This document shows positions 1 through 64,000 of a stretch of 64,000 nt of DNA, one piece after another. Within the stretch, counting starts at the first letter, position 1. Each line of letters opens with the position of its first letter. The stretch is from Flavobacterium sp. CG_23.5 (GTDB lineage: Bacteria; Bacteroidota; Bacteroidia; Flavobacteriales; Flavobacteriaceae): assembly GCF_017875765.1 (NCBI RefSeq), contig NZ_JAGGNA010000001.1, positions 1,247,501 through 1,311,500 on the forward strand. Reading direction: 5' to 3'. The translations under genes and the position numbers were made by a program. Below the pieces are notes generated by a model. That model was not told the DNA's origin and made no database searches. It saw only the letters and a list, made by a program, of their open reading frames with translations.

Positions 1-905
<905 letters not shown>

Positions 906-1095
906 ACCAATCTCGTTAATTAAAACGAGACCGTTTCTTTTACTTGTCTAATGATAAACAAGCAAAAAATGCTTTCTACTTTTTATTATTTTCTTATCTC
1001 AATATGTCAATGAACTTTAATAAGTATCAAGATTTTTGTATTAAGTATTAAGATTTATCTTGATACTTGGTACTTTTTTCTTTGTACTTCTTTTG

Positions 1096-1169
1096 TGGAG
1101 AATAACGGAGTCGAACCGTTGACCTCCTGCGTGCAAGGCAGGCGCTCTAGCCAGCTGAGCTAATCCCCC
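1096..1169 (-). tRNA. tRNA-Ala (anticodon TGC)
   Basis: On the minus strand a 74-nt cloverleaf begins GGGGGATTAGCTCAG and ends with the TTCGACTCC T-arm and an A discriminator. The acceptor stem pairs over seven positions with two G-U pairs. The anticodon loop contains TGC. No CCA is encoded. It lies in the 16S-23S spacer, as usual in Bacteroidota rRNA operons. Confidence 0.96.
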
Positions 1170-1316
1170 AATCTTTTTTAATTATGAATTGTGAATTATG
1201 AATTATGAATTAATGTAATTCGTAATCTTTCAACCCTAGAATTTCCTTTGAATCTATTTATATGAACTTTTTATTCTCAATTCGTAATTCATAATTCTGA
1301 ATTCGTAATTGTTTTG

Positions 1317-1390
1317 TTGTCTCGGACAGACTCGAACTGTCGACCCCTACATTATCAGTGTAATACTCTAACCAGCTGAGCTACGAGACA
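1317..1390 (-). tRNA. tRNA-Ile (anticodon GAT)
   Basis: On the minus strand a 74-nt cloverleaf starts TGTCTCGTAGCTCAG. It has anticodon GAT, a perfect five-pair T-stem around TTCGAGT and a seven-pair acceptor stem, with A as discriminator. CCA is not encoded. It sits between 16S and tRNA-Ala. The short A/T repeats (aattatgaatt types) on both sides belong to the spacer and show no further gene. Confidence 0.96.
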
Positions 1391-1605
1391 AGGTGATTTC
1401 TGATTTTTGATTGTTGATTCCTGATTTTTGATGTTTTCACATCTTAAATCCCAAATCTTAAATCTTAAATCCTAAATCGTTATCTTTAACTTAAATTGTA
1501 TTATTTGAACTAACAGCAAGAGTAATATAATGTCTTTATTTGTTTCCACTTCGACTTTTCGTCTTCTTTCCCTAGCGTGTATTACTACTAACACTAAGGC
1601 TCTAG

Positions 1606-3118
<1,513 letters not shown>

Positions 3119-3348
3119 TATATTGTGTGAGTTCGGATAAATCCGTTCTCTTTGTTTATTTGACTGAAGTCTCTAGTGGTTTTTTCAAATCTTTCGATTC
3201 TATTACTCTTTATTATTTGTCTCGCCTTTCGGACGAGACGGCTGTCAATTCAATATGTCTAGGAACGTGTTCTTCTTTTTTTAAACCGAATTTATTTCAG
3301 TTTCTTTGCCGTGATTCAAACTACTTAAAGTATCTCTCAAAGCGGGTG

Positions 3349-3380
3349 CAAAAGTGCAACTTCTTTTCTAATCTCGCAAG
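3349..3380 (-). promoter_or_regulatory. rRNA operon promoter copy 1 (proximal)
   Basis: On the minus strand CTTG is followed after 20 nt by CACTTTTG and then CACCCGC. This resembles the Bacteroidota sigma-A promoter (TTG about 19 nt before TAnnTTTG), with C instead of T at the first -7 position. It is the most proximal of three equally spaced similar units upstream of 16S. Confidence 0.65.
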
Positions 3381-3473
3381 AAAAATTTAAAGTTTTTTTT
3401 GAAGATTTAAAACCTCCATTTCTTTATCTTTTCTTACCAGTCTTTCAAGGAACTTTGCATGTTTTGCGGGGTG

Positions 3474-3505
3474 CAAAAGTAATAATCAAAATCAAATCTC
3501 ACAAG
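3474..3505 (-). promoter_or_regulatory. rRNA operon promoter copy 2
   Basis: On the minus strand CTTG, 20 nt, TACTTTTG, then CACCCCGC. The -7 box fits TAnnTTTG exactly. The unit lies 125 nt upstream of copy 1, and the sequence just downstream (tctttcaaggaactt on the plus strand) resembles that at copy 3. Confidence 0.75.
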
Positions 3506-3597
3506 CTTTTTTTGATTTATTTTTAGAAATAATTTCTAATTCTAAACCCTATACTCACTTGCCAATCTTTTAATGAACTTATTCGCTGTTGCGGGTG

Positions 3598-3629
3598 CAA
3601 AAGTACCACCTTTATCGCGTTATTCAAGC
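3598..3629 (-). promoter_or_regulatory. rRNA operon promoter copy 3 (distal)
   Basis: On the minus strand CTTG, 19 nt, TACTTTTTG, then CACCCGC. The -7 box has one extra T, but the distance from the end of CTTG to the end of TTTG stays 28 nt, as in the other two copies. It lies 124 nt upstream of copy 2. Confidence 0.65.
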
Positions 3630-3720
3630 TTTTTTAAACCTTTTTTTTGTCGTTTTCTTAATGTTTGCTTTAAAGCGCTGAAAACGTGAATTTTGAAAGA
3701 AAAAGTTTTTCAGCTCCCCT

Positions 3721-3745
3721 CCCGATCCCGAAACTTCGGGACGGG
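3721..3745. repeat. G+C-rich hairpin in the rRNA-thrS spacer
   Basis: The sequence forms a near-perfect stem around CCCGAAACTTCGGG in otherwise A/T-rich DNA. It is not followed by a T-tract, so it is probably a repeat-type hairpin and not a terminator. The rest of 3630-4113 holds only this hairpin and the dispersed repeat at 3940-4026. Confidence 0.5.
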
Positions 3746-3939
3746 ACTCACCCACGAAAAGGATGACTTTATCAGCAAAAACCGTCGATATCATTATATA
3801 TAGGTAGTGGAAATAAAGTATTCTAAATAAATGCTCCGCTCCTATATATAAGGTAACAAATGAATACTAGTCAATGAAATCTCTCCTTTGTCGAAATGAC
3901 AAAGTCGATAAAACAAGAAAGAACAAGATAAAACATGAC

Positions 3940-4026
3940 GCCCTAGCCCCGATAGCAGTAAAAATCCTTTTATCGAGTTTCTTTGACGAGAGAAAAGATT
4001 GAAACGAATAGCGGGAAATAGCTCCC
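3940..4026. repeat. Dispersed intergenic repeat, copy A
   Basis: It runs from a gccctagcccc-like end through aaaaatcctttt to gcgggaaatagctcc. The reverse complement of the repeat at 21341-21450 matches both ends and the middle, and the copy at 34035-34176 shares the central part. The centre contains imperfect inverted repeats. No coding capacity is seen. Confidence 0.6.
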
Positions 4027-4113
4027 ATATAAAAATACTGTTCTTTTTTAACTACTATATAATGAGTGTTGTTTTTGTTTTACACCTATATAGTAACAAA
4101 CCTTACATATATA

Positions 4114-4144
4114 TTGTATGTGTTTTCGTAATCCTTTATATTTG
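4114..4144 (+). promoter_or_regulatory. Promoter of the thrS-infC-rpmI-rplT cluster
   Basis: TTG at 4114-4116 and TATATTTG at 4137-4144 are 20 nt apart, an exact match to the Bacteroidota pattern. The expected start of transcription, a few bases after the -7 box, leaves a leader of only about 15 nt before the thrS ATG. Confidence 0.75.
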
Positions 4145-4164
4145 CATTCTTAAAATATCAAACA

Positions 4165-6111
4165 ATGATTAAGATTACTTTGCCCGATGGGTCAGTTAGA
4201 GAGTATGCTTCAGGGGTAACTCCCATGGATGTTGCTAAAAGCATTAGTGAAGGATTTGCCAGAAATGTAATTTCGGCTTCTTTCAATGGTACAACTGTTG
4301 AAACTACAACTCCTTTGACGACGGATGGCAGTCTTATATTATATACATGGAATGACGAAGGCGGAAAAAAGGCATTCTGGCATTCTACTTCTCACGTAAT
4401 GGCGCAGGTTCTGGAGGAAATGTATCCAGGAATAAAATTAACCCTTGGACCACCAATCTCGAATGGGTTTTACTATGACGTAGATTTTGAAGATCAAAAA
4501 ATCACAGATGCTGACTTCAAGAAAATTGAGGATCGCGTTCTTGAGATTTCTAGAGGAAAACATGAATTTAAACTTCGTCCTGTTTCCAAAGCAGACGCAT
4601 TAGAGCTATACAAAGACAATGTTTATAAAACAGAATTAATCACGAATCTGGAAGACGGCACAATCACGTTTTGTGATCATGATACTTTTACTGACTTATG
4701 TCGTGGTGGTCATATTCCGAATACTGGAATTATCAAGGCGATGAAAATCATGAGTGTTGCAGGTGCTTACTGGCGTGGTGATGAAAAAAATAAGCAATTG
4801 ACACGCGTTTACGGTACTTCGTTTCCGAAACAAAAAGATTTGACGGAATACTTATTACTACTGGAAGAAGCAAAACGTCGTGATCACAGAAAACTGGGTA
4901 AAGAGCTTGAACTGTTTGCTTTTTCAGCAAAAGTAGGTCAAGGACTTCCGTTGTGGTTGCCAAAAGGCGCTGCACTTCGTGACAGATTAGAGCAGTTTTT
5001 GAAAAAAGCACAAAAGAAAGCAGGTTACGAACAAGTAGTTACTCCACATATTGGTCAAAAAGAATTATATGTAACTTCTGGTCATTATGCAAAATATGGT
5101 GCCGATAGCTTCCAACCGATAAGCACTCCGGCTGAAGGGGAAGAATTTCTATTGAAACCAATGAATTGCCCACATCACTGTGAAATATATAATGTAAGAC
5201 CTTGGTCATACAAAGATTTACCAAAACGTTATGCTGAATTTGGTACTGTATACAGATACGAACAAAGTGGAGAGCTGCATGGCTTAACACGCGTTCGTGG
5301 GTTTACTCAGGATGATGCCCATATCTTTTGTACGCCAGATCAGCTTGACGAGGAATTTAAGAAAGTAATTGATTTAGTACTCTACGTGTTTTCTTCATTA
5401 GGATTCGAGAACTTCACCGCTCAGATTTCACTAAGAGATAAAGAAAACAGGGATAAATATATAGGTTCTGATGAAAACTGGGAAAAAGCAGAAAATGCGA
5501 TTATTAACGCTGCTAAAGATAAAAACCTAGATACTGTTGTTGAATATGGCGAAGCTGCTTTCTATGGTCCAAAATTGGACTTCATGGTAAAAGATGCTTT
5601 GGGTAGACAATGGCAATTAGGAACAATTCAAGTAGATTACAACCTGCCTGAACGTTTTGATTTGACCTACAAAGGTTCTGATAACGAATTACATAGACCT
5701 GTAATGATTCACCGTGCGCCTTTTGGTTCAATGGAACGTTTTATTGCTATATTATTAGAGCACACTGCAGGAAATTTCCCGCTTTGGTTGATGCCGGAAC
5801 AGGCTATTATATTGTCTTTGAGTGAGAAATATGAAATATATGCGAAAAAAGTTTTAGATTTGCTAGAAAATCACGAAATTCGCGCCCTCGTTGACAACAG
5901 AAGTGAGACAATAGGCAAGAAAATTAGAGACGCTGAAATGCAAAAAATCCCGTTTATGCTGATTGTAGGCGAGGAAGAAGAGAAAAACGGCACTATTTCT
6001 ATCCGTCGCCATGGACAGGAAGGAAAAGGCAACATCAGCGTTACGATTGAAGAGTTTGCTGCAATAGTGGACGAAGAAATCAAAAAAACATTAAAAGTAT
6101 TTACAGTTTAA
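4165..6111 (+). CDS. thrS: Threonine--tRNA ligase
   Basis: The 648-residue protein has the normal length for bacterial ThrRS. It attaches threonine to tRNA-Thr in the cytoplasm. The N-terminal TGS domain (about 1-60) is followed by the editing domain with the HSTSH metal motif near residue 72. The class II catalytic core has [10 protein letters not shown] (motif 1/2 region) and [13 protein letters not shown] (motif 3), and the C-terminal anticodon-binding domain begins around residue 545. The ATG at 4165 follows a well-formed promoter, and the product begins [10 protein letters not shown] as expected for a TGS domain. It heads the cluster with infC, rpmI and rplT, a common bacterial arrangement. 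Confidence 0.97.
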
Positions 6112-6127
6112 CTTAAATTATAAAGTC

Positions 6128-6685
6128 ATAGCAATAAGAAGCAACAGAGGTTATCAACCTCGCGTAGAAAAAAAGGATGCACACAGAATAAACAATCTTA
6201 TTCGTGGTGTACAAGAAGTACGTCTTGTAGGTGAAAATATTGAGCCAGGAGTTTTTAAACTTTCTGAAGCTCTAAGATTAGCTGATCAATTTGAATTAGA
6301 TCTAGTTGAGATTTCGCCTAATGCAGAGCCACCGGTTTGTAAAATCATGGATTACAAGAAATTTGTTTACGAACAAAAGAAACGTGATAAAATTCTAAAA
6401 GCGAAATCTACGCAAGTAGTCGTTAAAGAAATTCGTTTTGGTCCTCAAACTGATGAGCATGATTATGAGTTTAAAAGAAAGAATGCTGAGAAATTCTTGA
6501 AAGAAGGTGCAAAATTGAAAGCTTTTGTATTCTTTAAAGGACGTTCAATTATCTACAAAGATCAAGGTCAAATCTTATTATTGAGATTAGCGACAGATTT
6601 AGAAGAATTTGGTAAAGTGGAAGCGATGCCGGTTCTTGAAGGAAAGAGAATGATTATGTTCATTGCTCCGAAGAAAAAGAAGTAA
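6128..6685 (+). CDS. infC: Translation initiation factor IF-3, with ATA start
   Basis: The reading frame gives an IF-3 of 185 residues: an N-terminal domain with [20 protein letters not shown], the linker region around [13 protein letters not shown], and the C-terminal domain with [16 protein letters not shown]-3 binds the 30S subunit and checks initiation codons. No ATG, GTG or TTG precedes the conserved N-terminus. The codon at the expected first position is ATA (6128-6130), 16 nt after the thrS stop. The first internal ATG is at 6347 and would delete the whole N-terminal domain. Rare start codons are a known autoregulatory device of infC (ATT in E. coli), so ATA is the likely start. Confidence 0.9.
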
Positions 6686-6693
6686 GCAGTTAG

Positions 6694-6740
6694 CAGTCTC
6701 TGTTTTCAGTTTTCAGACTGTAAACTGAAAACAGAGACTG
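6694..6740. repeat. Perfect 19-bp inverted repeat between infC and rpmI
   Basis: The arm at 6694-6712 (cagtctctgttttcagttt) is exactly complementary to 6722-6740, with a 9-nt loop. No T-tract follows, so it is not a standard terminator. It may set mRNA stability or relative expression of infC and rpmI, or be a species-specific hairpin repeat. Confidence 0.6.
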
Positions 6741-6788
6741 AAAACTAAAAAATAAGTAAGTAAGAATAAATTAAAACACTAGGAAAAA

Positions 6789-6986
6789 ATGCCTAAAATG
6801 AAAACCAAATCTAGCGCCAAGAAACGTTTTAAAGTTACTGGTTCTGGAAAGATTAAAAGAAAGCACGCTTTTAAAAGTCACATCTTGACTAAAAAATCTA
6901 AAAAACGTAAATTAGCTTTGACACATTCAGCGCTAGTTCACAAAACGGATATGAAAAGCATCAAACAACAATTAAGAATTATCTAA
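6789..6986 (+). CDS. rpmI: 50S ribosomal protein L35 (bL35)
   Basis: The 65-residue, very basic protein has the L35 signature: start [20 protein letters not shown], then [19 protein letters not shown]. It is a structural protein of the large ribosomal subunit. It lies 103 nt after infC and 149 nt before rplT in the usual order. Start and length match the family, and no alternative start fits better. Confidence 0.97.
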
Positions 6987-7135
6987 TAAAAGTATCAAGT
7001 CTTGAGAATTAAGTATTAAGACAAAAGCTTATAGATTTTCTTTAGGTTAAAAAAATTTAAAATAACCTTGGAGTAAGGCCTTTAAGTTCTCTTGATTCAA
7101 TTCGGGACGCCTGCTACAAAAAAACAATAAAAATT

Positions 7136-7480
7136 ATGCCAAGAGCGGTAAATTCAGTTGCTAAAAGAGCAAGAAGAAAAAAAATAATGAAGCAAGCCAA
7201 AGGTTTCTTTGGTCGTCGTAAAAACGTTTGGACAGTTGCTAAGAATGCGGTAGAGAAAGCAATGTGCTACGCTTACCGTGACAGAAAAGTGAACAAAAGA
7301 AATTTCCGTGCTTTATGGATTCAACGTATCAACGCTGGAGCTAGATTGGAAGGAATGTCTTATTCACAATTCATGGGTAAAGTAAAAGCTAACGGAATCG
7401 AATTGAACCGTAAAGTTCTTGCAGATTTAGCTATGAACCACCCTGAAGCTTTCAAAGCTGTACTTAATAAAGTAAAATAA
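7136..7480 (+). CDS. rplT: 50S ribosomal protein L20 (bL20)
   Basis: The 114-residue basic protein starts [24 protein letters not shown] and continues with the conserved [22 protein letters not shown] block. It binds 23S rRNA early in 50S assembly. In other bacteria L20 represses its own operon by binding a leader RNA. The 149-nt gap after rpmI could hold such a structure, but I could not establish a fold. It is the last gene before a strong terminator. Confidence 0.97.
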
Positions 7481-7519
7481 ACGTTTTATCAACTCAATTT
7501 AGATTACTTACTTATATAG

Positions 7520-7551
7520 AAACCTCAATCGAAAGATTGGGGTTTTTTTTT
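7520..7551 (+). terminator. Rho-independent terminator after rplT
   Basis: AACCTCAATC, loop GAAA, GATTGGGGTT (ten pairs, one G-U), followed by a run of T. It lies 40 nt after the rplT stop and closes the thrS cluster. Confidence 0.9.
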
Positions 7552-7966
7552 GAATAATTTTGGCGCGCCTTGGCCAAAAAGGCGGATCACGCTGTTCGTT
7601 GTATTCGCCATTTACAAACCTACGACTGTACCTTGTTTTACAAAATCGCGAGTTGCCGCTGCCATAGCTCATGCAATCAATGAAATATCTAAAATTTTAT
7701 AAAAAGTATAAAAACCAAATATTCATATAATATATTGAATATCAGATATATATATTTTAATTTTTAAAATTTATTTTTTATCTTTATATCAGTTTAATGC
7801 TTTTCATTAAGTAAAAGAAAGCCAATACTTTCAAAATCCTCACCATTTTGATTGTTACAGATGAGATGATAATTGAGGGGATCCAGAATTCAGTTACGCT
7901 ACAAAAAAAATAAAGCTCCATTCGATACCTACAATAAATAAAAGTCCTTATAACTCTAATTTAAAA
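7552..7966. other. Non-coding gap after the ribosomal protein cluster
   Basis: This stretch of 415 nt has a short G+C-richer, palindromic beginning (tggcgcgccttggcca) and a very A/T-rich remainder. No open frame with recognisable similarity, RNA gene or clear promoter is seen. Confidence 0.5.
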
Positions 7967-8485
7967 ATGGAAAAAATGAAAAAACTATTCTTATTAGGAT
8001 TTGCAACAATCCTTTTCGTAGCATGTAAACAAGAAGTACGCTACACACAAAAATCTGCAGAAATTGACACCTATAAAAAAGTTATGGAGGATTACAAAAA
8101 CCAAAACTGGGAAGATTATCCAAAACACTACGCAGATACAGCAAAAGTAATGAGTAATGTAACCCGAAAAAAAGCTCTAACGGTGGCGCAAGCCATTGAA
8201 AAAAGCAAAGAAGATGCAAAATTATTTACTTGGGTTGTAAAAGATGATGATTACGAAATGGTGGTAACTGACAAAGGTGAAACTTGGGTTAACTATTGGG
8301 GTTTATGGACAGGAACATTAAAATCCACCAAAAAAGTTTATGAAATTCCTTTTCATAATACAGCACGATTTATCGATGGTAAAATTGTTCAAGAAAATGG
8401 CTATTGGAATAATTCAGAAATTGTAACCGATATGTTATCAGTGGCTAAAACTCCTACTTCTGAAACTACTAAAACACAAAAATAA
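7967..8485 (+). CDS. NTF2-like lipoprotein of unknown role
   Basis: The 172-residue protein begins MEKMKKLFLLGFATILFVAC, a lipoprotein signal whose lipidated Cys is at about residue 20. The mature part (YKKVMEDYKNQNWEDYPKHYADTAKV...) has the helix-then-sheet pattern of the SnoaL/NTF2-like fold, often a small-molecule pocket or steroid-isomerase-like scaffold. MEK or MKK three codons later could be the start. Two other exported NTF2-like proteins lie within 2.5 kb (9548 and 10128). The substrate is unknown, and no catalytic residue can be assigned with confidence. Confidence 0.7.
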   Translation: MEKMKKLFLLGFATILFVACKQEVRYTQKSAEIDTYKKVMEDYKNQNWEDYPKHYADTAKVMSNVTRKKALTVAQAIEKSKEDAKLFTWVVKDDDYEMVVTDKGETWVNYWGLWTGTLKSTKKVYEIPFHNTARFIDGKIVQENGYWNNSEIVTDMLSVAKTPTSETTKTQK

Positions 8486-8547
8486 TTATTAATTCCAAAA
8501 CTGTTCATGATAAAGAGGTGAATAGGTTTATTTTTAAATTTAATTTT

Positions 8548-9465
8548 ATGAAAAAAGTAGGCATCATTGGTGGTGCAGGATCCATAGGAAGAGATATCAC
8601 CAAGGCATTTTTAGACAATGGTTTTGTAGTCAAATTATCGGCAACAGGTAGTACTCGTAAGGATAAATGGTACTAAATAACGCAAAGAATTTATACATCA
8701 GCAAGGCGAATGTGGAATAAAAGACGATTTTACTGGATTTTGTTTCAGATTGTGATATTGTCATTCACGGTGGATTGCCCTTTATTTTGGACGTTCATGA
8801 TCTAAAAACCGAATTATTTGATCCAACTATAAACGGAACCGAAAATATTCTGGAAGACATTAAAAAACAAATCCGGAATTGAGAAATTAGTTTTTATTGC
8901 TTCGGTCGCAGCTTGGAATACTAATTTTCCATTGCCAGCAGGAGGAAAAAGTTTTACAGATGCTTTTGACGAAAGCGATACCAAATTTACAAGTTATGAA
9001 AGTCATCCGTATGCGCAAGCTAAGTTTATGCCAACGAAAAGGTCGAAAAATTCATTAACGATAATAGCCCTATATCTTTCGAAATCAGTTCGGTTTCGCC
9101 TGTTTTTGTCGGTGGAAAATCAATGTCAAATCGAGAAGATTCCGCTTCCACTTGATTACAGTTTTAGATAAAAAAAAATAGCACCAGATTCATTTGTACA
9201 AGCGTTATACGACAACGATGTGGCTTTTGCCATCGTAAATGTTGAAGTTGTTGCTCAAGCTAATTGTAAAACAGCCATTACCAAATGATTGCACGGGAAG
9301 AATTATTTGTTGAGTAGCGAAACTTATTCTATATCCGCAATGAATATGCTGCTTAATCTAGAAGAACCAATCGAAAAATCAAGCATTATTTATAAAAATG
9401 ATTTGGCAAAGAAGGATTTGAGAGTCCAATTTAAACAGACAAAAGAAACATTGCACAATTACTGA
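8548..9465 (+). pseudogene. Decayed NAD-dependent epimerase/dehydrogenase
   Basis: The frame opens with MKKVGIIGGAGSIGRDITKAF, a clear Rossmann dinucleotide motif (GGAGSIG). It is then broken by a stop near 8675 and by several frameshifts. Further pieces in other frames still read as this family: DCDIVIHGGLPFILDVHDLK near 8755, EKLVFIASVAAWNTNFPLPA near 8890, and ALYDNDVAFAIVNVE near 9210. Together they cover the usual length of a 310-residue reductase/epimerase. The gene is dead by multiple lesions, so sequencing error cannot explain it. It lies between NTF2-like genes that may once have formed one functional group with it. Confidence 0.8.
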
Positions 9466-9547
9466 AACTGAAACCAAAGTAGCCGAAAATTAAATAGAAA
9501 AAGTAAAAAAGTGCGGCGTCAGCACGATAATCACTGACAAAATTAAA

Positions 9548-10030
9548 ATGAAAAACATATTATTTGGACTGGTTATACTTGGTATGACCATCTTGCCCTC
9601 CATTTCTAATGCACAAGGAAACAATCAACAAATTGCAGATGAAGTAATGAACATGGTTAAAGCACAATGGGCTGCTCAAGCCGCTGACCCAACCAATGCT
9701 GCTGAAATGGACAAAAACACTGCCGATGATTACACTGAATTTAATGCGAGTTTTGCCACACGCATTGATGGCAAAGCATTATCATCCAGATTAGCTGAAG
9801 CATCAGGAAAAGATCCGTCTCGTAGACTTGCTGCAGAAATGCTAAATCCTAAAGTACAAGTTTATGGTGACGTGGCGATTCTTTCCTATAATTTTGCTGG
9901 TGAAGTAAAAAACAAAGATGGCGAAGTTAAACCAACACGTGCAAAATCAACACGTGTGTATGCAAAAATAAATGGGAAATGGAAATTAGTGCATGCTAAT
10001 TTTGCTGCAGACCCAATGCCAAAGGACTAA
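9548..10030 (+). CDS. Secreted NTF2/SnoaL-like protein
   Basis: The 160-residue protein has a type I signal peptide (MKNILFGLVILGMTILPSISNAQG, cleavage after NA-Q). The mature part has the pattern of a DUF4440/SnoaL-like domain: an N-terminal helix with WAAQAADPTNAAEMDKNTADDYTEF, then strands including VYGDVAILSYNF and the C-terminal KINGKWKLVHANF typical of the family. It probably acts in the periplasm. Ligand or reaction is unknown. It follows the epimerase pseudogene by 82 nt and precedes a second secreted member by 97 nt. Confidence 0.75.
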   Translation: MKNILFGLVILGMTILPSISNAQGNNQQIADEVMNMVKAQWAAQAADPTNAAEMDKNTADDYTEFNASFATRIDGKALSSRLAEASGKDPSRRLAAEMLNPKVQVYGDVAILSYNFAGEVKNKDGEVKPTRAKSTRVYAKINGKWKLVHANFAADPMPKD

Positions 10031-10127
10031 AAAAACATCCTCTGCAAATCAATCTGTACCGAAGAATTGCACTTTGGCACAGATTGATTTTGCTTACTAA
10101 TTACTCAAACTAAAAAATTATTCAAAA

Positions 10128-10619
10128 ATGAAAAAATCAATCTTATTAACTTTAGCTTTTTTAAGCATAGCAACAGTGTTTGCTCAAGGTAAAAGAGAAG
10201 TTAAAAAAGCAACTTCAATGATTGAAAATATTGCAATTATTGACAACTTATACAAAGCATTTGCAACTGGTGATATTCCTACGGTTTTGGCTAGCATGGA
10301 TGCTAAAATTGTTTGGAATGAAGCTGAAGGAAATGCTTATGCTGATGGCAATCCCTACATTGGGCCGGAAGCTGTTTTAAATGGTATTTTTGCTCGTATA
10401 GGTGCAGAACATGAATACTTTACTCTTACCGATATTAAATTACACAACATGGATAATAATCAAGTATTGGCAACACTGCGATATAAAGCAAAACTTAAAA
10501 AAAATGGGACTGAATTTGATGCACAAGCAGCGCATCTTTGGTCTTTAAAAAACGGAAAAGTGATTGCATTTCAGCAATATGTTGATACAAAAAAATTAAA
10601 TGATGCAAACAGCAAATAA
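10128..10619 (+). CDS. Secreted SnoaL-like protein
   Basis: The 163-residue protein has a signal peptide (MKKSILLTLAFLSIATVFAQG). Its domain reads like SnoaL-type polyketide-cyclase/limonene-epoxide-hydrolase-like proteins: IIDNLYKAFATGDIPTVLASMDAKIVWNEAEGN, then GPEAVLNGIFARI and HLWSLKNGKVIAFQQYVDT. In this fold W-N-E and the C-terminal V-x-F-x-Q-Y block line a cavity. It is probably periplasmic, and no substrate can be named. With 7967 and 9548 it forms a trio of related exported proteins. Confidence 0.8.
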   Translation: MKKSILLTLAFLSIATVFAQGKREVKKATSMIENIAIIDNLYKAFATGDIPTVLASMDAKIVWNEAEGNAYADGNPYIGPEAVLNGIFARIGAEHEYFTLTDIKLHNMDNNQVLATLRYKAKLKKNGTEFDAQAAHLWSLKNGKVIAFQQYVDTKKLNDANSK

Positions 10620-10652
10620 TGACTTTAACTACTAATTATAACTTTATAATTT

Positions 10653-11000
10653 GTGCAAAAATCAATATTACTCCTGTTTTTATTTATAATTTGAGACTTC
10701 TTTTGGGATACAAGAAACAAGAACATTTATTTTTAATCCGATTGCATTATCAATAGAAGGCAGTGATAAAGCGATTCATTTTTAGAAAGAAGTACCGCAA
10801 CTCCACGAAATAACGAATCTCACGAAACTTAAAGGTATTCGCTGGTACTCCTTCACTGACGGAAATGAATTGTATCTATTTTCAATTCTTATAGCGCCCG
10901 TTAGCATAAATAAAGCATCATATTTTTCTTTACCAAAAGTAAATTTATAAGATTTTATAAACCGGCTTACGGTCCTTATAATCAAGTATTCTGATTGACC
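10653..11000 (+). pseudogene. Decayed secreted VOC (glyoxalase-like) protein
   Basis: A signal-peptide-like start (GTG or later, QKSILLLFLFII) is followed, after a frame change, by NPIALSIEGSDKAIHF, a stop codon, then KGIRWYSFTDGNELYLFSI and NKASYFSLPKVNL with another stop. The order and residues match VOC/glyoxalase-fold proteins. At least two stops and one frameshift are seen, and the C-terminal half is lost. It follows the SnoaL-like gene directly and probably belonged to the same group. Confidence 0.65.
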
Positions 11001-11080
11001 TCAAAAACTAAAACTGTTAGTAACCTTCGGGATGGTGTAAAACAAATTTTCTTATTAAATATGAACTTATTTCATATTCT

Positions 11081-11116
11081 AAAACCCCATTCGAAACTTT
11101 GGGGTATTTTGTTTTT
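11081..11116 (+). terminator. Terminator after the NTF2/VOC cluster
   Basis: AAAACCCCA pairs with TGGGGT-TTTT around a loop TTCGAAACT, followed by T-rich sequence. It separates the decayed gene from the kinase gene downstream. Confidence 0.65.
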
Positions 11117-11203
11117 AGAGGCTAAAAATTAAAGAAATTCTGTTTTAATTTTAAAACAGAGAAATCATTTTTGTATAATAATTAAAAATTGTATTTTCGA
11201 TGA

Positions 11204-12931
11204 ATGGTACGACAAAAGTCACATTTTCCGGTTTTTATTTTACTGCTTCTTCTGATTCTCTCTTTTCAATCCTGTGAAAAGAAAACGCAACATATTCCTA
11301 AAAAAAATCACAATGTAGCTGCGATTAATCGTCTTATTGACCTTGGAGACAAATATTTTGAAAGTGGTAAATATGATAGTTCCTATTACTATTTCTTAAA
11401 AGCGAAATCCATATGCGATCCCAAAAAAGACCAATCTAAAATTATTTATGTCATTTCGAATTTAGCTACCATTCAACAGAACCAAGGAGATTACTCTGGA
11501 AGTGAGGCTACTGCAATGGAGGCTTTCCCTATCCTAGAAACGACCACAAATCCCAAATACAAATGGAACATCTATACCATACTAGGTCTGAACTATTTGA
11601 ATACATTGGATAATAAAACAGCATTATATTATTTTTCCAAAGCACTGAATTTAAAAACCGATGCATACCGAAAAAATGGTACTAAAAATAATATTGCTTT
11701 AGTTCATATAGAAAATGAGAACTACAAGAAAGCAATACAAATTCTAATACCTATGACTTCAGAAATAGAAGTCATAAAAGATTCAATTAATTATATTAGA
11801 ACGATTTCCAACATAGGTTACTGTTATAACAAAATGTCAAGTCCAAAAGCATTTTACTATTTGAATAGATCTTTAAAAATTCGATTACAAATAAAAGATG
11901 AGCTGGGAATTGTCGGGAGTTATTATAACCTCTCCACTTTTTACAAAAAAAGTAATCCAAATTTAGCTATAGCTTATGCTAAATTAGCTTACGAGAAAAC
12001 AACTAGATATAATGCAGTAGATGATCGACTAAAATGTTTAGAACAATTAATACAAATTAGTTCGAGCAATCAAATAAAAAAATATTCTCTCGATTACATT
12101 CGCATTAATGACAGTATCCATAAAATAAGACAAAATGCGAAAAATCAATTTGCAAAAATCAAATACGATTCCAAGAAAGAACGAGATGAAAACCTAAAAC
12201 TAAAATCCCAAAAGGTTAAGAATGAACTTCAATTAGAGCAACAAAAAAATAAAACTCTAATTCTCTTTTTAATTGTCGGAATTATTATTGCCTTCACTGG
12301 TTTTATATATTATTATTTGGTTACAAAACACAAAAGAGAAAATATTAAAACTTCCTACAATACCGAAGTTCGAATAGCAAAAAAACTCCATGACGAACTC
12401 GCAAATGATGTATATCAGGCCATGGCTTTCGCCGAAACACAAGATCTATCTACCGCCGATAATAAAGAAATCTTACTAAACAATCTAGACAATATTTATT
12501 CTAGAACCCGAAACATTTCTAGAAAAAACAGTACGATCGAAACAGGTTTGTCTTTTATACCCAACTTAAAGGAAATGATGTCCGGATTTAATACTACTGC
12601 AATCCATGTTTTAATAAATGGATTGGATATCATCAATTGGTCTGTTGTTGAAGATACTAAAAAAATTACCGTATATCGAATCCTTCAGGAACTGTTAGTT
12701 AACATGAAAAAACACAGTAAATCTAGTTTAGTCTTAATTTCTTTCAAAAAAAATGATAAAAAAATACAAATAGATTACAGTGATAATGGTGTCGGAGCTA
12801 CTTTGGAAGAATTAAATTTCAAAAAAGGACTACAAAATGTGGAAAACCGTATTCTTGCTATAAAAGGAACAATTACTTTTGATACTAAATCAGGAAAAGG
12901 ATTTAAAGTAAATATCCTATTCCCACTATAA
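11204..12931 (+). CDS. TPR-containing sensor histidine kinase
   Basis: The 575-residue protein begins with a lipoprotein-like signal (FILLLLLILSFQSC). A periplasmic region of tetratricopeptide-like repeats (about 40-330), a coiled-coil and one membrane segment (about 350-372, TLILFLIVGIIIAFTGFIYYY) follow. The cytoplasmic kinase has the phospho-acceptor His396 in KKLHDELANDVYQ and a HATPase domain with ILQELLVNMKKHS (N box) and DNGVG (G1). This is the NarX/DesK-type (HisKA_3-like) class. It ends 11 nt before its response regulator and is surely its partner. A possible promoter (TATTTTCG, 18 nt after TTTG) lies just before the ATG. The stimulus is unknown. Confidence 0.9.
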   Translation: MVRQKSHFPVFILLLLLILSFQSCEKKTQHIPKKNHNVAAINRLIDLGDKYFESGKYDSSYYYFLKAKSICDPKKDQSKIIYVISNLATIQQNQGDYSGSEATAMEAFPILETTTNPKYKWNIYTILGLNYLNTLDNKTALYYFSKALNLKTDAYRKNGTKNNIALVHIENENYKKAIQILIPMTSEIEVIKDSINYIRTISNIGYCYNKMSSPKAFYYLNRSLKIRLQIKDELGIVGSYYNLSTFYKKSNPNLAIAYAKLAYEKTTRYNAVDDRLKCLEQLIQISSSNQIKKYSLDYIRINDSIHKIRQNAKNQFAKIKYDSKKERDENLKLKSQKVKNELQLEQQKNKTLILFLIVGIIIAFTGFIYYYLVTKHKRENIKTSYNTEVRIAKKLHDELANDVYQAMAFAETQDLSTADNKEILLNNLDNIYSRTRNISRKNSTIETGLSFIPNLKEMMSGFNTTAIHVLINGLDIINWSVVEDTKKITVYRILQELLVNMKKHSKSSLVLISFKKNDKKIQIDYSDNGVGATLEELNFKKGLQNVENRILAIKGTITFDTKSGKGFKVNILFPL

Positions 12932-12942
12932 TCGATATCATT

Positions 12943-13611
12943 ATGTTTAATAAAGTTTTAGTTGCAGAAGATTTAGATAGTATTAGCATTGCGGTTGTTC
13001 AAGCACTAGAAGAAATTTCTATTGTAGAAATTCATCATTCTAAATATTGTGATGATGCCTTTTTGAAAGTAAAAAAAGCACTTCATGATAATGTACCCTA
13101 TGACTTATTAATTAGTGATTTATCATTCAAAACAGACCATCGAGAAAATAGATTAAACTCCGGTGAAGAACTGATTGAAGCAGTAAAAAATGTACAACCA
13201 GATATCAAGACCATAGTATTTTCGATTGAAGATAAATCATTTAGAATACAATCTCTCTTTAATAATTTAGGAATTAATGCTTATGTTTCCAAAGGAAGGA
13301 AAAGTATTCCGGAACTTCAAAACGCAATTCAACGTATTCATTGCACTGACGAAAAAATAATCTCATCAGAATTATCTCATACTTTGAAAGACAAATCCAT
13401 TTTTGAAATAGAAGCGTATGACATTTCCCTTTTAAAATTGTTATCTAAAGGACTTATTCTTGAAGAAATATCAGAAAATTTCAAAGAATCCGGAATAATT
13501 CCCAATGGTAGCAGCAGTATAGAAAAACGAATCAATAAACTTAAAGTATACTTTAAGGCTAATAACAATGTTCATCTTATAGCCTTAACTAAAGATTTAG
13601 GATTAGTATAA
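12943..13611 (+). CDS. Response regulator with atypical helical output domain
   Basis: The 222-residue protein has a receiver domain (1-125). Phospho-acceptor Asp59 lies in LLISDLSF, the acidic residues EDLD are at 9-12, and Lys appears in VSKGRKS. The C-terminal part (ISLLKLLSKGLILEEISENF...SSIEKRINKLKVYFKANNNVHLIAL) resembles a LuxR-type helix-turn-helix in a divergent form. It is co-transcribed with the TPR kinase 11 nt upstream and should be phosphorylated by it to control transcription. Target genes cannot be read from the sequence. Confidence 0.88.
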   Translation: MFNKVLVAEDLDSISIAVVQALEEISIVEIHHSKYCDDAFLKVKKALHDNVPYDLLISDLSFKTDHRENRLNSGEELIEAVKNVQPDIKTIVFSIEDKSFRIQSLFNNLGINAYVSKGRKSIPELQNAIQRIHCTDEKIISSELSHTLKDKSIFEIEAYDISLLKLLSKGLILEEISENFKESGIIPNGSSSIEKRINKLKVYFKANNNVHLIALTKDLGLV

Positions 13612-13833
13612 TCCTAACCAATATCCCAAAGAGTCAGGACCTTTCCTAAAGAGTGCCAACCTGATAGCAAAACCAAACAACATCTATAGTTTTATACCAA
13701 TTATAGCTGAGAGACTTTGATAAAAATAACTTTTCCTTTTTTTTGTAAAATAATTGACCTCATTACGGTTTCCCGTAAAGTACCTATTTTTTTTGGTCTT
13801 AGATTTGAAATCTGAACTTTAAAACTAAATAAA

Positions 13834-14121
13834 ATGGCCAATTTTACAAATGAAGATTTAGCATTTACAGGATATTCACAAACGGTTGATGTGAGCACTT
13901 CTCTTAAATTTAATGACATTCAACAACGTTTATATATAGATAAGACGGAAGAATTTGAAGTAGTTCATTTCTGTAATCAATTTTTAGAGAAATATAAGGT
14001 CCCACAAACAAGAATAAGTTTTCAAAAAGTCGAGAGTTTATTGCAAAATTCTAACCTAGAAAATGAAGTGTACAGAGAAGGATTATTGGATTGGATTGCT
14101 AGTAACTGGGTTAAAATATAA
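13834..14121 (+). CDS. Hypothetical protein (95 aa)
   Basis: The small acidic soluble protein has a good ATG after an A/T-rich leader (actaaataaaATGG). It shows no membrane segment, signal or recognised motif. The 220-nt gap after the response regulator suggests its own transcription unit. It starts MANFTNEDLAFTGYSQTVDV. I do not recognise the family. Confidence 0.55.
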   Translation: MANFTNEDLAFTGYSQTVDVSTSLKFNDIQQRLYIDKTEEFEVVHFCNQFLEKYKVPQTRISFQKVESLLQNSNLENEVYREGLLDWIASNWVKI

Positions 14122-14236
14122 ATTATTTATTAAATACTATTGGTAACTGCCCTCACTTTTATTTGGCACTAAGATCTGTACAAAACCTAACTTGATTTAT
14201 AGCATAATTTTTTGATTACTAAAAATCCACATAGCG

Positions 14237-14539
14237 ATGATTAAGAAAAGCACGAAATTACCACTGAAAAATACAGAAAAAAAAATAGATACTTTAAATG
14301 AAAAATGGAATAAAAGACTAGACGATTTTGATAATTATGTAAAAGAATACATTACACATTACAAAAAGTCGATAAGAGGCAATTCAATTTCATTATTAAA
14401 ATATCCTTATATGAAATCAAAATCGGAGGAAATAGGTTTAAAATTGAATAAAGCAGAAAAGAAGCAACTGTTAACGGAAAAGCAAATGCTAAGAAAATCA
14501 AAAATTAATTTAAAAATAATTAATACCTGTTGTGAATAA
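14237..14539 (+). CDS. Hypothetical basic helical protein (100 aa)
   Basis: The very lysine-rich protein (LNEKWNKRLDDFDNYVKEYITHYKKSIRGNSISLLKYP) is probably all-helical and possibly coiled-coil. The DNYVKEYITHYKK block resembles small conserved Flavobacterium proteins of unknown role. It has no signal peptide. It stands alone, 115 nt after the preceding small gene. Confidence 0.55.
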   Translation: MIKKSTKLPLKNTEKKIDTLNEKWNKRLDDFDNYVKEYITHYKKSIRGNSISLLKYPYMKSKSEEIGLKLNKAEKKQLLTEKQMLRKSKINLKIINTCCE

Positions 14540-14558
14540 GTCTAATTATTAAAAACGA

Positions 14559-14699
14559 ATGAGAAAAATTATATTGATAACGCTTACGCTACTTTTCACC
14601 AAATCATCATTTATTGCAAAACCCAAGAAACAAGAACATCAGATATATTACAATATTCAATTTAAATATGATGATGATCAAATAATGCACAAAAATTAA
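14559..14699 (+). CDS. Possible 46-aa secreted peptide
   Basis: A short frame gives MRKIILITLTLLFTKSSFIA followed by a charged tail with KKQEHQIYYNIQFKYDDDQ. The N-terminus looks like a signal peptide. It begins 20 nt after the preceding gene and could be co-transcribed. It may instead be the broken start of a longer secreted protein. Confidence 0.35.
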   Translation: MRKIILITLTLLFTKSSFIAKPKKQEHQIYYNIQFKYDDDQIMHKN

Positions 14700-14820
14700 G
14701 TTGAATAAGGGGAACTTATACGGAATGAAGTAAAAAAAAGAGGGGTTCATTTTATGAAAGAATATATGTTTTTTTTACCTAAAATGAGGTTTACCGTATA
14801 ATATTGCTTTTTAAAGAAAG

Positions 14821-14828
14821 TAACTTTG
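14821..14828 (+). promoter_or_regulatory. Promoter -7 box for a small membrane peptide
   Basis: TAACTTTG is an exact TAnnTTTG match, 25 nt before the ATG of the 38-aa frame at 14853. No clear TTG lies at the expected -33 position. Confidence 0.45.
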
Positions 14829-14852
14829 CAGTAGTAAAATGCAAGCAAAACG

Positions 14853-14969
14853 ATGAAACTATTTCTTTTTTACATACCAAATATATTACAAACGATTCAG
14901 CTGGTAGTGATGGGTTTTGGCGCAACGTGCATACTATTTTTGATCTATAAAATTTGGAGAAATAGATAA
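14853..14969 (+). CDS. Possible 38-aa single-span membrane peptide
   Basis: The frame reads MKLFLFYIPNILQTIQLVVM, then GFGATCILFLIYKIWRNR. It has one hydrophobic helix and a basic C-terminus, typical of small bacterial membrane proteins. A good -7 promoter box lies just upstream. Nothing more can be said about its role. Confidence 0.45.
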   Translation: MKLFLFYIPNILQTIQLVVMGFGATCILFLIYKIWRNR

Positions 14970-14994
14970 TAAGATAGCGTTTTCAAAAAATTAG

Positions 14995-15131
14995 ATGAAT
15001 ATCGAAATACAAAATAGATATAAGATTAAAATACCATTTGATCGACTTACGGCAAAAAATTAAATAACAATATAGCAATTCTAGTAGCTAAAAAATTAGC
15101 TGAGATTCAACCAACAATCACAATTCGATAA
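14995..15131 (+). pseudogene. Frame-broken small ORF
   Basis: MNIEIQNRYKIKIPFDRLTA ends at a stop at 15061. A one-base frame change at the A-run just before restores NNNIAILVAKKLAEIQPTIT up to a stop at 15129, three bases before the next gene. The joined product would be about 45 residues, and both halves read like natural protein. It is either a small pseudogene or a homopolymer error. Confidence 0.35.
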
Positions 15132-15133
15132 AA

Positions 15134-15541
15134 ATGAATTTAAATTATACATTTGAAGTCCTGAATTTAGAAGAAAACAAACTGATTTTAAGTTCTAAAA
15201 AAATAGAGAGTAGAGAAATTTTATTTACTGAATTAGATTCAATTTATATCTCTGTAAATAAATTCCCTTCATTTTCTGAATGTGTACCACTTTTATTTTC
15301 AATTGTAATTATCGCTTCATTCCTTTTGTATCTATCGCTTGACCTAATCTTATTTTTACCACCTTTAATAATTATCGTTTCTATTGCAAAAATGACCAGC
15401 TACAAAAGTTACGAATTAAAAATTCGTTTGAAAAATGGCACATGTTTGAAAAAGCAAGTACCATTAAAATTAAAACATGAAACGATTGATATTGTTAATG
15501 AAGTTCGAAAAGAAATTTATAATTATAAAATTAATAGCTAA
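15134..15541 (+). CDS. Hypothetical two-span membrane protein
   Basis: The 135-residue protein has a soluble N-terminus (NYTFEVLNLEENKLILSSKK), a central hydrophobic hairpin (about 55-90, VPLLFSIVIIASFLLYLSLDLILFLPPLIIIV) and a C-terminal strand-rich part (YELKIRLKNGTCLKKQ). The layout resembles bacterial PH-like membrane proteins in which the hairpin interrupts the domain, but I cannot confirm this. It sits alone between short frames and the EEP gene. Confidence 0.6.
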   Translation: MNLNYTFEVLNLEENKLILSSKKIESREILFTELDSIYISVNKFPSFSECVPLLFSIVIIASFLLYLSLDLILFLPPLIIIVSIAKMTSYKSYELKIRLKNGTCLKKQVPLKLKHETIDIVNEVRKEIYNYKINS

Positions 15542-15725
15542 AATAATAGTCGTATCAAGTACTTCTAATAAATGGTAGCTTCTTCTCATGAACCGATTTA
15601 AAAGTAAAACGTCATTATTATTTTAAAACAGTATATTTAGACAAAAACTATATCAAGTAGTTTTCTTCCTTTTAATAAATAAAAAGCGTTAATTTGAATC
15701 ATCTATTAAAGGAACATCTCCATAA

Positions 15726-16529
15726 ATGAAACCTCACTTTTTCCTCCTGCTTTTTCTAATTTACTCTGTTGGATTCTCACAAACGACACTCCTATCTTGG
15801 AACCTAGAAAATTTTGGCAAATCAAAATCAGAAGAAACGATAAATTATATCGCCAGTACATTAAGATGCTATGATATTATTGCTATACAGGAAGTTGTTG
15901 CTGGTTACGGCGGTGCTCAAGCAGTTGCAAAACTAGCCGATGAACTTAATCGTAAAGGAGAAAAATGGGATTATGTGATTAGTGATCCAACAAGCAGTAG
16001 TGCTTATAAAACGGAGCGCTACGCTTTTATTTGGAAATCGAGCAAAATTAAGAAAATTGGGAGCGCTTGGCTCGAAAAAAAATACCATTTGGAGATTGAT
16101 AGAGAGCCTTATTTTTGCACGTTTCAATATGAGAGCAAGCAATTTACAGTTGCTAATTTTCACGCGATTACCAAAAATAAACAGCCCGAAACAGAGATTA
16201 AATATTTCAAATTTATACCAGCAGAATATCCTACCTTGAATTTAATTTTCGCAGGAGATTTTAATTGTCCGCAATCGCATACCGTTTTTAATCCTTTGAA
16301 AAAAATGGGTTATCAATCGATTTTGGAGAACCAGAAAACCTCATTGAAAAAAGAATGTAAAAACGAGAAATGCTTAGCTTCAGAATTTGACAATATGTAT
16401 TATAATGACTCCAAAATCAACAGCATAAATTCCGGAATTATTTCGTTTTATAAAAATTTCAATTCACTTCAAGAAGCTAGAATAATTTCGGATCATATTC
16501 CTATTTGGTTTGAATTTTCCTTGAATTAA
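15726..16529 (+). CDS. Secreted endonuclease/exonuclease/phosphatase family protein
   Basis: The 267-residue protein has a signal peptide (MKPHFFLLLFLIYSVGFSQ). EEP-fold motifs follow in order: LLSWNLENFG (Asn), IAIQEVV (metal-binding Glu), FAGDFNC (Asp/Asn pair) and SDHIPIWFEF (catalytic His). These Mg-dependent enzymes cleave phosphodiesters, often DNA or RNA. Export suggests extracellular nucleic acid degradation. It converges with the isoaspartyl peptidase gene, stop to stop with no gap. Confidence 0.88.
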   Translation: MKPHFFLLLFLIYSVGFSQTTLLSWNLENFGKSKSEETINYIASTLRCYDIIAIQEVVAGYGGAQAVAKLADELNRKGEKWDYVISDPTSSSAYKTERYAFIWKSSKIKKIGSAWLEKKYHLEIDREPYFCTFQYESKQFTVANFHAITKNKQPETEIKYFKFIPAEYPTLNLIFAGDFNCPQSHTVFNPLKKMGYQSILENQKTSLKKECKNEKCLASEFDNMYYNDSKINSINSGIISFYKNFNSLQEARIISDHIPIWFEFSLN

Positions 16530-17372
16530 CTACTCAAAAACTTCAAAATTATCCCCGTCAAAACTGGCAAAAAACATAGTGGGATGTGAGTCTTGGTGAT
16601 ACACATTTCCATTATTATCGATAGCAATTGCACCTGCAAAACCATCATACGGTTTGAGTTCTTCGAAGGTTTTAGTAAAGGCTTCTTGCAAAGAAAAACC
16701 ATCAGTAACTCTGGTCACAATTTTTGCAGCTGTAGCATTGCTCACAATGTCCTCTCCCACTCCAGTTAAACTTACCCCGCAAAATGCATTGGCATAATTT
16801 CCTGCAACCGTTGCCGAATCTGAGATTCTTCCTGGAATTTCGAAACCTTTTCCTCCTGTAGAGGTGGCAACCGCAATTTTATTATTTTTATCTAATGCCA
16901 CACAACCCACAGTTCCTGTTCCGCTGGCTTTTAGTTTTGCTTCAAATTCAGTTCGACGTTGTGGAATTTCAGTTGAAAAAGCAGGAAACCCATTTTGTCT
17001 AGCAAAATTAGTGGCTCCACTTCCGCCCAGCACTCTATCGTCATATTCCATCAATAATTGAGCAACTTGAACTGGATTTCGAACTTCTTCAATATTGATA
17101 ACGCCACTCATTTTCTGAGTTTCACCATCCATTATTGCCGCACTCATTCTGATTTTTCCGTCGCTTTGTATTTGGGAACCAATTCCTGCATTAAACAACT
17201 CATCATCTTCAAGTAATGAAACAGCAAAAACCACCGTTTCTACTGCAGAATGCGTTTTTAAAAATTCATAAGAATCTTTAGCGATTCTCTCTAAGGCATT
17301 TTGCTTGGCTACTTTTGTCTCGTGATTGGTTGATGATTCCGAAAAAAAACCACCATGTATAATTATTTTCAA
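16530..17372 (-). CDS. iaaA: Isoaspartyl peptidase / plant-type L-asparaginase
   Basis: The 280-residue protein belongs to the Ntn-hydrolase asparaginase_2 family. The autocleavage site is GT-GTVGCVALD with the nucleophilic Thr154, and the small-subunit motifs ATSTGG and GVGED follow. These enzymes split isoaspartyl dipeptides. Next to cyanophycinase and cyanophycin synthetase the likely substrate is beta-Asp-Arg released from cyanophycin. The second glycine-rich loop and substrate Arg region are intact. It lies 112 nt downstream of cphB on the same strand, so co-transcription is possible. It has no signal peptide and is therefore cytoplasmic. Confidence 0.9.
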   Translation of the reverse strand: MKIIIHGGFFSESSTNHETKVAKQNALERIAKDSYEFLKTHSAVETVVFAVSLLEDDELFNAGIGSQIQSDGKIRMSAAIMDGETQKMSGVINIEEVRNPVQVAQLLMEYDDRVLGGSGATNFARQNGFPAFSTEIPQRRTEFEAKLKASGTGTVGCVALDKNNKIAVATSTGGKGFEIPGRISDSATVAGNYANAFCGVSLTGVGEDIVSNATAAKIVTRVTDGFSLQEAFTKTFEELKPYDGFAGAIAIDNNGNVYHQDSHPTMFFASFDGDNFEVFE

Positions 17373-17484
17373 AGTAAAAATTTAAAGTTAAAATCAGTGT
17401 TAAAGTAAAAAGCGTCCAACAAATTTATAAATATGAAGTATCCATTTCCTTTATCTTTCATCAATGATATTGTCAGATCTAAAA

Positions 17485-18357
17485 TTAAGTGTATTGCGAA
17501 GAATGAATATGCATTTTATGCGTTTCAAGATTATAAGTATCAAATTTACTCATGACATGTGTCACTAAATGCGAAATTGAAATGGGTTGACCTAATTCAA
17601 CTTGTGTCAAATTCGTGTCTTTTATCTCACGCCCATCTACTAAAATTACTAACCCGGAACCTATCGCCTCCATATCCTTGTTATTCGTAATCAATAAACC
17701 AGTGTCCTCTCCAAGTCCAATTCCCAGTATTCTAGGATTGCCAACAACTGCTTGAAAAAGCCTTCCTATTCTTCCGCGTTGTACAAAATGCGTATCAATA
17801 ATTACCCCATCTATCAATCCTAATCCGCTACTAATTTTCACTTCACCTTTCAATAAAGCTTCTGAACTACTTCCTTGGTAAATCATATTATTAGAAGCTG
17901 CCGCTGCTCCCGCAGATGTTCCTGCATAAATAAATTCTTCGTTGTGGTACTTATCCAATAAAATATCATGAAAAGGCGTCCCTCCAAGTATCGATGACAA
18001 TCGCAATTGATCTCCTCCAGTAAACATCACAATATCGGCCGCTTTTAAACGATTTAAAATAGTCTCATCCGATGCTTGTTCTCTTCGTACAATGTCAAGT
18101 ATATCAATGTTTTTAGCATTCAAATATGCAAATGCTTTAATATATTCAGGACCAATTTCTTTTGGAATAACCGAAGCTGTTGTAATGACTTCTATACGAG
18201 AATTCTCTTTATGCTTTGATTCATTAATAATCCTTTTCAAAATGCCAGTTTCAAAAAAATTTAAATTGCTTACCGCATTTTTATCCAAATTGGTTTCAGT
18301 AAAACTTCCTTTATCTACCGCACCTCCTATTATTATAAGTTTTCCTAATATATTCAT
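17485..18357 (-). CDS. cphB: Cyanophycinase
   Basis: The 290-residue cytoplasmic serine peptidase is of the S51-related family. It has KLIIIGGAVDKG at the N-terminus, VMFTGGDQLRLSS, and the nucleophile elbow YAGTSAGAAA with Ser148. It hydrolyses cyanophycin to beta-Asp-Arg dipeptides. Size and motifs match the intracellular CphB type. It is divergent from cphA across a 266-nt A/T-rich gap that must hold both promoters. In the gap I see only imperfect -7 boxes. Confidence 0.93.
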   Translation of the reverse strand: MNILGKLIIIGGAVDKGSFTETNLDKNAVSNLNFFETGILKRIINESKHKENSRIEVITTASVIPKEIGPEYIKAFAYLNAKNIDILDIVRREQASDETILNRLKAADIVMFTGGDQLRLSSILGGTPFHDILLDKYHNEEFIYAGTSAGAAAASNNMIYQGSSSEALLKGEVKISSGLGLIDGVIIDTHFVQRGRIGRLFQAVVGNPRILGIGLGEDTGLLITNNKDMEAIGSGLVILVDGREIKDTNLTQVELGQPISISHLVTHVMSKFDTYNLETHKMHIHSSQYT

Positions 18358-18623
18358 TTTGTAAAAATAACCAAAAAGATAAAAGAAGCACTTGAACTTT
18401 ACTATTTTTTTGAATAATTTTAGGCCTTACACTATTTGTTAATTTAAAAATAATAAATTTTGATTTGGATTTATAAAACTATACTTTAGGTGCATAATAT
18501 TGTATTTTTATCACAAACTTACTTGTGTATTAGGCCTCAATTCTAATTTCATAATTCATTTTAAATAAAAACAATTTACAATATCACAAAATCATTTTGT
18601 TTAAAAAATCAATATTTCCGTTT

Positions 18624-21248
18624 ATGAAAATAGTAAAAGTACAAGCCCTTCGTGGACCAAATATTTGGAGCATACAAAGAAAAAAATTAATCCAAATGCG
18701 ATTGGATTTGGAGGAAATGGAACAATTCCCAACAAATAAAATCGACGGATTTAGAGAACGGATCGAAGCCATGTTTCCTAGCATGATTGAACATCGCTGT
18801 TCTGAAGGATGTCGTGGTGGTTTTTTTTCCAGAGTGGAACGCGGTACGTGGATGGGCCACGTAATTGAACATATTGCACTCGAAATTCAATCGTTAGCAG
18901 GTATGGAAACCGGATTTGGAAGAACTCGTGAAACCAAAACTCCTGGAACTTATAATGTTGTTTTCAGTTATACAGAAGAAAATGTAGGACTATTTGCTGC
19001 TGAATCTTCCGTTGCAATCGCCGAAGCCTTAATCGCTGGAACCGAATATGACTTAGAGGCCGATTTACAAAAAATGCGTGAAATTCGTCAAATTGTTCGT
19101 CTTGGACCAAGTACCGCGAGCATAGTGGAAGAAGCAGTTGCACGAGATATTCCGTGGATTCGTTTGGGTACTAATTCATTAATTCAATTGGGTTACGGTA
19201 TAAATCAAATGCGCTTTCAAGCGACAATCACTTGCAAAACGAGTAACATTGCGGTGGGTATCGCCTGCAACAAAGAAGAAACCAAACGTATGTTACACGG
19301 TGCTTCAATTCCTGTCGCAAGTGGAAGTATATGTTCCGAAGAAGCTGAGTTAGAAGCAACCATTAAACAAATTGGTTATCCAATTGTAATAAAACCATTG
19401 GATGGAAATCACGGAAAGGGAGCTTCTATTAATGTAAACAATTGGGAAGACGCAAAATCTGGTTTGGCTTTCGCCAAAGAATACAGTCGAAGAGTGATTG
19501 TAGAAAAATTCATCATAGGATTTGATTTCAGGGTTTTGGTAATTGACAATAAACTAGTGGCTGCTGCCAAAAGAGTTCCAGCCCATGTGATCGGGGATGG
19601 TAAAAACAATATTCAAGAATTGATTAATATTGTAAATTTAGATCCAAACAGAGGATACGGTCACGAAAATGTACTAACTGAAATTACTGTAGACAGAGAT
19701 ACTTTGGATTTATTGGACCGATTAAAATACACCTTAGAAACGATTCCTGAAAGTGGTGAAATCTTATATTTAAAATCTACTGCAAATTTAAGCACAGGCG
19801 GTACTTCTGTAGATGTAACCGACCTGATGCATCCTGAAAATATTTTTCTTGCCGAAAGAATTTCAAGAATAATTGGTCTGGATATTTGTGGTGTAGATAT
19901 TATGGCAGAAAACCTTACCCAACCTTTGAAAGAAAATGGCGGAGTTATACTTGAAGTCAATGCTGCACCGGGTTTCCGTATGCACTTGGCTCCATCCGAA
20001 GGTTTACCTAGGAATGTAGCATCGCCTGTTATCGATATGTTGTATCCTCCGGGAAAACAAAGTCGAATTCCTATTATTGCGATTACAGGAACTAATGGAA
20101 AAACTACAACTACCCGACTTATAGCTCATATTGTAAAAAATAATGGATACAAAGTTGGATTTACCACATCAGATGGGATTTATATTCAAAATCACATGAT
20201 GGAAAAAGGAGATACAACAGGACCACTTAGCGCCGAGTATATTCTCAAGGATCCAACGGTAGAATTTGCTGTACTAGAAACTGCCCGTGGCGGAATTCTG
20301 CGTTCAGGTTTAGGTTTTAGTCGTTGCGATATCGGAATTATAACTAATATTCAAGAAGATCATTTGGGTTTAAGTGATATTCACACACTTGACGATTTAA
20401 CAAGAGTAAAAGCAACAGTTGTAAAAAGTATCAAGAAAGACGGTTGGGCAATTTTGAATGCGGACGATGAATATTGTATAAAAGTAGGAGCTGATTTAAA
20501 TTGTAATGTGGCTTATTTCAGTTTGAGTGAAGATAATCCTTTAATTAAAAAATTGTGCTCTGAAGGAAAAACAGTTGCAGTCTATGAAAATGGTTTTATT
20601 ACCGTCAAAAAAGGAGAGTGGAAAATCCGTATCGAACGCGCAAGTCACGTTCCTTTAACGATGGGAGGAAAAGCTAAATTTATGATTGCCAATGTGCTTG
20701 CTGCAACTTTGGCAAGTTATTTATGGGGATTTAAAACCGAAGATATCAGTTTGTCATTACAAACTTTTATTCCAAGTGCCGCACAAACTCCGGGTCGTAT
20801 GAATATTTTTGAATTCAAAAAATTCAAGGTATTAATTGATTTTGCTCATAATCCTTCTGGTTATAAAGGCATTGAGGATTATTTACAAAGTGTTGATGCA
20901 ACCAAAAAAATTGGAATTATCGCAGGTGTTGGTGATCGCCGCGACGAAGACATCAAAGAATGTGCTTCGATTGCCGCGAGGATGTTTGACCACATTATTA
21001 TTCGTCAGGAAAAATACCTTAGAGGAAGAACCGAAGAGGAAATTATAAATTTAATCCTTGAAGGAATTAAAAATTCTGGTAAAGTGATAACTTATGAGAT
21101 AATCCCTAAAGAAACGGAAGCGATTAGACATGCTATTGATTGTGCTGAAGAAGGTAGTTTTATCACGGCGCTAAGTGATGTAGTCACGAACGCCATAGGT
21201 ATTGTACAAGAATATTTAGACAAAGAAAACGAGAGTGAAATTCTATAA
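18624..21248 (+). CDS. cphA: Cyanophycin synthetase
   Basis: The 874-residue enzyme polymerises Asp and Arg to multi-L-arginyl-poly-L-aspartate, a nitrogen store. The N-terminal domain starts MKIVKVQALRGPNIWS. The ATP-grasp domain (about 210-470) includes GYPIVIKPLDGNHGKGA and the CGVDIM / EVNAAPGFRMH metal site. The Mur-ligase-like domain (about 480-874) has the P-loop ITGTNGKTTTTR and DFAHNPSGY. I chose the ATG at 18624 because the family begins there. A TTG nine codons upstream would add an unconserved stretch. It has a clear terminator and forms a metabolic set with cphB and iaaA. Confidence 0.95.
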   Translation: MKIVKVQALRGPNIWSIQRKKLIQMRLDLEEMEQFPTNKIDGFRERIEAMFPSMIEHRCSEGCRGGFFSRVERGTWMGHVIEHIALEIQSLAGMETGFGRTRETKTPGTYNVVFSYTEENVGLFAAESSVAIAEALIAGTEYDLEADLQKMREIRQIVRLGPSTASIVEEAVARDIPWIRLGTNSLIQLGYGINQMRFQATITCKTSNIAVGIACNKEETKRMLHGASIPVASGSICSEEAELEATIKQIGYPIVIKPLDGNHGKGASINVNNWEDAKSGLAFAKEYSRRVIVEKFIIGFDFRVLVIDNKLVAAAKRVPAHVIGDGKNNIQELINIVNLDPNRGYGHENVLTEITVDRDTLDLLDRLKYTLETIPESGEILYLKSTANLSTGGTSVDVTDLMHPENIFLAERISRIIGLDICGVDIMAENLTQPLKENGGVILEVNAAPGFRMHLAPSEGLPRNVASPVIDMLYPPGKQSRIPIIAITGTNGKTTTTRLIAHIVKNNGYKVGFTTSDGIYIQNHMMEKGDTTGPLSAEYILKDPTVEFAVLETARGGILRSGLGFSRCDIGIITNIQEDHLGLSDIHTLDDLTRVKATVVKSIKKDGWAILNADDEYCIKVGADLNCNVAYFSLSEDNPLIKKLCSEGKTVAVYENGFITVKKGEWKIRIERASHVPLTMGGKAKFMIANVLAATLASYLWGFKTEDISLSLQTFIPSAAQTPGRMNIFEFKKFKVLIDFAHNPSGYKGIEDYLQSVDATKKIGIIAGVGDRRDEDIKECASIAARMFDHIIIRQEKYLRGRTEEEIINLILEGIKNSGKVITYEIIPKETEAIRHAIDCAEEGSFITALSDVVTNAIGIVQEYLDKENESEIL

Positions 21249-21266
21249 TATTTCTCTTTAAATAAC

Positions 21267-21298
21267 AAAAGCCACTTTAACAGGTGGCTTTTTTTTGG
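21267..21298 (+). terminator. Terminator after cphA
   Basis: AAAAGCCAC pairs with GTGGCTTTT across a loop, followed by a run of T. It lies 18 nt after the cphA stop. Confidence 0.9.
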
Positions 21299-21340
21299 TG
21301 TCATTATTAACTTTAAACCCAATAAATCATGATTTACTTT

Positions 21341-21450
21341 AGGAGCTATTTCCTGCTATCCGCTATATCTTTTTCACTTGTTCTCGATACTCGCTTTTCA
21401 AGCGAACTCGAACTGACGTGAAAAAGGATACCGCTGTTATCAGGGCTAGA
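21341..21450. repeat. Dispersed intergenic repeat, copy B
   Basis: It runs from aggagctatttcctgctatc to gttatcagggctaga. Its reverse complement matches copy A at both ends, and copy C shares the tgttctcgata...aactcgaactgacg core. The core itself is an imperfect inverted repeat (ctcgatactcgctttt / agcgaactcgaac). Confidence 0.65.
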
Positions 21451-21479
21451 AAAACAGTCGTTGCAAATAATTTAAATAT

Positions 21480-22391
21480 CTAAAAAATTGACATCCCAGT
21501 TTTAGTGGTCAATAACTCTAAAGCATTCATTCCCAACTCTGAATTTCCTTTTTCGTTAAGTCTGGGACTCCATGTAGCAACCACAAAATTTTTAGGATAC
21601 AAAGCCGCAATTCCGCCGCCAATTCCGCTTTTACCGGGCAATCCCACTTTATAAGTGAATTCTCCTGACTCATCATAGAAGCCACAAGTTTGCATTAAAG
21701 CATTGAGTCTTTTTACTTGACTTTTGGAGACTATTTGCTTTCCGGCTTGGGTTTTTCCTTCATTGGCAAGAAAGAAAAAAGAATGCGCCAATTCTTTACA
21801 GGTCATTTCAATGGAACATTGATGGAAATAAAAATCCAAAACCGTTTCAACATCATTATCTATAGTACCAAATGATTTCAAAAAATTGGCCAAAGCCGCA
21901 TTTCTAAAACCAGTTTCTTTTTCAGACTGCGCCACTTTTAAATTAAAATCAATAGTTGGACTACCGGAAATCATTCGGATAAAGTTTAAGAATTCTTCTT
22001 TAGGATTTTTTAAATGTGACACCAATATATCCGCAATAACTATTGCTCCGGCATTAATAAACGGGTTTCTTGGAATTCCTTTTTCGTATTCCAGTTGCAC
22101 TAAGGAATTAAACGGATCACCTGATGGCTCTACGCCAACTCTTTTCCACATTTTTTCATCCAAAAAAGAAAAAGCTAATGTCAAAGTCAATGCTTTGGAA
22201 ACACTCTGAATGGAAAACTTTTCGTTACTGTCACCTATGCCAAAATCTTCTCCATTAATAGTCGTTAAATGAATTCCGAATTTATTTGGATCTACTTTAG
22301 CCAATTCGGGAATGGTTTTGGCGACTGTTCCAATAATAGGAGCTGCTTTAGCTTCTTGATAAATTTCCTGTAAAATTAAAGAGTAGTCCAT
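21480..22391 (-). CDS. glsA: Glutaminase
   Basis: The 303-residue beta-lactamase-fold glutaminase has the active-site SVSK at residues 63-66 and the further family blocks GVEPSGDPFNSLVQLE, NPFINAGAIV and PGKSGIGGGI. It hydrolyses glutamine to glutamate and ammonia in the cytoplasm. The length is normal. It follows the conserved exported protein gene by 44 nt on the same strand, so the two are probably one operon. Its place beside the cyanophycin genes fits a nitrogen-handling neighbourhood. Confidence 0.95.
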   Translation of the reverse strand: MDYSLILQEIYQEAKAAPIIGTVAKTIPELAKVDPNKFGIHLTTINGEDFGIGDSNEKFSIQSVSKALTLTLAFSFLDEKMWKRVGVEPSGDPFNSLVQLEYEKGIPRNPFINAGAIVIADILVSHLKNPKEEFLNFIRMISGSPTIDFNLKVAQSEKETGFRNAALANFLKSFGTIDNDVETVLDFYFHQCSIEMTCKELAHSFFFLANEGKTQAGKQIVSKSQVKRLNALMQTCGFYDESGEFTYKVGLPGKSGIGGGIAALYPKNFVVATWSPRLNEKGNSELGMNALELLTTKTGMSIF

Positions 22392-22435
22392 GCGTTCAAT
22401 AGCGTTGAAAGAATTTTGTAAAGTAAAATATAGGA

Positions 22436-23695
22436 CTATGTTTTCTGTTTTTTCTTCCTTGCTGCAGGAAACAAGACATTATTCAAAATCAATCGATATC
22501 CCGGAGAATTGGGATGCAAATCCAAAACTGTCGGCGGATCACCCACTTGGTGCTGAAAATCCTCGGGATCGTGACCTCCATAAAACGTATACATACCTTT
22601 TCCTTTTTCGCCATGAATGTATCGCGCTTCACCGTTCAGTTCACAAGTTCCCATAACCAAAACATTAGATTTTATAAGGGCAGTATCGAATGAAGTGGTT
22701 TGTCCCATAAAACCTTTTACAAGTTGCGTATGATTTTGACATAACATACTTGGAATTGGATCCCATTTTGCCGAAAATTCCATCAAAGTAAAATAATCTT
22801 TCTCCATTGGAATTCTTCTTTTCAAAGTCATATCAATGTCTGAAAACTCATATTGTTCTGGTCTTCGCTCTAAAATAAAATCTTTAAAAGCAAAGGTATT
22901 GCTATAATTAATCTTTGATTGATAATTGGGAGCACTGGCATCGCCATCAAACATGGGTTCGCAAATATCAACACCATCCGCCGCCAAAGCAATATCAAAA
23001 CTATCGGTCGCGGAACACATGGCAAACATGAATCCGCCACCTATAACGAAGTCTCTAATTTTTTTAGCAACCGCTCCTTTTTCTTGAGATACTTTTGCGT
23101 ATCCTAATTTTGCCGCCAAAGCTTCAGCATCTTTCTTTTGCTCAATATACCACGGTGCATTTCTGTAAGCACCAAAAAACTTACCATATTGACCGGTAAA
23201 ATCTTCATGATGTAAATGCAACCAATCATAAAGCAGCAGTTGGTCGCTTAAAACTTCTTCATCATAAATAGGCGTAAATGGAATTTCGGCATAAGTCAAA
23301 ACCATTGTCACAGCATCATCCCAAGGTTGTTTTCCTTTGGGTGTATAAACAGCAATTTTCGGGGCTTTTTCCAGAATAACTGTTTCCATATTTTGCGAAG
23401 GACTAGAAATTTCATCTAAAATTCTGGCTTCTTCGCTATCGGAAAGGATTTCAAAACTTACTCCCCGAATCTGACATTCTTTGCGTATTTCAGGCGCATC
23501 GGGTAATAGAAATGATCCTCCACGATAATTCAGTAACCAGCTCGCCTTATAATTTTTGTCTAAACACCAATAGGTAATTCCGTATGCTTTAAGATGGTTT
23601 TGTTGCGTAGTTTCATCCATCGGCAACAAAATAAAAGAGGCTTTTGCGGCAATGGAAAGTAAAAAAAAGAATATATACACGAATCGTTTGGTCAT
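22436..23695 (-). CDS. Conserved exported protein, sometimes labelled asparagine synthetase B
   Basis: The 419-residue protein is read from the ATG at 23695, which gives a signal peptide (MTKRFVYIFFFLLSIAAKAS). Upstream in-frame codons would spoil the signal. The sequence ASFILLPMDETTQQNHLKAYGITYW is strongly reminiscent of a Bacteroidota protein that databases often name asparagine synthetase B, but I see no AsnB glutaminase or synthetase motif. GGGFMFAMCSATDSFD resembles a class I glutamine-amidotransferase-like nucleophile loop (Cys after M). Function is unknown and the common name is doubtful. It is transcribed towards glsA. Confidence 0.7.
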   Translation of the reverse strand: MTKRFVYIFFFLLSIAAKASFILLPMDETTQQNHLKAYGITYWCLDKNYKASWLLNYRGGSFLLPDAPEIRKECQIRGVSFEILSDSEEARILDEISSPSQNMETVILEKAPKIAVYTPKGKQPWDDAVTMVLTYAEIPFTPIYDEEVLSDQLLLYDWLHLHHEDFTGQYGKFFGAYRNAPWYIEQKKDAEALAAKLGYAKVSQEKGAVAKKIRDFVIGGGFMFAMCSATDSFDIALAADGVDICEPMFDGDASAPNYQSKINYSNTFAFKDFILERRPEQYEFSDIDMTLKRRIPMEKDYFTLMEFSAKWDPIPSMLCQNHTQLVKGFMGQTTSFDTALIKSNVLVMGTCELNGEARYIHGEKGKGMYTFYGGHDPEDFQHQVGDPPTVLDLHPNSPGYRLILNNVLFPAARKKKQKT

Positions 23696-23919
23696 TACAT
23701 TTAGCTTAAAAGATATAAAGTAGCCATTTAAAGTAATCAAATTTAATCATTTATTTAGTCAATAAAAATAACAAGCATCCTATTTAAGATTTAAAATGTC
23801 TAATTCCCTTTATAAAATATTTTGTCCATTTAAAAAAAACTAAAAACACGTATAATTACGTATATGCAAGAAAAGTATAATTTATAATTTAGCTAATCGA
23901 ATTTAAATAAATCTAGTAA

Positions 23920-24060
23920 ATGAAAAATTTTGTGATGAGTCTAAACGAAAATAATAGCCCATTTAATGGCATGAACATTATTAAAAAAATAGGATTGTGT
24001 TTATTGGTTGCACTAATTATAACCTTTTATATATTATGTTTTCAATTTCTCAGTATTTAA
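23920..24060 (+). CDS. Possible 46-aa single-span membrane protein
   Basis: The frame MKNFVMSLNENNSPFNGMNI is followed by a clean membrane helix (IGLCLLVALIITFYILCFQF). The rest of the 23696-24108 gap is A/T-rich with no other gene. No clear promoter is visible. The shape is typical of short membrane proteins missed by annotation, but chance cannot be excluded. Confidence 0.4.
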   Translation: MKNFVMSLNENNSPFNGMNIIKKIGLCLLVALIITFYILCFQFLSI

Positions 24061-24108
24061 TACTATTCTAATTGATAATATAAGTATTTTTTCAAAATGT
24101 ACTTTGCC

Positions 24109-24774
24109 TTATTCTTCGAGGACTATGATTTCATTTTGAATGGCATAAACTACCAATCCAGCTATATTTCTGGATTCTGTTTTAAGTAATAAATTATTTC
24201 GATGTCCCTCAACAGTACGTGGACTTATAAAAAGTTGCCTGCCTATTTCTACCGTATTTTTCTGTTTGCAAATGAGTTGTAGTACTTCAATTTCACGGCT
24301 AGTCAGAAAATTAATGTCAAAATTACTTTTGGTTTTCTTAACAGTTAAGACGTCATCTTGAATGATTTTCATCACATAATCTGTGTAATAAAACCCTTTT
24401 ATTGCAACCTCGTTTATGGTTGTTATTAATTCTTGTGGAGTAGCATTTTTAATAAGATAAGAAACTGCCCCCACATCAATCATATTTGCCACAAAAGATT
24501 TCGAATCATAACTGGTTAACGCAATAATTTTGATTTCCGGGAAATCTTTGTGTATGATTTTTGTGGCTTCAACACCGTTTATCTCTGGCATTTTTAGATC
24601 CATTATAATAATATCAGGAAAAATAGCCGTCTCTTTTAAGAAAGTTATAAGTTCACTTCCATTCGAGGCTTCGAATATTATTTCTAAATTTTTCTCTCTT
24701 TGCAACAAGAAAGAAATCCCTTTTCGGAACAGGATTTCGTCATCGACTAAAACTATTTTAATAGAATCATTCAT
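24109..24774 (-). CDS. NarL/FixJ-type response regulator
   Basis: The 221-residue protein has a receiver domain with the DDE acidic pocket, phospho-acceptor Asp59 (IIIMDLKMPEINGVEA), conserved Thr/Ser and Lys (YLIKNATP). A LuxR-type helix-turn-helix (LTSREIEVLQLICKQKNTVEIGRQLFISPRTVEGHRNNLL) follows. It is the transcriptional output of the kinase encoded 3 nt upstream in the same operon. Confidence 0.95.
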   Translation of the reverse strand: MNDSIKIVLVDDEILFRKGISFLLQREKNLEIIFEASNGSELITFLKETAIFPDIIIMDLKMPEINGVEATKIIHKDFPEIKIIALTSYDSKSFVANMIDVGAVSYLIKNATPQELITTINEVAIKGFYYTDYVMKIIQDDVLTVKKTKSNFDINFLTSREIEVLQLICKQKNTVEIGRQLFISPRTVEGHRNNLLLKTESRNIAGLVVYAIQNEIIVLEE

Positions 24775-24777
24775 ACT

Positions 24778-25572
24778 TTAAAAATTAAATACAACTGTAA
24801 TTCCTTTGTTAATCTGCGAATCTATTGTGATCACGCCATTTAAAAAAGCGATCCTACTTTCAATATTTTTCATCCCAAGTCCTTTCTGATTTATACTGTT
24901 TTTTAAATCAAATCCAATTCCGTTATCAGAATACCGACAGGTTTTTACATTATTGTTTTCTTCAAAAAGAATGGAAACTATGCTCGCTTTTCCATGACGC
25001 AATGAATTATTCATTAATTCTTGTAACACTCTAAAAACATGCAAATGCTTGTCCTTATCTGAATCATTAAACTGAACATTATTCTGGTAATTGACCTCTA
25101 CTGATTTACTGCTGCAAAATTCCAAACATAGTTCTTCGACACCGGCATGAAGACCAAATTTATCTAAAACTGGAGGTAACAAACCATGAGCAATTTTCCT
25201 CGAGTTGTCCAATGCTTTACCCGTAAGATTGATAATATTCCCTGTAATTTCTTTTACTTCTGCTTCTGACAAGTTGGGCGTCGTTAGCAAATGACTATTC
25301 AACGAAACGATATTAAGTTTAGAACTAATATCATCGTGTAAATCCTGAGCTATTCGTTTACGTTCGTCTTCTTGAGTAATAATTACGGCACTTAAAAGCT
25401 CTTTTTGATACTGGATTTCTAAATCTTTTTTTTCCAATTCCTTTTGGATAATTTTCTTTCTCGAAAAATAAAAAAATAGGACTAAAACCACAGACATTAT
25501 TATAAAAAATGCCGAGGTATATAAAATGATTGCAACAATTTCTTTTTCGTATGCCTGATTCATCATCATCAC
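24778..25572 (-). CDS. Sensor histidine kinase (HisKA_3 type)
   Basis: The 264-residue kinase has one N-terminal membrane helix (about 12-36) and no large sensor domain. The dimerisation/phospho-acceptor region has His79 in RIAQDLHDDISSKLN, and the ATPase domain has LQELMNNSLRHGK and DNGIGFDL. As it lacks its own sensor, the membrane protein encoded 5 nt upstream may sense the signal. It partners the NarL-type regulator downstream. Confidence 0.93.
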   Translation of the reverse strand: MMMMNQAYEKEIVAIILYTSAFFIIMSVVLVLFFYFSRKKIIQKELEKKDLEIQYQKELLSAVIITQEDERKRIAQDLHDDISSKLNIVSLNSHLLTTPNLSEAEVKEITGNIINLTGKALDNSRKIAHGLLPPVLDKFGLHAGVEELCLEFCSSKSVEVNYQNNVQFNDSDKDKHLHVFRVLQELMNNSLRHGKASIVSILFEENNNVKTCRYSDNGIGFDLKNSINQKGLGMKNIESRIAFLNGVITIDSQINKGITVVFNF

Positions 25573-25577
25573 TTTTA

Positions 25578-26207
25578 TTATTGACCTGTCTTATTTGAAA
25601 AACTCTTTTTCCACTCTACAAATACAAAAAATTGGTAAACAATGTATAAAAAAGCATTCAAAGTCCATGTAATATAGCTCATTGTAGGACTTAATTTCGC
25701 TGTTAAATTCCCTACAAGAAATAAAATGGTACTTCCAAATAAATACATTAGAATTCCCGTATTGATGTAATAGAACTCTTTTTTTCCATTTAACATATTG
25801 TAAAAATGAAAGGTAGCAAACACAATTAGCAAAAAGGAGGTAATTACTATTTCGAATAAATTGAATGCAAAAAACAAACTGGAATCATACCCGTACTGGA
25901 TCGTTAAAGCCAATAAACCGATGACAAAACTAATCTGGATTATTTTTTTTTGATGAGTATCCTTTAAAATCGACAGGTAAAAAAAACTCAGTATAATAAA
26001 CTGTCCTATAAAATAAAAATGGGATAAGAATAGATTGTGAATATGTAGTCTTTTTAATATCCCCGATAAAACTTCAATAATTAAAATTATCCCCAAATAT
26101 CCAGTAAAAATTCTAAAGGCTCTTCCTTGATTGGGAAAGCCTTTTATAAACAGGATTAGATTAAGCAGTAAAATTAATTCTCCGATATATACAAATAAAT
26201 AATACAT
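25578..26207 (-). CDS. Polytopic membrane protein, probable partner of the kinase
   Basis: The 209-residue protein is almost entirely hydrophobic with about six to seven predicted spans (YLFVYIGELILLLNLILFI, IFTGYLGIILIIEVLSGIL and others). The layout resembles 7TM sensor modules that in Bacteroidota occur fused to or next to HisKA_3 kinases. It starts one base after the upstream stop and ends 5 nt before the kinase start, so it is surely in the operon. Sensing is an inference from context. Confidence 0.75.
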   Translation of the reverse strand: MYYLFVYIGELILLLNLILFIKGFPNQGRAFRIFTGYLGIILIIEVLSGILKRLHIHNLFLSHFYFIGQFIILSFFYLSILKDTHQKKIIQISFVIGLLALTIQYGYDSSLFFAFNLFEIVITSFLLIVFATFHFYNMLNGKKEFYYINTGILMYLFGSTILFLVGNLTAKLSPTMSYITWTLNAFLYIVYQFFVFVEWKKSFSNKTGQ

Positions 26208-26609
26208 TTAGTTGTAAACATTTAAAGGGCTATTTGGGTCACCCTCTGGTGGACAAAGTTGAGTAAAATCATAAATACTATCAGCTACTACAGTATTATT
26301 TTCAACATCAAGCTTCGTGATCATATCTACATAAATTTTTGTTTCAGGATCGTATTTAGTACCTACAATCATTAATTTTTCAACGCCTTTATCATCCACA
26401 CCAATATAAGCTCTCACAGCATCTATACCTTCAGTCAAGACTTCCTGAATGTCTTTTTTTGGAATTAGAAAAGCATGCACCTGATGATGTTTATTGTATT
26501 GACCCTCTACTTTAGACCAACGCTTAGCCCAGCGTTGTGCTTCATCAAGTGATATTGCGTTTGTTATTTTATTTGGGGCTATGTTTTCAGTAAAATTTTC
26601 TTCAGACAT
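26208..26609 (-). CDS. Hypothetical soluble protein, first gene of the signalling operon
   Basis: The 133-residue acidic cytoplasmic protein starts MSEENFTENIAPNKITNAIS. The middle part (ISLDEAQRWAKRWSKVEGQYNKHHQVHAFLIPKKDIQEVL) looks like conserved hypothetical Bacteroidota proteins, but I cannot name a family. Its stop abuts the start of the membrane protein gene. A role in the same signalling unit is inferred from position only. Confidence 0.65.
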   Translation of the reverse strand: MSEENFTENIAPNKITNAISLDEAQRWAKRWSKVEGQYNKHHQVHAFLIPKKDIQEVLTEGIDAVRAYIGVDDKGVEKLMIVGTKYDPETKIYVDMITKLDVENNTVVADSIYDFTQLCPPEGDPNSPLNVYN

Positions 26610-26702
26610 ATTTCTACGTAATTTAAAATAAAAACAATTATTCGCTAAACTACTAATTAATTATACCTTAACAAAACAAATTGCCTATTTATACTATTAA
26701 AA

Positions 26703-26736
26703 AAAAGCCTAAATCATTTCAATGATTTAGGCTTTT
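26703..26736 (-). terminator. Terminator after dnaB (probably bidirectional)
   Basis: A 15-bp perfect stem around AAAAGCCTAAATCAT with loop TTCA. On the minus strand it ends in a T-run 43 nt after the dnaB stop. On the plus strand only four T follow. Confidence 0.9.
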
Positions 26737-26778
26737 CTAGTGGTACTATATAAGAACCAAAAAATTTATTTTATTTTT

Positions 26779-28320
26779 CTAAAACGGGACATCACTATCG
26801 TCATCATCATTCAAATTACTTCCAAAAGCTTCATTTGCCGAAGGAAAAGATTTGGTTATAAAAGCGTTTTCATCATGATTCATTTTTGAAGGCAAATCAT
26901 CATAACCGCCACTGTGATCTTCCAGGTTATCAAATTTACCCAGATTTCCTATAAACTTCAAACGAACGTTTTCTAAACTACCATTCCTGTGCTTGGCAAT
27001 AATAAATTCGGCTTGACCAGCAGTTGGTGATTGTTCATCATCATCCCACTCGTCAATTTTATAATATTCAGGTCGATAAATAAACGAAACAATATCAGCA
27101 TCTTGCTCGATTGCACCCGATTCACGTAAATCGGAAAGCAATGGTCTTTTACTGGATCCACGAGTCTCAACAGCACGCGACAACTGAGAAAGTGCAATTA
27201 CGGGAACATTTAGTTCCTTTGCCAATGCTTTTAAGTTTCTGGAAATGGTCGAGATTTCCTGTTCACGGTTTCCTCCTCCTTTTCCGTTTCCACCGGCCGT
27301 CATCAATTGCAAATAATCTACAATAATAATTTTTACATCATGTTGTGAAACCAAACGTCTTGCTTTTGCTCTTAAATCAAAAATGGAAAGCGACGGTGAA
27401 TCATCAATATATAGTGGTGCTTTTTCTAAGTCTTTTACTTTGGTACTTAATTGCTCCCATTCATGTTTTTCTAATTTTCCAGTTCTAAGCTTTTCAGACG
27501 ACAAGCCAGTTTCAGATGAAATCAATCTTGTAATCAACTGAACAGAGGACATCTCTAGCGAAAATAAGGCGACCGCTTTCCCTGAATCTATCGCAACGTT
27601 TCTTGCCATAGAAAGTACAAATGCCGTTTTACCCATACCCGGTCTCGCCGCAATAATAATTAAATCACTTGGTTGCCACCCTGAAGTAACTTTGTCTAAT
27701 TTTTCAAAACCAGTTTCTACTCCACTTAATCCCTCTTGACCGGCAATTTCTTCAATTCGTTTTTTGGCTTGCAATACTAAACTCTGAGCCGTTTCGGAAC
27801 TTCTTTTTACATTTCCTTGAGTAACTTCGTATAATTTAGATTCGGCTTTATCTAATAATTCAAAAACATCAGTCGTTTCATCGTAGGATTCTTCAATGAT
27901 TTCTGATGAAATCCGAATCAAACTCCGTTGAATGTATTTTTGAAGAATAATTCTCGAGTGAAATTCGATATGAGCCGAAGAGGAAATCTTTTGCGTAAGC
28001 TGGATTAAGTAAAAATCACCGCCCGCTAAATCTAATTTCGCATTTTTTCTAAGTTGGGCAGAAACGGTCAATAAGTCAATAGGCTGCGTTTCTGTAAAAA
28101 GCTGAACAATAGCTTCAAAAATATATTTATGTGCATCTTTATAAAATGCGTCAGGCTGTAAAATGTCAATTACATCATCAACCCCTTTTTTATCAATCAT
28201 CATGGCACCAAGGACTGCCTCTTCCAAATCTAAAACTTGAGGAGGTAATTTCCCTTTTTCCAGGTTTATTATTGTTGATTTATCGATCTTTACTGGGTTT
28301 ATGTTTTTGAAGTTTTCCAT
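26779..28320 (-). CDS. dnaB: Replicative DNA helicase DnaB
   Basis: The 513-residue hexameric helicase unwinds DNA at the replication fork. The N-terminal domain (LPPQVLDLEEAVLGAMMIDKKGVDDV) is followed by the RecA-like domain with Walker A ARPGMGKTAF, KIIIVDYLQLM (Walker B) and IALSQLSRAVETR. The C-terminal extension beyond the core is acidic and Asp-rich, as in related Bacteroidota. No intein is present. It stands alone between two terminators. Confidence 0.97.
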   Translation of the reverse strand: MENFKNINPVKIDKSTIINLEKGKLPPQVLDLEEAVLGAMMIDKKGVDDVIDILQPDAFYKDAHKYIFEAIVQLFTETQPIDLLTVSAQLRKNAKLDLAGGDFYLIQLTQKISSSAHIEFHSRIILQKYIQRSLIRISSEIIEESYDETTDVFELLDKAESKLYEVTQGNVKRSSETAQSLVLQAKKRIEEIAGQEGLSGVETGFEKLDKVTSGWQPSDLIIIAARPGMGKTAFVLSMARNVAIDSGKAVALFSLEMSSVQLITRLISSETGLSSEKLRTGKLEKHEWEQLSTKVKDLEKAPLYIDDSPSLSIFDLRAKARRLVSQHDVKIIIVDYLQLMTAGGNGKGGGNREQEISTISRNLKALAKELNVPVIALSQLSRAVETRGSSKRPLLSDLRESGAIEQDADIVSFIYRPEYYKIDEWDDDEQSPTAGQAEFIIAKHRNGSLENVRLKFIGNLGKFDNLEDHSGGYDDLPSKMNHDENAFITKSFPSANEAFGSNLNDDDDSDVPF

Positions 28321-28407
28321 GTAGCGAAAGTAGCTAAAATTAAAAAATTATAGTGTTTGAGTTGTTACGAATAAATGTTGATAAGTAACTATTTTTTGTT
28401 TATAACC

Positions 28408-28444
28408 AAAAAAAAATCCGTCTCGTTTGTCAACGAGACAGATT
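28408..28444 (-). terminator. Terminator after accA
   Basis: On the minus strand ATCTGTCTCGTT, loop GACA, AACGAGACGGAT (one G-U), then a long T-run. It lies 21 nt after the accA stop. Confidence 0.92.
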
Positions 28445-28464
28445 AAATTTAATTTCATAAAAAT

Positions 28465-29418
28465 TTATTCCTTGTACTCGCCCATTTTACTGTATTTATC
28501 CATTCTTTGGGCAATTAATTCCTCTGTTGATAAGTCTTTCAATTCATTAAAACCTTTCATTATATATTGCTCCACGGTTTTGAAAGCAGTTTGTCTATCG
28601 TAATGCGCTCCACCTAATGGTTCCGGGATAATATCATCGACTAATTTTTGTTTTTTCATGTCAGTGGAAGTTAATTTCAAAGCTTCAGCAGCTTGCTCTT
28701 TATACTCCCAACTTTTCCAAAGAATAGAAGAACATGATTCCGGTGAAATAACAGAATACCATGTGTTTTCCATCATGTATACTCTATCTCCCACACCTAT
28801 TCCTAATGCTCCACCTGATGCTCCTTCTCCAACAATAACCGTAATAATTGGCACTTTTAAACGAACCATTTCAAAAATGTTTCTAGCAATTGCTTCACCT
28901 TGTCCGCGTTCCTCTGCTTCAAGACCTGGATAGGCTCCCGGAGTATCAACTAAAGTCAAAACAGGAATGCCAAATTTCTCTGCCATTTTCATCAATCGCA
29001 ATGCTTTGCGGTACCCTTCCGGATTCGCCATTCCGAAATTGCGGAACTGACGCGTTTTAGTATTAAATCCTTTTTGTTGACCTACAATCATAAAAGACTG
29101 ACCATCAATTTTTCCTAAACCACCAATCATGGCTTTATCATCTTTAAAACCTCTGTCACCAAAAAGTTCCAGGAAAGTTTCGCCACATAGCGCCCGAACA
29201 TGGTCCATTGTATAAGGACGGCTTGGGTGTCTCGATAGTTGAACACGTTGCCAAGCTGTTAAATTTTTATAAATACTCCTTTTAGTTTCTTCTAGTTTTT
29301 TGTTGATTTGCTTGCAAGTATTCGTTACATCAACATCTGATTCTTGACCAATAACTAGACATTTATCTAACTGATCTTCTAGTTCTTTTATTGGAAGTTC
29401 AAAATCTAAATATTCCAT
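28465..29418 (-). CDS. accA: Acetyl-CoA carboxylase carboxyltransferase subunit alpha
   Basis: The 317-residue subunit with AccD transfers the carboxyl group from biotin to acetyl-CoA, the first step of fatty acid synthesis. Conserved blocks are seen: [71 protein letters not shown] and [11 protein letters not shown] chose the ATG at 29418 ([16 protein letters not shown]). An in-frame TTG at 29454 overlaps the promoter -7 box, so it cannot be the start. Confidence 0.96.
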
Positions 29419-29451
29419 AGGATTTCTACGTTTTGTTTTTAATTCGAACGG

Positions 29452-29459
29452 CAAATATA
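29452..29459 (-). promoter_or_regulatory. accA promoter -7 box
   Basis: The minus strand reads TATATTTG, an exact TAnnTTTG match, 33 nt before the accA ATG. The expected transcript start lies downstream of the in-frame TTG, which supports the chosen ATG. No good -33 element is seen. Confidence 0.65.
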
Positions 29460-29627
29460 AAATTTTAAATCGTTCAAAATGGCTATTTTCTAATTTATGT
29501 CTCCTACTACACTTTGTAAAGGATAAATATTGGATTATAAATCCTACGAAAGCTACATTTACTTTCTTTTCGAAAATTAAAAATAGAGGCTTAACTAATT
29601 CAATTTGAATGCCTTTTGGATTATAAA

Positions 29628-30218
29628 TTAGTTCTTCTTTGCTGCTACTTCTTTTCTGGATTGATAGGCTTTTAAATATTCCCCTTTTGGAGTCCCATCA
29701 TCAAACGAGCTGAATTTTATTAGTGTTCGTACTCCCTGACGCGCGGCTTCATTGGTGAAATTTTCATACTCAATTCGGTACAGTGCGGAATACATTTCGG
29801 CACGACCGATACCATGATAACAATGGATCAAGACCGGATAATTATCCTTGTTGTCCATTATTTTAAAAAACAGGTCCAAATTTTCTTGTTTTGGAACCTG
29901 ATCGGAACCATTATTAAAATAGTTAACGCCTTTGATTTTAGATACGACCTCTTTTTCAGCGGTTAACTCCGCAGGGATTTCAGGATTATTTTTTAAATCT
30001 GTCGTTCCCGGAAAACGCAAATCAACAATAGATTTTATATGATATTTGGTAACATAACTTTCTAATTCCTCCGGCGGAATAACCCCAGATTTGTATACTT
30101 TTCCTTCCGTAATCGTCTCAAAATTATGATTGATATTCATATCATAAATCTCTTTCCCCACAAAGAATAAAATTATAGCAAGTATTGAAAACCCTATTAT
30201 CTTTTTATTTTTTTCCAT
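29628..30218 (-). CDS. Membrane-anchored dual-specificity-type protein phosphatase
   Basis: The 196-residue protein has one N-terminal membrane helix (about 7-23). The Cys-based phosphatase domain has the P-loop [14 protein letters not shown] with Cys133 and Arg139 (CX5R), and SIVDLRFPG upstream resembles the general-acid loop. It may act on phosphotyrosine, phospho-Ser/Thr, lipid or polyphosphate substrates at the outer face of the membrane. Topology suggests a periplasmic domain. It is a single gene with no obvious operon partner. Confidence 0.85.
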
Positions 30219-30583
30219 AGTACAAAGGTCTGATTTAATATTGGAATAGAGCTGTTTAACGCGGAGTTTCGATTCAACTACTTGTTTTATATAATCATAA
30301 AATAAAGCCCATGGAAAGAAACAATAAATAATAAACCTGTTGGGTCCAGTTCAATTTTTTTTTACCACATAGAAAAATAGTTTTTGTGGATTTTGAAAGT
30401 TGTTTTCACCCTATATAAAGAAAACATAGCTACGTGAACCTAATCATTGGGCTATTCATCTCTTTTTTTCTACATTTCGATCTGGTTAAATTTTATGTTC
30501 AGTTATCAACGTCTATTCTTTATAATTACACCCAACGGGAAAATTACAAATTTTTTAAAAAAAACTAGTACCAAAAAACCAAT
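30219..30583. other. Non-coding gap between the phosphatase and EamA genes
   Basis: These 365 nt are A/T-rich. I see no reading frame with protein-like features, no RNA gene and no strong terminator stem. Confidence 0.5.
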
Positions 30584-31465
30584 TTAATCGTCTTTTTTAT
30601 AATGTTTAATCACGCCATTTAGGATGACGGTGATGACAATTATTACGGCTCCAATATAAAATTCAACACTCATTTTTTCTTTTCCTCCAAGGATAAAATA
30701 CGCCAAAACAATTCCATAAACCGGTTCTAAATTGGTAGTCAACATTACCGTATACGGCGTCAGTTTTTGCATGACTTTTACTGATGCTGTAAAAGCATAA
30801 GCCGTACAAATAGAAGCTAAAATCAGAATTAAAATCCAATTATTGGCTGTTAAAACAAAGAAATCTAAAGAGAATTTTTGTTGAAATATAAAGTAAATGG
30901 TGATAAAGAAAACACCGGCCAGAAATTCATAAAAAGAAATAACCGAAGGATCGTGGTTTTCTATTAATTTCCCATTCATAAGGGTAAACAAAACACCTAA
31001 TATAATGGCCACCAACGCATACAACATGCCTTCTAAGTAATTCACCTCAACTTTCATAATCAGTCCAAGACCGGCAATGATAATGAGTCCAAAAAACACT
31101 TCATACCAAAGCACTTTTCTGCCATAAAAAATAGGTTCCAAAATCGAAGCAAAAAAAGCGCCCAACGAGAAAACCGAAAGCGTAATCGAGACATTTGAAA
31201 CATGAATAGCTTTGAAAAAAAAGATCCAATGCAGCGCTATCAATAAGCCCACAAAAATCAATTTCAGAAAAGATTTCATTGGAATCCGAAATGATTTCTT
31301 TTTGAATATAATAAACAGCGATAAAAAGGCACTGGCAAAAAACATTCGATACCAAACTAAAGCATCGGCAGTTATGGTGATTAAAGCGCCTAAAATGGCG
31401 GTAAAACCCCAAATAAAGACAATCAAATGGAGGTTTAAGTAACTCTTGAGTTTATCGTTTTGCAT
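30584..31465 (-). CDS. EamA-family (DMT) transporter
   Basis: The 293-residue protein has ten predicted membrane helices in two EamA repeats, with the usual FIWGFTAILGALI start and TNLEPVYGIVLAYFILGG near the end. Such carriers move metabolites (amino acids, purines or others) across the inner membrane, and the substrate cannot be deduced. The start overlaps the stop of the LptF/G-type gene by 14 nt, so it is co-transcribed with it and probably with tgt. Confidence 0.88.
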   Translation of the reverse strand: MQNDKLKSYLNLHLIVFIWGFTAILGALITITADALVWYRMFFASAFLSLFIIFKKKSFRIPMKSFLKLIFVGLLIALHWIFFFKAIHVSNVSITLSVFSLGAFFASILEPIFYGRKVLWYEVFFGLIIIAGLGLIMKVEVNYLEGMLYALVAIILGVLFTLMNGKLIENHDPSVISFYEFLAGVFFITIYFIFQQKFSLDFFVLTANNWILILILASICTAYAFTASVKVMQKLTPYTVMLTTNLEPVYGIVLAYFILGGKEKMSVEFYIGAVIIVITVILNGVIKHYKKDD

Positions 31466-32540
31466 TCCGTAATAAATAAATGGCTAATATCCCAAAACCA
31501 ACATTGGGCAACCAAACGGCCAAAAATGGGGGAATACTCGATTTCTCTGCCAATACTCCAAATATTTTATCAAAGAAAACAAAGGCAAAAGCCAATGCAA
31601 TTCCTATGGCAAGATTTATTCCCATTCCGCCTCGACGTTTCATCGATGATACCGAAACTGCAATAATCGTAAGAATAAAGGCTGATACCGGAACACTAAA
31701 TTTTTTGTACAAAACCACTAAATAGACATTGATGTTCGAGGAGCCACGCTTTCGTTCTTTGTCAATAAATTTGATTAATTTATTCAAAGTCAAAGTCTCG
31801 GCAATATAGACCACAGGTGCTAAATCTTCTAAATCAAAATTAAACTTCGCTAATTTTTCCGGTGCCTTTTCAATTTTATCATTCAATACCCCGACTGTTC
31901 TTTTGGTATAATCATACATCGTATAATTGCGCGTCTTTGGGTTCCATTTTATTCTGCTTGCGGTAATTTTGTAAACTAATTTTTGCTCTTTAAATTTCTC
32001 CAATGAAAAATTAAAAGCAATCTTAGACAATGGATTAAAGCTATTAACATAGATAAATTCAGTATCGCTAATTTGTCTGTAAACATCAGTGTCATCGCCT
32101 CGCATGGCTTCTCTTCCTCCCGTTTTCAAATAGGTGTATCTAAAGTTATTGAAGCCTTCGCTGGCTTTTGGAACAATAAAAAATCCCATCAATAAAACAA
32201 AAACCGAAACAATGGAAGCGCCAATCACGTAAGGTCTTAAAAATCGGGTAAACGAAATACCCGAACTTAAAACAGCAATAATCTCGGTGTTATTAGCTAA
32301 TTTTGAAGTAAACCAGATAATCGATAAAAACAAAAAGATCGGAAATAAGGAATTTGCAAAATAAATCGTGAAATTATAATAATAGATGGCAATTTCCACA
32401 AACGGAACTTTATTCTCCAACATGAAATTGATCTTTTCCGAAACATCAATAACAATTCCTATAGGTATGAACATTAACAACATAGCCGAAAACGTGGCTA
32501 AATATCTTTTTAGGATGTATTTGTCTATTATTGTTAACAT
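31452..32540 (-). CDS. LptF/LptG family permease
   Basis: The 362-residue protein matches the YjgP/YjgQ family. Three N-terminal membrane spans are followed by a periplasmic beta-jellyroll (about 100-270, with VYRQISDTEFIYVNSFNP) and three C-terminal spans with MKRRGGMGINLAIGIALAF. With LptB it forms the ABC transporter that extracts lipopolysaccharide from the inner membrane. F and G cannot be told apart here. It lies between tgt and an EamA gene, overlapping the latter. Confidence 0.9.
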   Translation of the reverse strand: MLTIIDKYILKRYLATFSAMLLMFIPIGIVIDVSEKINFMLENKVPFVEIAIYYYNFTIYFANSLFPIFLFLSIIWFTSKLANNTEIIAVLSSGISFTRFLRPYVIGASIVSVFVLLMGFFIVPKASEGFNNFRYTYLKTGGREAMRGDDTDVYRQISDTEFIYVNSFNPLSKIAFNFSLEKFKEQKLVYKITASRIKWNPKTRNYTMYDYTKRTVGVLNDKIEKAPEKLAKFNFDLEDLAPVVYIAETLTLNKLIKFIDKERKRGSSNINVYLVVLYKKFSVPVSAFILTIIAVSVSSMKRRGGMGINLAIGIALAFAFVFFDKIFGVLAEKSSIPPFLAVWLPNVGFGILAIYLLRNAKR

Positions 32541-32545
32541 AAAGG

Positions 32546-32700
32546 TTTATTGGGTTAATCGTTTATTTGGTTATTCGTTAAAATGGTGAATCGGTTATTC
32601 GTTAATTTTGTTATTCGGTTTAACAGTTAAACGCTTAAACAGTTAAATCAATTAATAGGTTATTCGGTTAAACAAATCAACGAATAAACAAATCAACGAA
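32546..32700. repeat. Degenerate short-period repeat between tgt and the permease gene
   Basis: Variants of ggttattcgttaa and gtttaacagttaaa recur many times in both senses, so the region can fold on itself. It looks like replication slippage of a 10-14-nt unit. It carries no gene. Confidence 0.6.
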
Positions 32701-32701
32701 T

Positions 32702-33832
32702 TTACAATCTTTGGCTCATATTCTTCACCATCATTTCTTTCCAAGGTTTGAAATCGCCTGCTAAGATATGTTTTCTAGCCTCACGAACCAACCACATATA
32801 AAACCCAAGATTATGAATCGTGGCAATTTGTTTCCCTAGGTATTCATTGGCAGCAAAAAGGTGACGCAAATACGCTTTGGTGTATTCCGTATCTACATAA
32901 GTGATGGCCATTTCGTCGATAGGAGAAAAATCATCCGCCCATTTTTTGTTTTTGATATTTATAGAACCGTTCGCCGTAAAAAGCATTCCGTTTCTGGCGT
33001 TACGCGTAGGCATCACACAGTCAAACATGTCGATTCCAAGCGCAATATTTTCGAGAATATTTATTGGAGTTCCCACGCCCATCAGGTAACGCGGTTTGTC
33101 TTCGGGTAAAATTTCACAAACTACTTCCGTCATCGCGTACATTTCCTCTGCCGGTTCCCCAACTGAAAGTCCACCGATGGCATTTCCCTGTTGATTGGAA
33201 TTCGCAATATATTCGGCTGATTGTCTTCGTAAATCTTTGTACGTACTTCCCTGAATAATTGGGAAAAACGTCTGGTCGTAACCGTATTTCAATGGCACTT
33301 TATCCAAGTGACTGATGCAACGGTCTAACCAGCGATGCGTCATGTGCATGGAGCGTTGTGCATAACGGTAATCGCAAGGATAAGGCGTACACTCATCAAA
33401 AGCCATGATAATATCGGCACCTATGGTACGTTGAATTTCCATGACATTCTCTGGCGTAAAAAAGTGGTACGAACCGTCAATATGCGATTTGAACTTCACC
33501 CCTTCTTCCTTAATTTTTCGGTTGGCCGAAAGCGAATACACTTGATAACCACCAGAATCCGTCAAAATATTACGGTCCCAGTTCATGAATTTATGCAATC
33601 CACCGGCTTTCTCCAGAATTTCAGTTTGCGGACGCAAGTATAAATGATAGGTGTTTCCCAGAATAATATCTGGGTTTATATCTTCTTTCAATTCCCGTTG
33701 ATGCACCCCTTTTACAGAGGCTACCGTACCCACAGGCATAAAAATAGGTGTTTCAATCACACCGTGATCAGTAGTAATGGTTCCCGCTCTAGCTTTTGAC
33801 TGCGGGTCTGTTTTCAATAAATCAAACTTCAT
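32702..33832 (-). CDS. tgt: tRNA-guanosine(34) transglycosylase (zinc ligands replaced)
   Basis: The 376-residue enzyme exchanges G34 for a queuosine precursor in tRNAs with GUN anticodons. It has the base pocket LTDSGGYQVYSL, GGLSVGEP, the substrate loop MGVGTPINILENIALGIDMFDCVMPTRNARNG with the nucleophilic Asp, and full length. The usual CxCxxC zinc motif before AYLRHL reads MAITYVDTEYTKAYLRHL, so all three cysteines are absent while the following His remains. I take this as a lineage variant. A -7 box lies upstream, and tgt heads the operon with the permease. Confidence 0.95.
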   Translation of the reverse strand: MKFDLLKTDPQSKARAGTITTDHGVIETPIFMPVGTVASVKGVHQRELKEDINPDIILGNTYHLYLRPQTEILEKAGGLHKFMNWDRNILTDSGGYQVYSLSANRKIKEEGVKFKSHIDGSYHFFTPENVMEIQRTIGADIIMAFDECTPYPCDYRYAQRSMHMTHRWLDRCISHLDKVPLKYGYDQTFFPIIQGSTYKDLRRQSAEYIANSNQQGNAIGGLSVGEPAEEMYAMTEVVCEILPEDKPRYLMGVGTPINILENIALGIDMFDCVMPTRNARNGMLFTANGSINIKNKKWADDFSPIDEMAITYVDTEYTKAYLRHLFAANEYLGKQIATIHNLGFYMWLVREARKHILAGDFKPWKEMMVKNMSQRL

Positions 33833-33863
33833 AGTAACGTTTTTCTACCGATTGTTCGGCGGG

Positions 33864-33871
33864 CAAAGATA
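33864..33871 (-). promoter_or_regulatory. tgt promoter -7 box
   Basis: The minus strand reads TATCTTTG, an exact TAnnTTTG match, 31 nt before the tgt ATG. A -33 TTG is not clear. Confidence 0.6.
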
Positions 33872-34034
33872 GGTTAATTTGAAAATTAGATAATTAGATA
33901 ACTGGAAAAATTAATTCAGATTTGGGATTTCCTCACAAAATGGGGCGGTAACACAAAACTTTCTGATGTATGTAAGGAATCGTTAGTATCAACTGTAAAA
34001 TCAAAAATCATTGATCGACAATCTTAAATCATTT

Positions 34035-34176
34035 GGGCGTGCCCCTACGTCTCGTCCCAAAAAACGAGACTACGGGTCGGGCTATCCGTTGCAATCTTTT
34101 TCTTGTTCTCGATACTTCCGCTAAAAAGCGGAAACTCGAACTGACGAAAAAGGATTTTCACTGCTATCCCTCACGC
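34035..34176. repeat. Dispersed intergenic repeat, copy C
   Basis: It contains an outer hairpin (tctcgtcccaaaaaacgaga) and the shared core: cttgttctcgata, a local stem around ccgctaaaaagcgg, aactcgaactgacg, aaaaaggat and ctgctatc. It matches copy B in the same orientation. It lies just upstream of the recombinase gene. Confidence 0.6.
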
Positions 34177-34265
34177 AAAAAAGCTGCTATACTGCAAGAA
34201 CCATTGCTGTAATAAAGGAATATTTGTAAAAAAATAGTATCTTTCAATCAGAAAATCAACACGAT

Positions 34266-35309
34266 ATGAATTGGGCAGCAAAATTGATACAACACAATAG
34301 CGAAAATAGAATTGCCGTTTATTTTGAAAAAAGTCAAGACCTAATTACCCGTATAAAACAAATAGAAGGAGCACGATGGAGTCATCAGAAAACGGTTTGG
34401 CACATCCCAGATACAATCGAAAACCGAGAACGTTTCAAGATAGAACCTCCGTCATATTCGCTCCCTTCACCCGAAGGAATTGTTCAAATACAAAAATTCA
34501 AACAATGGATGCGTTCCAAACGCTATAGCGAAAGTACCATAACTACCTATAGCGAAGCCTTAAAATCTTTCTTGATTTTCCACAGCGAAAAACCAGTTGT
34601 AGAAATCAATAATGAGGACGTGATAATATATAATAACGAGTATATTTTAAAAAACAATCTTTCGGCTTCCTACCAGAATCAAACGGTCAACGCTATCAAA
34701 TTATTTTTCATAACAGTTAGAGAAACCAAAATCGATATTGACAAAATTCACCGGCCAAAACGAGCTAAACTATTACCTAATGTTTTAAGTAAAGAGGAAA
34801 TAAAATTAATCTTGAATGCCCACAGCAATATCAAACATAAAATGATGCTATCATTAATTTACAGTTGCGGCTTACGTTGCGGTGAATTATTGGCACTGCA
34901 GCCCGTTCATATTGACTCGCAAAGGAATATTGTATTACTCAAAAATGCCAAAGGAAAAAAAGACCGAATTGTACCTTTGAGTCCTAAAATTTTAGAAATG
35001 CTGCGTGACTATTATACCGTTTATAAACCAACTGCTTATTTATTTGAAGGACGAGGAACAGGACAACCCTATGACGCTAGGAGTTTGCAACTCATCCTAA
35101 AACAAGCCATAGTAAAAGCCAATATTAAAAAGCCCGTTACGCTACATTGGTTGCGCCATAGTTATGCCACTCATTTATTAGAAAGTGGTACGGATTTAAG
35201 ATATATACAAGAACTATTAGGTCACAACAGTAGCAAAACTACTGAAATCTACACACATGTAAGTACAAAAAGCATTCAACAAATTAAAAGTCCTTTTGAT
35301 GATTTGTAA
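34266..35309 (+). CDS. Tyrosine recombinase heading the cassette array
   Basis: The 347-residue recombinase has the full catalytic set: Arg204 (CGLRCGEL), Lys in KGKKDR (229-234), His294 and Arg297 (LHWLRHS), His320 (LLGHNS) and Tyr329 (IYTHVS). The SAM-like core-binding domain spans about 72-160. The first 65 residues form an extra domain (RWSHQKTVWHIP) not in XerC/D. The C-terminus KSPFDDL recalls the RSPLD tail of integron integrases, but the IntI-specific insertion before HxxR is missing. It points into the array of attC-like sites and is the best candidate for moving the cassettes, which is an inference from position. Confidence 0.9.
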   Translation: MNWAAKLIQHNSENRIAVYFEKSQDLITRIKQIEGARWSHQKTVWHIPDTIENRERFKIEPPSYSLPSPEGIVQIQKFKQWMRSKRYSESTITTYSEALKSFLIFHSEKPVVEINNEDVIIYNNEYILKNNLSASYQNQTVNAIKLFFITVRETKIDIDKIHRPKRAKLLPNVLSKEEIKLILNAHSNIKHKMMLSLIYSCGLRCGELLALQPVHIDSQRNIVLLKNAKGKKDRIVPLSPKILEMLRDYYTVYKPTAYLFEGRGTGQPYDARSLQLILKQAIVKANIKKPVTLHWLRHSYATHLLESGTDLRYIQELLGHNSSKTTEIYTHVSTKSIQQIKSPFDDL

Positions 35310-35338
35310 GAATTTTTTAATATATTTGAAAATAAATA

Positions 35339-35417
35339 AAGCGAAACAAAACTTCGCCAATCTACCCAGAATTGGGTGTATATACGAAGTTTTATTTCGC
35401 CTATATACTAGTTATCA
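35339..35417. repeat. Candidate attI-like or terminal site with a 16-bp hairpin
   Basis: The arms gcgaaacaaaacttcg (35341-35356) and cgaagttttatttcgc (35385-35400) pair over 16 positions with one mismatch, and an inner stem ACCC/GGGT lies in the loop. A GTTATCA core-like heptamer follows at 35411. It is 30 nt after the recombinase gene, at the boundary to the first cassette. It could be the primary recombination site, a diverged attC, or simply a terminator (no T-run follows). Confidence 0.4.
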
Positions 35418-35427
35418 GCAACCTAAG

Positions 35428-35802
35428 CTACACTTTGTGGTTAATAGCTTCTGCTTTAAAAATATGAATTAATTCGCCATCCCATAAACACATGGCTATT
35501 TTGTCATTAAAATACTTATCACATAATTTTTGTCTTTCATCCATCGTTTTAGGATACCAAAATTTTTCCATTAATTCAATTTCAGTCAACGGTCTATTCA
35601 TTGCGTATGTAAATTCTTCATCAGTTAAAATATAATCTTTTCCTTTACCGTGTTGCATTGGGTAGTCGTTTGAGTACCCAACTACAAATTTACCTTTCGT
35701 ATTTACATAGCAATTATAATTATCGCCTTGTGAGTATTTTTCAGCTTTGCACCACGAAATTAACTTATCTTTTATTTCTGGAGTTAAAATATTATTTTCC
35801 AT
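35428..35802 (-). CDS. Cassette 1: hypothetical protein (124 aa)
   Basis: The start is taken at the ATG at 35802 (MENNILTPEIKDKLISWCKAEKYSQGD). The frame stays open upstream, but that part is the attC-like site. The soluble protein has FVVGYSNDYPMQHGKGKDYILTDEEF and ends with AMCLWDGELIHIFKAE, and I do not recognise it. It is transcribed against the orientation of the attC sites and so must carry its own promoter inside the repeat or depend on read-through from the RNA ligase gene, which has the same direction. Confidence 0.6.
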   Translation of the reverse strand: MENNILTPEIKDKLISWCKAEKYSQGDNYNCYVNTKGKFVVGYSNDYPMQHGKGKDYILTDEEFTYAMNRPLTEIELMEKFWYPKTMDERQKLCDKYFNDKIAMCLWDGELIHIFKAEAINHKV

Positions 35803-35837
35803 TTTGTTTTGTTTTAAATTAGTAATTCGTGGTATGC

Positions 35838-35969
35838 TGATAACACTCGTTTGCACGCATTGCGGGTCTTGTGGTTCAATCATATTTTTATTTCGCATCA
35901 TATTTATTTAAGTTAGAAAATTTATCGTTACGAACTCCGCAACGTCGAGCAAGCGAGGGAACGTTAGGA
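35838..35969 (+). repeat. attC-like site 1
   Basis: 132 bp from TGATAAC to GTTAGGA. Inner arms CTCGTTTGC near the left core and GCAAGCGAG near the right core pair, as do TTGCGG and CCGCAA. The right core is preceded by GGGAAC. It is nearly identical to site 2 over its whole length. Confidence 0.75.
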
Positions 35970-35989
35970 GCAACCGCCAATTGGAGTGG

Positions 35990-36955
35990 TTAAAAATTAT
36001 TTAAAAACCAAAATCTTGCTTTATTTACAATAGCTCCTTTCACTTTCTTTTCATCTAATCCGCTTGTTTCTAAAGTATCTTTTTCCTCTTTTAAAATATC
36101 GGTTACAATCCATCTTAAAAACTCTCCAATAGATTTTGTTTCAATTGAGATTCCGTTTTCTTTTAGAACTTCCAATCCTTGTTTCAATCTGTTTTCGGTT
36201 ACTGACAATTCTACAAATTCATTAATACTTTCCATTGCTACAACATCAATTTCGTTTAATACTTTTACTTTTGATGCAGAATGTTTTTCGCCTTTTGATT
36301 TGAATTTTAAATCAGGGAAATCTACTGATGTAAAAACAATTCCTTCTCCAATTCCAATATTTCCAAAATGCTTTCCAACAGGGCATTCATTTTCAACATC
36401 GATAGTTAATTCAATCAATCTATTTTGAATTAATTCAGGACTATTAAAATCTATTTCAACCTCGGATGTTTTAAATTGGTTAATATTAAATATTTTGTTT
36501 TCCTCATCTTTGAATGCTTCAGGAATTTCAACCCATTCATCATCTACTTTTACACCGAAAATCACAAACATTTTTTCCAATCCATTAATAGCAACTCCTT
36601 TTTGAACATTTCCACCGCACCATTCTCCATAAATTGCACCAAATTCATTAAATGATAATTTGTTAAAAAACTTATCAAAATCAAGTAAGTGCATTTTATT
36701 CATAAATCCAGCATTGTCAGATTCTAATTCTAAAACTCTTTCTCTTGATTGAAATTCTATTTTACCATCAGGATATTTTACAATTCCTGCATTTGTTCCG
36801 TGAAGTTTTACAGTTCCTTTAAATTTTAATGTTGGGTAATTTGAATTATGAGAATAAACACTTTCTCCTTTTTCGTCTTTCCCTTGATAATCGTGATTTG
36901 TTTTTACAGTTCTAATCACATTTCTAAACTGCTCAATACTTGGGTATTTTTTCAT
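35990..36955 (-). CDS. Cassette 2: RNA ligase (Rnl2-type)
   Basis: The 321-residue protein has the nucleotidyltransferase motifs of phage-type RNA ligases: motif I KLHGTNAG with the adenylated Lys50, FQSRERV, GAIYGEWCGG (motif III region), GEGIVFTS (motif IV) and LKFKSKG (motif V). Such enzymes seal nicked RNA in ATP-dependent steps and can repair tRNAs cut by anticodon nucleases. It is cytoplasmic. The gene lies on the minus strand between two nearly identical attC-like sites, so it could move as one unit. Its operon partner, if any, is the 124-aa gene. Confidence 0.88.
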   Translation of the reverse strand: MKKYPSIEQFRNVIRTVKTNHDYQGKDEKGESVYSHNSNYPTLKFKGTVKLHGTNAGIVKYPDGKIEFQSRERVLELESDNAGFMNKMHLLDFDKFFNKLSFNEFGAIYGEWCGGNVQKGVAINGLEKMFVIFGVKVDDEWVEIPEAFKDEENKIFNINQFKTSEVEIDFNSPELIQNRLIELTIDVENECPVGKHFGNIGIGEGIVFTSVDFPDLKFKSKGEKHSASKVKVLNEIDVVAMESINEFVELSVTENRLKQGLEVLKENGISIETKSIGEFLRWIVTDILKEEKDTLETSGLDEKKVKGAIVNKARFWFLNNF

Positions 36956-37001
36956 CTTATTCTTGTTTTAATTTGTTAATTGATATTCGTTCGTGGTATG
37001 C

Positions 37002-37133
37002 TCCTAACACTCGTTTGCACGCATTGCGGGTCTTGTGGTTCAATCATACTTTTATTTCGCATCATATTTGTTTTAATTAGAAAGTTTATCGTTACGAACT
37101 CCGCAACGTCGAGCAAGCGAGGGAACGTTAGCA
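37002..37133 (+). repeat. attC-like site 2
   Basis: 132 bp from TCCTAAC to GTTAGCA, with the same stems and the GGGAAC block as site 1. Only a few bases differ between the two copies, which suggests recent duplication or exchange. Confidence 0.75.
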
Positions 37134-37316
37134 CTCACCCTAAAAGACCGACACGACCGACAACAAACGACCGAAAAAATGACAGGGAAATGCCAACGCT
37201 TCGTAAAATTAAAAGAGTTGCAAGCCGACCCACAACCCAACGCTTTTGCAGCACATTTAATTTTACCCATCCGCACCCAAAGCCCACCACCACCCTTAAA
37301 AATTTTCAACTAAAAC

Positions 37317-37361
37317 TTTGACATCAGAAACAAAATGACTAAATTTGCCAAAATTTGGCAA
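37317..37361 (+). promoter_or_regulatory. Promoter and overlapping palindromic operator of the RM cassette
   Basis: TTTG (37317-37320), 19 nt, TAAATTTG (37340-37347) form an ideal Bacteroidota promoter. The palindrome TTGCCAAAATTTGGCAA (37345-37361, 8-1-8) overlaps the end of the -7 box and the likely start point, and the ATG follows 10 nt later. The encoded XRE domain is the obvious candidate to bind it and repress its own gene. The stretch before it (37134-37316) is A/C-rich with no gene. Confidence 0.7.
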
Positions 37362-37371
37362 CTTAATTATT

Positions 37372-38601
37372 ATGCAAACAATCGGAACAACATTCAAAAA
37401 TATACGAGAAGAACGGAATCTTCTTTTAGAAGACTTAACCAAAAAAACAGGCATAAGTAAAGCGGTGTTAAGTCGTATTGAAAATGGTAAACGACTGCCG
37501 ACAAGAGAACAAGTAAACCAACTTTGTCAATATTATAAAGCTGAAAAAAATGAAATTATTGTTCAATGGCTTAGCGACAAACTTGTATACGAAGTTCAAG
37601 ACGAAGATTTCGCTTTGGAAGCAATGCAAGTTGCAGAAGAAAAAATAAAATACGGTACGAACGGGTATGCACATACAAATAATTATATTTTATCTCTAAA
37701 CGAACACAAACAAAAAAGAAATATTGACGACTTCGTAAACAAAGTTGTTCAAGGTGATTGTTTAGAAGTTATGCAATTAATTCCTGATAAATCAGTAAAT
37801 ATGATTCTATGCGATTTGCCATATGGCACAACGCAAAACAAATGGGATTCAGTAATAGACTTAAAGAAACTTTGGGTAGAATACGAAAGAATAATAAAAG
37901 ATGACGGAGCAATTGTTTTGACTTCACAGGGAATTTTTACAGCAAAGTTGATTTTGAGCAACGAGAAATTATTTAAATACAAAATCACTTGGATAAAATC
38001 TAAATCAACCAACTTTCTAAACGCTAAAAAACAACCACTTCGTAAACACGAAGATATTTGCGTTTTTTACAAAAAACAACCCACATACAATCCTCAGATG
38101 TCCGAAGGTGAGGCATACGATAAAGGTATTCGCAAAGACCAATATACAGGAAGTTACGGGGATTTTAAACCAAAACACGTAAAGAGCAATGGCGAACGCT
38201 ATCCAAATGACATAGTATTTTACGAAGAACAAAATATTGATGATTTTGTGTACATTAAAACAGCAGAATCAGAAGGAACTGTTTACCATCCAACCCAAAA
38301 GCCAATTGAATTAGGTCGTTACTTAATTAAAACTTTTACAAATCCAGGCGATATTGTTTTAGATAACGCTTGTGGAAGCGGTAGCTTGTTGCTTTCTGCA
38401 ATTTTAGAAAACAGAAAATTTATAGGTATTGAAAAAAATGAAGATGTATTATTGCATAAAGTAAAACCAACTGATTACATAAAAGTGTGTTCAGACAGAA
38501 TTAAAGAAATATTAAAAAGAAAAGAAGTTGAAGAGTCAACTTTAAGACTTTTCAAAGAACCAATTGCAAAATATCACACACTGAATTATGAAGTTAAATG
38601 A
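37372..38601 (+). CDS. Cassette 3: XRE-DNA methyltransferase fusion
   Basis: The 409-residue protein joins an N-terminal XRE helix-turn-helix (about 5-60, REERNLLLEDLTKKTGISKAVLSRIENGKRLP) to a DNA amino-methyltransferase of the beta order. The catalytic motif IV DLPYGT is at 148-153, and the AdoMet motif I LDNACGSGS is near 331. It should modify adenine-N6 or cytosine-N4 and, through the XRE part, act like a controller protein. I chose the ATG at 37372 because an upstream TTG lies inside the operator. It overlaps the next gene by 14 nt. The pair forms a restriction-modification system. Confidence 0.9.
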   Translation: MQTIGTTFKNIREERNLLLEDLTKKTGISKAVLSRIENGKRLPTREQVNQLCQYYKAEKNEIIVQWLSDKLVYEVQDEDFALEAMQVAEEKIKYGTNGYAHTNNYILSLNEHKQKRNIDDFVNKVVQGDCLEVMQLIPDKSVNMILCDLPYGTTQNKWDSVIDLKKLWVEYERIIKDDGAIVLTSQGIFTAKLILSNEKLFKYKITWIKSKSTNFLNAKKQPLRKHEDICVFYKKQPTYNPQMSEGEAYDKGIRKDQYTGSYGDFKPKHVKSNGERYPNDIVFYEEQNIDDFVYIKTAESEGTVYHPTQKPIELGRYLIKTFTNPGDIVLDNACGSGSLLLSAILENRKFIGIEKNEDVLLHKVKPTDYIKVCSDRIKEILKRKEVEESTLRLFKEPIAKYHTLNYEVK

Positions 38602-41482
38602 AAGAGCTTGGGCAGGGCAAATAATTAGTTGGATAAAACAATCCATCAATGACAGTACTACAATATTTCAAGACGCCACCAACGATGAAGGCTTGAAAGT
38701 TGCCTCAGGTAGAACAAAATTCCCTGATGTTCTTTTATTTACTGATAAAATTTCAGGTGTTGTTTTCAACGGTTGGGAATTAAAATTTCCTGATACGTCT
38801 GCGGACGATTCTGAAATGCTTGAGAACGCTTTGGAAAAAGCCGAGCGTTTAAAATCAAATTCTTTCGTTACTTGGAATGGTACTGAGGCAATCATTTGGA
38901 AAATCAATGACGATAATTATTCGCTTTCAGGTTTGGAGAAACTAAAAGTTTATCCAAAAGAAAAAGACATTGTAAAAAGAAATGATTTAGCCGATAGAAA
39001 CAACTACAACAAACACGAAGCTAAACTTCAAAAAAGGCTAAATGAAATTTTACACGATTTAGGACAATTATACGAGAATGGAGAACTTAAAAATGCGATA
39101 AACATTTCGTCAAATATTGTTGAAGCGGTAACACAAACTGCATTGCATTTTGTTCCACAACTAAAAAATGAAATCAACGAACTTAAAGGAGATGATAAAG
39201 CTTTCAGAACCGAATTTAATCAGTGGAAAATAATTGAAAGTGCTACACTTAAAATCCTTTCAACTTCATCAAGACGAGTTGAAAAAGTTGAACCCGAAGA
39301 AGTTTTAGCAAAGTTCACTTACTATAAATTGATTGGTAAAGTTTTGTTTTATTTGACTCTTTCCGAAAACTTGTCAGGCAAAGTTTCTAAATTAGAGTTA
39401 AAAAACAGCAAACAAGTTCAAAAACAACTAAATGAATTTTTCAATCAAGCAAAGAAAATAGATTATCAGGCTGTTTTTGAAAGCGATTTTACAGACAAAA
39501 TTCCATTCAATGAAACAATAGATGAGTTACTCTTTAGACTTGTTGGAGTTTTTAACGAATTTGATTTTAAAGTTTTACCAACCGAAGTAATCGGCTACAT
39601 ATTGGAAAACTTAGTTCCGCAAGAAGAAAAACAAAAATTCGGGCAATACTTTACTTCGGAAACTTTAGCAAATCTTGTTACATTTTCAGCAATTAAAAGC
39701 AGAAATGATGTTGTGATTGACCCGACATCAGGTACAGGAACTTTCTTAAATTCGTTTTACAACACATTGCAATTTTTTGGGAACAAAAGCCACCAACAAA
39801 TTTTAAATCAAATTTGGGGTAACGACATATCTCATTTTCCTGCAACACTTTCAGTTATTAGTTTATACAAACAGAAAGTTGATGATACAGCAAATTTTCC
39901 GAGAATAATCCGAAAAGATTTTTTCACGATTACGCCTAGTCAGACAATAGCAATTCCCGACAACAAAGACATTGATAAAATCAATCAAATTCCCATTCCG
40001 AAATTTGACGCTGTTATTTCAAATTTTCCTTTCATTCAACAAGAGGATATTCCGAATGAAATTTTGAATACGCAGTTTGAAAGCGAGTTTGCGAAAACCC
40101 AAACTGCCTTTATGAACGGTAATAAGTTTGACATAAACGGGAAAAGCGATTATTACATTTATTGCTTTTACAACTCATTTAAGTTTCTTAAAGACAATGG
40201 AACTCTATCAGCAATTACCTCAAACGCTTGGTTAGGCAAGAATTATGGGTTACAGTTCAAGAAATTCCTATTGGATAATTTTCACATCAGATACATTGTA
40301 AAAAGCAATGCGGAGCATTGGTTCAAAGATTCTAAAGTAAGTACTATTTTTATAACACTTGAAAAAGGGGCAAGCAAAGAGCCAACTAAATTTATTACAG
40401 TAAACGAGAAGTTGGAAAATCTTTTTAAAGAGAATTCATTACAACAGTTTGAAGATTTTTATACCGAAGTAGATAATTGCAACAATTCCAAAAACGCCAA
40501 TTGGCAAGAAGATGGCCAATTCAAAAACGTATTTCATAAAACAGATAAAACAATTATAGTTAGTATTGTTGAGCAATCACATTTGAAAAATTCTCTTGTT
40601 TCACAAGAAAATTGGGCAACTTATTTTGTTAGCCAAAATCCATTAGGTGTTTTTGAGAAAAAACTCATAAATCCTTTTCCAAGCATTTATGATACAGGCA
40701 GAGGAACACGAACAGGTTGGGACGAAATGCACATTATTTCCAATGAGGAAAACAAATCATTGAAAATAGAAAAAGACTTTTTGTTGCCGATTTTAAAAAC
40801 AAGTCAGGAACTTAAAACAGTTGCTTACAGCAACAAATCGGAATACAATCTTTTTGTATGCAACGAAGATGAAAAGACATTGAAAGCAAAGTATCCAAAT
40901 GCTTACAAACACATCAAAAAGTTTGAAACAACTACAAACAAGACAGGAATTGCATTGTCCGATGTTTTGAAAACAAGAAAACCGTTTTGGTATTCGCTTG
41001 CACCTGAACAATCGGCAAATATTTTCATTTCCCTAAATCCAAGCCAACGATTATTCTTTTCGTTCAGCAAATCGCCTTTGTATCTCAATCAAAGATTGGT
41101 TGCAATTCGTGTAAAGAAAAAAGACGTTGAAATTGTATCGGCATTGCTAAATTCAATCGTTTCTCTTTTGATTGTTGAATTAAATGGAGTTTCAAGAAAC
41201 TTGGGAGCATTGGACTTGAACGCTGACTTTTTCAAGACAAAAATGAAAATTTTCGACCCAAGTTTACTAACTGAAAAACAAATAGAAAACATCCTCGGAA
41301 AATTTGAAACGCTTAACAAACGACAAATACAGGATTACGAAAACGAATACAAACAAAAAGACAGGATAGCTTTCGATGAAGAAATATTAAAATCTTACGG
41401 CTTTAAGACAGACTCTCTTCCACAATTGTATTCTATTTTGACCGAGACAATTAAAAATCGTGTAGAAATGAAAAACAGATAA
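38588..41482 (+). CDS. Cassette 3: type IIG-like restriction-modification enzyme
   Basis: The 964-residue protein has an N-terminal PD-(D/E)XK-type nuclease site (Pro46-Asp47 in FPDVLLF, then Glu64-Leu-Lys66 in GWELKF). A helical connector follows, then an N6-adenine methyltransferase with motif I VIDPTSGTGTF (about 376-386) and motif IV SNFPF (478-482). A C-terminal target-recognition-like region has SLLIVELNGVSRNLGALDLN. This order is typical of single-chain type IIG enzymes. Together with the XRE methyltransferase it forms a complete defence cassette in front of attC-like site 3. The target sequence cannot be read from the protein. Confidence 0.85.
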   Translation: MKLNERAWAGQIISWIKQSINDSTTIFQDATNDEGLKVASGRTKFPDVLLFTDKISGVVFNGWELKFPDTSADDSEMLENALEKAERLKSNSFVTWNGTEAIIWKINDDNYSLSGLEKLKVYPKEKDIVKRNDLADRNNYNKHEAKLQKRLNEILHDLGQLYENGELKNAINISSNIVEAVTQTALHFVPQLKNEINELKGDDKAFRTEFNQWKIIESATLKILSTSSRRVEKVEPEEVLAKFTYYKLIGKVLFYLTLSENLSGKVSKLELKNSKQVQKQLNEFFNQAKKIDYQAVFESDFTDKIPFNETIDELLFRLVGVFNEFDFKVLPTEVIGYILENLVPQEEKQKFGQYFTSETLANLVTFSAIKSRNDVVIDPTSGTGTFLNSFYNTLQFFGNKSHQQILNQIWGNDISHFPATLSVISLYKQKVDDTANFPRIIRKDFFTITPSQTIAIPDNKDIDKINQIPIPKFDAVISNFPFIQQEDIPNEILNTQFESEFAKTQTAFMNGNKFDINGKSDYYIYCFYNSFKFLKDNGTLSAITSNAWLGKNYGLQFKKFLLDNFHIRYIVKSNAEHWFKDSKVSTIFITLEKGASKEPTKFITVNEKLENLFKENSLQQFEDFYTEVDNCNNSKNANWQEDGQFKNVFHKTDKTIIVSIVEQSHLKNSLVSQENWATYFVSQNPLGVFEKKLINPFPSIYDTGRGTRTGWDEMHIISNEENKSLKIEKDFLLPILKTSQELKTVAYSNKSEYNLFVCNEDEKTLKAKYPNAYKHIKKFETTTNKTGIALSDVLKTRKPFWYSLAPEQSANIFISLNPSQRLFFSFSKSPLYLNQRLVAIRVKKKDVEIVSALLNSIVSLLIVELNGVSRNLGALDLNADFFKTKMKIFDPSLLTEKQIENILGKFETLNKRQIQDYENEYKQKDRIAFDEEILKSYGFKTDSLPQLYSILTETIKNRVEMKNR

Positions 41483-41625
41483 GATAGCCAACGCATTTGG
41501 TGGCACATTTGTATTTTTTGCAACAGCACAGACCAACCCTAAAAAATCCAAAAGAGCCACCAAGCCAACGCACCAAGACAGACACAAACGACAACGAACA
41601 AACACGACAGAAAAGAAGGGCGAAG

Positions 41626-41757
41626 TGCTAACATCGGTTTTGCAAAATGGCGGGTTCAGTGCTTCTATGACAGTTTAGTGCAAGGTTCAAGTTCGGTTTT
41701 TCAATTGAACATTTGTGCTAAAAATCCGCCACTTCGCAAAGCCGAGAACCGTTAGCG
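41626..41757 (+). repeat. attC-like site 3
   Basis: 132 bp from TGCTAAC to GTTAGCG. Left arm ATCGGTTTTGC with GGCGG pairs with CCGCC and GCAAAGCCGAG on the right, and AGAACC precedes the right core. The 140 nt before it (41483-41625) are A/C-rich on the plus strand, without a gene. Confidence 0.8.
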
Positions 41758-41782
41758 GTCAGGCTAAAAGACGACACCACCA

Positions 41783-43210
41783 ATGAAACTACTTTCAAAT
41801 AACGAAGTTATAAATCACAAAACTGAAATTTCAAATGCAATTGAACTTGCAGAAGAAATTACAATTTGCACTGCATTTCTTAAATTTTCGGGACTGAAAA
41901 GTTTATTAGAATTAATAAATCAAAAAAAAACTAAAACTATATTCTTTGTTGGGACAAATTTTTATCAGACCGAACCAAGTGCTTTAAAGCAACTTTTTAA
42001 TGACGGTCATACTATTTACCTTAACACAGAAAAATTAACGACTTTTCACCCAAAAATATTCTTATTTAGAACTCAAAATGAAGTGAAAGTATTTATTGGT
42101 TCTGCGAATTTGACAAGCGGTGGTTTAGAAACAAATATTGAAACATCAATTGAATGCAATACAACAATAGATTCAATGCTTCATAATGATATATTAGAGC
42201 AACTAAATTATTTCAGAACTAAATCAAAAAGAATTGAAAGACTTGAAACAATTTTAGATTACGAAAAAAGATATAAAATATATAAAGAAAAGCATCAAAT
42301 TGCTGATAAAGCATTTGAAAAAGAAGAAGAGAAAATTGCTGAAGCAGAACGCAAAAGAGAAGAAAGATTACTAAAAATAGAACAAGAAAAAGAAAAAAGA
42401 AAAAATCCAACTTCTGATTCCAACACAATAAAAGACAGATTTGCAATATCTGATGATTATAAAAAAAGTTGGCCACTATTTTTTGAAGAATTTAAACAAT
42501 TCAAAATTGAAAATAATGGAAACACCATAATACCTCCATCACACAAACTACATAAATGGTATAAAAGACAAAGAGAGTTTTATGGTCAAATAGACGAAAA
42601 TGGTATTAGGGCAATTTTTCCTGAACACTTGGAATTATTAAATAAAGAAAATTTCTTTTGGGGTAACCCTAATGAAATTATATGGATGCAAAAATGGGAA
42701 AATAAACTAGCAAGATTAGATACTTATTGCAAATCAATTAATCAAGAGTTTTCCTGGATTAAAGTAGATAAAAAAAATAAGCAAAATCCTTTGAATGACT
42801 TAGCACAATGGTGTATGGATCAAAGGTTAAGATTGGCGCAACTGGAAAACGAAAAAAACTATAAAACCAAAAGACGAAAAATTACTGAGTATGAAATCAC
42901 AAGACTCAAAGAAATTAAATTTTTAACTGAATCTGAAAATGAAGGTGGCATAGTAAATCAAGATGGATTTATTCAACGCTTGATTGATTTGGAAAATTTA
43001 AAAAATAAATGTTTGAAAGCAGGAATACGAAGATGGATTCCTTCGCAGACTGACCCTAACCCAATAGTAGCAGAATTAGGTGGCTGGCTGGCTGACAATC
43101 TCACATTTATTAGAAACCATACAAAAAATGGAACACAACCTGAACTTGCAAAATCAAGGTCAAAGGATTTAAGCGATCTAGGAATTGACACAATAATTGG
43201 AAAAGAATAA
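41783..43210 (+). CDS. Cassette 4: PLD-like nuclease with helicase-associated repeats
   Basis: The 475-residue protein starts 25 nt after attC-like site 3. The N-terminal domain (about 1-150) is phospholipase-D-like with the HKD-type motif FHPKIFLF...VFIGSANLTSGGLETN, a nuclease fold common in restriction and defence proteins. A charged coiled coil (about 155-215) links to repeats resembling the helicase-associated (HA) domain: SWPLFFEEFKQF, then WYKRQREFYGQ, and a second unit with LAQWCMDQRLRLAQ. HA repeats probably bind DNA. No helicase is fused. The frame ends just where a further repeat continues in another frame. Confidence 0.75.
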   Translation: MKLLSNNEVINHKTEISNAIELAEEITICTAFLKFSGLKSLLELINQKKTKTIFFVGTNFYQTEPSALKQLFNDGHTIYLNTEKLTTFHPKIFLFRTQNEVKVFIGSANLTSGGLETNIETSIECNTTIDSMLHNDILEQLNYFRTKSKRIERLETILDYEKRYKIYKEKHQIADKAFEKEEEKIAEAERKREERLLKIEQEKEKRKNPTSDSNTIKDRFAISDDYKKSWPLFFEEFKQFKIENNGNTIIPPSHKLHKWYKRQREFYGQIDENGIRAIFPEHLELLNKENFFWGNPNEIIWMQKWENKLARLDTYCKSINQEFSWIKVDKKNKQNPLNDLAQWCMDQRLRLAQLENEKNYKTKRRKITEYEITRLKEIKFLTESENEGGIVNQDGFIQRLIDLENLKNKCLKAGIRRWIPSQTDPNPIVAELGGWLADNLTFIRNHTKNGTQPELAKSRSKDLSDLGIDTIIGKE

Positions 43211-43406
43211 CTTTGAGTTTGATGTGCTCGACTGGTTAGATATGAAAAATCTTTATCCAATTGAAAACCCAAAAGGAGAAGCAAGAAAACCATTTGTAAA
43301 AGTTCTTAATTGGGAATCAGGGCAAAGAAATAAATACGGCTCTGCACAGCCTTGGAAACAGAAAAGACTTGTTGAACTTAAAATCATAAACCCACAATCT
43401 ATTTGA
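43197..43406 (+). pseudogene. Out-of-frame C-terminal repeat of the PLD/HA protein
   Basis: This frame overlaps the end of the preceding gene and has no ATG at the right place. It reads NFEFDVLDWLDMKNLYPIEN and then KVLNWESGQRNKYGSAQPWK, which has the W...QR spacing of the helicase-associated repeats before it. It is best explained as the original C-terminus displaced by a one-base frameshift around 43190-43210. It may be a real mutation or a sequencing error. Confidence 0.55.
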
Positions 43407-43467
43407 CAATATATTGTATAACTGCAAAATTGACACTTCTACCCTTCACTGACAAAGAAGCCCGAAC

Positions 43468-43592
43468 CGCTAACACACGTCTTGCGCAATTTGCTAATTT
43501 AGTGGAATTACCGTTTTTTATCGTATTTTCGTTTAGCCGAAAATACTCGTCTTCGTAAGTCGCAAACTGCGCAAGGCGCGAGAACGTTGGCG
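43468..43592 (+). repeat. attC-like site 4
   Basis: 125 bp from CGCTAAC to GTTGGCG. CTTGCGCA on the left pairs perfectly with TGCGCAAG on the right, and GAGAAC precedes the right core. The spacer contains agtggaattaccgtttt, shared with site 5. Confidence 0.8.
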
Positions 43593-43641
43593 GTCAGTTT
43601 AGCAGAACGTGGAGAAAGAGTAGTTATATTTAAAATACATA

Positions 43642-44175
43642 ATGAATAATTTAATGGTAAGTACTAAAACTTTAAACGGTATTTTAAAAGTCATAACAAA
43701 TTTTATGTTAGACAAAAAAAGTATTAGCGAATTGTCTAACATAAATTTAATTGAAACTAAATATGCTCTCGATGTTTTAATTTCTAACGGTTATGTTTTA
43801 CGTTCTAATTCTAAAGGCATTAATGATAACGGACAAAAATATAGTTATGTTTATTATGTGGCATCAGAATCAGCAAAAGAAATATTAAATGATGGCGGAT
43901 TTACAAAACAATTATCTATGAAAGAGAAGAGTAAAACATCTGTAAAAAATAAATTATCTATAAAAGACTCTACCGTTAATGGTCAAATAAATCAAGGTTC
44001 ACTTTTAAAAAAAATTCCTATTAACAATAATACAAATGCCATTCCAAGCAAAAACGAACCGAAATCAATATGGTTTAGGATTTGGAAATTTACCGACCAC
44101 AAACTAATTGCACAAATTATACTCATAATAATATCTTTAATTTTAGGTTATTTTGGCTTTAAGTATTTAAAGTAA
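43642..44175 (+). CDS. Cassette 5: winged-helix-like protein with C-terminal membrane anchor
   Basis: The 177-residue protein has an N-terminal region (ILKVITNFMLDKKSISELSNINLIETKYALDVLISNGYVLRS) that looks like a small winged helix. A polar linker and one membrane helix at the very C-terminus (about 155-175, LIAQIILIIISLILGYFGF) follow. It could tether a DNA- or peptide-binding domain to the membrane. I do not know the family. It is followed after 30 nt by another membrane protein and may share a cassette with it. Confidence 0.6.
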   Translation: MNNLMVSTKTLNGILKVITNFMLDKKSISELSNINLIETKYALDVLISNGYVLRSNSKGINDNGQKYSYVYYVASESAKEILNDGGFTKQLSMKEKSKTSVKNKLSIKDSTVNGQINQGSLLKKIPINNNTNAIPSKNEPKSIWFRIWKFTDHKLIAQIILIIISLILGYFGFKYLK

Positions 44176-44205
44176 TTTAACCTTTCATTCCATTAAAGTG
44201 GCGGA

Positions 44206-45069
44206 ATGATTAACCACATAATTTTAACCTTAAACCAATATAAAATGAAATTTCACCCTATTTTCCATAAACCATTTCAAAAATGGTGGTTAGTTATGGC
44301 TGTTTTGAGTTTAATTAATTTTTCAATATTTGGTTTTCCCTCCACGTTTGAAAATAAAGACTATGGCTATTTTTTTTACACTTTAACTGCATTGTTGGCT
44401 GGTTTAGTTTATGGTTCCATTTTGTATTTAATCTATTGGCTTTTTAGTAGAAAATGGAATAATAAAATTTTTATAATTTTAATATCTATTACTTGGTTGT
44501 TTTGTTTGCTAATTCAAAACAAATATAAAATGAATGAAAAAGTAGTTGTTGAAACTAATATTGAATTTAAAGATTATTCTAGTCTAGATATCAAGTTAAA
44601 CGAAATTGGGTATTATCATAGTAAAATTAATAATTTCAGACTTCAGATTCCAGAAAATTGGACTTTGCAAAAAGGACAAGTTCTTGGAACTGAAATTAGT
44701 GCTTTAGCTCCAGACAATGGAGGTATTTTCATTTTACAGATTTGTAATTTACATAATAACAAAATTGACATTGACAATTTACCAGATAACTTTTTTTTAA
44801 AATTTCTAGAAAACAAGCGTGCGTACAAAATGAAGACTATAGAATCAAAACTGACAACCTTAGCAAATCAGAAAACAAAATATAATGCCTTTACTTTATC
44901 TTATAGTCATTTAAATGAAATGCTAAATTTTTATATAGAATCGTATGTTTTTATATATGATGACAGAATTTATCATTTAATATTTAAACGTGAAATAGAA
45001 CAAAAAGATAATTATAAATTAGAAATTAAAAACATCTTGAATTCATTTATGCTAGAATATTACAAATAA
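44206..45069 (+). CDS. Cassette 5: hypothetical membrane protein with soluble C-terminal domain
   Basis: The 287-residue frame could also begin at the second Met (44245, MKFHPIFHKPFQKWW). Three membrane segments (about 30-47, 58-85 and 95-112) precede a soluble domain with FRLQIPENWTLQKGQVLGTEISALAPDNGGIF, which recalls PsbP-like/exported stress domains in which a peptide is compared with unfolded cargo, but no firm family can be given. It ends 12 nt before attC-like site 5, so it is the last gene of that cassette. Confidence 0.6.
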   Translation: MINHIILTLNQYKMKFHPIFHKPFQKWWLVMAVLSLINFSIFGFPSTFENKDYGYFFYTLTALLAGLVYGSILYLIYWLFSRKWNNKIFIILISITWLFCLLIQNKYKMNEKVVVETNIEFKDYSSLDIKLNEIGYYHSKINNFRLQIPENWTLQKGQVLGTEISALAPDNGGIFILQICNLHNNKIDIDNLPDNFFLKFLENKRAYKMKTIESKLTTLANQKTKYNAFTLSYSHLNEMLNFYIESYVFIYDDRIYHLIFKREIEQKDNYKLEIKNILNSFMLEYYK

Positions 45070-45081
45070 ATAAAACCGAAC

Positions 45082-45198
45082 CGCCAACAGCTGTTTTGAT
45101 ATAGTGGGGTTTTAGTGGAATTACCGTTTCGCATCATAATTCTGCAAAGCAGAAAATTGAAAGGTTACGAATTCCCCACCATCTCAAAGCAGCGGGAC
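45082..45198 (+). repeat. attC-like site 5, interrupted by an IS at its right core
   Basis: Left core CGCCAAC and arm AGCTGTTTTGATATAGTGGGG pair with CCCCACCATCTCAAAGCAGC on the right. The GGGAC that should precede the right core is at 45194-45198 and directly joins the left end of the insertion element. The missing core GTTAGCA is at 46901-46907, beyond the element. Rejoined, the site is 124 bp. Confidence 0.75.
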
Positions 45199-46900
45199 GT
45201 CAAACTGTCTAATAACCTCTTTAGCTCTCGCTAACTTATTTGTATTAAAAATCTTTCAAAATATTTTGTAATACGATTGATTTTTTGTACATTTAAGTAT
45301 GAAATTCATCAACGGAACCAACAGAAACCAACTGCCACTTTTTGCCTCATCAATTGATGATGCCATTGCGCAAGACAATGAAATTAGGCTCATCGACCTT
45401 TTTGTGGATAGTTTAAAATTGAGTGATTTTGGTTTTGCTTTCGACTTTGTCGAAAACGGAAGACCTGCCTATCACCCGTCGGATTTACTCAAACTTTTTA
45501 TTTACGGTTATCTCAATCGCATGCGTTCGTCGCGAACTCTCGAAAAAGAATGTTCCCGCAACATCGAACTCATGTGGTTGCTAAAAGCACTTGTTCCAGA
45601 TCACAACACCATCGCCAATTTCAGAAAAGACAATCCCAAAGCCATTGCGCGTGTCTTTCGAGCAACGGTGAAGATGGCTTCCCATTTTGAACTGATTGGC
45701 GGAAGCCTTGTCGCGGGTGACAGTACTAAACTTAGAGCCCAAAACTCTAAGAAAAACAATTTCAATCCCAGTAAAATAGAACGGCATATTGCTTATATCG
45801 ATGCTAGATTAGAAGAATACAATCTGGCTTTAGCAAAAGCGGACGGCGATGAAACTGAAAAGAAAAAGATAGAAACAAAGGTTAGAAAACATACTATCCA
45901 AAAACAAAAATACATTCAATACAAGAATACAATTGAGACAACCGGTATTACCCAAATCTCTACTTCAGATCCCGATAGTCGCCAAATAATGACTCGAAAT
46001 AACATCTCTGAAGTAGCCTATACTGTACAAACAACAGTAGATGCTTTGCACAATATCCCAATTGATTTTAAGGTCACTAATGAAAATGATTCTAAAGCTA
46101 TGGGAGGCATGCTGCGCCGTAGTAAAGTCATTTTGGGACATAACAATTTTACCGCCATTTATGACAAAGGATACCACACCGGAAGCGAGTTTGAGTATGC
46201 TAATAAACTAGGCGTTGCTGTCTTGGTTGCCATTCCAGGGGTTGCCGCACATGCACCCGATACTGCTTTTGATGTAGAACATTTTAAATACAATAAAGAC
46301 ACTGATTCTTATACGTGTCCCGCTAATGAAATCCTAACCACTAATGGGAATTGGTATTCCAAAAAAAACGGGAAATCAATAACCCAAATGAAGCATTATA
46401 AAACTAGTGCCTGTTTGAATTGCGAACTCTTTAAGAAATGCACTAAAAATGTTAAAGGAAGACTCATAGAACGCTCCCAATATGCCGACTTAATTTACGA
46501 AAACAAAGTTCGAATCGAGAATAACTATGAAATCTATCGCAGGCGACAAGCCATTGTGGAGCATCCCTACGGAGTTATTAAACGGCAATGGGATTTTTAT
46601 TTCATGACCAAGAAAACCATAAAACACGCCTCTGCCGATGTGGGATTGATTTTTACAGCCTATAATCTCAGGAGAATTTTCAACTTGATTGATCCAAATG
46701 AGTTAAAGCAGTATCTAAAAGTATTGACCGTGTTTTTCAACTCTATTAAAGCCTATTTAAAGGCCTTTTGCCACTTGAAATTATTGACGAATCATTGTCA
46801 GCCTCTTTTTAAAGAGACTTTCTTTTGTACGACAAATCAACTATATTTACAAACTCACAACGCAGTTTGAGAAACTTTGAAGGTTTTTAGACGAACTGAC
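45199..46900 (+). mobile_element. IS1182-type insertion sequence in an attC-like site
   Basis: The element is 1702 bp. Its ends are inverted repeats of about 19 bp: GTCAAACTGTCTAATAACC on the left (45199) and the complement of GGTTTTTAGACGAACTGAC on the right (46882-46900), with five or six mismatches. The only gene is the transposase. No target duplication longer than about 3 nt can be seen. The insertion point is exactly before the GTTAGC core. Two decayed copies of the right part lie at 53738 and 54804, next to the same type of core. Confidence 0.85.
45299..46870 (+). CDS. IS1182-family transposase
   Basis: The 523-residue DDE transposase has the family start FINGTNRNQLPLFASSIDD, HPSDLLKLFIYGYLNRMRSS, LVPDHNTIANFRKDN, the first acidic residue in LVAGDSTKLRAQNS, the second in AIYDKGYHTGSE, and the Glu region VEHPYGVIKRQWDF. 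It also has the Cys-rich CLNCELFKKCT block. Length and motifs are complete, so it may be active. It catalyses movement of the 1.7-kb element. Confidence 0.9.
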   Translation: MKFINGTNRNQLPLFASSIDDAIAQDNEIRLIDLFVDSLKLSDFGFAFDFVENGRPAYHPSDLLKLFIYGYLNRMRSSRTLEKECSRNIELMWLLKALVPDHNTIANFRKDNPKAIARVFRATVKMASHFELIGGSLVAGDSTKLRAQNSKKNNFNPSKIERHIAYIDARLEEYNLALAKADGDETEKKKIETKVRKHTIQKQKYIQYKNTIETTGITQISTSDPDSRQIMTRNNISEVAYTVQTTVDALHNIPIDFKVTNENDSKAMGGMLRRSKVILGHNNFTAIYDKGYHTGSEFEYANKLGVAVLVAIPGVAAHAPDTAFDVEHFKYNKDTDSYTCPANEILTTNGNWYSKKNGKSITQMKHYKTSACLNCELFKKCTKNVKGRLIERSQYADLIYENKVRIENNYEIYRRRQAIVEHPYGVIKRQWDFYFMTKKTIKHASADVGLIFTAYNLRRIFNLIDPNELKQYLKVLTVFFNSIKAYLKAFCHLKLLTNHCQPLFKETFFCTTNQLYLQTHNAV

Positions 46901-46917
46901 GTTAGCAAACATTATAG

Positions 46918-47898
46918 ATGAAAAACACGATTACAATATTACTCTCATTATTTTTTTTGAATATAGTTGCTCAAAATAAAGTTGAATGCGACAAATTATT
47001 ATCAAAAGAAATTGATATCGAAATAAATGACTTAGAAAAATTTCAAAGTGATTTTTCTAATTTTAAAAATTGTGGATTAGATTCTGTTGACTTAGAGATT
47101 TTCTCAAACAATTCAATTTTAGCTACAATACTCATCACACTTACATCCGAAAATAAAAATGAAAAAATAACTTACGGAACTTTATTGAGTAAACTTTTGG
47201 ATTTTAAAAAAAGTGAGCAATATCCAAAAATTAGAGAAGTAACATTGATTTCAAAAGAACTTTCAACTAAGATTGCTAGAATCGAAAATTGGAATGAGGA
47301 CAAAATAAAACTTAAAAAACTCGAAATTTCTGAAAGTTATTTAGTTAAAATGCATGATTTTGTAAAAGAAAATTCAGAGTCAAAAACGTATAAAGAAATT
47401 TTCATGGTTCTTAATGAAGAACAAAATAAAAATAAAGTTACTACTTTAAAAAAATCAGAGGATTATTCAGATATTTTTACAAATTATGGAAACGCGGATT
47501 TAGCGGATTTATTAAAAAAAGCTAATACTTTAAATAAACCACTAATAATCTATTTTACAGGTTATGGTTGCATAAATTCAAGGAAGATTGAAAAAAACAT
47601 ATTATCTGAAGATGTGATTTACGAAAAACTTAAAAATCAGTTTTATTTTGTGAGTCTTTATCTAGATGATAAAACCCAATTAGCAAATTCTGAAAAATTT
47701 ACATCAACATCTACCGGAATATTAATTACAACTATTGGGCAGAAACATTCAAATTTACAAATCGAAAAATTTAGTGTGAATATGCAACCATATTTTGCTA
47801 TCCTTGATTCAAACGGGCATATTATTGCAACAGAAAGCTATTTGACTGATAAAGATAACTTTATGAAATTTATAAATAAGGGATTGAACACAAAATAA
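46918..47898 (+). CDS. Cassette 6: secreted thioredoxin-fold protein with CxxS site
   Basis: The 326-residue protein begins 10 nt after the core of interrupted site 5. It has a signal peptide (ITILLSLFFLNIVAQN). The C-terminal domain (about 190-326) is thioredoxin-like: KPLIIYFTGYGCINSRKIEK, then YFVSLYLDDKTQL and QPYFAILDSNG. It resembles the last domain of DsbD-like proteins, but the second Cys of CxxC is Ser. This variant may isomerise or bind mixed disulfides without being a full reductase. The N-terminal 170 residues are of unknown type. Confidence 0.7.
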   Translation: MKNTITILLSLFFLNIVAQNKVECDKLLSKEIDIEINDLEKFQSDFSNFKNCGLDSVDLEIFSNNSILATILITLTSENKNEKITYGTLLSKLLDFKKSEQYPKIREVTLISKELSTKIARIENWNEDKIKLKKLEISESYLVKMHDFVKENSESKTYKEIFMVLNEEQNKNKVTTLKKSEDYSDIFTNYGNADLADLLKKANTLNKPLIIYFTGYGCINSRKIEKNILSEDVIYEKLKNQFYFVSLYLDDKTQLANSEKFTSTSTGILITTIGQKHSNLQIEKFSVNMQPYFAILDSNGHIIATESYLTDKDNFMKFINKGLNTK

Positions 47899-47902
47899 CG
47901 TT

Positions 47903-48035
47903 TGCGAACACTTGCTACAAGAGATTTGGGCATTTGGTTTAATTTAAAAATGGTCTTGTATTTGGGAAGTTTAGGCAAATCCGAAAATAAGGCTTAATTT
48001 AATCCCAAACCTCTTGTAGCAAGGGAACGTTATAT
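47903..48035 (+). repeat. attC-like site 6
   Basis: 133 bp from TGCGAAC to GTTATAT. CTTGCTACAAGAG on the left pairs perfectly over 13 bp with CTCTTGTAGCAAG on the right, and TTTGGG with CCCAAA. GGGAAC precedes the right core. This is the clearest example in the window. It begins 5 nt after the stop of the preceding gene. Confidence 0.85.
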
Positions 48036-48071
48036 GCCATTGCATAGCCAACGACAACTAATAAAGTAAGT

Positions 48072-48503
48072 ATGAATACAATCAAAATAACATTAAATGG
48101 CGGTGAAGATTATGACGGAATCGTTGAAAAAATTCTTGTTGAAAATGATTTAAAAACTACAACAATTGTTATCAAACAATGGGATGTAGATACATATATT
48201 TTGTCAGAATTGAAGTTTTTCGGAATCGTTTTTCAGGCTCTTCAAGATATCACTTCTTTTAACTTAATTGACGACATAGAATTTGGAAAAGGTGAAGATT
48301 TAATTCTATCCCAATTAGACGATTTCCTAAACGATAACCCAGACATAATGTTAGCAAGCACAAAAGACAATATTGAAAATGATATAAAATCGCAAACAAA
48401 TTTGCAGTCATTCTTTTTTCATTTGCGTTATTGTAGAGATTGGTTTATTGTATGCTCTAAAATGACACTTAATGAAATAACAAAAGATAGAAACGGCATA
48501 TAA
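48072..48503 (+). CDS. Cassette 7: hypothetical protein (143 aa)
   Basis: The acidic soluble protein starts MNTIKITLNGGEDYDGIVEK and has no signal, membrane helix or motif I recognise. The stop codon overlaps the left core of site 7, as usual for tightly packed cassettes. It has no visible own promoter. Function is unknown. Confidence 0.6.
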   Translation: MNTIKITLNGGEDYDGIVEKILVENDLKTTTIVIKQWDVDTYILSELKFFGIVFQALQDITSFNLIDDIEFGKGEDLILSQLDDFLNDNPDIMLASTKDNIENDIKSQTNLQSFFFHLRYCRDWFIVCSKMTLNEITKDRNGI

Positions 48504-48628
48504 CAGCGGTTACAAGAAATGGCAAGAAAAGTGGTAAATTCACGTTTATTTTCCGCAAGAAAAACTATCCTAATGGCAAATATGCGGCTACGAAGTTCAA
48601 CACTAGTGCAAGCCACGAGAAGTTGGTG
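48498..48628 (+). repeat. attC-like site 7 (degenerate)
   Basis: 131 bp from ATATAAC to GTTGGTG. The spacing and the spacer motif (agtggtaaattcacgttt) fit the family, but the arms pair poorly, so it may be a hybrid of two sites or decayed. Confidence 0.5.
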
Positions 48629-48698
48629 GATATACGCCCACAGAAATCGGAAAAACGTAATATTTTCAGAATTAGAATATTTTGATTAAATTAGCTGA

Positions 48699-49229
48699 AT
48701 GGATAAAGAAGCTGAAACAGGACTAGATTTTGTAATTGATAAGTTAACAAACTCAATAGAAAACGTGATTACTGGAGACAGTTTTCAGACTGAAATTTCT
48801 ATTCTTCAAAACTCTGATTTAAAATCTGTAACAAAGAAAAATGGCTGGCTTTTTAATTGGAATGAAGAATTTAAAAATCCTGTAAGAGATATTTATAAAC
48901 TAACTATTTCGGGTAATTCGAAAATCATTCAAGGATTGGTCAGTCTAGAAGTTAAATCTGACCACGTTTATATGCATCTTGTTGAAAATGCACCATTCAA
49001 CAAAGGACAAACAAAAGTTTATGCTGGCGTAGCTGGCAATTTAGTAGCTTATGCTTGTAAATTATCTTTTCAACGTGGACACGATGGAAATGTTTCTTTC
49101 CTTTCAAAATCACAATTAGTTGAACATTATGAAAAAACACTTGGAGCTTTTCATTTTGGCGGCAGAGTTATGATAATTGAAACAAAATCAGCTTTGAAAT
49201 TAATCAATAAATATTTTCAAAATAAATAG
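48699..49229 (+). CDS. Cassette 8: GNAT-like protein
   Basis: The 176-residue protein shows the pattern of an N-acetyltransferase fold: strand ISGNSKIIQGLVSLEVKSDHVYMHLVENAP, then GVAGNLVAYACKLSFQRGHDGNVSFLSKSQLVEHYEKTLGAFHFGGRVMII. The usual Q/RxxGxG/A acetyl-CoA loop is only weakly kept (AGVAGNLVAYA). It is followed after 2 nt by a 49-aa frame, so the two probably form a unit. A toxin-antitoxin role (GNAT toxin) is possible but not shown. Confidence 0.6.
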   Translation: MDKEAETGLDFVIDKLTNSIENVITGDSFQTEISILQNSDLKSVTKKNGWLFNWNEEFKNPVRDIYKLTISGNSKIIQGLVSLEVKSDHVYMHLVENAPFNKGQTKVYAGVAGNLVAYACKLSFQRGHDGNVSFLSKSQLVEHYEKTLGAFHFGGRVMIIETKSALKLINKYFQNK

Positions 49230-49231
49230 TT

Positions 49232-49381
49232 ATGAAAGCGAAAAAATCTGATATAGAAATTGATACAATTGGAGGACTAGATTCTTTAACTTTAGCTGAA
49301 GAAAAAGCTTTGAGTGATTTTTTTCAAAAGAAAAAACAAACAAAAAAGAAAGCTGATAAGAAGAAGGATCTAAATACCTAA
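49232..49381 (+). CDS. Cassette 8: 49-aa lysine-rich partner protein
   Basis: The frame begins MKAKKSDIEIDTIGGLDSLT and continues AEEKALSDFFQKKKQTKKK. It starts 2 nt after the GNAT-like gene. The IDTIGGL..LT.EEE.ALSDFF pattern reads like a conserved short motif protein. It could be a regulator or antitoxin of its neighbour, and I know of no family name. Confidence 0.55.
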   Translation: MKAKKSDIEIDTIGGLDSLTLAEEKALSDFFQKKKQTKKKADKKKDLNT

Positions 49382-49393
49382 AAGAAGTACATC

Positions 49394-49440
49394 CACCAAC
49401 AGCTAAAGCTTCGTTGGGCTTGAAAAGCCAACAATGAAGC
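49394..49440 (+). repeat. Left half of an attC-like site
   Basis: CACCAAC followed by AGCTAAAGCTTCGTTGG matches the left core plus A-start of the array sites and lies 12 nt after the last cassette 8 gene. The right half is missing. The sequence passes directly into the truncated recombinase pseudogene, so the array was broken here. Confidence 0.4.
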
Positions 49441-50138
49441 CACGCTGGGAATAGCGACTATCGAAATCACCGCCTGCTCTACCTTGAGGTTGTCCGTTAA
49501 ATAGATACACTTTGGGTTTCTCGGCTTCAATATAAGTTTAGAGTCCTCTAATTAAATGTTTGGATAGCGGAACATAGCGGTCTTTTTTACCTTTGCCTTG
49601 CACCACTTTGAGTTGCTCGCGATCAAAATCCAAGTCTTGCAAACGCACACTTCGGGCTTCCATGCAACGTAATCCACAGCCATACAAAAGTCCAATAAGC
49701 ATTCTATGTTTCAGGAGTTGGCAACTAGTAAGCAACCGCCAAACTTCTTCTTTACTGAGAATCGTAGGGATTTTTTGATCGTGCTTTATCGGGGGTAAAT
49801 GTAGGTATTCATAAGGCAAGCCCTCTGATTTAAGCAAGAATCAAAGACCATAAACACAATGTTTAAAGTACGTTTGCGAAGGCGTTTTTGAGCGTTTTTG
49901 AAGCATAAACCAGTATTCTTGCACTTGCTCAATTTCTAACTCCGTTGGGATTTTTCCGAAATGCAATGCCATAGCCGCAAAATGCTGACCGTAGTTTCTA
50001 CAGGTATTTTCACTTCTGCCTAAAACGGAAGTAGTTCGTTTAAAACCATGAAATAAATCATCAAAATCAGGAACTTCTGAAACGGCTCGCCTGATGATAG
50101 CAGTTGGTACAACTACTTCATCTTCTTTTTTTTGTCAT
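49441..50138 (-). pseudogene. Decayed tyrosine recombinase
   Basis: On the minus strand the N-terminal part reads VPTAIIRRAVSEVPDFDDLF and LGRSENTCRNYGQHFAAMAL. After an in-frame TGA near 49840 come KIPTILSKEEVWRLLTSC, GLLYGCGLRCMEARSVRL (catalytic Arg) and GKGKKDRYVPLSKHLI. A TAA at 49538 follows, then EKPKVYLFNGQPQGRAGGDF, and the gene breaks off before HxxR. There is also a frameshift next to the start codon. This is not a copy of the 34266 recombinase. It may have brought in the kinase gene next to it. Confidence 0.8.
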
Positions 50139-50252
50139 CTTAATTGGTTTTATATATATATTTACACAGGAGTAACATTTTCAGGAAAAACACTACCGAA
50201 GGTTTAGTTTATAGAACTGCTTAGAAAAAGAATAAACTATTAAAAAAATAAA

Positions 50253-53200
50253 ATGGACAAAAAAAATCAGGGCAAAGCACATCACACAGAGCCATTGTCT
50301 ATGGATGCTATTGAATTGACATTCCAAGGCCTTATTTCGCAAGCTCCAGTAGCTATAACCACATTTCTTGGTCCAACTTTTATTTTACAAACAGTTAATA
50401 AAACTGCACTCGAAATTTGGGGAAAAACACAGGAGGAGGTACTTCATAAAACTCTTTTAGAAATTTCACCTGAATTGGAAGTTGGCTTAAAACAAATATT
50501 CGACCAAGTGTATAGTACTGGTAACCAATTTATCTCTAATGAAATACTACTTCAAGTTAACCGTAATGGAAAAATAGAAAATGGTTACTTTAATTCGATT
50601 TATCAAGCATTGCGAGATTTAAACAATAAAATTTACGGCATCACAGTAGTAACAACAGAGGTAACAGATTCTGTGAACGCCCGCAAACAAATTGAAGAAA
50701 GCGAAAAGCTTCTCAGCAATATTCTTTCGCAATCCCTTATGGCAATTGCTATTTTTAAAGGATCTGAAATGGTATTAGAATTTGCAAATGATTCAATGTT
50801 TAATGTGCTGGGAAAAGGAACTACTATACTTAATAAACCGCTGTTAGAAGGAGTACCCGAATTAAAAGACCAGGTGTTTCCTCAGTTGCTTGCCGGTGTT
50901 TACGCTACCGGAGTTCCTTTTGAAGCATCCGAAACCAAAACCATACTGGTGCGCAACGGAATACCCGTTGATGCTTATTTCAATTTTATATATCAGCCTT
51001 ACAAGGATTTTGATGAAACCATTACAGGCATTACCGTATTCGCCTTTGAAGTAACCGAACAAGTGCTTGCAAAAAAACAAATTGAAGCAAACGAAGAGTT
51101 TAACCGCACCATTTTAGAAAGTAGCCCTGATTGTTTAAAAGTATTAGATATGGAAGGTCGTATTCAATTTATGAACTTCAATGGGCTTTGCCAGATGGAG
51201 ATAGATGACTTTTCCACGGTTAAAAACACAAATTGGTTTACGCTTTGGGGCAGTGAAAATGAAGCATTAGTAAAAGCTTCGGTTGACAAAGCATTGACAG
51301 GAGAAACCGCAAACTTCACAGCATTTTGCCCTACTGTTAAAGGTACACCCAAATGGTGGGATGTGGTGTTATCGCCTATTGGTAAACCTGGTGAACCCGT
51401 GCAGCAGCTCATTTCCGTTTCAAGAGACATTACCGAAAAAAAGAAATCGGAAGAAGCATTAGAAAAAATGGCCACGCACTTAAAGCTTTCCACCGATTCG
51501 GCAAATGTTGGCACCTGGTCGTTAGACATAAAAACACAAAAATTAGAATGGAGTGCCCTGCATAAAAAAATGTGGGGATATGATGAAAAGCAAGAAGACC
51601 TTGAATATGTAGACTGGTATAAAATTATTGTTAATGAGGATAAAGAAAATACTTTTAGAAAAGTAGAAGAAGCAAGAACAAATCACTCTATTTATGAAGT
51701 AGAATACCGGATTGAAAGAGCAAATGACAAAGTCATTCGCTGGATGAAAGCCGTTGGCCGGTACCATTATAACGAAGCCGGAGAATCTATAACGCTTACC
51801 GGAATAAGCTTAGACATTACTGAACAGAAAGAAGCAGAAGAAAAAATTGCAGAAAGCGAAAACCAATTCCGCACTTTTGCAAACAGCATTCAAAATCTTG
51901 CATGGATCGCGAGTGGTGACGGATGGATTTACTGGTATAACCAGCGATGGCATGATTACACTGGAACCACGCTGGAAGAAATGCAAGGTTGGGGATGGGA
52001 AAAAGTCCATCATCCCGACTACGTAAATAAAGTTGTGGAGTTTATTAAAGAAGCATGGAAGAAAGGCGAAGCCTGGGAATTGACCTTCCCGCTTCGCAGG
52101 CATGATGGCAAATATTATTGGTTTTTAACCCGTGCCTATCCTGTAAAAGATGCCAAAGGAAATATTGAGCGATGGATAGGAACAAATACCGATATTGATG
52201 AACAGAAAAGATTTAGCGAAGAATTGACAGAAGCAAATGCAAAAGCAGAAACTGCCTTGTACTCCAAGCAACAATTTTTAGCAAACATGAGCCACGAAAT
52301 CCGCACACCAATGACTGCCATTGTTGGATTTACAAAAGTGTTACTAAAATCAGATTTATCGGTAAAACAAAAAGAATATGTAAAAGCCATAAAAACTAGT
52401 GGTGATGCACTCATTGTCCTAATTAATGATATACTTGATTTAGCAAAAGTAGATACAGGAAAAATGACATTTGAAGAGACACCATTCAAAATGGACTTAT
52501 TAATATCAAACATAATTCTATTGTTTGAATTGAAAAGCCAGGAAAAGAATTTAGCGTTGATTGAAGAATACGATAAAAATATTCCAGAGTTATTGTTGGG
52601 CGATGCAGTGCGTTTGCAGCAAATTATTTTAAATCTTTTGAGTAATGCTTTAAAGTTTACAACCAAAGGGAAAATTAACATAATGGTTCGTTTGTTGAAG
52701 GAAGACGAAGAGAATGTGACCATTGATTTTGCAATAACCGACACAGGAATTGGGATACCAGAAGATAAAATAGAATCCATTTTTGAAAATTTTCAGCAAG
52801 CAACAAGTTCCACTTCAAGAATATACGGAGGAACAGGATTAGGTCTTGCGATCTGTAAACAGTTAGTAGAAAAACAAGGCGGAACAATTTCAGTAAAAAG
52901 TAAAGTTAATGAAGGTTCATCTTTTAGTTTTTCTTTAACTTTTAAAAAAGCCCTTACAGCAATTAAACTAACAGATACAGAGGATATTTTATACAGTGAA
53001 ATTAAGGACATAAAAGTATTAGTGGTTGAAGACGTTAAACTCAATCAAATGTTGATGCGAATAATTTTAGACGATTTCCAATTTAAGCATGATATTGCCG
53101 ACAACGGAAAAATTGCAATTGAAAAAATGCAAACAGAGATTTACGATATTATTTTAATGGATTTACAAATGCCAGTGATGGATGGATTTGCAACCACAGA

Positions 53201-53372
53201 ATATATTCGAAATACACTGAATTCAAATATTCCAATTATTGCTCTAACAGCAGATGTGACAACAGTTGATCTAGAAAAATGTAAACTTGCTGGAATGAAT
53301 GATTATATTTCAAAACCTCTTGATGAAAGAATATTATACAGTAAAATAGTTAGCTTATTAAAAACTAAATAG
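50253..53372 (+). CDS. Hybrid sensor histidine kinase with multiple PAS domains
   Basis: The 1039-residue cytoplasmic protein has about five PAS domains in series (1-660; e.g. ESSPDCLKVLDMEGRIQFMN, GTWSLDIKTQKLEWSALH, SGDGWIYWYNQRWHDYTG). The HisKA domain has His681 in FLANMSHEIRTPMTAI, the ATPase domain has NLLSNALKFT and DTGIGIPEDK, and the C-terminal receiver has Asp970 (ILMDLQMPVMDGF). No membrane helix is seen. It passes phosphate to its own receiver, and a further partner is not encoded nearby. It lies between array fragments, beside a dead recombinase, and is probably an insertion. Confidence 0.93.
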   Translation: MDKKNQGKAHHTEPLSMDAIELTFQGLISQAPVAITTFLGPTFILQTVNKTALEIWGKTQEEVLHKTLLEISPELEVGLKQIFDQVYSTGNQFISNEILLQVNRNGKIENGYFNSIYQALRDLNNKIYGITVVTTEVTDSVNARKQIEESEKLLSNILSQSLMAIAIFKGSEMVLEFANDSMFNVLGKGTTILNKPLLEGVPELKDQVFPQLLAGVYATGVPFEASETKTILVRNGIPVDAYFNFIYQPYKDFDETITGITVFAFEVTEQVLAKKQIEANEEFNRTILESSPDCLKVLDMEGRIQFMNFNGLCQMEIDDFSTVKNTNWFTLWGSENEALVKASVDKALTGETANFTAFCPTVKGTPKWWDVVLSPIGKPGEPVQQLISVSRDITEKKKSEEALEKMATHLKLSTDSANVGTWSLDIKTQKLEWSALHKKMWGYDEKQEDLEYVDWYKIIVNEDKENTFRKVEEARTNHSIYEVEYRIERANDKVIRWMKAVGRYHYNEAGESITLTGISLDITEQKEAEEKIAESENQFRTFANSIQNLAWIASGDGWIYWYNQRWHDYTGTTLEEMQGWGWEKVHHPDYVNKVVEFIKEAWKKGEAWELTFPLRRHDGKYYWFLTRAYPVKDAKGNIERWIGTNTDIDEQKRFSEELTEANAKAETALYSKQQFLANMSHEIRTPMTAIVGFTKVLLKSDLSVKQKEYVKAIKTSGDALIVLINDILDLAKVDTGKMTFEETPFKMDLLISNIILLFELKSQEKNLALIEEYDKNIPELLLGDAVRLQQIILNLLSNALKFTTKGKINIMVRLLKEDEENVTIDFAITDTGIGIPEDKIESIFENFQQATSSTSRIYGGTGLGLAICKQLVEKQGGTISVKSKVNEGSSFSFSLTFKKALTAIKLTDTEDILYSEIKDIKVLVVEDVKLNQMLMRIILDDFQFKHDIADNGKIAIEKMQTEIYDIILMDLQMPVMDGFATTEYIRNTLNSNIPIIALTADVTTVDLEKCKLAGMNDYISKPLDERILYSKIVSLLKTK

Positions 53373-53737
53373 TGCGATCTTGTACAGGCACACAAACTAA
53401 TGTAAATCGCTTTGTGGACAGAGAAGAATAACCGTACAATCGCGTAGACGGCTCCCCACCTAATGGAACGGAGTGCGCCTCGCACACCATCTCGTGTTTT
53501 GGGACGACACGGTTCGCAGAGAGATGGATTGAGTTAGATGTAAACATCGGTCAATGATTGTTACCCTCGTTTTTCCAAGCGTTTAAGCGTAATATTTGTT
53601 TCTATAATGAGACTCTACGCTATCGCCCAACCTCCGTTCCTGGTTCGAATCCAAGCAAAGTCATACTCTTGGTCAACGCCCAATACGATCAGGTTTTTCC
53701 TTTTCCTTTCGGGTTTTTTCCAATCGTGCCAGATATA
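53373..53737. other. Non-coding junction after the hybrid kinase
   Basis: These 365 nt hold no convincing gene. The base composition is more G+C-rich than the surroundings, and short inverted pieces occur (gacggctccccacc, ggttcgaatcc). It may be debris of the insertion that carried the kinase. Confidence 0.45.
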
Positions 53738-54079
53738 ATTCACTCTGGTCCTCGTTTTCAAGGAGTACCTAATTTCTTTAAAAAGAAAATCAAATCAGGT
53801 TCAATGCGGTTCAATTACCCTTTGACGATGTGGGACTCATTTTTACTTACTACAATTCCAAGAGAATCTTCAACTTGATTGATCCAAATGAGTTAAAACT
53901 TATTGATAGTGTTTTTAAACTGTATTGAAGCACTATTAAGGGCATTTTGCCACTTAAAATTATTCACGAATCATTGTCAGCCTCTTTTTAAAGAGACTTT
54001 CTTTTGTACGACATATCAACTATATTTACAAATTCCCAATGCAGTTTGAGAAACTTTGAAGGTTTTTAGACGAACTGAC
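53738..54079 (+). mobile_element. Decayed right end of the IS1182-type element, copy 2
   Basis: From 53821 the sequence follows the 3' end of the full element (GATGTGGGACTCATTTTTAC...), with deletions and stops, to the right inverted repeat GGTTTTTAGACGAACTGAC at 54061-54079. The next bases are the attC core GTTAGCG (54080). The 83 nt before 53821 are not in the full IS but are shared with copy 3. Confidence 0.8.
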
Positions 54080-54086
54080 GTTAGCG
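54080..54086 (+). repeat. Right core of an attC-like site
   Basis: GTTAGCG directly follows the right end of the decayed IS copy, exactly as GTTAGCA follows the complete element. The left half of the site is lost. It marks the start of the toxin-antitoxin cassette. Confidence 0.55.
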
Positions 54087-54113
54087 GTAATGCGAAAAAA
54101 ATCGCGTTAAACA

Positions 54114-54153
54114 ATTTGATATCTAAAAAAGATATACCTTTGTAATATCAAAT
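54114..54153 (+). promoter_or_regulatory. Promoter and operator of the toxin-antitoxin cassette
   Basis: ATTTGATAT (54114-54122) and ATATCAAAT (54145-54153) are perfect 9-bp inverted repeats that enclose a TACCTTTG -7 box (54135-54142). The ATG follows 8 nt later. The RHH antitoxin is the likely binder, giving autorepression as in other RHH systems. Confidence 0.7.
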
Positions 54154-54161
54154 TACAACAC

Positions 54162-54392
54162 ATGAAAACAGTATCGCTTAAAATAGATGATTCAATATTC
54201 GGAGAAACTGAAAAAATTCTTTCTAGAATCAGTATTTCTAGAAATAGATATATCAACGAAGCAATTGAATATTATAATAAAGTACAGAAAAGACAAATTT
54301 TAGAAAAACAACTTAAAGCCGAATCCGAGTTAGTCAAAAAAGAGTCAATGAACATTTTAAAAGAATTTGAAAGAATTGACTATGCAGATTAA
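54162..54392 (+). CDS. RHH-type antitoxin
   Basis: The 76-residue protein begins with a ribbon-helix-helix pattern (MKTVSLKIDDSIFGETEKIL, then ISRNRYINEAIEYYNKVQKR) and ends in a charged helix that would wrap the toxin. It is the first gene of the cassette and overlaps the toxin gene by 11 nt. It should neutralise the toxin and, by its RHH part, bind the operator upstream. Confidence 0.85.
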   Translation: MKTVSLKIDDSIFGETEKILSRISISRNRYINEAIEYYNKVQKRQILEKQLKAESELVKKESMNILKEFERIDYAD

Positions 54393-54729
54393 TCAATATG
54401 AAATTTGGATTGCTGACTTGAATCCACAAATAGGAACTGAAGCAGGTAAATCTAGACAAGTCCTTATAGTTCAAACAAACTTACTAAATAAAATATCACA
54501 CCCATCAACAATCGTTTGTCCAATAACTACAAATGTTCAAGATGATTCTGAAATTTTAAGAGTTCATCTTAAGAAAGGAATAGCAAATTTACACGATAAT
54601 TGCGACATAATGATTGACCAAATTCGAGCAATCGACAACAAAAGATTGATTAAAAAGGTTGGAAAATTACCAACTGATTTGATAGAAAAAATAAAAGAAA
54701 ATATTGCGATTATTATTGATATAGAATAA
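54382..54729 (+). CDS. MazF/PemK-like toxin
   Basis: The 115-residue protein starts at the ATG inside the antitoxin end (MQINQYEIWIADLNPQIGTEAGKSRQVLIVQ). The family blocks are present: GTEAGKSRQVLIVQT, STIVCPITTNV, and NCDIMIDQIRAIDNKRLIKKVGKL. The Arg and Thr/Ser residues of the MazF catalytic pocket are kept. Such toxins cut mRNA or tRNA at short motifs and stabilise integron arrays. An upstream TTG would add five residues but is less likely. Confidence 0.9.
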   Translation: MQINQYEIWIADLNPQIGTEAGKSRQVLIVQTNLLNKISHPSTIVCPITTNVQDDSEILRVHLKKGIANLHDNCDIMIDQIRAIDNKRLIKKVGKLPTDLIEKIKENIAIIIDIE

Positions 54730-54737
54730 GCACGATC

Positions 54738-54803
54738 GCACAACAGCCGTTTCCCAAGATTGGAGATTTTGTGCTAAATTCACATTCACGTTTCGCAAGA
54801 AAT
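54738..54803 (+). repeat. Left half of attC-like site 8
   Basis: GCACAAC and arm AGCCGTTTCCCAAGATTGG, then the shared spacer with tttcgcaaga. It begins 9 nt after the toxin stop. The right half is replaced by the decayed IS copy. The core-like TTTAGCC (55146) follows that copy. A stretch at 55951-55980 is largely complementary to this left arm. Confidence 0.6.
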
Positions 54804-55145
54804 ATTCACTCTTGTGCTCGTTTTCAACGAGTACCTACTTTCTTTAAAAACGAAACCGAAGCATCTATAATCCGGTTCAATTACCCTCTGCCGATGTTGG
54901 ACTCATTTTTACTGCCAACGATCTCAAGAGAATCTTCAACTTGATTGATCCAAATGAGTTAAAACTTATTGATAGTGTTTTTAAACTGTATTGAAGCACT
55001 ATTAAGGGCATTTTGCCACTTGAAATTATTCACGAATTATTATCAGCCTCTTTTTACAGAGACTTTCTTTTGTACGACAAATCAACTATATTTACCAATT
55101 CACAACACAGTTTGAGAAACTTAAAAGGTTTTTAGAGGAACTGAC
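54804..55145 (+). mobile_element. Decayed right end of the IS1182-type element, copy 3
   Basis: Same 342-nt length and same left junction as copy 2. The IS-derived part starts at TGCCGATGTTGGACTC and ends with GGTTTTTAGAGGAACTGAC (55127-55145). The next bases TTTAGCC look like a mutated attC core. Copies 2 and 3 share deletions not in the full element, so one arose from the other or from a common decayed parent. Confidence 0.8.
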
Positions 55146-55160
55146 TTTAGCCTACAAATT

Positions 55161-55855
55161 ATGAAAAAACTGCTAAAAACAATATTGTTACTAACATTTT
55201 TAATTCTTTTTATGAACTGTGAAAAGAAAATTGATGAAGTAGAATTTGAAAAAAATGTATGACTGAAATTTTTCCGAAAATAGTTGACTCCATTTGTCTT
55301 GATAGTAGGAAAATGAACCCACCACCGACATTTGGAATAGAAACTTGGAATAAAGGAGAAATTATAAAAGTTGACACTTCAAAAGTTACAAGTAAAGAAA
55401 GAATTAAATATCAGAAGTGGAAAGCAGAACAAAAAAGAGTTGATAATGATACATCTAAAATAATTATTGGTTTCGACCAATATTTATTAAATTATGGACA
55501 AGGAAGATTAGCTGGTGAATCAAAATTATTAAATTCAAATTACAGTAATTTTAAATTTGACTTTTCAAAAATTAAATTAAATAGAAAATTTAAAATAAAA
55601 GATATATCTGAATTTCCAAAAGCAGAAATTCTATTAAAACATCATAGAGTTTTATTATATGAACAAAAATATAATTTTGTATTTTCTGGTTTACTTGAAA
55701 TTTCAAGAATAAAATTCGACAAGAATAAAAAAAATGGAGTTTTAGAAGGTAGTTTTAGTTATTATGGAAGATGCGGAAGAGGTTACCGAATATATATAAT
55801 GGAAATTAACGGAAAGTGGATAATCGAAAAAATGGAAGATACTTGGATATCGTAA
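55161..55855 (+). pseudogene. Cassette 9: lipoprotein gene split by a frameshift
   Basis: The first frame gives a lipoprotein signal (MKKLLKTILLLTFLILFMNC) and EKKIDEVEFEKNV before a stop at 55260. The second frame continues from position 55259 with MTEIFPKIVDSICLDSRKMN to the stop at 55855 (198 residues). The change lies at a run of seven A. Rejoined, the product is a lipoprotein of about 230 residues with KIIIGFDQYLLNYGQGRLAGES and SGLLEISRIKFDKN, of unknown function. Either a real mutation or a homopolymer sequencing error. Confidence 0.65.
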
Positions 55856-55864
55856 AAATACCTA

Positions 55865-55987
55865 GGCTAACAGCCATTTTGAGCTAGCTGGAATTCAGTG
55901 AAATTCCCGTTTTTATTTACATTCTGGTTTCGGCAATAATATTCTGTAGTAAAATCTCCAATTTGATGAAGCAGGGGAAACTTATTT
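55865..55987 (+). repeat. attC-like site 9, last of the array (degenerate)
   Basis: GGCTAAC plus AGCCATTTTGAGC on the left, the family spacer (agtgaaattcccgtttt) in the middle and GCAGGGGAAA-CTTATTT on the right, 123 bp. The right core starts with C instead of G, and the arms do not match well, so the site is probably inactive. It ends 141 nt before dps. Confidence 0.55.
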
Positions 55988-56128
55988 ACCAGCGTAAAAT
56001 GGCATACTACAAACAGTGAAAAATAATAAATGTAGAATATTACACTTGTGTAGCCTTTGTTACATTTATTGAAAAAATAAGTGCTACTTTTATACAAATA
56101 ATTCAAATCATTCACCAAAATATATAAA

Positions 56129-56605
56129 ATGAATACTACAAATCGAATTGGACTTGACACTGACAAAGCAAAACATTTGGCCGAAAAACTAAATGATCTT
56201 TTGGCCAACTATTCCATATTTTACCAAAACACGAGAGGTTATCATTGGAATATTAAAGGCGAAAAATTTTTTGAACTTCATGTAAAGTTTGAAGAACTAT
56301 ATAATGACTTGCTGTTGAAAATAGACGAAGTTGCAGAAAGAATTTTAACATTGGGACATACGCCAAAGCATAACTACACGGACTACCGTAGTACATCTAA
56401 AATTAAAGAAAGTGTTCTAGTGAGTGATGGTATAAAAGCGGTCGAAGATATTTTAACTTCATTTCAAACCATAATAATACTGCAACGAGAGCTACTTACA
56501 ATTTCTGACGACGCACAAGACGAAGGAACGAACGCCTTAATGAGTGACTACATAAGATTGCAAGAAAAATTGGTATGGATGTATTCTTCTTTTCTGAATA
56601 AGTAA
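56129..56605 (+). CDS. dps: Dps-family DNA-binding ferritin-like protein
   Basis: The 158-residue protein is typical for Dps: helical bundle with QNTRGYHWNIKGEKFFELHVKFEELYNDL (ferroxidase His and Asp/Glu) and IDEVAERILTLG. The N-terminus is short. It stores iron and protects DNA from peroxide as a dodecamer in the cytoplasm. A -7-like box (TACTTTTA) lies upstream with TTG at a suitable distance. It marks the return to core-like genes after the cassette array. Confidence 0.93.
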   Translation: MNTTNRIGLDTDKAKHLAEKLNDLLANYSIFYQNTRGYHWNIKGEKFFELHVKFEELYNDLLLKIDEVAERILTLGHTPKHNYTDYRSTSKIKESVLVSDGIKAVEDILTSFQTIIILQRELLTISDDAQDEGTNALMSDYIRLQEKLVWMYSSFLNK

Positions 56606-56947
56606 CGAAGTCGAAAAATAAAACAGTATCGTATGATTGAAATACATTTTACATCTCGTGGTTACGTTTTAATTTTCAGAATGTTTCTTTTCCTAACTTC
56701 GTTTTTTCTAATGAAAAGTACGAGTTTGCGAAGTGTCCACGAGTAATTGTATGACACCCAGAAGCAAGGTTGGCCAGACTTTTTAACCGAAACGCTGTTA
56801 TGACTCGAATAAGTGAACATAAAATTATAGGGCCATTGTAAAAAGTAATCACAGACGCGAATTATAAAGTGAAGACCAGAAATCACTTAAAAATAACGGG
56901 GCAGCATCTAAAAAGCCAAATGAGTACGGAAATTTAAAAAAACTAAG
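56606..56947. other. Non-coding gap after dps
   Basis: These 342 nt show no protein-like frame on either strand. A few phrases (ggttggccagacttttt) might be debris of an old gene, but nothing recognisable is left. Confidence 0.45.
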
Positions 56948-57295
56948 ATGGTAAATTTATCAATTATTGCGCAACTGATTGTTGCTATTTCTATTATTAT
57001 TGTATGGGTATTTCGTTTCGATAATATCGTGAAAGAATTTAAACAATATGGCTTAAGTGATCTAACACGCACGATTGTAGGGGCCACTAAAATAGCTTTG
57101 GCAACATTACTTGTGGCTGGTATCTGGTATCCTTCACTGGTTCTAATTCCCGCACTTTTGATGGCTTTCCTTATGATAAGCGCACAGTATTTTCATTTCA
57201 AAGTGAATAACCCTTGGCAAAAACGTATACCCTCGTTGTTTCTTTTGCTACTATGTCTTTTTATTGCTGGCGTAACTCTTAATTTAATTGCCTAA
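56948..57295 (+). CDS. DoxX-like membrane protein
   Basis: The 115-residue protein has four membrane helices (LIVAISIIIVWVFRF, ALATLLVAGIWYPSLVLIPALLMAFLM and others) and the DoxX-like loop with FKQYGLSDLTRTIVGATKI. Such proteins are thought to belong to quinone- or oxidoreductase-linked membrane complexes, but the role is open. It overlaps the following DoxX-like gene by one base (TAATG). Confidence 0.8.
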   Translation: MVNLSIIAQLIVAISIIIVWVFRFDNIVKEFKQYGLSDLTRTIVGATKIALATLLVAGIWYPSLVLIPALLMAFLMISAQYFHFKVNNPWQKRIPSLFLLLLCLFIAGVTLNLIA

Positions 57296-57630
57296 TGCGT
57301 TTATTACAAGTTTTAATTCTTTTTTCAAGTCTCTCTTTTTTAGCTTACGGTGTAGCTTATTTTACAACTTCAAAAATGAAAGAAGAATTTATACGATTTG
57401 GACTGCGTAGATTTGGAACACTTACTGCTGTTTTAGAAATTTTGGGAGGTTTAGGTTTATTGGTAGGATTAATGTCTAACATTATGTTACTGATATCCTC
57501 GGGAGGCTTGGCTTTATTGATGTTTTTAGGAGTAATAGTTCGGCTAAAAATCAAAGATGGTTTGTGGGCTTCTTCGCCTGCCTTATTTTATTGTGGTTTA
57601 AATTTGTATATCTTTTTAGTATCAATTTAG
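57295..57630 (+). CDS. Second DoxX-like membrane protein
   Basis: The 111-residue paralog has four spans, the loop MKEEFIRFGLRRFGTLTAVLEILGGLGLLVG and a similar layout to its neighbour. Start and stop overlap with the first gene, so they are translated together and may form a heteromer. No catalytic residues are known for the family. Confidence 0.8.
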   Translation: MRLLQVLILFSSLSFLAYGVAYFTTSKMKEEFIRFGLRRFGTLTAVLEILGGLGLLVGLMSNIMLLISSGGLALLMFLGVIVRLKIKDGLWASSPALFYCGLNLYIFLVSI

Positions 57631-57726
57631 TATCAACGAAAATCTTTTTGAATTAAAAAGCTTAATTTAGATCAGTACTTAGACTACTTAAAAAAACATA
57701 AATCTAAATAATAAATTAGTTGAGCT

Positions 57727-58146
57727 ATGATAATTAAAAATTCGATAATTACAAAAGGATTCATTATTGCTGGATTAATGAACGCAACGGTACTAATTTT
57801 TTCGAAATTATTTACAAACACGATAATTCCTGAATTTGATCCAACAGTAATGTCCAATTTTGGGTTACTGATGATTTTTATTTGGGGATTAGCATATATG
57901 TCGGTGGCAAAGAATTACCATAATGTAAAATGGCTCGTGGGAGTTTTTGCAATTGAAAAGTTCATTTATGGATATATCTGGATAAATTGGATCCTGAATA
58001 ATAACGTTTATGATGTTTATAAAAAAGATGTATTGGCAGGAATATTTTATTCAATATACGGTATAAATGACTGGGTATTTTTTATTTTTTTTCTAATAGT
58101 CTTTATTCAACTTGCCAATTTAAAGAAATCTAGCTTTAACAACTGA
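57727..58146 (+). CDS. Hypothetical four-span membrane protein
   Basis: The 139-residue protein has four hydrophobic helices (ITKGFIIAGLMNATVLIFSKL, GLLMIFIWGLAYMSVA, WLVGVFAIEKFIYGYIW, WVFFIFFLIVFIQLANL). The pattern is common in small Bacteroidota membrane proteins near DoxX genes. No function can be given. It lies 96 nt after the DoxX pair. Confidence 0.65.
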   Translation: MIIKNSIITKGFIIAGLMNATVLIFSKLFTNTIIPEFDPTVMSNFGLLMIFIWGLAYMSVAKNYHNVKWLVGVFAIEKFIYGYIWINWILNNNVYDVYKKDVLAGIFYSIYGINDWVFFIFFLIVFIQLANLKKSSFNN

Positions 58147-58321
58147 ATACCAAGACTTTAAATTCCCGAATTGAAATACTCGACGCTAGTAGAGGTTTTG
58201 CTATAGTTTCTAATATGACATCCCATTATAGGTAACACTTTGATGTGTAGTATTTTCCACGTAATTTACCTGCATGTATTATGGAGAAACATAAGATCAT
58301 TAGGAACCCCCCGTTTTTTTT

Positions 58322-58640
58322 ATGTTTGGACCAAAGTCGGATGCAATATTTACCCTGATGTTTGGTGATACTTTTGCCATTGAATTATCAAATCAAGAAA
58401 AAAGGAGAAAACGAATTATGATGAGATTTGCATGTCGTTTATATTTCATGTTAGCTTTCGGAATCTTAAATTCCATGTTTTGTCAGGGCTATTTTAATTA
58501 TTTATGCCGTAATTAGTTTATTACAGACACCCTTATCAAAAACTAATGAAAAAACTATTTTTTGGATTGCTTCTTTTTTAATGATTATGGTTTACCTTGC
58601 TTTACGCCATTCAACAACGTTTAGAAAAAATCAATGATGC
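58322..58640 (+). pseudogene. Frameshifted small membrane protein
   Basis: The first frame (58322-58516) contains FAIELSNQEKRRKRIMMRFAC and LYFMLAFGILNSMFCQGYFN. A one-base shift near 58500 opens IYAVISLLQTPLSKTNEKTI and IASFLMIMVYLALRHSTTFR, which complete a plausible membrane protein. The two parts together suggest one broken gene. The rest of 58147-58801 holds no gene. Confidence 0.45.
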
Positions 58641-58801
58641 CATTTTCATGGACCTAATTTGGTAAAATGTTGGCGTATGTTAAATTGATTCCTAAAAAAA
58701 AGCAGTGCAGGAACTTCTTAAATAAAAAAAGGTCGCTTCTTGCGAATCCGGGAAGTCGCCTGCAATGTGCTCCTATTGTGCAAATTTAAACGCAGAAAAT
58801 T

Positions 58802-59188
58802 ATGCTTAAAAAAATTAAAGTTTGGGCTTCCAAATTAAAACAACAAGCTCGCATATTACAAATTGTATATCAGGACCAACGCACGCCAATTACAGCAAAA
58901 ATACTTATTTGGATTACCTTAGGGTACTTATTTAGCCCTATAGAACTCATACCTGACTTCATTCCTGTTCTAGGTTTGGTTGACGATATTATAATTGTCC
59001 CAATACTAATCGCTTTTGCCATAAAACTAGTCCCAAAAGCGGTTTGGGCAGATGCGGAAGATAAGGTCCAAAATCAGCCACAAGAAAAATGGAAATTGAA
59101 TTGGATGGTACTACTATTTATATGTTGCGCGTGGTTAACTTGTGCTTATTTTATTTATAATTTTGTAAAAATCCACTATTATAAATGA
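58802..59188 (+). CDS. YkvA/DUF1232-family membrane protein
   Basis: The 128-residue protein has the family motif ITLGYLFSPIELIPDFIPVLGLVDDIIIVPILIAFAIKLVP, followed by a basic linker and a C-terminal membrane helix (about 103-121). The role of the family is unknown. The SPxELIPDFIPxxGxxDD motif is fully kept, so the gene is probably functional. Confidence 0.88.
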   Translation: MLKKIKVWASKLKQQARILQIVYQDQRTPITAKILIWITLGYLFSPIELIPDFIPVLGLVDDIIIVPILIAFAIKLVPKAVWADAEDKVQNQPQEKWKLNWMVLLFICCAWLTCAYFIYNFVKIHYYK

Positions 59189-59382
59189 TGCACTTGTGGC
59201 CCAGCTGGCTTTAAAAACATTGCTGTATTTTGCAAACGGAAACCACTTTCTACTATTTATATTTGTAACTTACAGAAAAATAGTAGGCTAATTAAGTCTC
59301 AACGAACTTGCTGCCGAACACATTATGCAAATTTAACCCACAATCCCAATAGGTTGTATTGGACTTATAAACTTCAACTTAA

Positions 59383-60468
59383 ATGAAAAATATTCTTTAT
59401 TTACTCTCCGTTTTTATAGTGGTAATTTCGTGTAAACAAACAACTACCAAAAAAATAGACGCCGAAACTTCAAAACAAACTGACACTGTTACTAAACAAG
59501 TTCAACAAGTGGCTGAATTTAAGGGGCAGCAAATTACTGGTGTCACTGTCAGCTCAACAGGTAGGATTTTTGTAAACTTCCCCCGATGGAGAAAAGGTGT
59601 TAAAAATTCCGTGGTTGAAATTACCAAAGACAATCAAAAATTACCGTATCCCAACAAAGAATGGAATTCTTGGGAAATTGGTAGCGCCGTTGAAAACCAA
59701 AAATTTATTGGAGTCCAATCAGTTATTGCTTTTGAAAACAAATTGTATGTATTAGACACCCGTAATCCATTATTTGGTACCGTTTTAGATGCTCCAAGAC
59801 TTTTTGTCTTCAATTTAAGTGATAATAAATTGGAGAAAACCTATCTGCTACAAAAAGATAGTTATTATCCGAATTCTTATATCAACGATTTACGTGTGGA
59901 TAAAAAAAACAATAAAATCTATTGTACTGATTCTGGCAGAGCCGGTTTAATTGTACTGGATATAACTTCTGGGAAATCTACCAGAGTTTTAGACAACCAT
60001 TTCTCCACAAAAGCGGAGCAATCCTATTTGACTTTCAACAACAAAAAATGGAAAAACACTGTTAATTCTGACGGAATTGCATTGGATACTAAAAATGACG
60101 TACTCTATTTTCATGCATTAACAGGCTACAGTTTATATTCCGTAAGTACAAAAGTATTAGCCAATGCAAACAATAATGAAGTCGAAAAATCAGTTAAATT
60201 AGTGGCAAAAACATCGGCACCAGATGGAATGATACTCGACGAAAATGGCAATTTATATTTTGCTGATTTAGAAAACAACAAAATCATGTACCGAAAACAA
60301 GATGGCAGCATCCATATTCTTGTAGTAGGCGATAAAATTAGATGGGCGGATACATTTAGTATTTATAACCACGATTTGTATTTCACCAACTCTAGAATTA
60401 ATGAAGTTACAGGCGATATTTCAACTATGACTTTTACTTTGAATAAAATAGAATTATCTAAAAATTAA
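59383..60468 (+). CDS. Lipoprotein with MRJP/gluconolactonase-like beta-propeller
   Basis: The 361-residue protein has a lipobox (VFIVVISC, Cys at about 17). A six-bladed propeller follows, like major royal jelly protein or SMP-30 relatives: ITGVTVSSTGRIFVNFPRW, RLFVFNLSDNKLEKTY, INDLRVDKKNNKIYCTDSG, DGIALDTKNDVLYFHALTG and PDGMILDENGNLYFADLENN. It is probably anchored in the outer membrane or facing the periplasm. Binding or lactonase activity cannot be told. It is followed by a small membrane protein gene after 44 nt. Confidence 0.85.
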   Translation: MKNILYLLSVFIVVISCKQTTTKKIDAETSKQTDTVTKQVQQVAEFKGQQITGVTVSSTGRIFVNFPRWRKGVKNSVVEITKDNQKLPYPNKEWNSWEIGSAVENQKFIGVQSVIAFENKLYVLDTRNPLFGTVLDAPRLFVFNLSDNKLEKTYLLQKDSYYPNSYINDLRVDKKNNKIYCTDSGRAGLIVLDITSGKSTRVLDNHFSTKAEQSYLTFNNKKWKNTVNSDGIALDTKNDVLYFHALTGYSLYSVSTKVLANANNNEVEKSVKLVAKTSAPDGMILDENGNLYFADLENNKIMYRKQDGSIHILVVGDKIRWADTFSIYNHDLYFTNSRINEVTGDISTMTFTLNKIELSKN

Positions 60469-60512
60469 AGAATAAAGAATAAAACGACAATTGCTTTAAA
60501 AGAAATCTGGCC

Positions 60513-60845
60513 ATGGATAAACTAACCATCATTAAAATAATCCATACCGTTATTTGGGTCTTCTTCAATGTTGTTTTATTTTATTTATTGTACTCCGTTC
60601 TTATAAATAAAATTGACAAATGGGTTTGGATTTGCATTGGACTGATCCTGATGGAAGGACTCGTTTTGTTGCTTTTTAAAAGAATGTGTCCGATAACCGT
60701 AATTGCCCGCAAATATTCGGATTCAACAAAAGATAATTTCGATATTTTTTTACCAAACTGGTTAGCGAAACATAATAAGTTGATCTACACCACCTTTTTC
60801 GTTCCCATTCTAATCCTACTGATTTATCGGTTAATTTCGGGCTGA
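60513..60845 (+). CDS. Conserved small membrane protein
   Basis: The 110-residue protein has three membrane helices. Between spans two and three lies a conserved polar loop (RMCPITVIARKYSDSTKDNFDIFLPNWLAKHNKLIY). The pattern CP-T--A--YS---KDNFDI-LP-WLA is distinctive, and I have the impression of a widespread family, but I cannot name its function. It is likely co-transcribed with the propeller lipoprotein. Confidence 0.7.
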   Translation: MDKLTIIKIIHTVIWVFFNVVLFYLLYSVLINKIDKWVWICIGLILMEGLVLLLFKRMCPITVIARKYSDSTKDNFDIFLPNWLAKHNKLIYTTFFVPILILLIYRLISG

Positions 60846-60884
60846 TTCAAATATTCAATTAAAAAAGGAATCCAAAATATAAAT

Positions 60885-61244
60885 ATGAAAGAAAGGATAC
60901 AAAAAAAAGAAAACAAAACTGGATTACCCGATAATCTAAAATCAGGCATAGAAAATCTCTCAGGGATGTCAATGGATCAGGTGAAAGTACATTACAATTC
61001 TGACAAACCAGCGCAGTTGAATTCACTGGCTTATGCCAAAGGAACAGATATCCATCTAGCTCCGGGACAAGAAAAGCATTTGCCGCATGAAGTATGGCAT
61101 GTTGTACAACAGCAAAAAGGCCGGGTAAAAGCAACTATGCAAGTAAAAGATAATGTGATGATCACTACCGAAAGTGCATTGGAAGAAGAGGCTGATATAA
61201 TGGGAGTGCAAGCGTCAGTTAATTTAGAAAAACTTGATCACTAA
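60885..61244 (+). CDS. Lone DUF4157 (eCIS-core-type) protein
   Basis: The 119-residue protein is almost only the DUF4157 domain: GLPDNLKSGIENLSGMSMDQVKVHYNSDKPAQLNSLAYAKGTDIHLAPGQE, then the HExxH-type site PHEVWHVVQQ (His68, Glu69, His72) and ALEEEADIMG. The domain is usual in long proteins linked to extracellular contractile injection systems. Here it stands alone with no such genes nearby. It could be a small metallopeptidase. No signal peptide is seen. Confidence 0.85.
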   Translation: MKERIQKKENKTGLPDNLKSGIENLSGMSMDQVKVHYNSDKPAQLNSLAYAKGTDIHLAPGQEKHLPHEVWHVVQQQKGRVKATMQVKDNVMITTESALEEEADIMGVQASVNLEKLDH

Positions 61245-61313
61245 ATTATTTTTTGCGCTTACAGCCAAAAATAAATTAACGTTCCCTTAAAACCATTCTT
61301 ATCCAAATGGTTT

Positions 61314-62153
61314 TTACTTTGTATGCAATTTCATAAAGTCAACAACTTCATCAAAACGGTCGCTCCAGGGCCAAAAATACTGAACCACCATCGGAATGTG
61401 CTTTTTATTCAGACGAATGGGAACTACGCCCGCTTGGTAAGGCTGCAAAGCATCGAGAAAACGTTTGTTAGCCGTTTTTATAGAGTTATAGGTTTTATCC
61501 CCAAAATAAATCAAAAAAGGAGGTGTGTTTTTGTCTAAAAAATAAATGGGGGAAGCTTCCCTCCAATTGGCAGGACTTTTTGTCCAAGTCGCTACGTAAT
61601 CATTTTCGGCAGTTGGAGGATTTTGTTCTAAATAATTCTTCATATCGAGACCTGCAGCATCATTCAAGATTATACCTGAAATACTTTTCGGATCAATTCC
61701 GTATTTTGGATTCATAACAGCCAAAGCGCCAAGATGTCCACCCGCAGAATGTCCAGTGATAAAGATTTGATTTGGATTGCCATTGTATTTGCTAATATTG
61801 TCTTTGGTCCATTTTATCACCGCTGCAATTTGCTTGGTCATTGTATCATAATCAGCCGCCGGACTCAAAGTATAATCCGGAATAACGGTAATCACTCCTT
61901 TGTTTGCAAAATTTCTACCCAGCAAATCATAGGTTCCTTTTCGTCCACTGTTCCAGTTTCCGCCATGAACGAAAATTAAAACGGGACTTGCTGATCCTTT
62001 TGTATTTTTAGGTACAAAAATATTTAATTGTGGAATATTTGTCTCTTTCGCTTTTGAAGAGGATAAATAAGAAGTGTCAGTAATTTTTTTAGAACTGCAA
62101 CTTACTAAAAAGACACCATTTAAAAGTAGTAGGAAACCAAGTGAAAAACGCAT
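61314..62153 (-). CDS. Alpha/beta-hydrolase esterase lipoprotein
   Basis: The 279-residue protein has a lipobox (GVFLVSCS, Cys19). The fold motifs are the oxyanion HGGNW (63-67), the nucleophile elbow GHSAGG with Ser136, an Asp in LIYFGDKT and a His near the C-terminus (NKKHIPMVVQ). It belongs to the BD-FAE/carboxylesterase-like group, so an ester (for example feruloyl or acetyl) is the likely substrate. It is probably anchored in the outer or inner membrane facing the periplasm. A -7 box lies directly before the ATG. Confidence 0.9.
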   Translation of the reverse strand: MRFSLGFLLLLNGVFLVSCSSKKITDTSYLSSSKAKETNIPQLNIFVPKNTKGSASPVLIFVHGGNWNSGRKGTYDLLGRNFANKGVITVIPDYTLSPAADYDTMTKQIAAVIKWTKDNISKYNGNPNQIFITGHSAGGHLGALAVMNPKYGIDPKSISGIILNDAAGLDMKNYLEQNPPTAENDYVATWTKSPANWREASPIYFLDKNTPPFLIYFGDKTYNSIKTANKRFLDALQPYQAGVVPIRLNKKHIPMVVQYFWPWSDRFDEVVDFMKLHTK

Positions 62154-62162
62154 TTTTTTTTA

Positions 62163-62170
62163 CAAATATA
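62163..62170 (-). promoter_or_regulatory. Esterase gene promoter -7 box
   Basis: The minus strand reads TATATTTG, an exact TAnnTTTG, 9 nt before the ATG, so the transcript would be nearly leaderless. No good TTG lies at the expected distance. The remaining gap 62171-62554 contains a second box, TAAATTTG at 62391-62398 on the plus strand, which could serve the HPF-like gene. Confidence 0.55.
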
Positions 62171-62554
62171 TTAATTTAATGTATAAAATCCAGCAACTAA
62201 TTTTTAAAAATATTGTGTTAGTAGTATTAATTTTAAAAAAAAATTACCTGTAAATTACTAAAGAATTGAGCATTAATTTTATCTGTTTTGCTGTCGTAAA
62301 TTGATGACTATTTTTAGTTATAACTGAATTTAGCCAACGCTTTTTTAGTTTGTTTAACATTCAAAATTATTCTTTTTTGAATTTAATTCGTAAATTTGGG
62401 TACTGCCCCAAAGTAAAAAAATTCATTTTGTAAGAACCTACACAAAATAGAAATTTTCATTCCAAAAGATTTTTTTCAATGTCTGGATTGGTCTTATTTT
62501 TTAATTATTAGCAACCAAAAAACAATCGCACAAATTATAAAAAAAACAGGAATC

Positions 62555-62854
62555 ATGGAAATAATTACTCAATTTGTTCGAACAAACAAAAATAATACCG
62601 CGCAAAAATTAGTGACCGAAAAACTGGAACTTATTACCAAACATTTTGATTGGGTAATTCGGGCAAATGTTATATTCAAAGAAGATAAAGTCACTTATGG
62701 TAAAGGCAAAATATGCGAAATTATTTTAAGTTGTCCCGGTGTTCTGCTATTTGCTTCCGCTGATAATGAATCTTTTGAAGTGGCAATCGCAGAAAGTATT
62801 AGAGATCTAGAAATACAATTGCATAAACGAAAAAGTGAACTACAAACTTTCTAG
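62555..62854 (+). CDS. HPF/RaiA-type ribosome hibernation factor
   Basis: The 99-residue protein shows the short HPF fold: strand-helix start IITQFVRTNKNNTAQKLVTEKLELITKHFDWVIRANVIFKEDK, then CEIILSCPGVLLFASADNESFEVAIAESIRDLEIQLHKRKSEL. Such proteins bind the 30S decoding region and keep idle ribosomes inactive. It is the short type without the dimerising C-terminal domain. The rhodanese genes follow after a 340-nt gap with their own promoter, so co-regulation under energy stress is possible. Confidence 0.85.
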   Translation: MEIITQFVRTNKNNTAQKLVTEKLELITKHFDWVIRANVIFKEDKVTYGKGKICEIILSCPGVLLFASADNESFEVAIAESIRDLEIQLHKRKSELQTF

Positions 62855-63046
62855 TGTACTATAATCCAAAATTACCAAGAATAAAGTTTCCTGCTTTTAA
62901 ACTGCCTTAATACTAGTGATGATTTCAGCTTTACTGTAAATTCAAGACTCAATCCTATTTTGCGCAGCAGAACAAAATCTTAATACAAATTTGCACTCCA
63001 TTTTTCATTGGTAAAAAAAAATGAAATGGATTAAATTTTATCTTGT

Positions 63047-63060
63047 GTAACAAAAGTTAC
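63047..63060 (+). promoter_or_regulatory. Palindromic activator-like site before the rhodanese pair
   Basis: GTAACAAAAGTTAC is a perfect 5-4-5 palindrome. Its centre lies about 30 nt before a TACTTTTG -7 box, i.e. near -43, where CRP/FNR-type activators usually bind. The half-site TAAC/GTTA differs from the enterobacterial FNR half-site TTGA but is plausible for a Bacteroidota CRP/FNR homologue. Confidence 0.5.
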
Positions 63061-63082
63061 TGTACAGCGCTTCTTGTTCTAT

Positions 63083-63090
63083 TACTTTTG
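63083..63090 (+). promoter_or_regulatory. Rhodanese operon promoter -7 box
   Basis: TACTTTTG fits TAnnTTTG exactly. A -33 TTG is missing at the usual distance, as often in activator-dependent promoters. The leader to the ATG would be about 100 nt. Confidence 0.5.
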
Positions 63091-63194
63091 TTTAAATAAA
63101 AATAGAATCACTTGACTTTGCAACCGATGATTACATCAAAAACAGTTTGGTTTTTGCGCAAGCAATAAAAAATTAATTTTTAAAATCGAAAAAA

Positions 63195-63479
63195 ATGAAA
63201 ATAGAAAACTTGATTAAAGAAAAAGCATGCACCATCGTAGATGTACGAACACATGAAGAATTCATGGGCGGTCATGTCGCAGATTCCATTAATATTCCAA
63301 TGGGAGAAATACAGGAAAGAATGGAAGAATTAAAGAATTTAAAAGCACCATTAATACTTTGTTGCGCATCAGGAAACCGAAGTGGACAAGCGCAACATTT
63401 TCTTTCACAAAAGGGAATTGATTGCTATAATGGCGGTTCATGGCTAGATGTAAATTACTTTCAATCACAAACCACTTAA
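63195..63479 (+). CDS. Rhodanese-like sulfurtransferase (single domain)
   Basis: The 94-residue protein is one rhodanese domain: CTIVDVRTHEEFMGGHVADSINIPMGEIQERMEEL, then the active loop LCCASGNRSGQA with a CC pair whose second Cys is the usual persulfide carrier. It moves sulfane sulfur between cytoplasmic acceptors. It ends 5 nt before a paralog, and the two are surely one operon. Confidence 0.92.
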   Translation: MKIENLIKEKACTIVDVRTHEEFMGGHVADSINIPMGEIQERMEELKNLKAPLILCCASGNRSGQAQHFLSQKGIDCYNGGSWLDVNYFQSQTT

Positions 63480-63484
63480 ATAAA

Positions 63485-63805
63485 ATGATAAATACAATCA
63501 AAAAAATATTGGGTTTTGGACCAAAAGTTGACTATGCCACTTTAGTAAAACAAGGCGCCATTATTCTGGATGTACGAAGCAAAGGGGAATTCTCGGGAGG
63601 ACACATTAATGGTTCCATTAACATTTCGGTAGATATGTTAAGTAGCAACTTAGCTAAACTAAAAGATAAAAACAAAACAATTATTACCTGTTGTGCTTCG
63701 GGAATGCGGAGTGCTTCTGCTAAAAGTATTCTGAAATCAAATGGTTATTCACAGGTGTATAATGGAGGTGGATGGAGCAGCCTGCAAAACAAAATAAAAT
63801 CGTAA
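63485..63805 (+). CDS. Second rhodanese-like protein
   Basis: The 106-residue paralog starts at the ATG at 63485 (MINTIKKILGFGPKVDYATLVKQGAIILDVRSKGEFSGGH). The active loop is TCCASGMRSASA. In-frame codons before the ATG overlap the first gene and are not needed. The N-terminal IKKILGFGP extension is typical of a subgroup of cytoplasmic single-domain rhodaneses. The last 195 nt of the window after it hold no further gene. Confidence 0.92.
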   Translation: MINTIKKILGFGPKVDYATLVKQGAIILDVRSKGEFSGGHINGSINISVDMLSSNLAKLKDKNKTIITCCASGMRSASAKSILKSNGYSQVYNGGGWSSLQNKIKS

Positions 63806-64000
63806 AAGAACTTTCGTGAAAAGTAAAATCTAGATTCCAAAACGGTAATTAATAAGCGTATTTTTTAAAGACACTAATTATATATTTTTAGTATAACAAA
63901 ACTATTCCTATTTACAAATCGTTAATTAACAGTTATTTGAACGTTCTTTTGTTTAATTTTATAAAACTTAAACGATAAGTGAATAGTCTCCTTGACTACA

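What the first reader, a model, noticed from the sequence alone, without database searches (positions are those of the whole stretch)
35339..55987. Integron-like cassette array with its own type of attC site
At least eight intergenic palindromes of 123-133 bp share one architecture and orientation: nAAC core, one or two bases, left arm, variable spacer, right arm, GRGAAC, GTTRnnn core. Each lies directly after a gene stop, and the next gene starts soon after the right core. Classical attC sites have near-equal spacers between core and arm on both sides. Here the spacing is about 1 against 5-6 nt, so this may be a separate class. The cargo (RM, nuclease, RNA ligase, TA, unknown proteins) looks like that of a sedentary integron.
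Basis: partly seen in the sequence, partly recalled or inferred. Interest (0 to 1): 0.92.

Follow-up and report, generated by a model that had tools for sequence, protein, structure and literature searches.

The report
A second kind of gene-collecting integron
Many Flavobacterium-like bacteria carry a gene-collecting platform that works like an integron but has a different integrase and a different kind of folded docking site; standard integron criteria would pass over it, and it could explain how genes move between these bacteria.

Summary
The palindromes are real sites of an integron-like cassette array. Next come a TAnnTTTG promoter-like motif, a covarying stem-loop (putative attI) and the first GTT core. 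A covariance model finds seven attC-like sites at 35.8-48.6 kb, plus one decayed copy at 55.9 kb. Each cassette's start is complementary to its own end (100 of 120 against 8.2 in shuffles; 105 of 124 in a second, overlapping set), the signature of units that circularise. A 1.43-kb cassette shared by Kaistella and a genome of the window's genus agrees from C|GTT to the next GTT, with unrelated flanks. The window's nuclease cassette sits at another rank in another genome. The integrase lacks the IntI-specific insertion, carries an N-terminal GARW domain and branches beside IntI, not inside it. Against true IntI arrays of the same phylum, unequal spacers are not special. What differs is an outer stem running 12 nt past the core with an A mispaired at position 8. 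Model hits occur in 94 of 150 relatives and 135 of 197 genomes of a second family. An IS1182-type element inserts at C|GTT. Recombination was not tested.

The parts
34266..35309 (+). integrase: tyrosine recombinase, 347 aa, N-terminal GARW domain (residues about 1-60), core-binding SAM-like domain and catalytic domain
   Evidence: PF00589 1.5e-38, PF13495 7e-16; NF040815 213.7 bits and TIGR02249 202 bits, both below cut-off; tree
35321..35328 (+). TATATTTG, promoter-like -7 element of the Bacteroidota type (type recalled), putative cassette promoter
   Evidence: exact TAnnTTTG within 60 nt after the integrase match in 28 of 42 loci, shuffle rate 2.1%
35341..35413 (+). putative attI: stem-loop 35341-35400, TATATACTA, core GTT 35411-35413
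   Evidence: 22 aligned loci: AGTT invariant, 8 of 9 predicted pairs with changes on both sides
35411..35962 (+). cassette 1 (unknown gene 35428-35901 on minus strand) ending in attC1
35838..35969 (+). attC1 (AAC 35842, GTT 35963-35965)
   Evidence: R1 94.4 bits
35963..37126 (+). cassette 2 (RNA-ligase-like gene 35990-36955 on minus strand)
   Evidence: PF09414 7.2e-11; cassette ends TCCT/TCCT match
37002..37133 (+). attC2
   Evidence: R1 94.0 bits
37127..41750 (+). cassette 3: HTH-DNA methyltransferase 37345-38601 and type IIG restriction-modification protein 38588-41482
   Evidence: ends TGCT/TGCT match
41626..41757 (+). attC3
   Evidence: R1 95.3 bits
41751..43585 (+). cassette 4: PLD-fold nuclease-like protein 41783-43210
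   Evidence: ends CGCT/CGCT match; body of the cassette 94% identical in genome G708 beside another attC
43468..43592 (+). attC4
   Evidence: R1 101.5 bits
43586..45198 (+). cassette 5: two genes of unknown function, 43642-44175 and 44206-45069
45082..45205 (+). attC5, interrupted at its C|GTT point (45198|45199) by the insertion sequence
   Evidence: R1 81.6 bits, junctions
45199..46900 (+). IS1182-family element (transposase 45299-46870) inserted at C|GTT of attC5, no target duplication
   Evidence: NF033551 309.5 bits; junctions
46901..48028 (+). cassette 6: thioredoxin-like protein 46918-47898
47903..48035 (+). attC6
   Evidence: R1 102.0 bits
48029..48628 (+). cassette 7 (gene 48072-48503, unknown) with degenerate attC7 48498-48628
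   Evidence: R1 34.2 bits, E 3.2e-5
53807..54079 (+). remnant of the same IS, its right end directly followed by GTTAGC (core of a lost attC); PemK-type toxin-antitoxin genes 54162-54729 follow
   Evidence: PF02452 7.1e-27; start of remnant estimated from its 273-bp alignment
54873..55145 (+). second IS remnant, right end followed by a decayed core TTTAGC
   Evidence: start estimated from its 273-bp alignment
55865..55987 (+). attC8, decayed
   Evidence: R1 18.3 bits, E 0.08

Best explanation
This is a chromosomal gene-cassette platform that works like an integron and is run by its own integrase lineage. Gene cassettes of about 0.4-6 kb, usually one forward gene ending in an attC palindrome, are excised as circles and inserted by the tyrosine recombinase encoded at 34266-35309. 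Strand exchange falls at the C|GTT core. Incoming cassettes join at attI, just after the integrase stop, and the first cassettes are transcribed from a TAnnTTTG promoter between the integrase and attI. In a circle the site folds into a hairpin: an outer stem (GTT/AAC plus 7 pairs, a mispaired A, 4 more pairs), a 1-nt/5-nt asymmetric loop, an inner stem of about 18-20 pairs and a loop of about 75 nt. Shown by sequence here: the integrase-attI-array layout, cassette-end complementarity, conserved hairpin pairing, C|GTT cassette boundaries in two transferred cassettes, and the missing IntI insertion. Inferred: that this integrase is the enzyme, that a folded single strand is its substrate, that the mispaired A marks the strand, that the GARW domain helps recognise the hairpin, and that the promoter drives the array.
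For: Integrase directly upstream. In 80 named GTDB loci carrying the integrase, R1 gives 213 hits at E<=0.01: 211 on the integrase strand, all of those downstream of it. The scanner gives 172 sites downstream on + against 7 upstream on + and 3 on the minus strand, and 44 of 51 loci with >=1.5 kb of room have a site. Cassette start and end are complementary over 4 nt in 100 of 120 (mean 8.2, maximum 16 in 1000 shuffles) against 8 of 146 for the two cores of one attC, and in 105 of 124 against 11 of 172 in the 80 loci, which share some contigs with the first set. 40 aligned attC: 18 of 18 predicted inner pairs show changes on both sides (sites were picked for complementarity, so biased). attI: 8 of 9 pairs, not picked for pairing. 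Transfer: 1434-bp cassette 95% identical between Kaistella treverensis and G011, identity limits at C|GTT and flanks unrelated; window cassette 4 at 94% at another rank in G708. 196 distinct cassettes: longest ORF forward in 172, reverse in 11; start 44 nt after GTT, stop 17 nt before the end of AAC (medians). Sites away from the integrase keep to gene boundaries.
Against: No recombination was observed. One genome per species is held, so gain and loss within a species were not seen. 33 of 44 genus genomes without the integrase match still have at least one site, and the own genome has 13 sites at E<=5.1e-7 away from the array against 7 in it. In the own genome's other clusters few cassettes can be tested: the scanner gives 1 match of 2, and by eye the pair at 1505532/1506441 matches too. 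39 of 244 cassettes cut from the arrays do not have matching cores, among them the window's span 43586-48028, which the IS interrupts. Seven of 51 integrase loci with room show no site by the scanner. Two plain single-strand folds of window sites were no better than shuffles (z -0.25 and -1.12), against three that were (z -4.0, -2.2, -4.1). The attI stem-loop could be an RNA leader instead of a recombination site.
Confidence: 0.9

Rival explanations
1. An ordinary sedentary chromosomal integron: a diverged IntI with ordinary attC sites.
For: Same GTTR/YAAC core, same circular-cassette logic and similarly unequal spacers as true IntI arrays of the phylum; TIGR02249 hits the integrase at 202 bits; R1 sees some IntI-array stretches weakly (17-29 bits, best E 0.0018); window family and IntI lie on one side of a 99/95 branch against Xer/XerA.
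Against: The distance from the KGxKxR motif to HxLRH is 64-65 residues in 100 of 105 family members, 106 in 27 of 32 IntI (the other five gave no value) and 72 in 12 of 13 Xer, so the IntI-specific insertion is absent. IntI forms its own clade (100/99) outside the window family (99/97). R1 gives no hit under E 0.24 in 32 IntI loci. Outer stem: position 8 paired in 0-1% here against 73% in IntI arrays, positions 9-12 81-91% against 35-43%.
Confidence: 0.07
2. The palindromes are transcription terminators or intergenic repeats (REP- or MITE-like) that settle after genes; no cassette recombination.
For: They follow gene stops closely and are palindromic; clusters and single sites occur elsewhere in the genome, also after gene stops.
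Against: A terminator or MITE does not make the 12 nt after one copy complementary to the 12 nt before the NEXT copy, does not sit on one strand downstream of one integrase family in 211 of 213 hits, and does not move with the gene between it and the previous copy with limits at C|GTT.
Confidence: 0.02
3. The array was built by transposition: the IS1182 element or another transposon carries or duplicates the units, and the tyrosine recombinase is an unrelated neighbour.
For: An IS1182 element and its remnants sit at the cores.
Against: The IS sits inside attC and splits it, without target duplication where both ends were seen: 10 of 11 right ends followed by GTTR, 6 of 7 left ends preceded by an attC arm. 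It was found in only a few of the fetched loci (21 alignments in all); the integrase, not the IS, is the constant neighbour.
Confidence: 0.01

Closest known systems
Integrons with IntI and attC (classes 1-3 and sedentary chromosomal integrons such as that of Vibrio cholerae)
   Same: Tyrosine recombinase next to an insertion site, tandem cassettes in one direction, GTTR/YAAC cores, cassette ends complementary in the circle, unequal spacers in the IntI arrays looked at here, promoter before the first cassette, clusters of sites without integrase elsewhere.
   Different: Integrase without the IntI-specific insertion and with an N-terminal GARW domain; integrase in the same direction as the array with attI after its stop; attI a covarying stem-loop; outer stem of attC longer, with an A mispaired at position 8; the attC model built here sees IntI-array sites at best weakly.
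Archaeal integrons (Ghaly et al. 2022, PMC9668308; passages seen)
   Same: attI reported immediately downstream of the integrase gene; cassette arrays.
   Different: Archaeal IntI are reported to have the IntI-specific domain and attC of the known fold; this family lacks the domain.
XerA / XerC / XerD recombinases
   Same: The best solved relative by sequence is XerA 5hxy; no IntI-specific insertion.
   Different: Xer/XerA rows fall on the other side of a 99/95 branch; they resolve chromosome dimers and have no cassette arrays (recalled).
attC-like 3' end of aph(3')-IVb in Riemerella anatipestifer (PMC13148043; passages and section 11 read)
   Same: Integration without homology of a unit of 27 nt + gene + 140 nt whose 3' end folds like attC; adding our medians, cassettes here have 44 nt before the gene and about 140 nt after it; the organism belongs to the relatives in which our sites abound (family placement recalled).
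   Different: [quoted passage not shown] I did not have that sequence or a named Riemerella genome, so the link is untested.
IS1111-attC elements (IS110/IS1111 family; recalled, search listing)
   Same: Insertion sequences that home on attC sites (recalled).
   Different: Here the element is of the IS1182 family and homes on C|GTT of this attC type.

Membership tests
integron (IntI type) | tyrosine recombinase gene beside the array | tested here: met
   34266-35309, PF00589 1.5e-38; sites downstream in 44 of 51 loci with room
integron (IntI type) | IntI-specific insertion (patch III region) | tested here: not met
   KGxKxR-HxLRH distance 64-65 in 100 of 105 against 106 in 27 of 32 IntI; TIGR02249 match broken into two stretches, 202 bits under cut-off 265
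integron (IntI type) | integrase inside the IntI clade | tested here: not met
   IntI 100/99 apart; window family 99/97; together against Xer/XerA at 99/95 (bootstrap not fully settled; the branch joining the window family with the divergent and long forms is only 86/74)
integron (IntI type) | attI next to the integrase | tested here: inconclusive
   conserved covarying stem-loop plus AGTT core after the stop in 22 loci; no recombination assay
integron (IntI type) | palindromic attC at the end of each cassette, all in one orientation | tested here: met
integron (IntI type) | complementary cassette ends (circular form) | tested here: met
   100 of 120, shuffles 8.2; 105 of 124
integron (IntI type) | cassettes found in other arrays with breakpoints at the core | tested here: met
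   Kaistella / G011 cassette; G708; few cases: of 11 shared pairs, 8 are the same contigs fetched twice
integron (IntI type) | cassette promoter | tested here: inconclusive
   TAnnTTTG in 28 of 42 loci; no expression data
integron (IntI type) | integrase-dependent attI x attC recombination | not testable with these tools
   needs an experiment
classical attC sites | outer stem limited to the core box, continuous pairing | tested here: not met
   position 8 mispaired, positions 9-12 paired against IntI arrays
classical attC sites | recognised by the default IntegronFinder / HattCI model | not tested
   programs not available here
NCBIfam NF040815 (XerA / 'integron integrase') | score over the curated cut-off of 220 | tested here: inconclusive
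   window 213.7, L067 203.1, L070 194.1, catalytic part of a long form 194.6 (below); L190 233.9 (above)

The most novel reading that the evidence does not exclude
Bacteroidota have a second integron superfamily: either an independent invention of cassette capture from a XerA-like recombinase, or a branch that split off before IntI gained its insertion. In it, an N-terminal GARW domain (single, or apparently triple in the roughly 580-residue forms) replaces the IntI insertion in reading folded single-stranded sites, and the mispaired A of the outer stem marks the strand. It is one of the main gene-exchange systems of Flavobacteriales and is the missing agent behind the homology-independent uptake of resistance genes seen in Riemerella.
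Probability: 0.5. Interest if true: 0.95.

Novelty: new variant of a known kind. Interest (0 to 1): 0.9.

Why it matters
IntegronFinder recognises an integrase by the IntI-specific domain (PMC9668308 passages), which this family lacks. IntegronFinder 2.0 reported In0 only, and later one complete integron (Salinibacter ruber), in Bacteroidetes apart from Chlorobi and Ignavibacteriae (PMC9024848 passages). Yet the model built here finds sites in 94 of 150 relatives and 135 of 197 genomes of a second family, 27 of 33 genera. A large reservoir of mobile genes would thus be uncounted. The cargo seen includes restriction-modification, a toxin-antitoxin, a mercury-type transporter cassette shared between two families (named by eye), and plasmid-borne copies in Chryseobacterium. 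It also makes an open question testable: whether folded-DNA cassette capture arose once or twice, and what part of the integrase reads the fold. And it offers a candidate agent for homology-independent acquisition of genes in Riemerella, reported in 2026 without a mechanism.

Tried and rejected
Rejected: that unequal spacers define the class (IntI arrays of the phylum mostly show 2/6 in the sites found, twice 1/5); that the sites are Rfam RNAs (only Flavo-1 and DUF805 RNA were found in 33-58 kb, both outside the array); that plain folding energy proves the hairpins (2 of 5 window sites no better than shuffles); that promoter motifs in attC loops are general (29 of 143 loops against 8.8 by chance, but 18 of the 29 come from two loci); that sites outside the array lie at random. 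The N-terminal domain looks to me like HARP / DUF5710-type GARWD domains (recalled); Pfam gave only weak hits, DUF5710 the best at E 0.045 for the window, and the PDB profile search nothing better than 0.035, so this stays a lead. attC pieces against plasmids found nothing beyond the Chryseobacterium plasmid already known. Literature: ten searches in open PMC only, no preprints; none listed a paper that I recognised as describing this system, which does not prove that none exists. The script stopped with a division by zero after finding 4 sites; it was replaced.

Full report
WHAT IS THERE. The window is G000:C1:1247501-1311500 of a 3.67-Mb single-contig genome. After its stop come TATATTTG (35321-35328), a stem-loop (35341-35400) and TATATACTA-GTT (core 35411-35413). 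Then follow cassettes that end in palindromes of 123-133 bp. A covariance model R1, built from 40 sites of the window and 19 loci, gives seven sites in the window at E<=3.2e-5 and an eighth decayed one (E 0.08) with filters off; four of the seven were in the training set. A mechanical scan finds 5 sites in 35301-49000 against 0.125 on average in 40 dinucleotide shuffles. Cargo: an unknown gene and an RNA-ligase-like gene on the minus strand, an HTH-methyltransferase with a type IIG restriction protein (PADLOC 436.7 bits), a PLD nuclease-like protein, a thioredoxin-like protein, unknowns and, in the decayed tail, a PemK toxin-antitoxin pair.

CASSETTES. If these are integron cassettes, the few bases after one core and the few bases before the next AAC belong to one circle and should be complementary, while the two cores of one site belong to two different cassettes. 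In the window and 40 regions fetched by the integrase (146 sites downstream of it on its strand, 2 sites on the other strand; not every region has sites), the 4-nt ends of the same cassette match in 100 of 120, against a shuffle mean of 8.2 and a maximum of 16 in 1000 shuffles; the two cores of one site match in 8 of 146. In 80 named GTDB loci, some of them the same contigs as in the first set, the figures are 105 of 124 and 11 of 172. Among the 100 cassettes chosen for matching at positions 1-4, the pairing goes on at 5-6 (95-97%) and 7 (70%), breaks at position 8 (1%: an A after the core in all 100, C or G opposite in 96), resumes at 9-12 (81-91%; 35-47% when ends of different cassettes are paired) and is near random from 13 on. 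The second set gives 0.00 at position 8 and 82-90% at 9-12. Of 196 distinct cassettes with matching cores (cassettes over about 6 kb were not counted) the median length is 790 bp; the longest ORF is forward in 172, reverse in 11, and no ORF of 60 aa exists in 13; the start lies 44 nt after GTT and the stop 17 nt before the end of AAC (medians).

SITES FOLLOW THE INTEGRASE. In the 80 loci R1 gives 213 hits at E<=0.01: 211 on the integrase strand, all downstream of it, and two weak ones on the other strand. The scanner gives 172 downstream on +, 7 upstream on +, 1 downstream and 2 upstream on the minus strand, in 370 kb downstream and 709 kb upstream; 44 of 51 loci with at least 1.5 kb of room have a site. 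Three with integrase have none, and 33 without integrase have at least one. Thirteen genomes that I picked for having sites but no such match carry Xer-like proteins of 30-34% identity, apart from one 37% relative and one 78-aa remnant at 76%. In two of these genomes cassette ends match in 7 of 8 neighbouring pairs (L109-L111). The own genome has 13 sites at E<=5.1e-7 outside the array, against 7 in it. They keep to gene boundaries: 0 of 13 lie inside an ORF of 100 aa or more (random 65%), 9 of 13 have a forward stop within 60 nt before AAC (random 6%), and two are split by the same IS. Few of their cassettes can be tested: the scanner gives 1 match of 2, and the pair at 1505532/1506441 matches by eye. 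The continuation of one array of G045 gives 17 of 18 (L108).

TRANSFER. Of 205 cassettes with matching cores (39 of 244 had none), 11 pairs matched over at least 60% of the shorter cassette: eight are the same contig fetched twice, one is a duplicate inside one array, and two are comparisons between genomes. One of these, 94.7% identical over 1435 bp, is shared by Kaistella treverensis (L163) and a genome of the window's genus (L072) whose integrase is only 40% identical to the window's. Identity begins at C|GTTAG and ends at the next GTTAG, and the flanks are unrelated; it carries a regulator and a MerT/MerP-like protein (names by eye). The second is 72% identical over part of the unit. The window's own cassette 4 occurs at 94% in genome G708, third after an integrase end and attI instead of fourth, beside a different attC, with identity setting in at C|GTTAGCGG apart from what the attC arms share.

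attI. A core was recognised in 25 of 42 loci; I aligned 22 of these, leaving out three divergent ones. AGTT is invariant, and 8 of 9 predicted pairs show changes on both sides (one pair is kept in 22 of 22 with four pair types). Exact TAnnTTTG lies within 60 nt of the integrase end in 28 of 42 loci against 2.1% in shuffles. The base before GTT is A in the 22 attI and C in the 40 attC, so the exchange lies at or after that base. Whether the stem-loop acts as DNA in recombination or as an RNA leader is open.

INTEGRASE FAMILY. NCBIfam gives XerA NF040815 213.7 bits (cut-off 220) and integron integrase TIGR02249 202 bits in two pieces (cut-off 265); IntI1 as a control gives 506. The distance between the KGxKxR and HxLRH motifs is 64-65 in 100 of 105 family members (some from the same contigs), 106 in 27 of 32 IntI and 72 in 12 of 13 Xer; the rest gave no value, apart from one family member at 43. 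In a tree of 58 rows, IntI (100/99) and the window family (99/97) are separate, and both lie opposite Xer/XerA on a 99/95 branch; the bootstrap had not settled, and the branch that joins the window family with its divergent and long relatives is only 86/74. So the window family is beside IntI, not in it; one origin or two cannot be told. Members have an N-terminal domain with R15, I16, W38, S39, W45 and H46 invariant in 21 aligned sequences; Pfam and PDB give no clear relative. Five forms of about 500-590 residues were seen (L103-L107); two whose sequence was printed seem by eye to have three such domains, and these two lead arrays of 12 and 16 sites of the same kind.

COMPARISON WITH IntI ARRAYS. 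True IntI are over cut-off in 105 of 395 genomes sampled from the phylum; of the genomes with a match only one is of the window's class. Of twelve stretches taken beside IntI genes, two gave no site; spacers in the rest are mostly 2/6, with 4-5/6-8 in one array and 1/5 in two sites, so unequal spacing is no distinction. A looser scan of the ten, keeping spacers 1-5 and 5-8, gave 82 sites; of 64 neighbouring pairs 49 have matching 4-nt ends, so they too are cassettes; but in those 49 position 8 is paired in 73% and positions 9-12 in 35-43%. R1 finds nothing under E 0.24 in 32 IntI loci. In the 12 IntI stretches it gives 7 weak hits of 17-29 bits, the best at E 0.0018, some of them at the IntI-array sites, against 36-113 bits for six sites of the Chryseobacterium plasmid searched in the same call.

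AN IS THAT HOMES ON THE SITES. The IS1182-family element at 45199-46900 splits attC5 at C|GTT without target duplication. In all loci fetched by then, 10 of 11 distinct right ends are followed by GTTR (one decayed) and 6 of 7 left ends are preceded by an attC arm. Three full copies and four remnants lie in the own genome's fetched stretches. One full copy sits in the other cluster of four sites.

RANGE. Integrase relatives: 183 GTDB stretches; the best 80, which I saw, come from Flavobacterium, Chryseobacterium, Kaistella, Pedobacter, Daejeonella, Saprospiraceae and other Bacteroidota, with one labelled Ignavibacteria. 103 of 395 order genomes match at E<=1e-60; such thresholds also admit 38-47% relatives, for some of which no array was seen beside the gene (L069, L075, L076 none, L073 one weak site). 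Sites: 94 of 150 relatives, 13 of 35 genera; 135 of 197 genomes of a second family, 27 of 33 genera. Plasmids: two Chryseobacterium records carry close relatives; one has six sites.

PRINT. IntegronFinder 2.0 (passages) found In0 only and then one complete integron in Bacteroidetes proper; the archaeal-integron paper (passages) states that IntegronFinder uses the IntI-specific domain; reviews list Bacteroidota among phyla with integrons (passages). [quoted passage not shown] the present arrays speak against the second half of that. PMC13148043 (passages and section 11) reports homology-independent integration in Riemerella anatipestifer of 27 nt + gene + 140 nt with an attC-like fold and no established mechanism; the size fits this system, but neither its sequence nor a named Riemerella genome was at hand. 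Ten searches of open PMC listed no paper that I recognised as describing this system.

VERDICT. Integron-like by the sequence tests that could be run; not a member of the IntI integrons by two tested features; a new variant of a known kind, possibly a second origin.

Noticed in passing
window 45199-46900; L095, L096, L097, L119, L231, L233, L234, L235, L238: An IS1182-family insertion sequence inserts at C|GTT of this attC type without target duplication, in several genomes; one search for IS1182 with attC listed three papers, none on this by title or abstract start.
   Followed up: yes
window about 49430-50140, minus strand: Remains of a second tyrosine recombinase, broken by a stop (PF00589 match 49490-49759), between the array and a hybrid histidine kinase.
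   Followed up: no
L079:17150-17324 and further places in L079; starts of similar sequence after the integrase in L049 and L061: A repeated element of about 170 bp with terminal palindromes follows the GTT core in the Chryseobacterium plasmid and lies at the attI place in other genomes; it may be an ORF-less cassette or another core-homing element.
   Followed up: partly
L103, L105 (also L104, L106, L107): Integrases of about 500-590 aa; the two printed seem to have three tandem GARW-type domains and lead arrays of 12 and 16 sites.
   Followed up: partly
L072 and L053: TAnnTTTG promoter-like motifs in the attC loops (14 of 16 and 4 of 4 loops), top strand only; these attC might carry promoters for the next cassette.
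   Followed up: no
L163:12621-14055 and L072 11115-12550 (L072 read on the integrase strand): The same cassette, with an ArsR-type regulator and a MerT/MerP-like protein (named by eye), in genomes of two families.
   Followed up: yes
window 34071-34181 (-) and 56864-56935 (+): Rfam Flavo-1 RNA just before the integrase and DUF805 RNA just after the array.
   Followed up: no
draft genomes, e.g. L040, L044, L054, L142: Contigs often end within 0.1-4 kb after the integrase, as expected if repeated sites break assemblies; arrays in draft genomes are probably undercounted.
   Followed up: no
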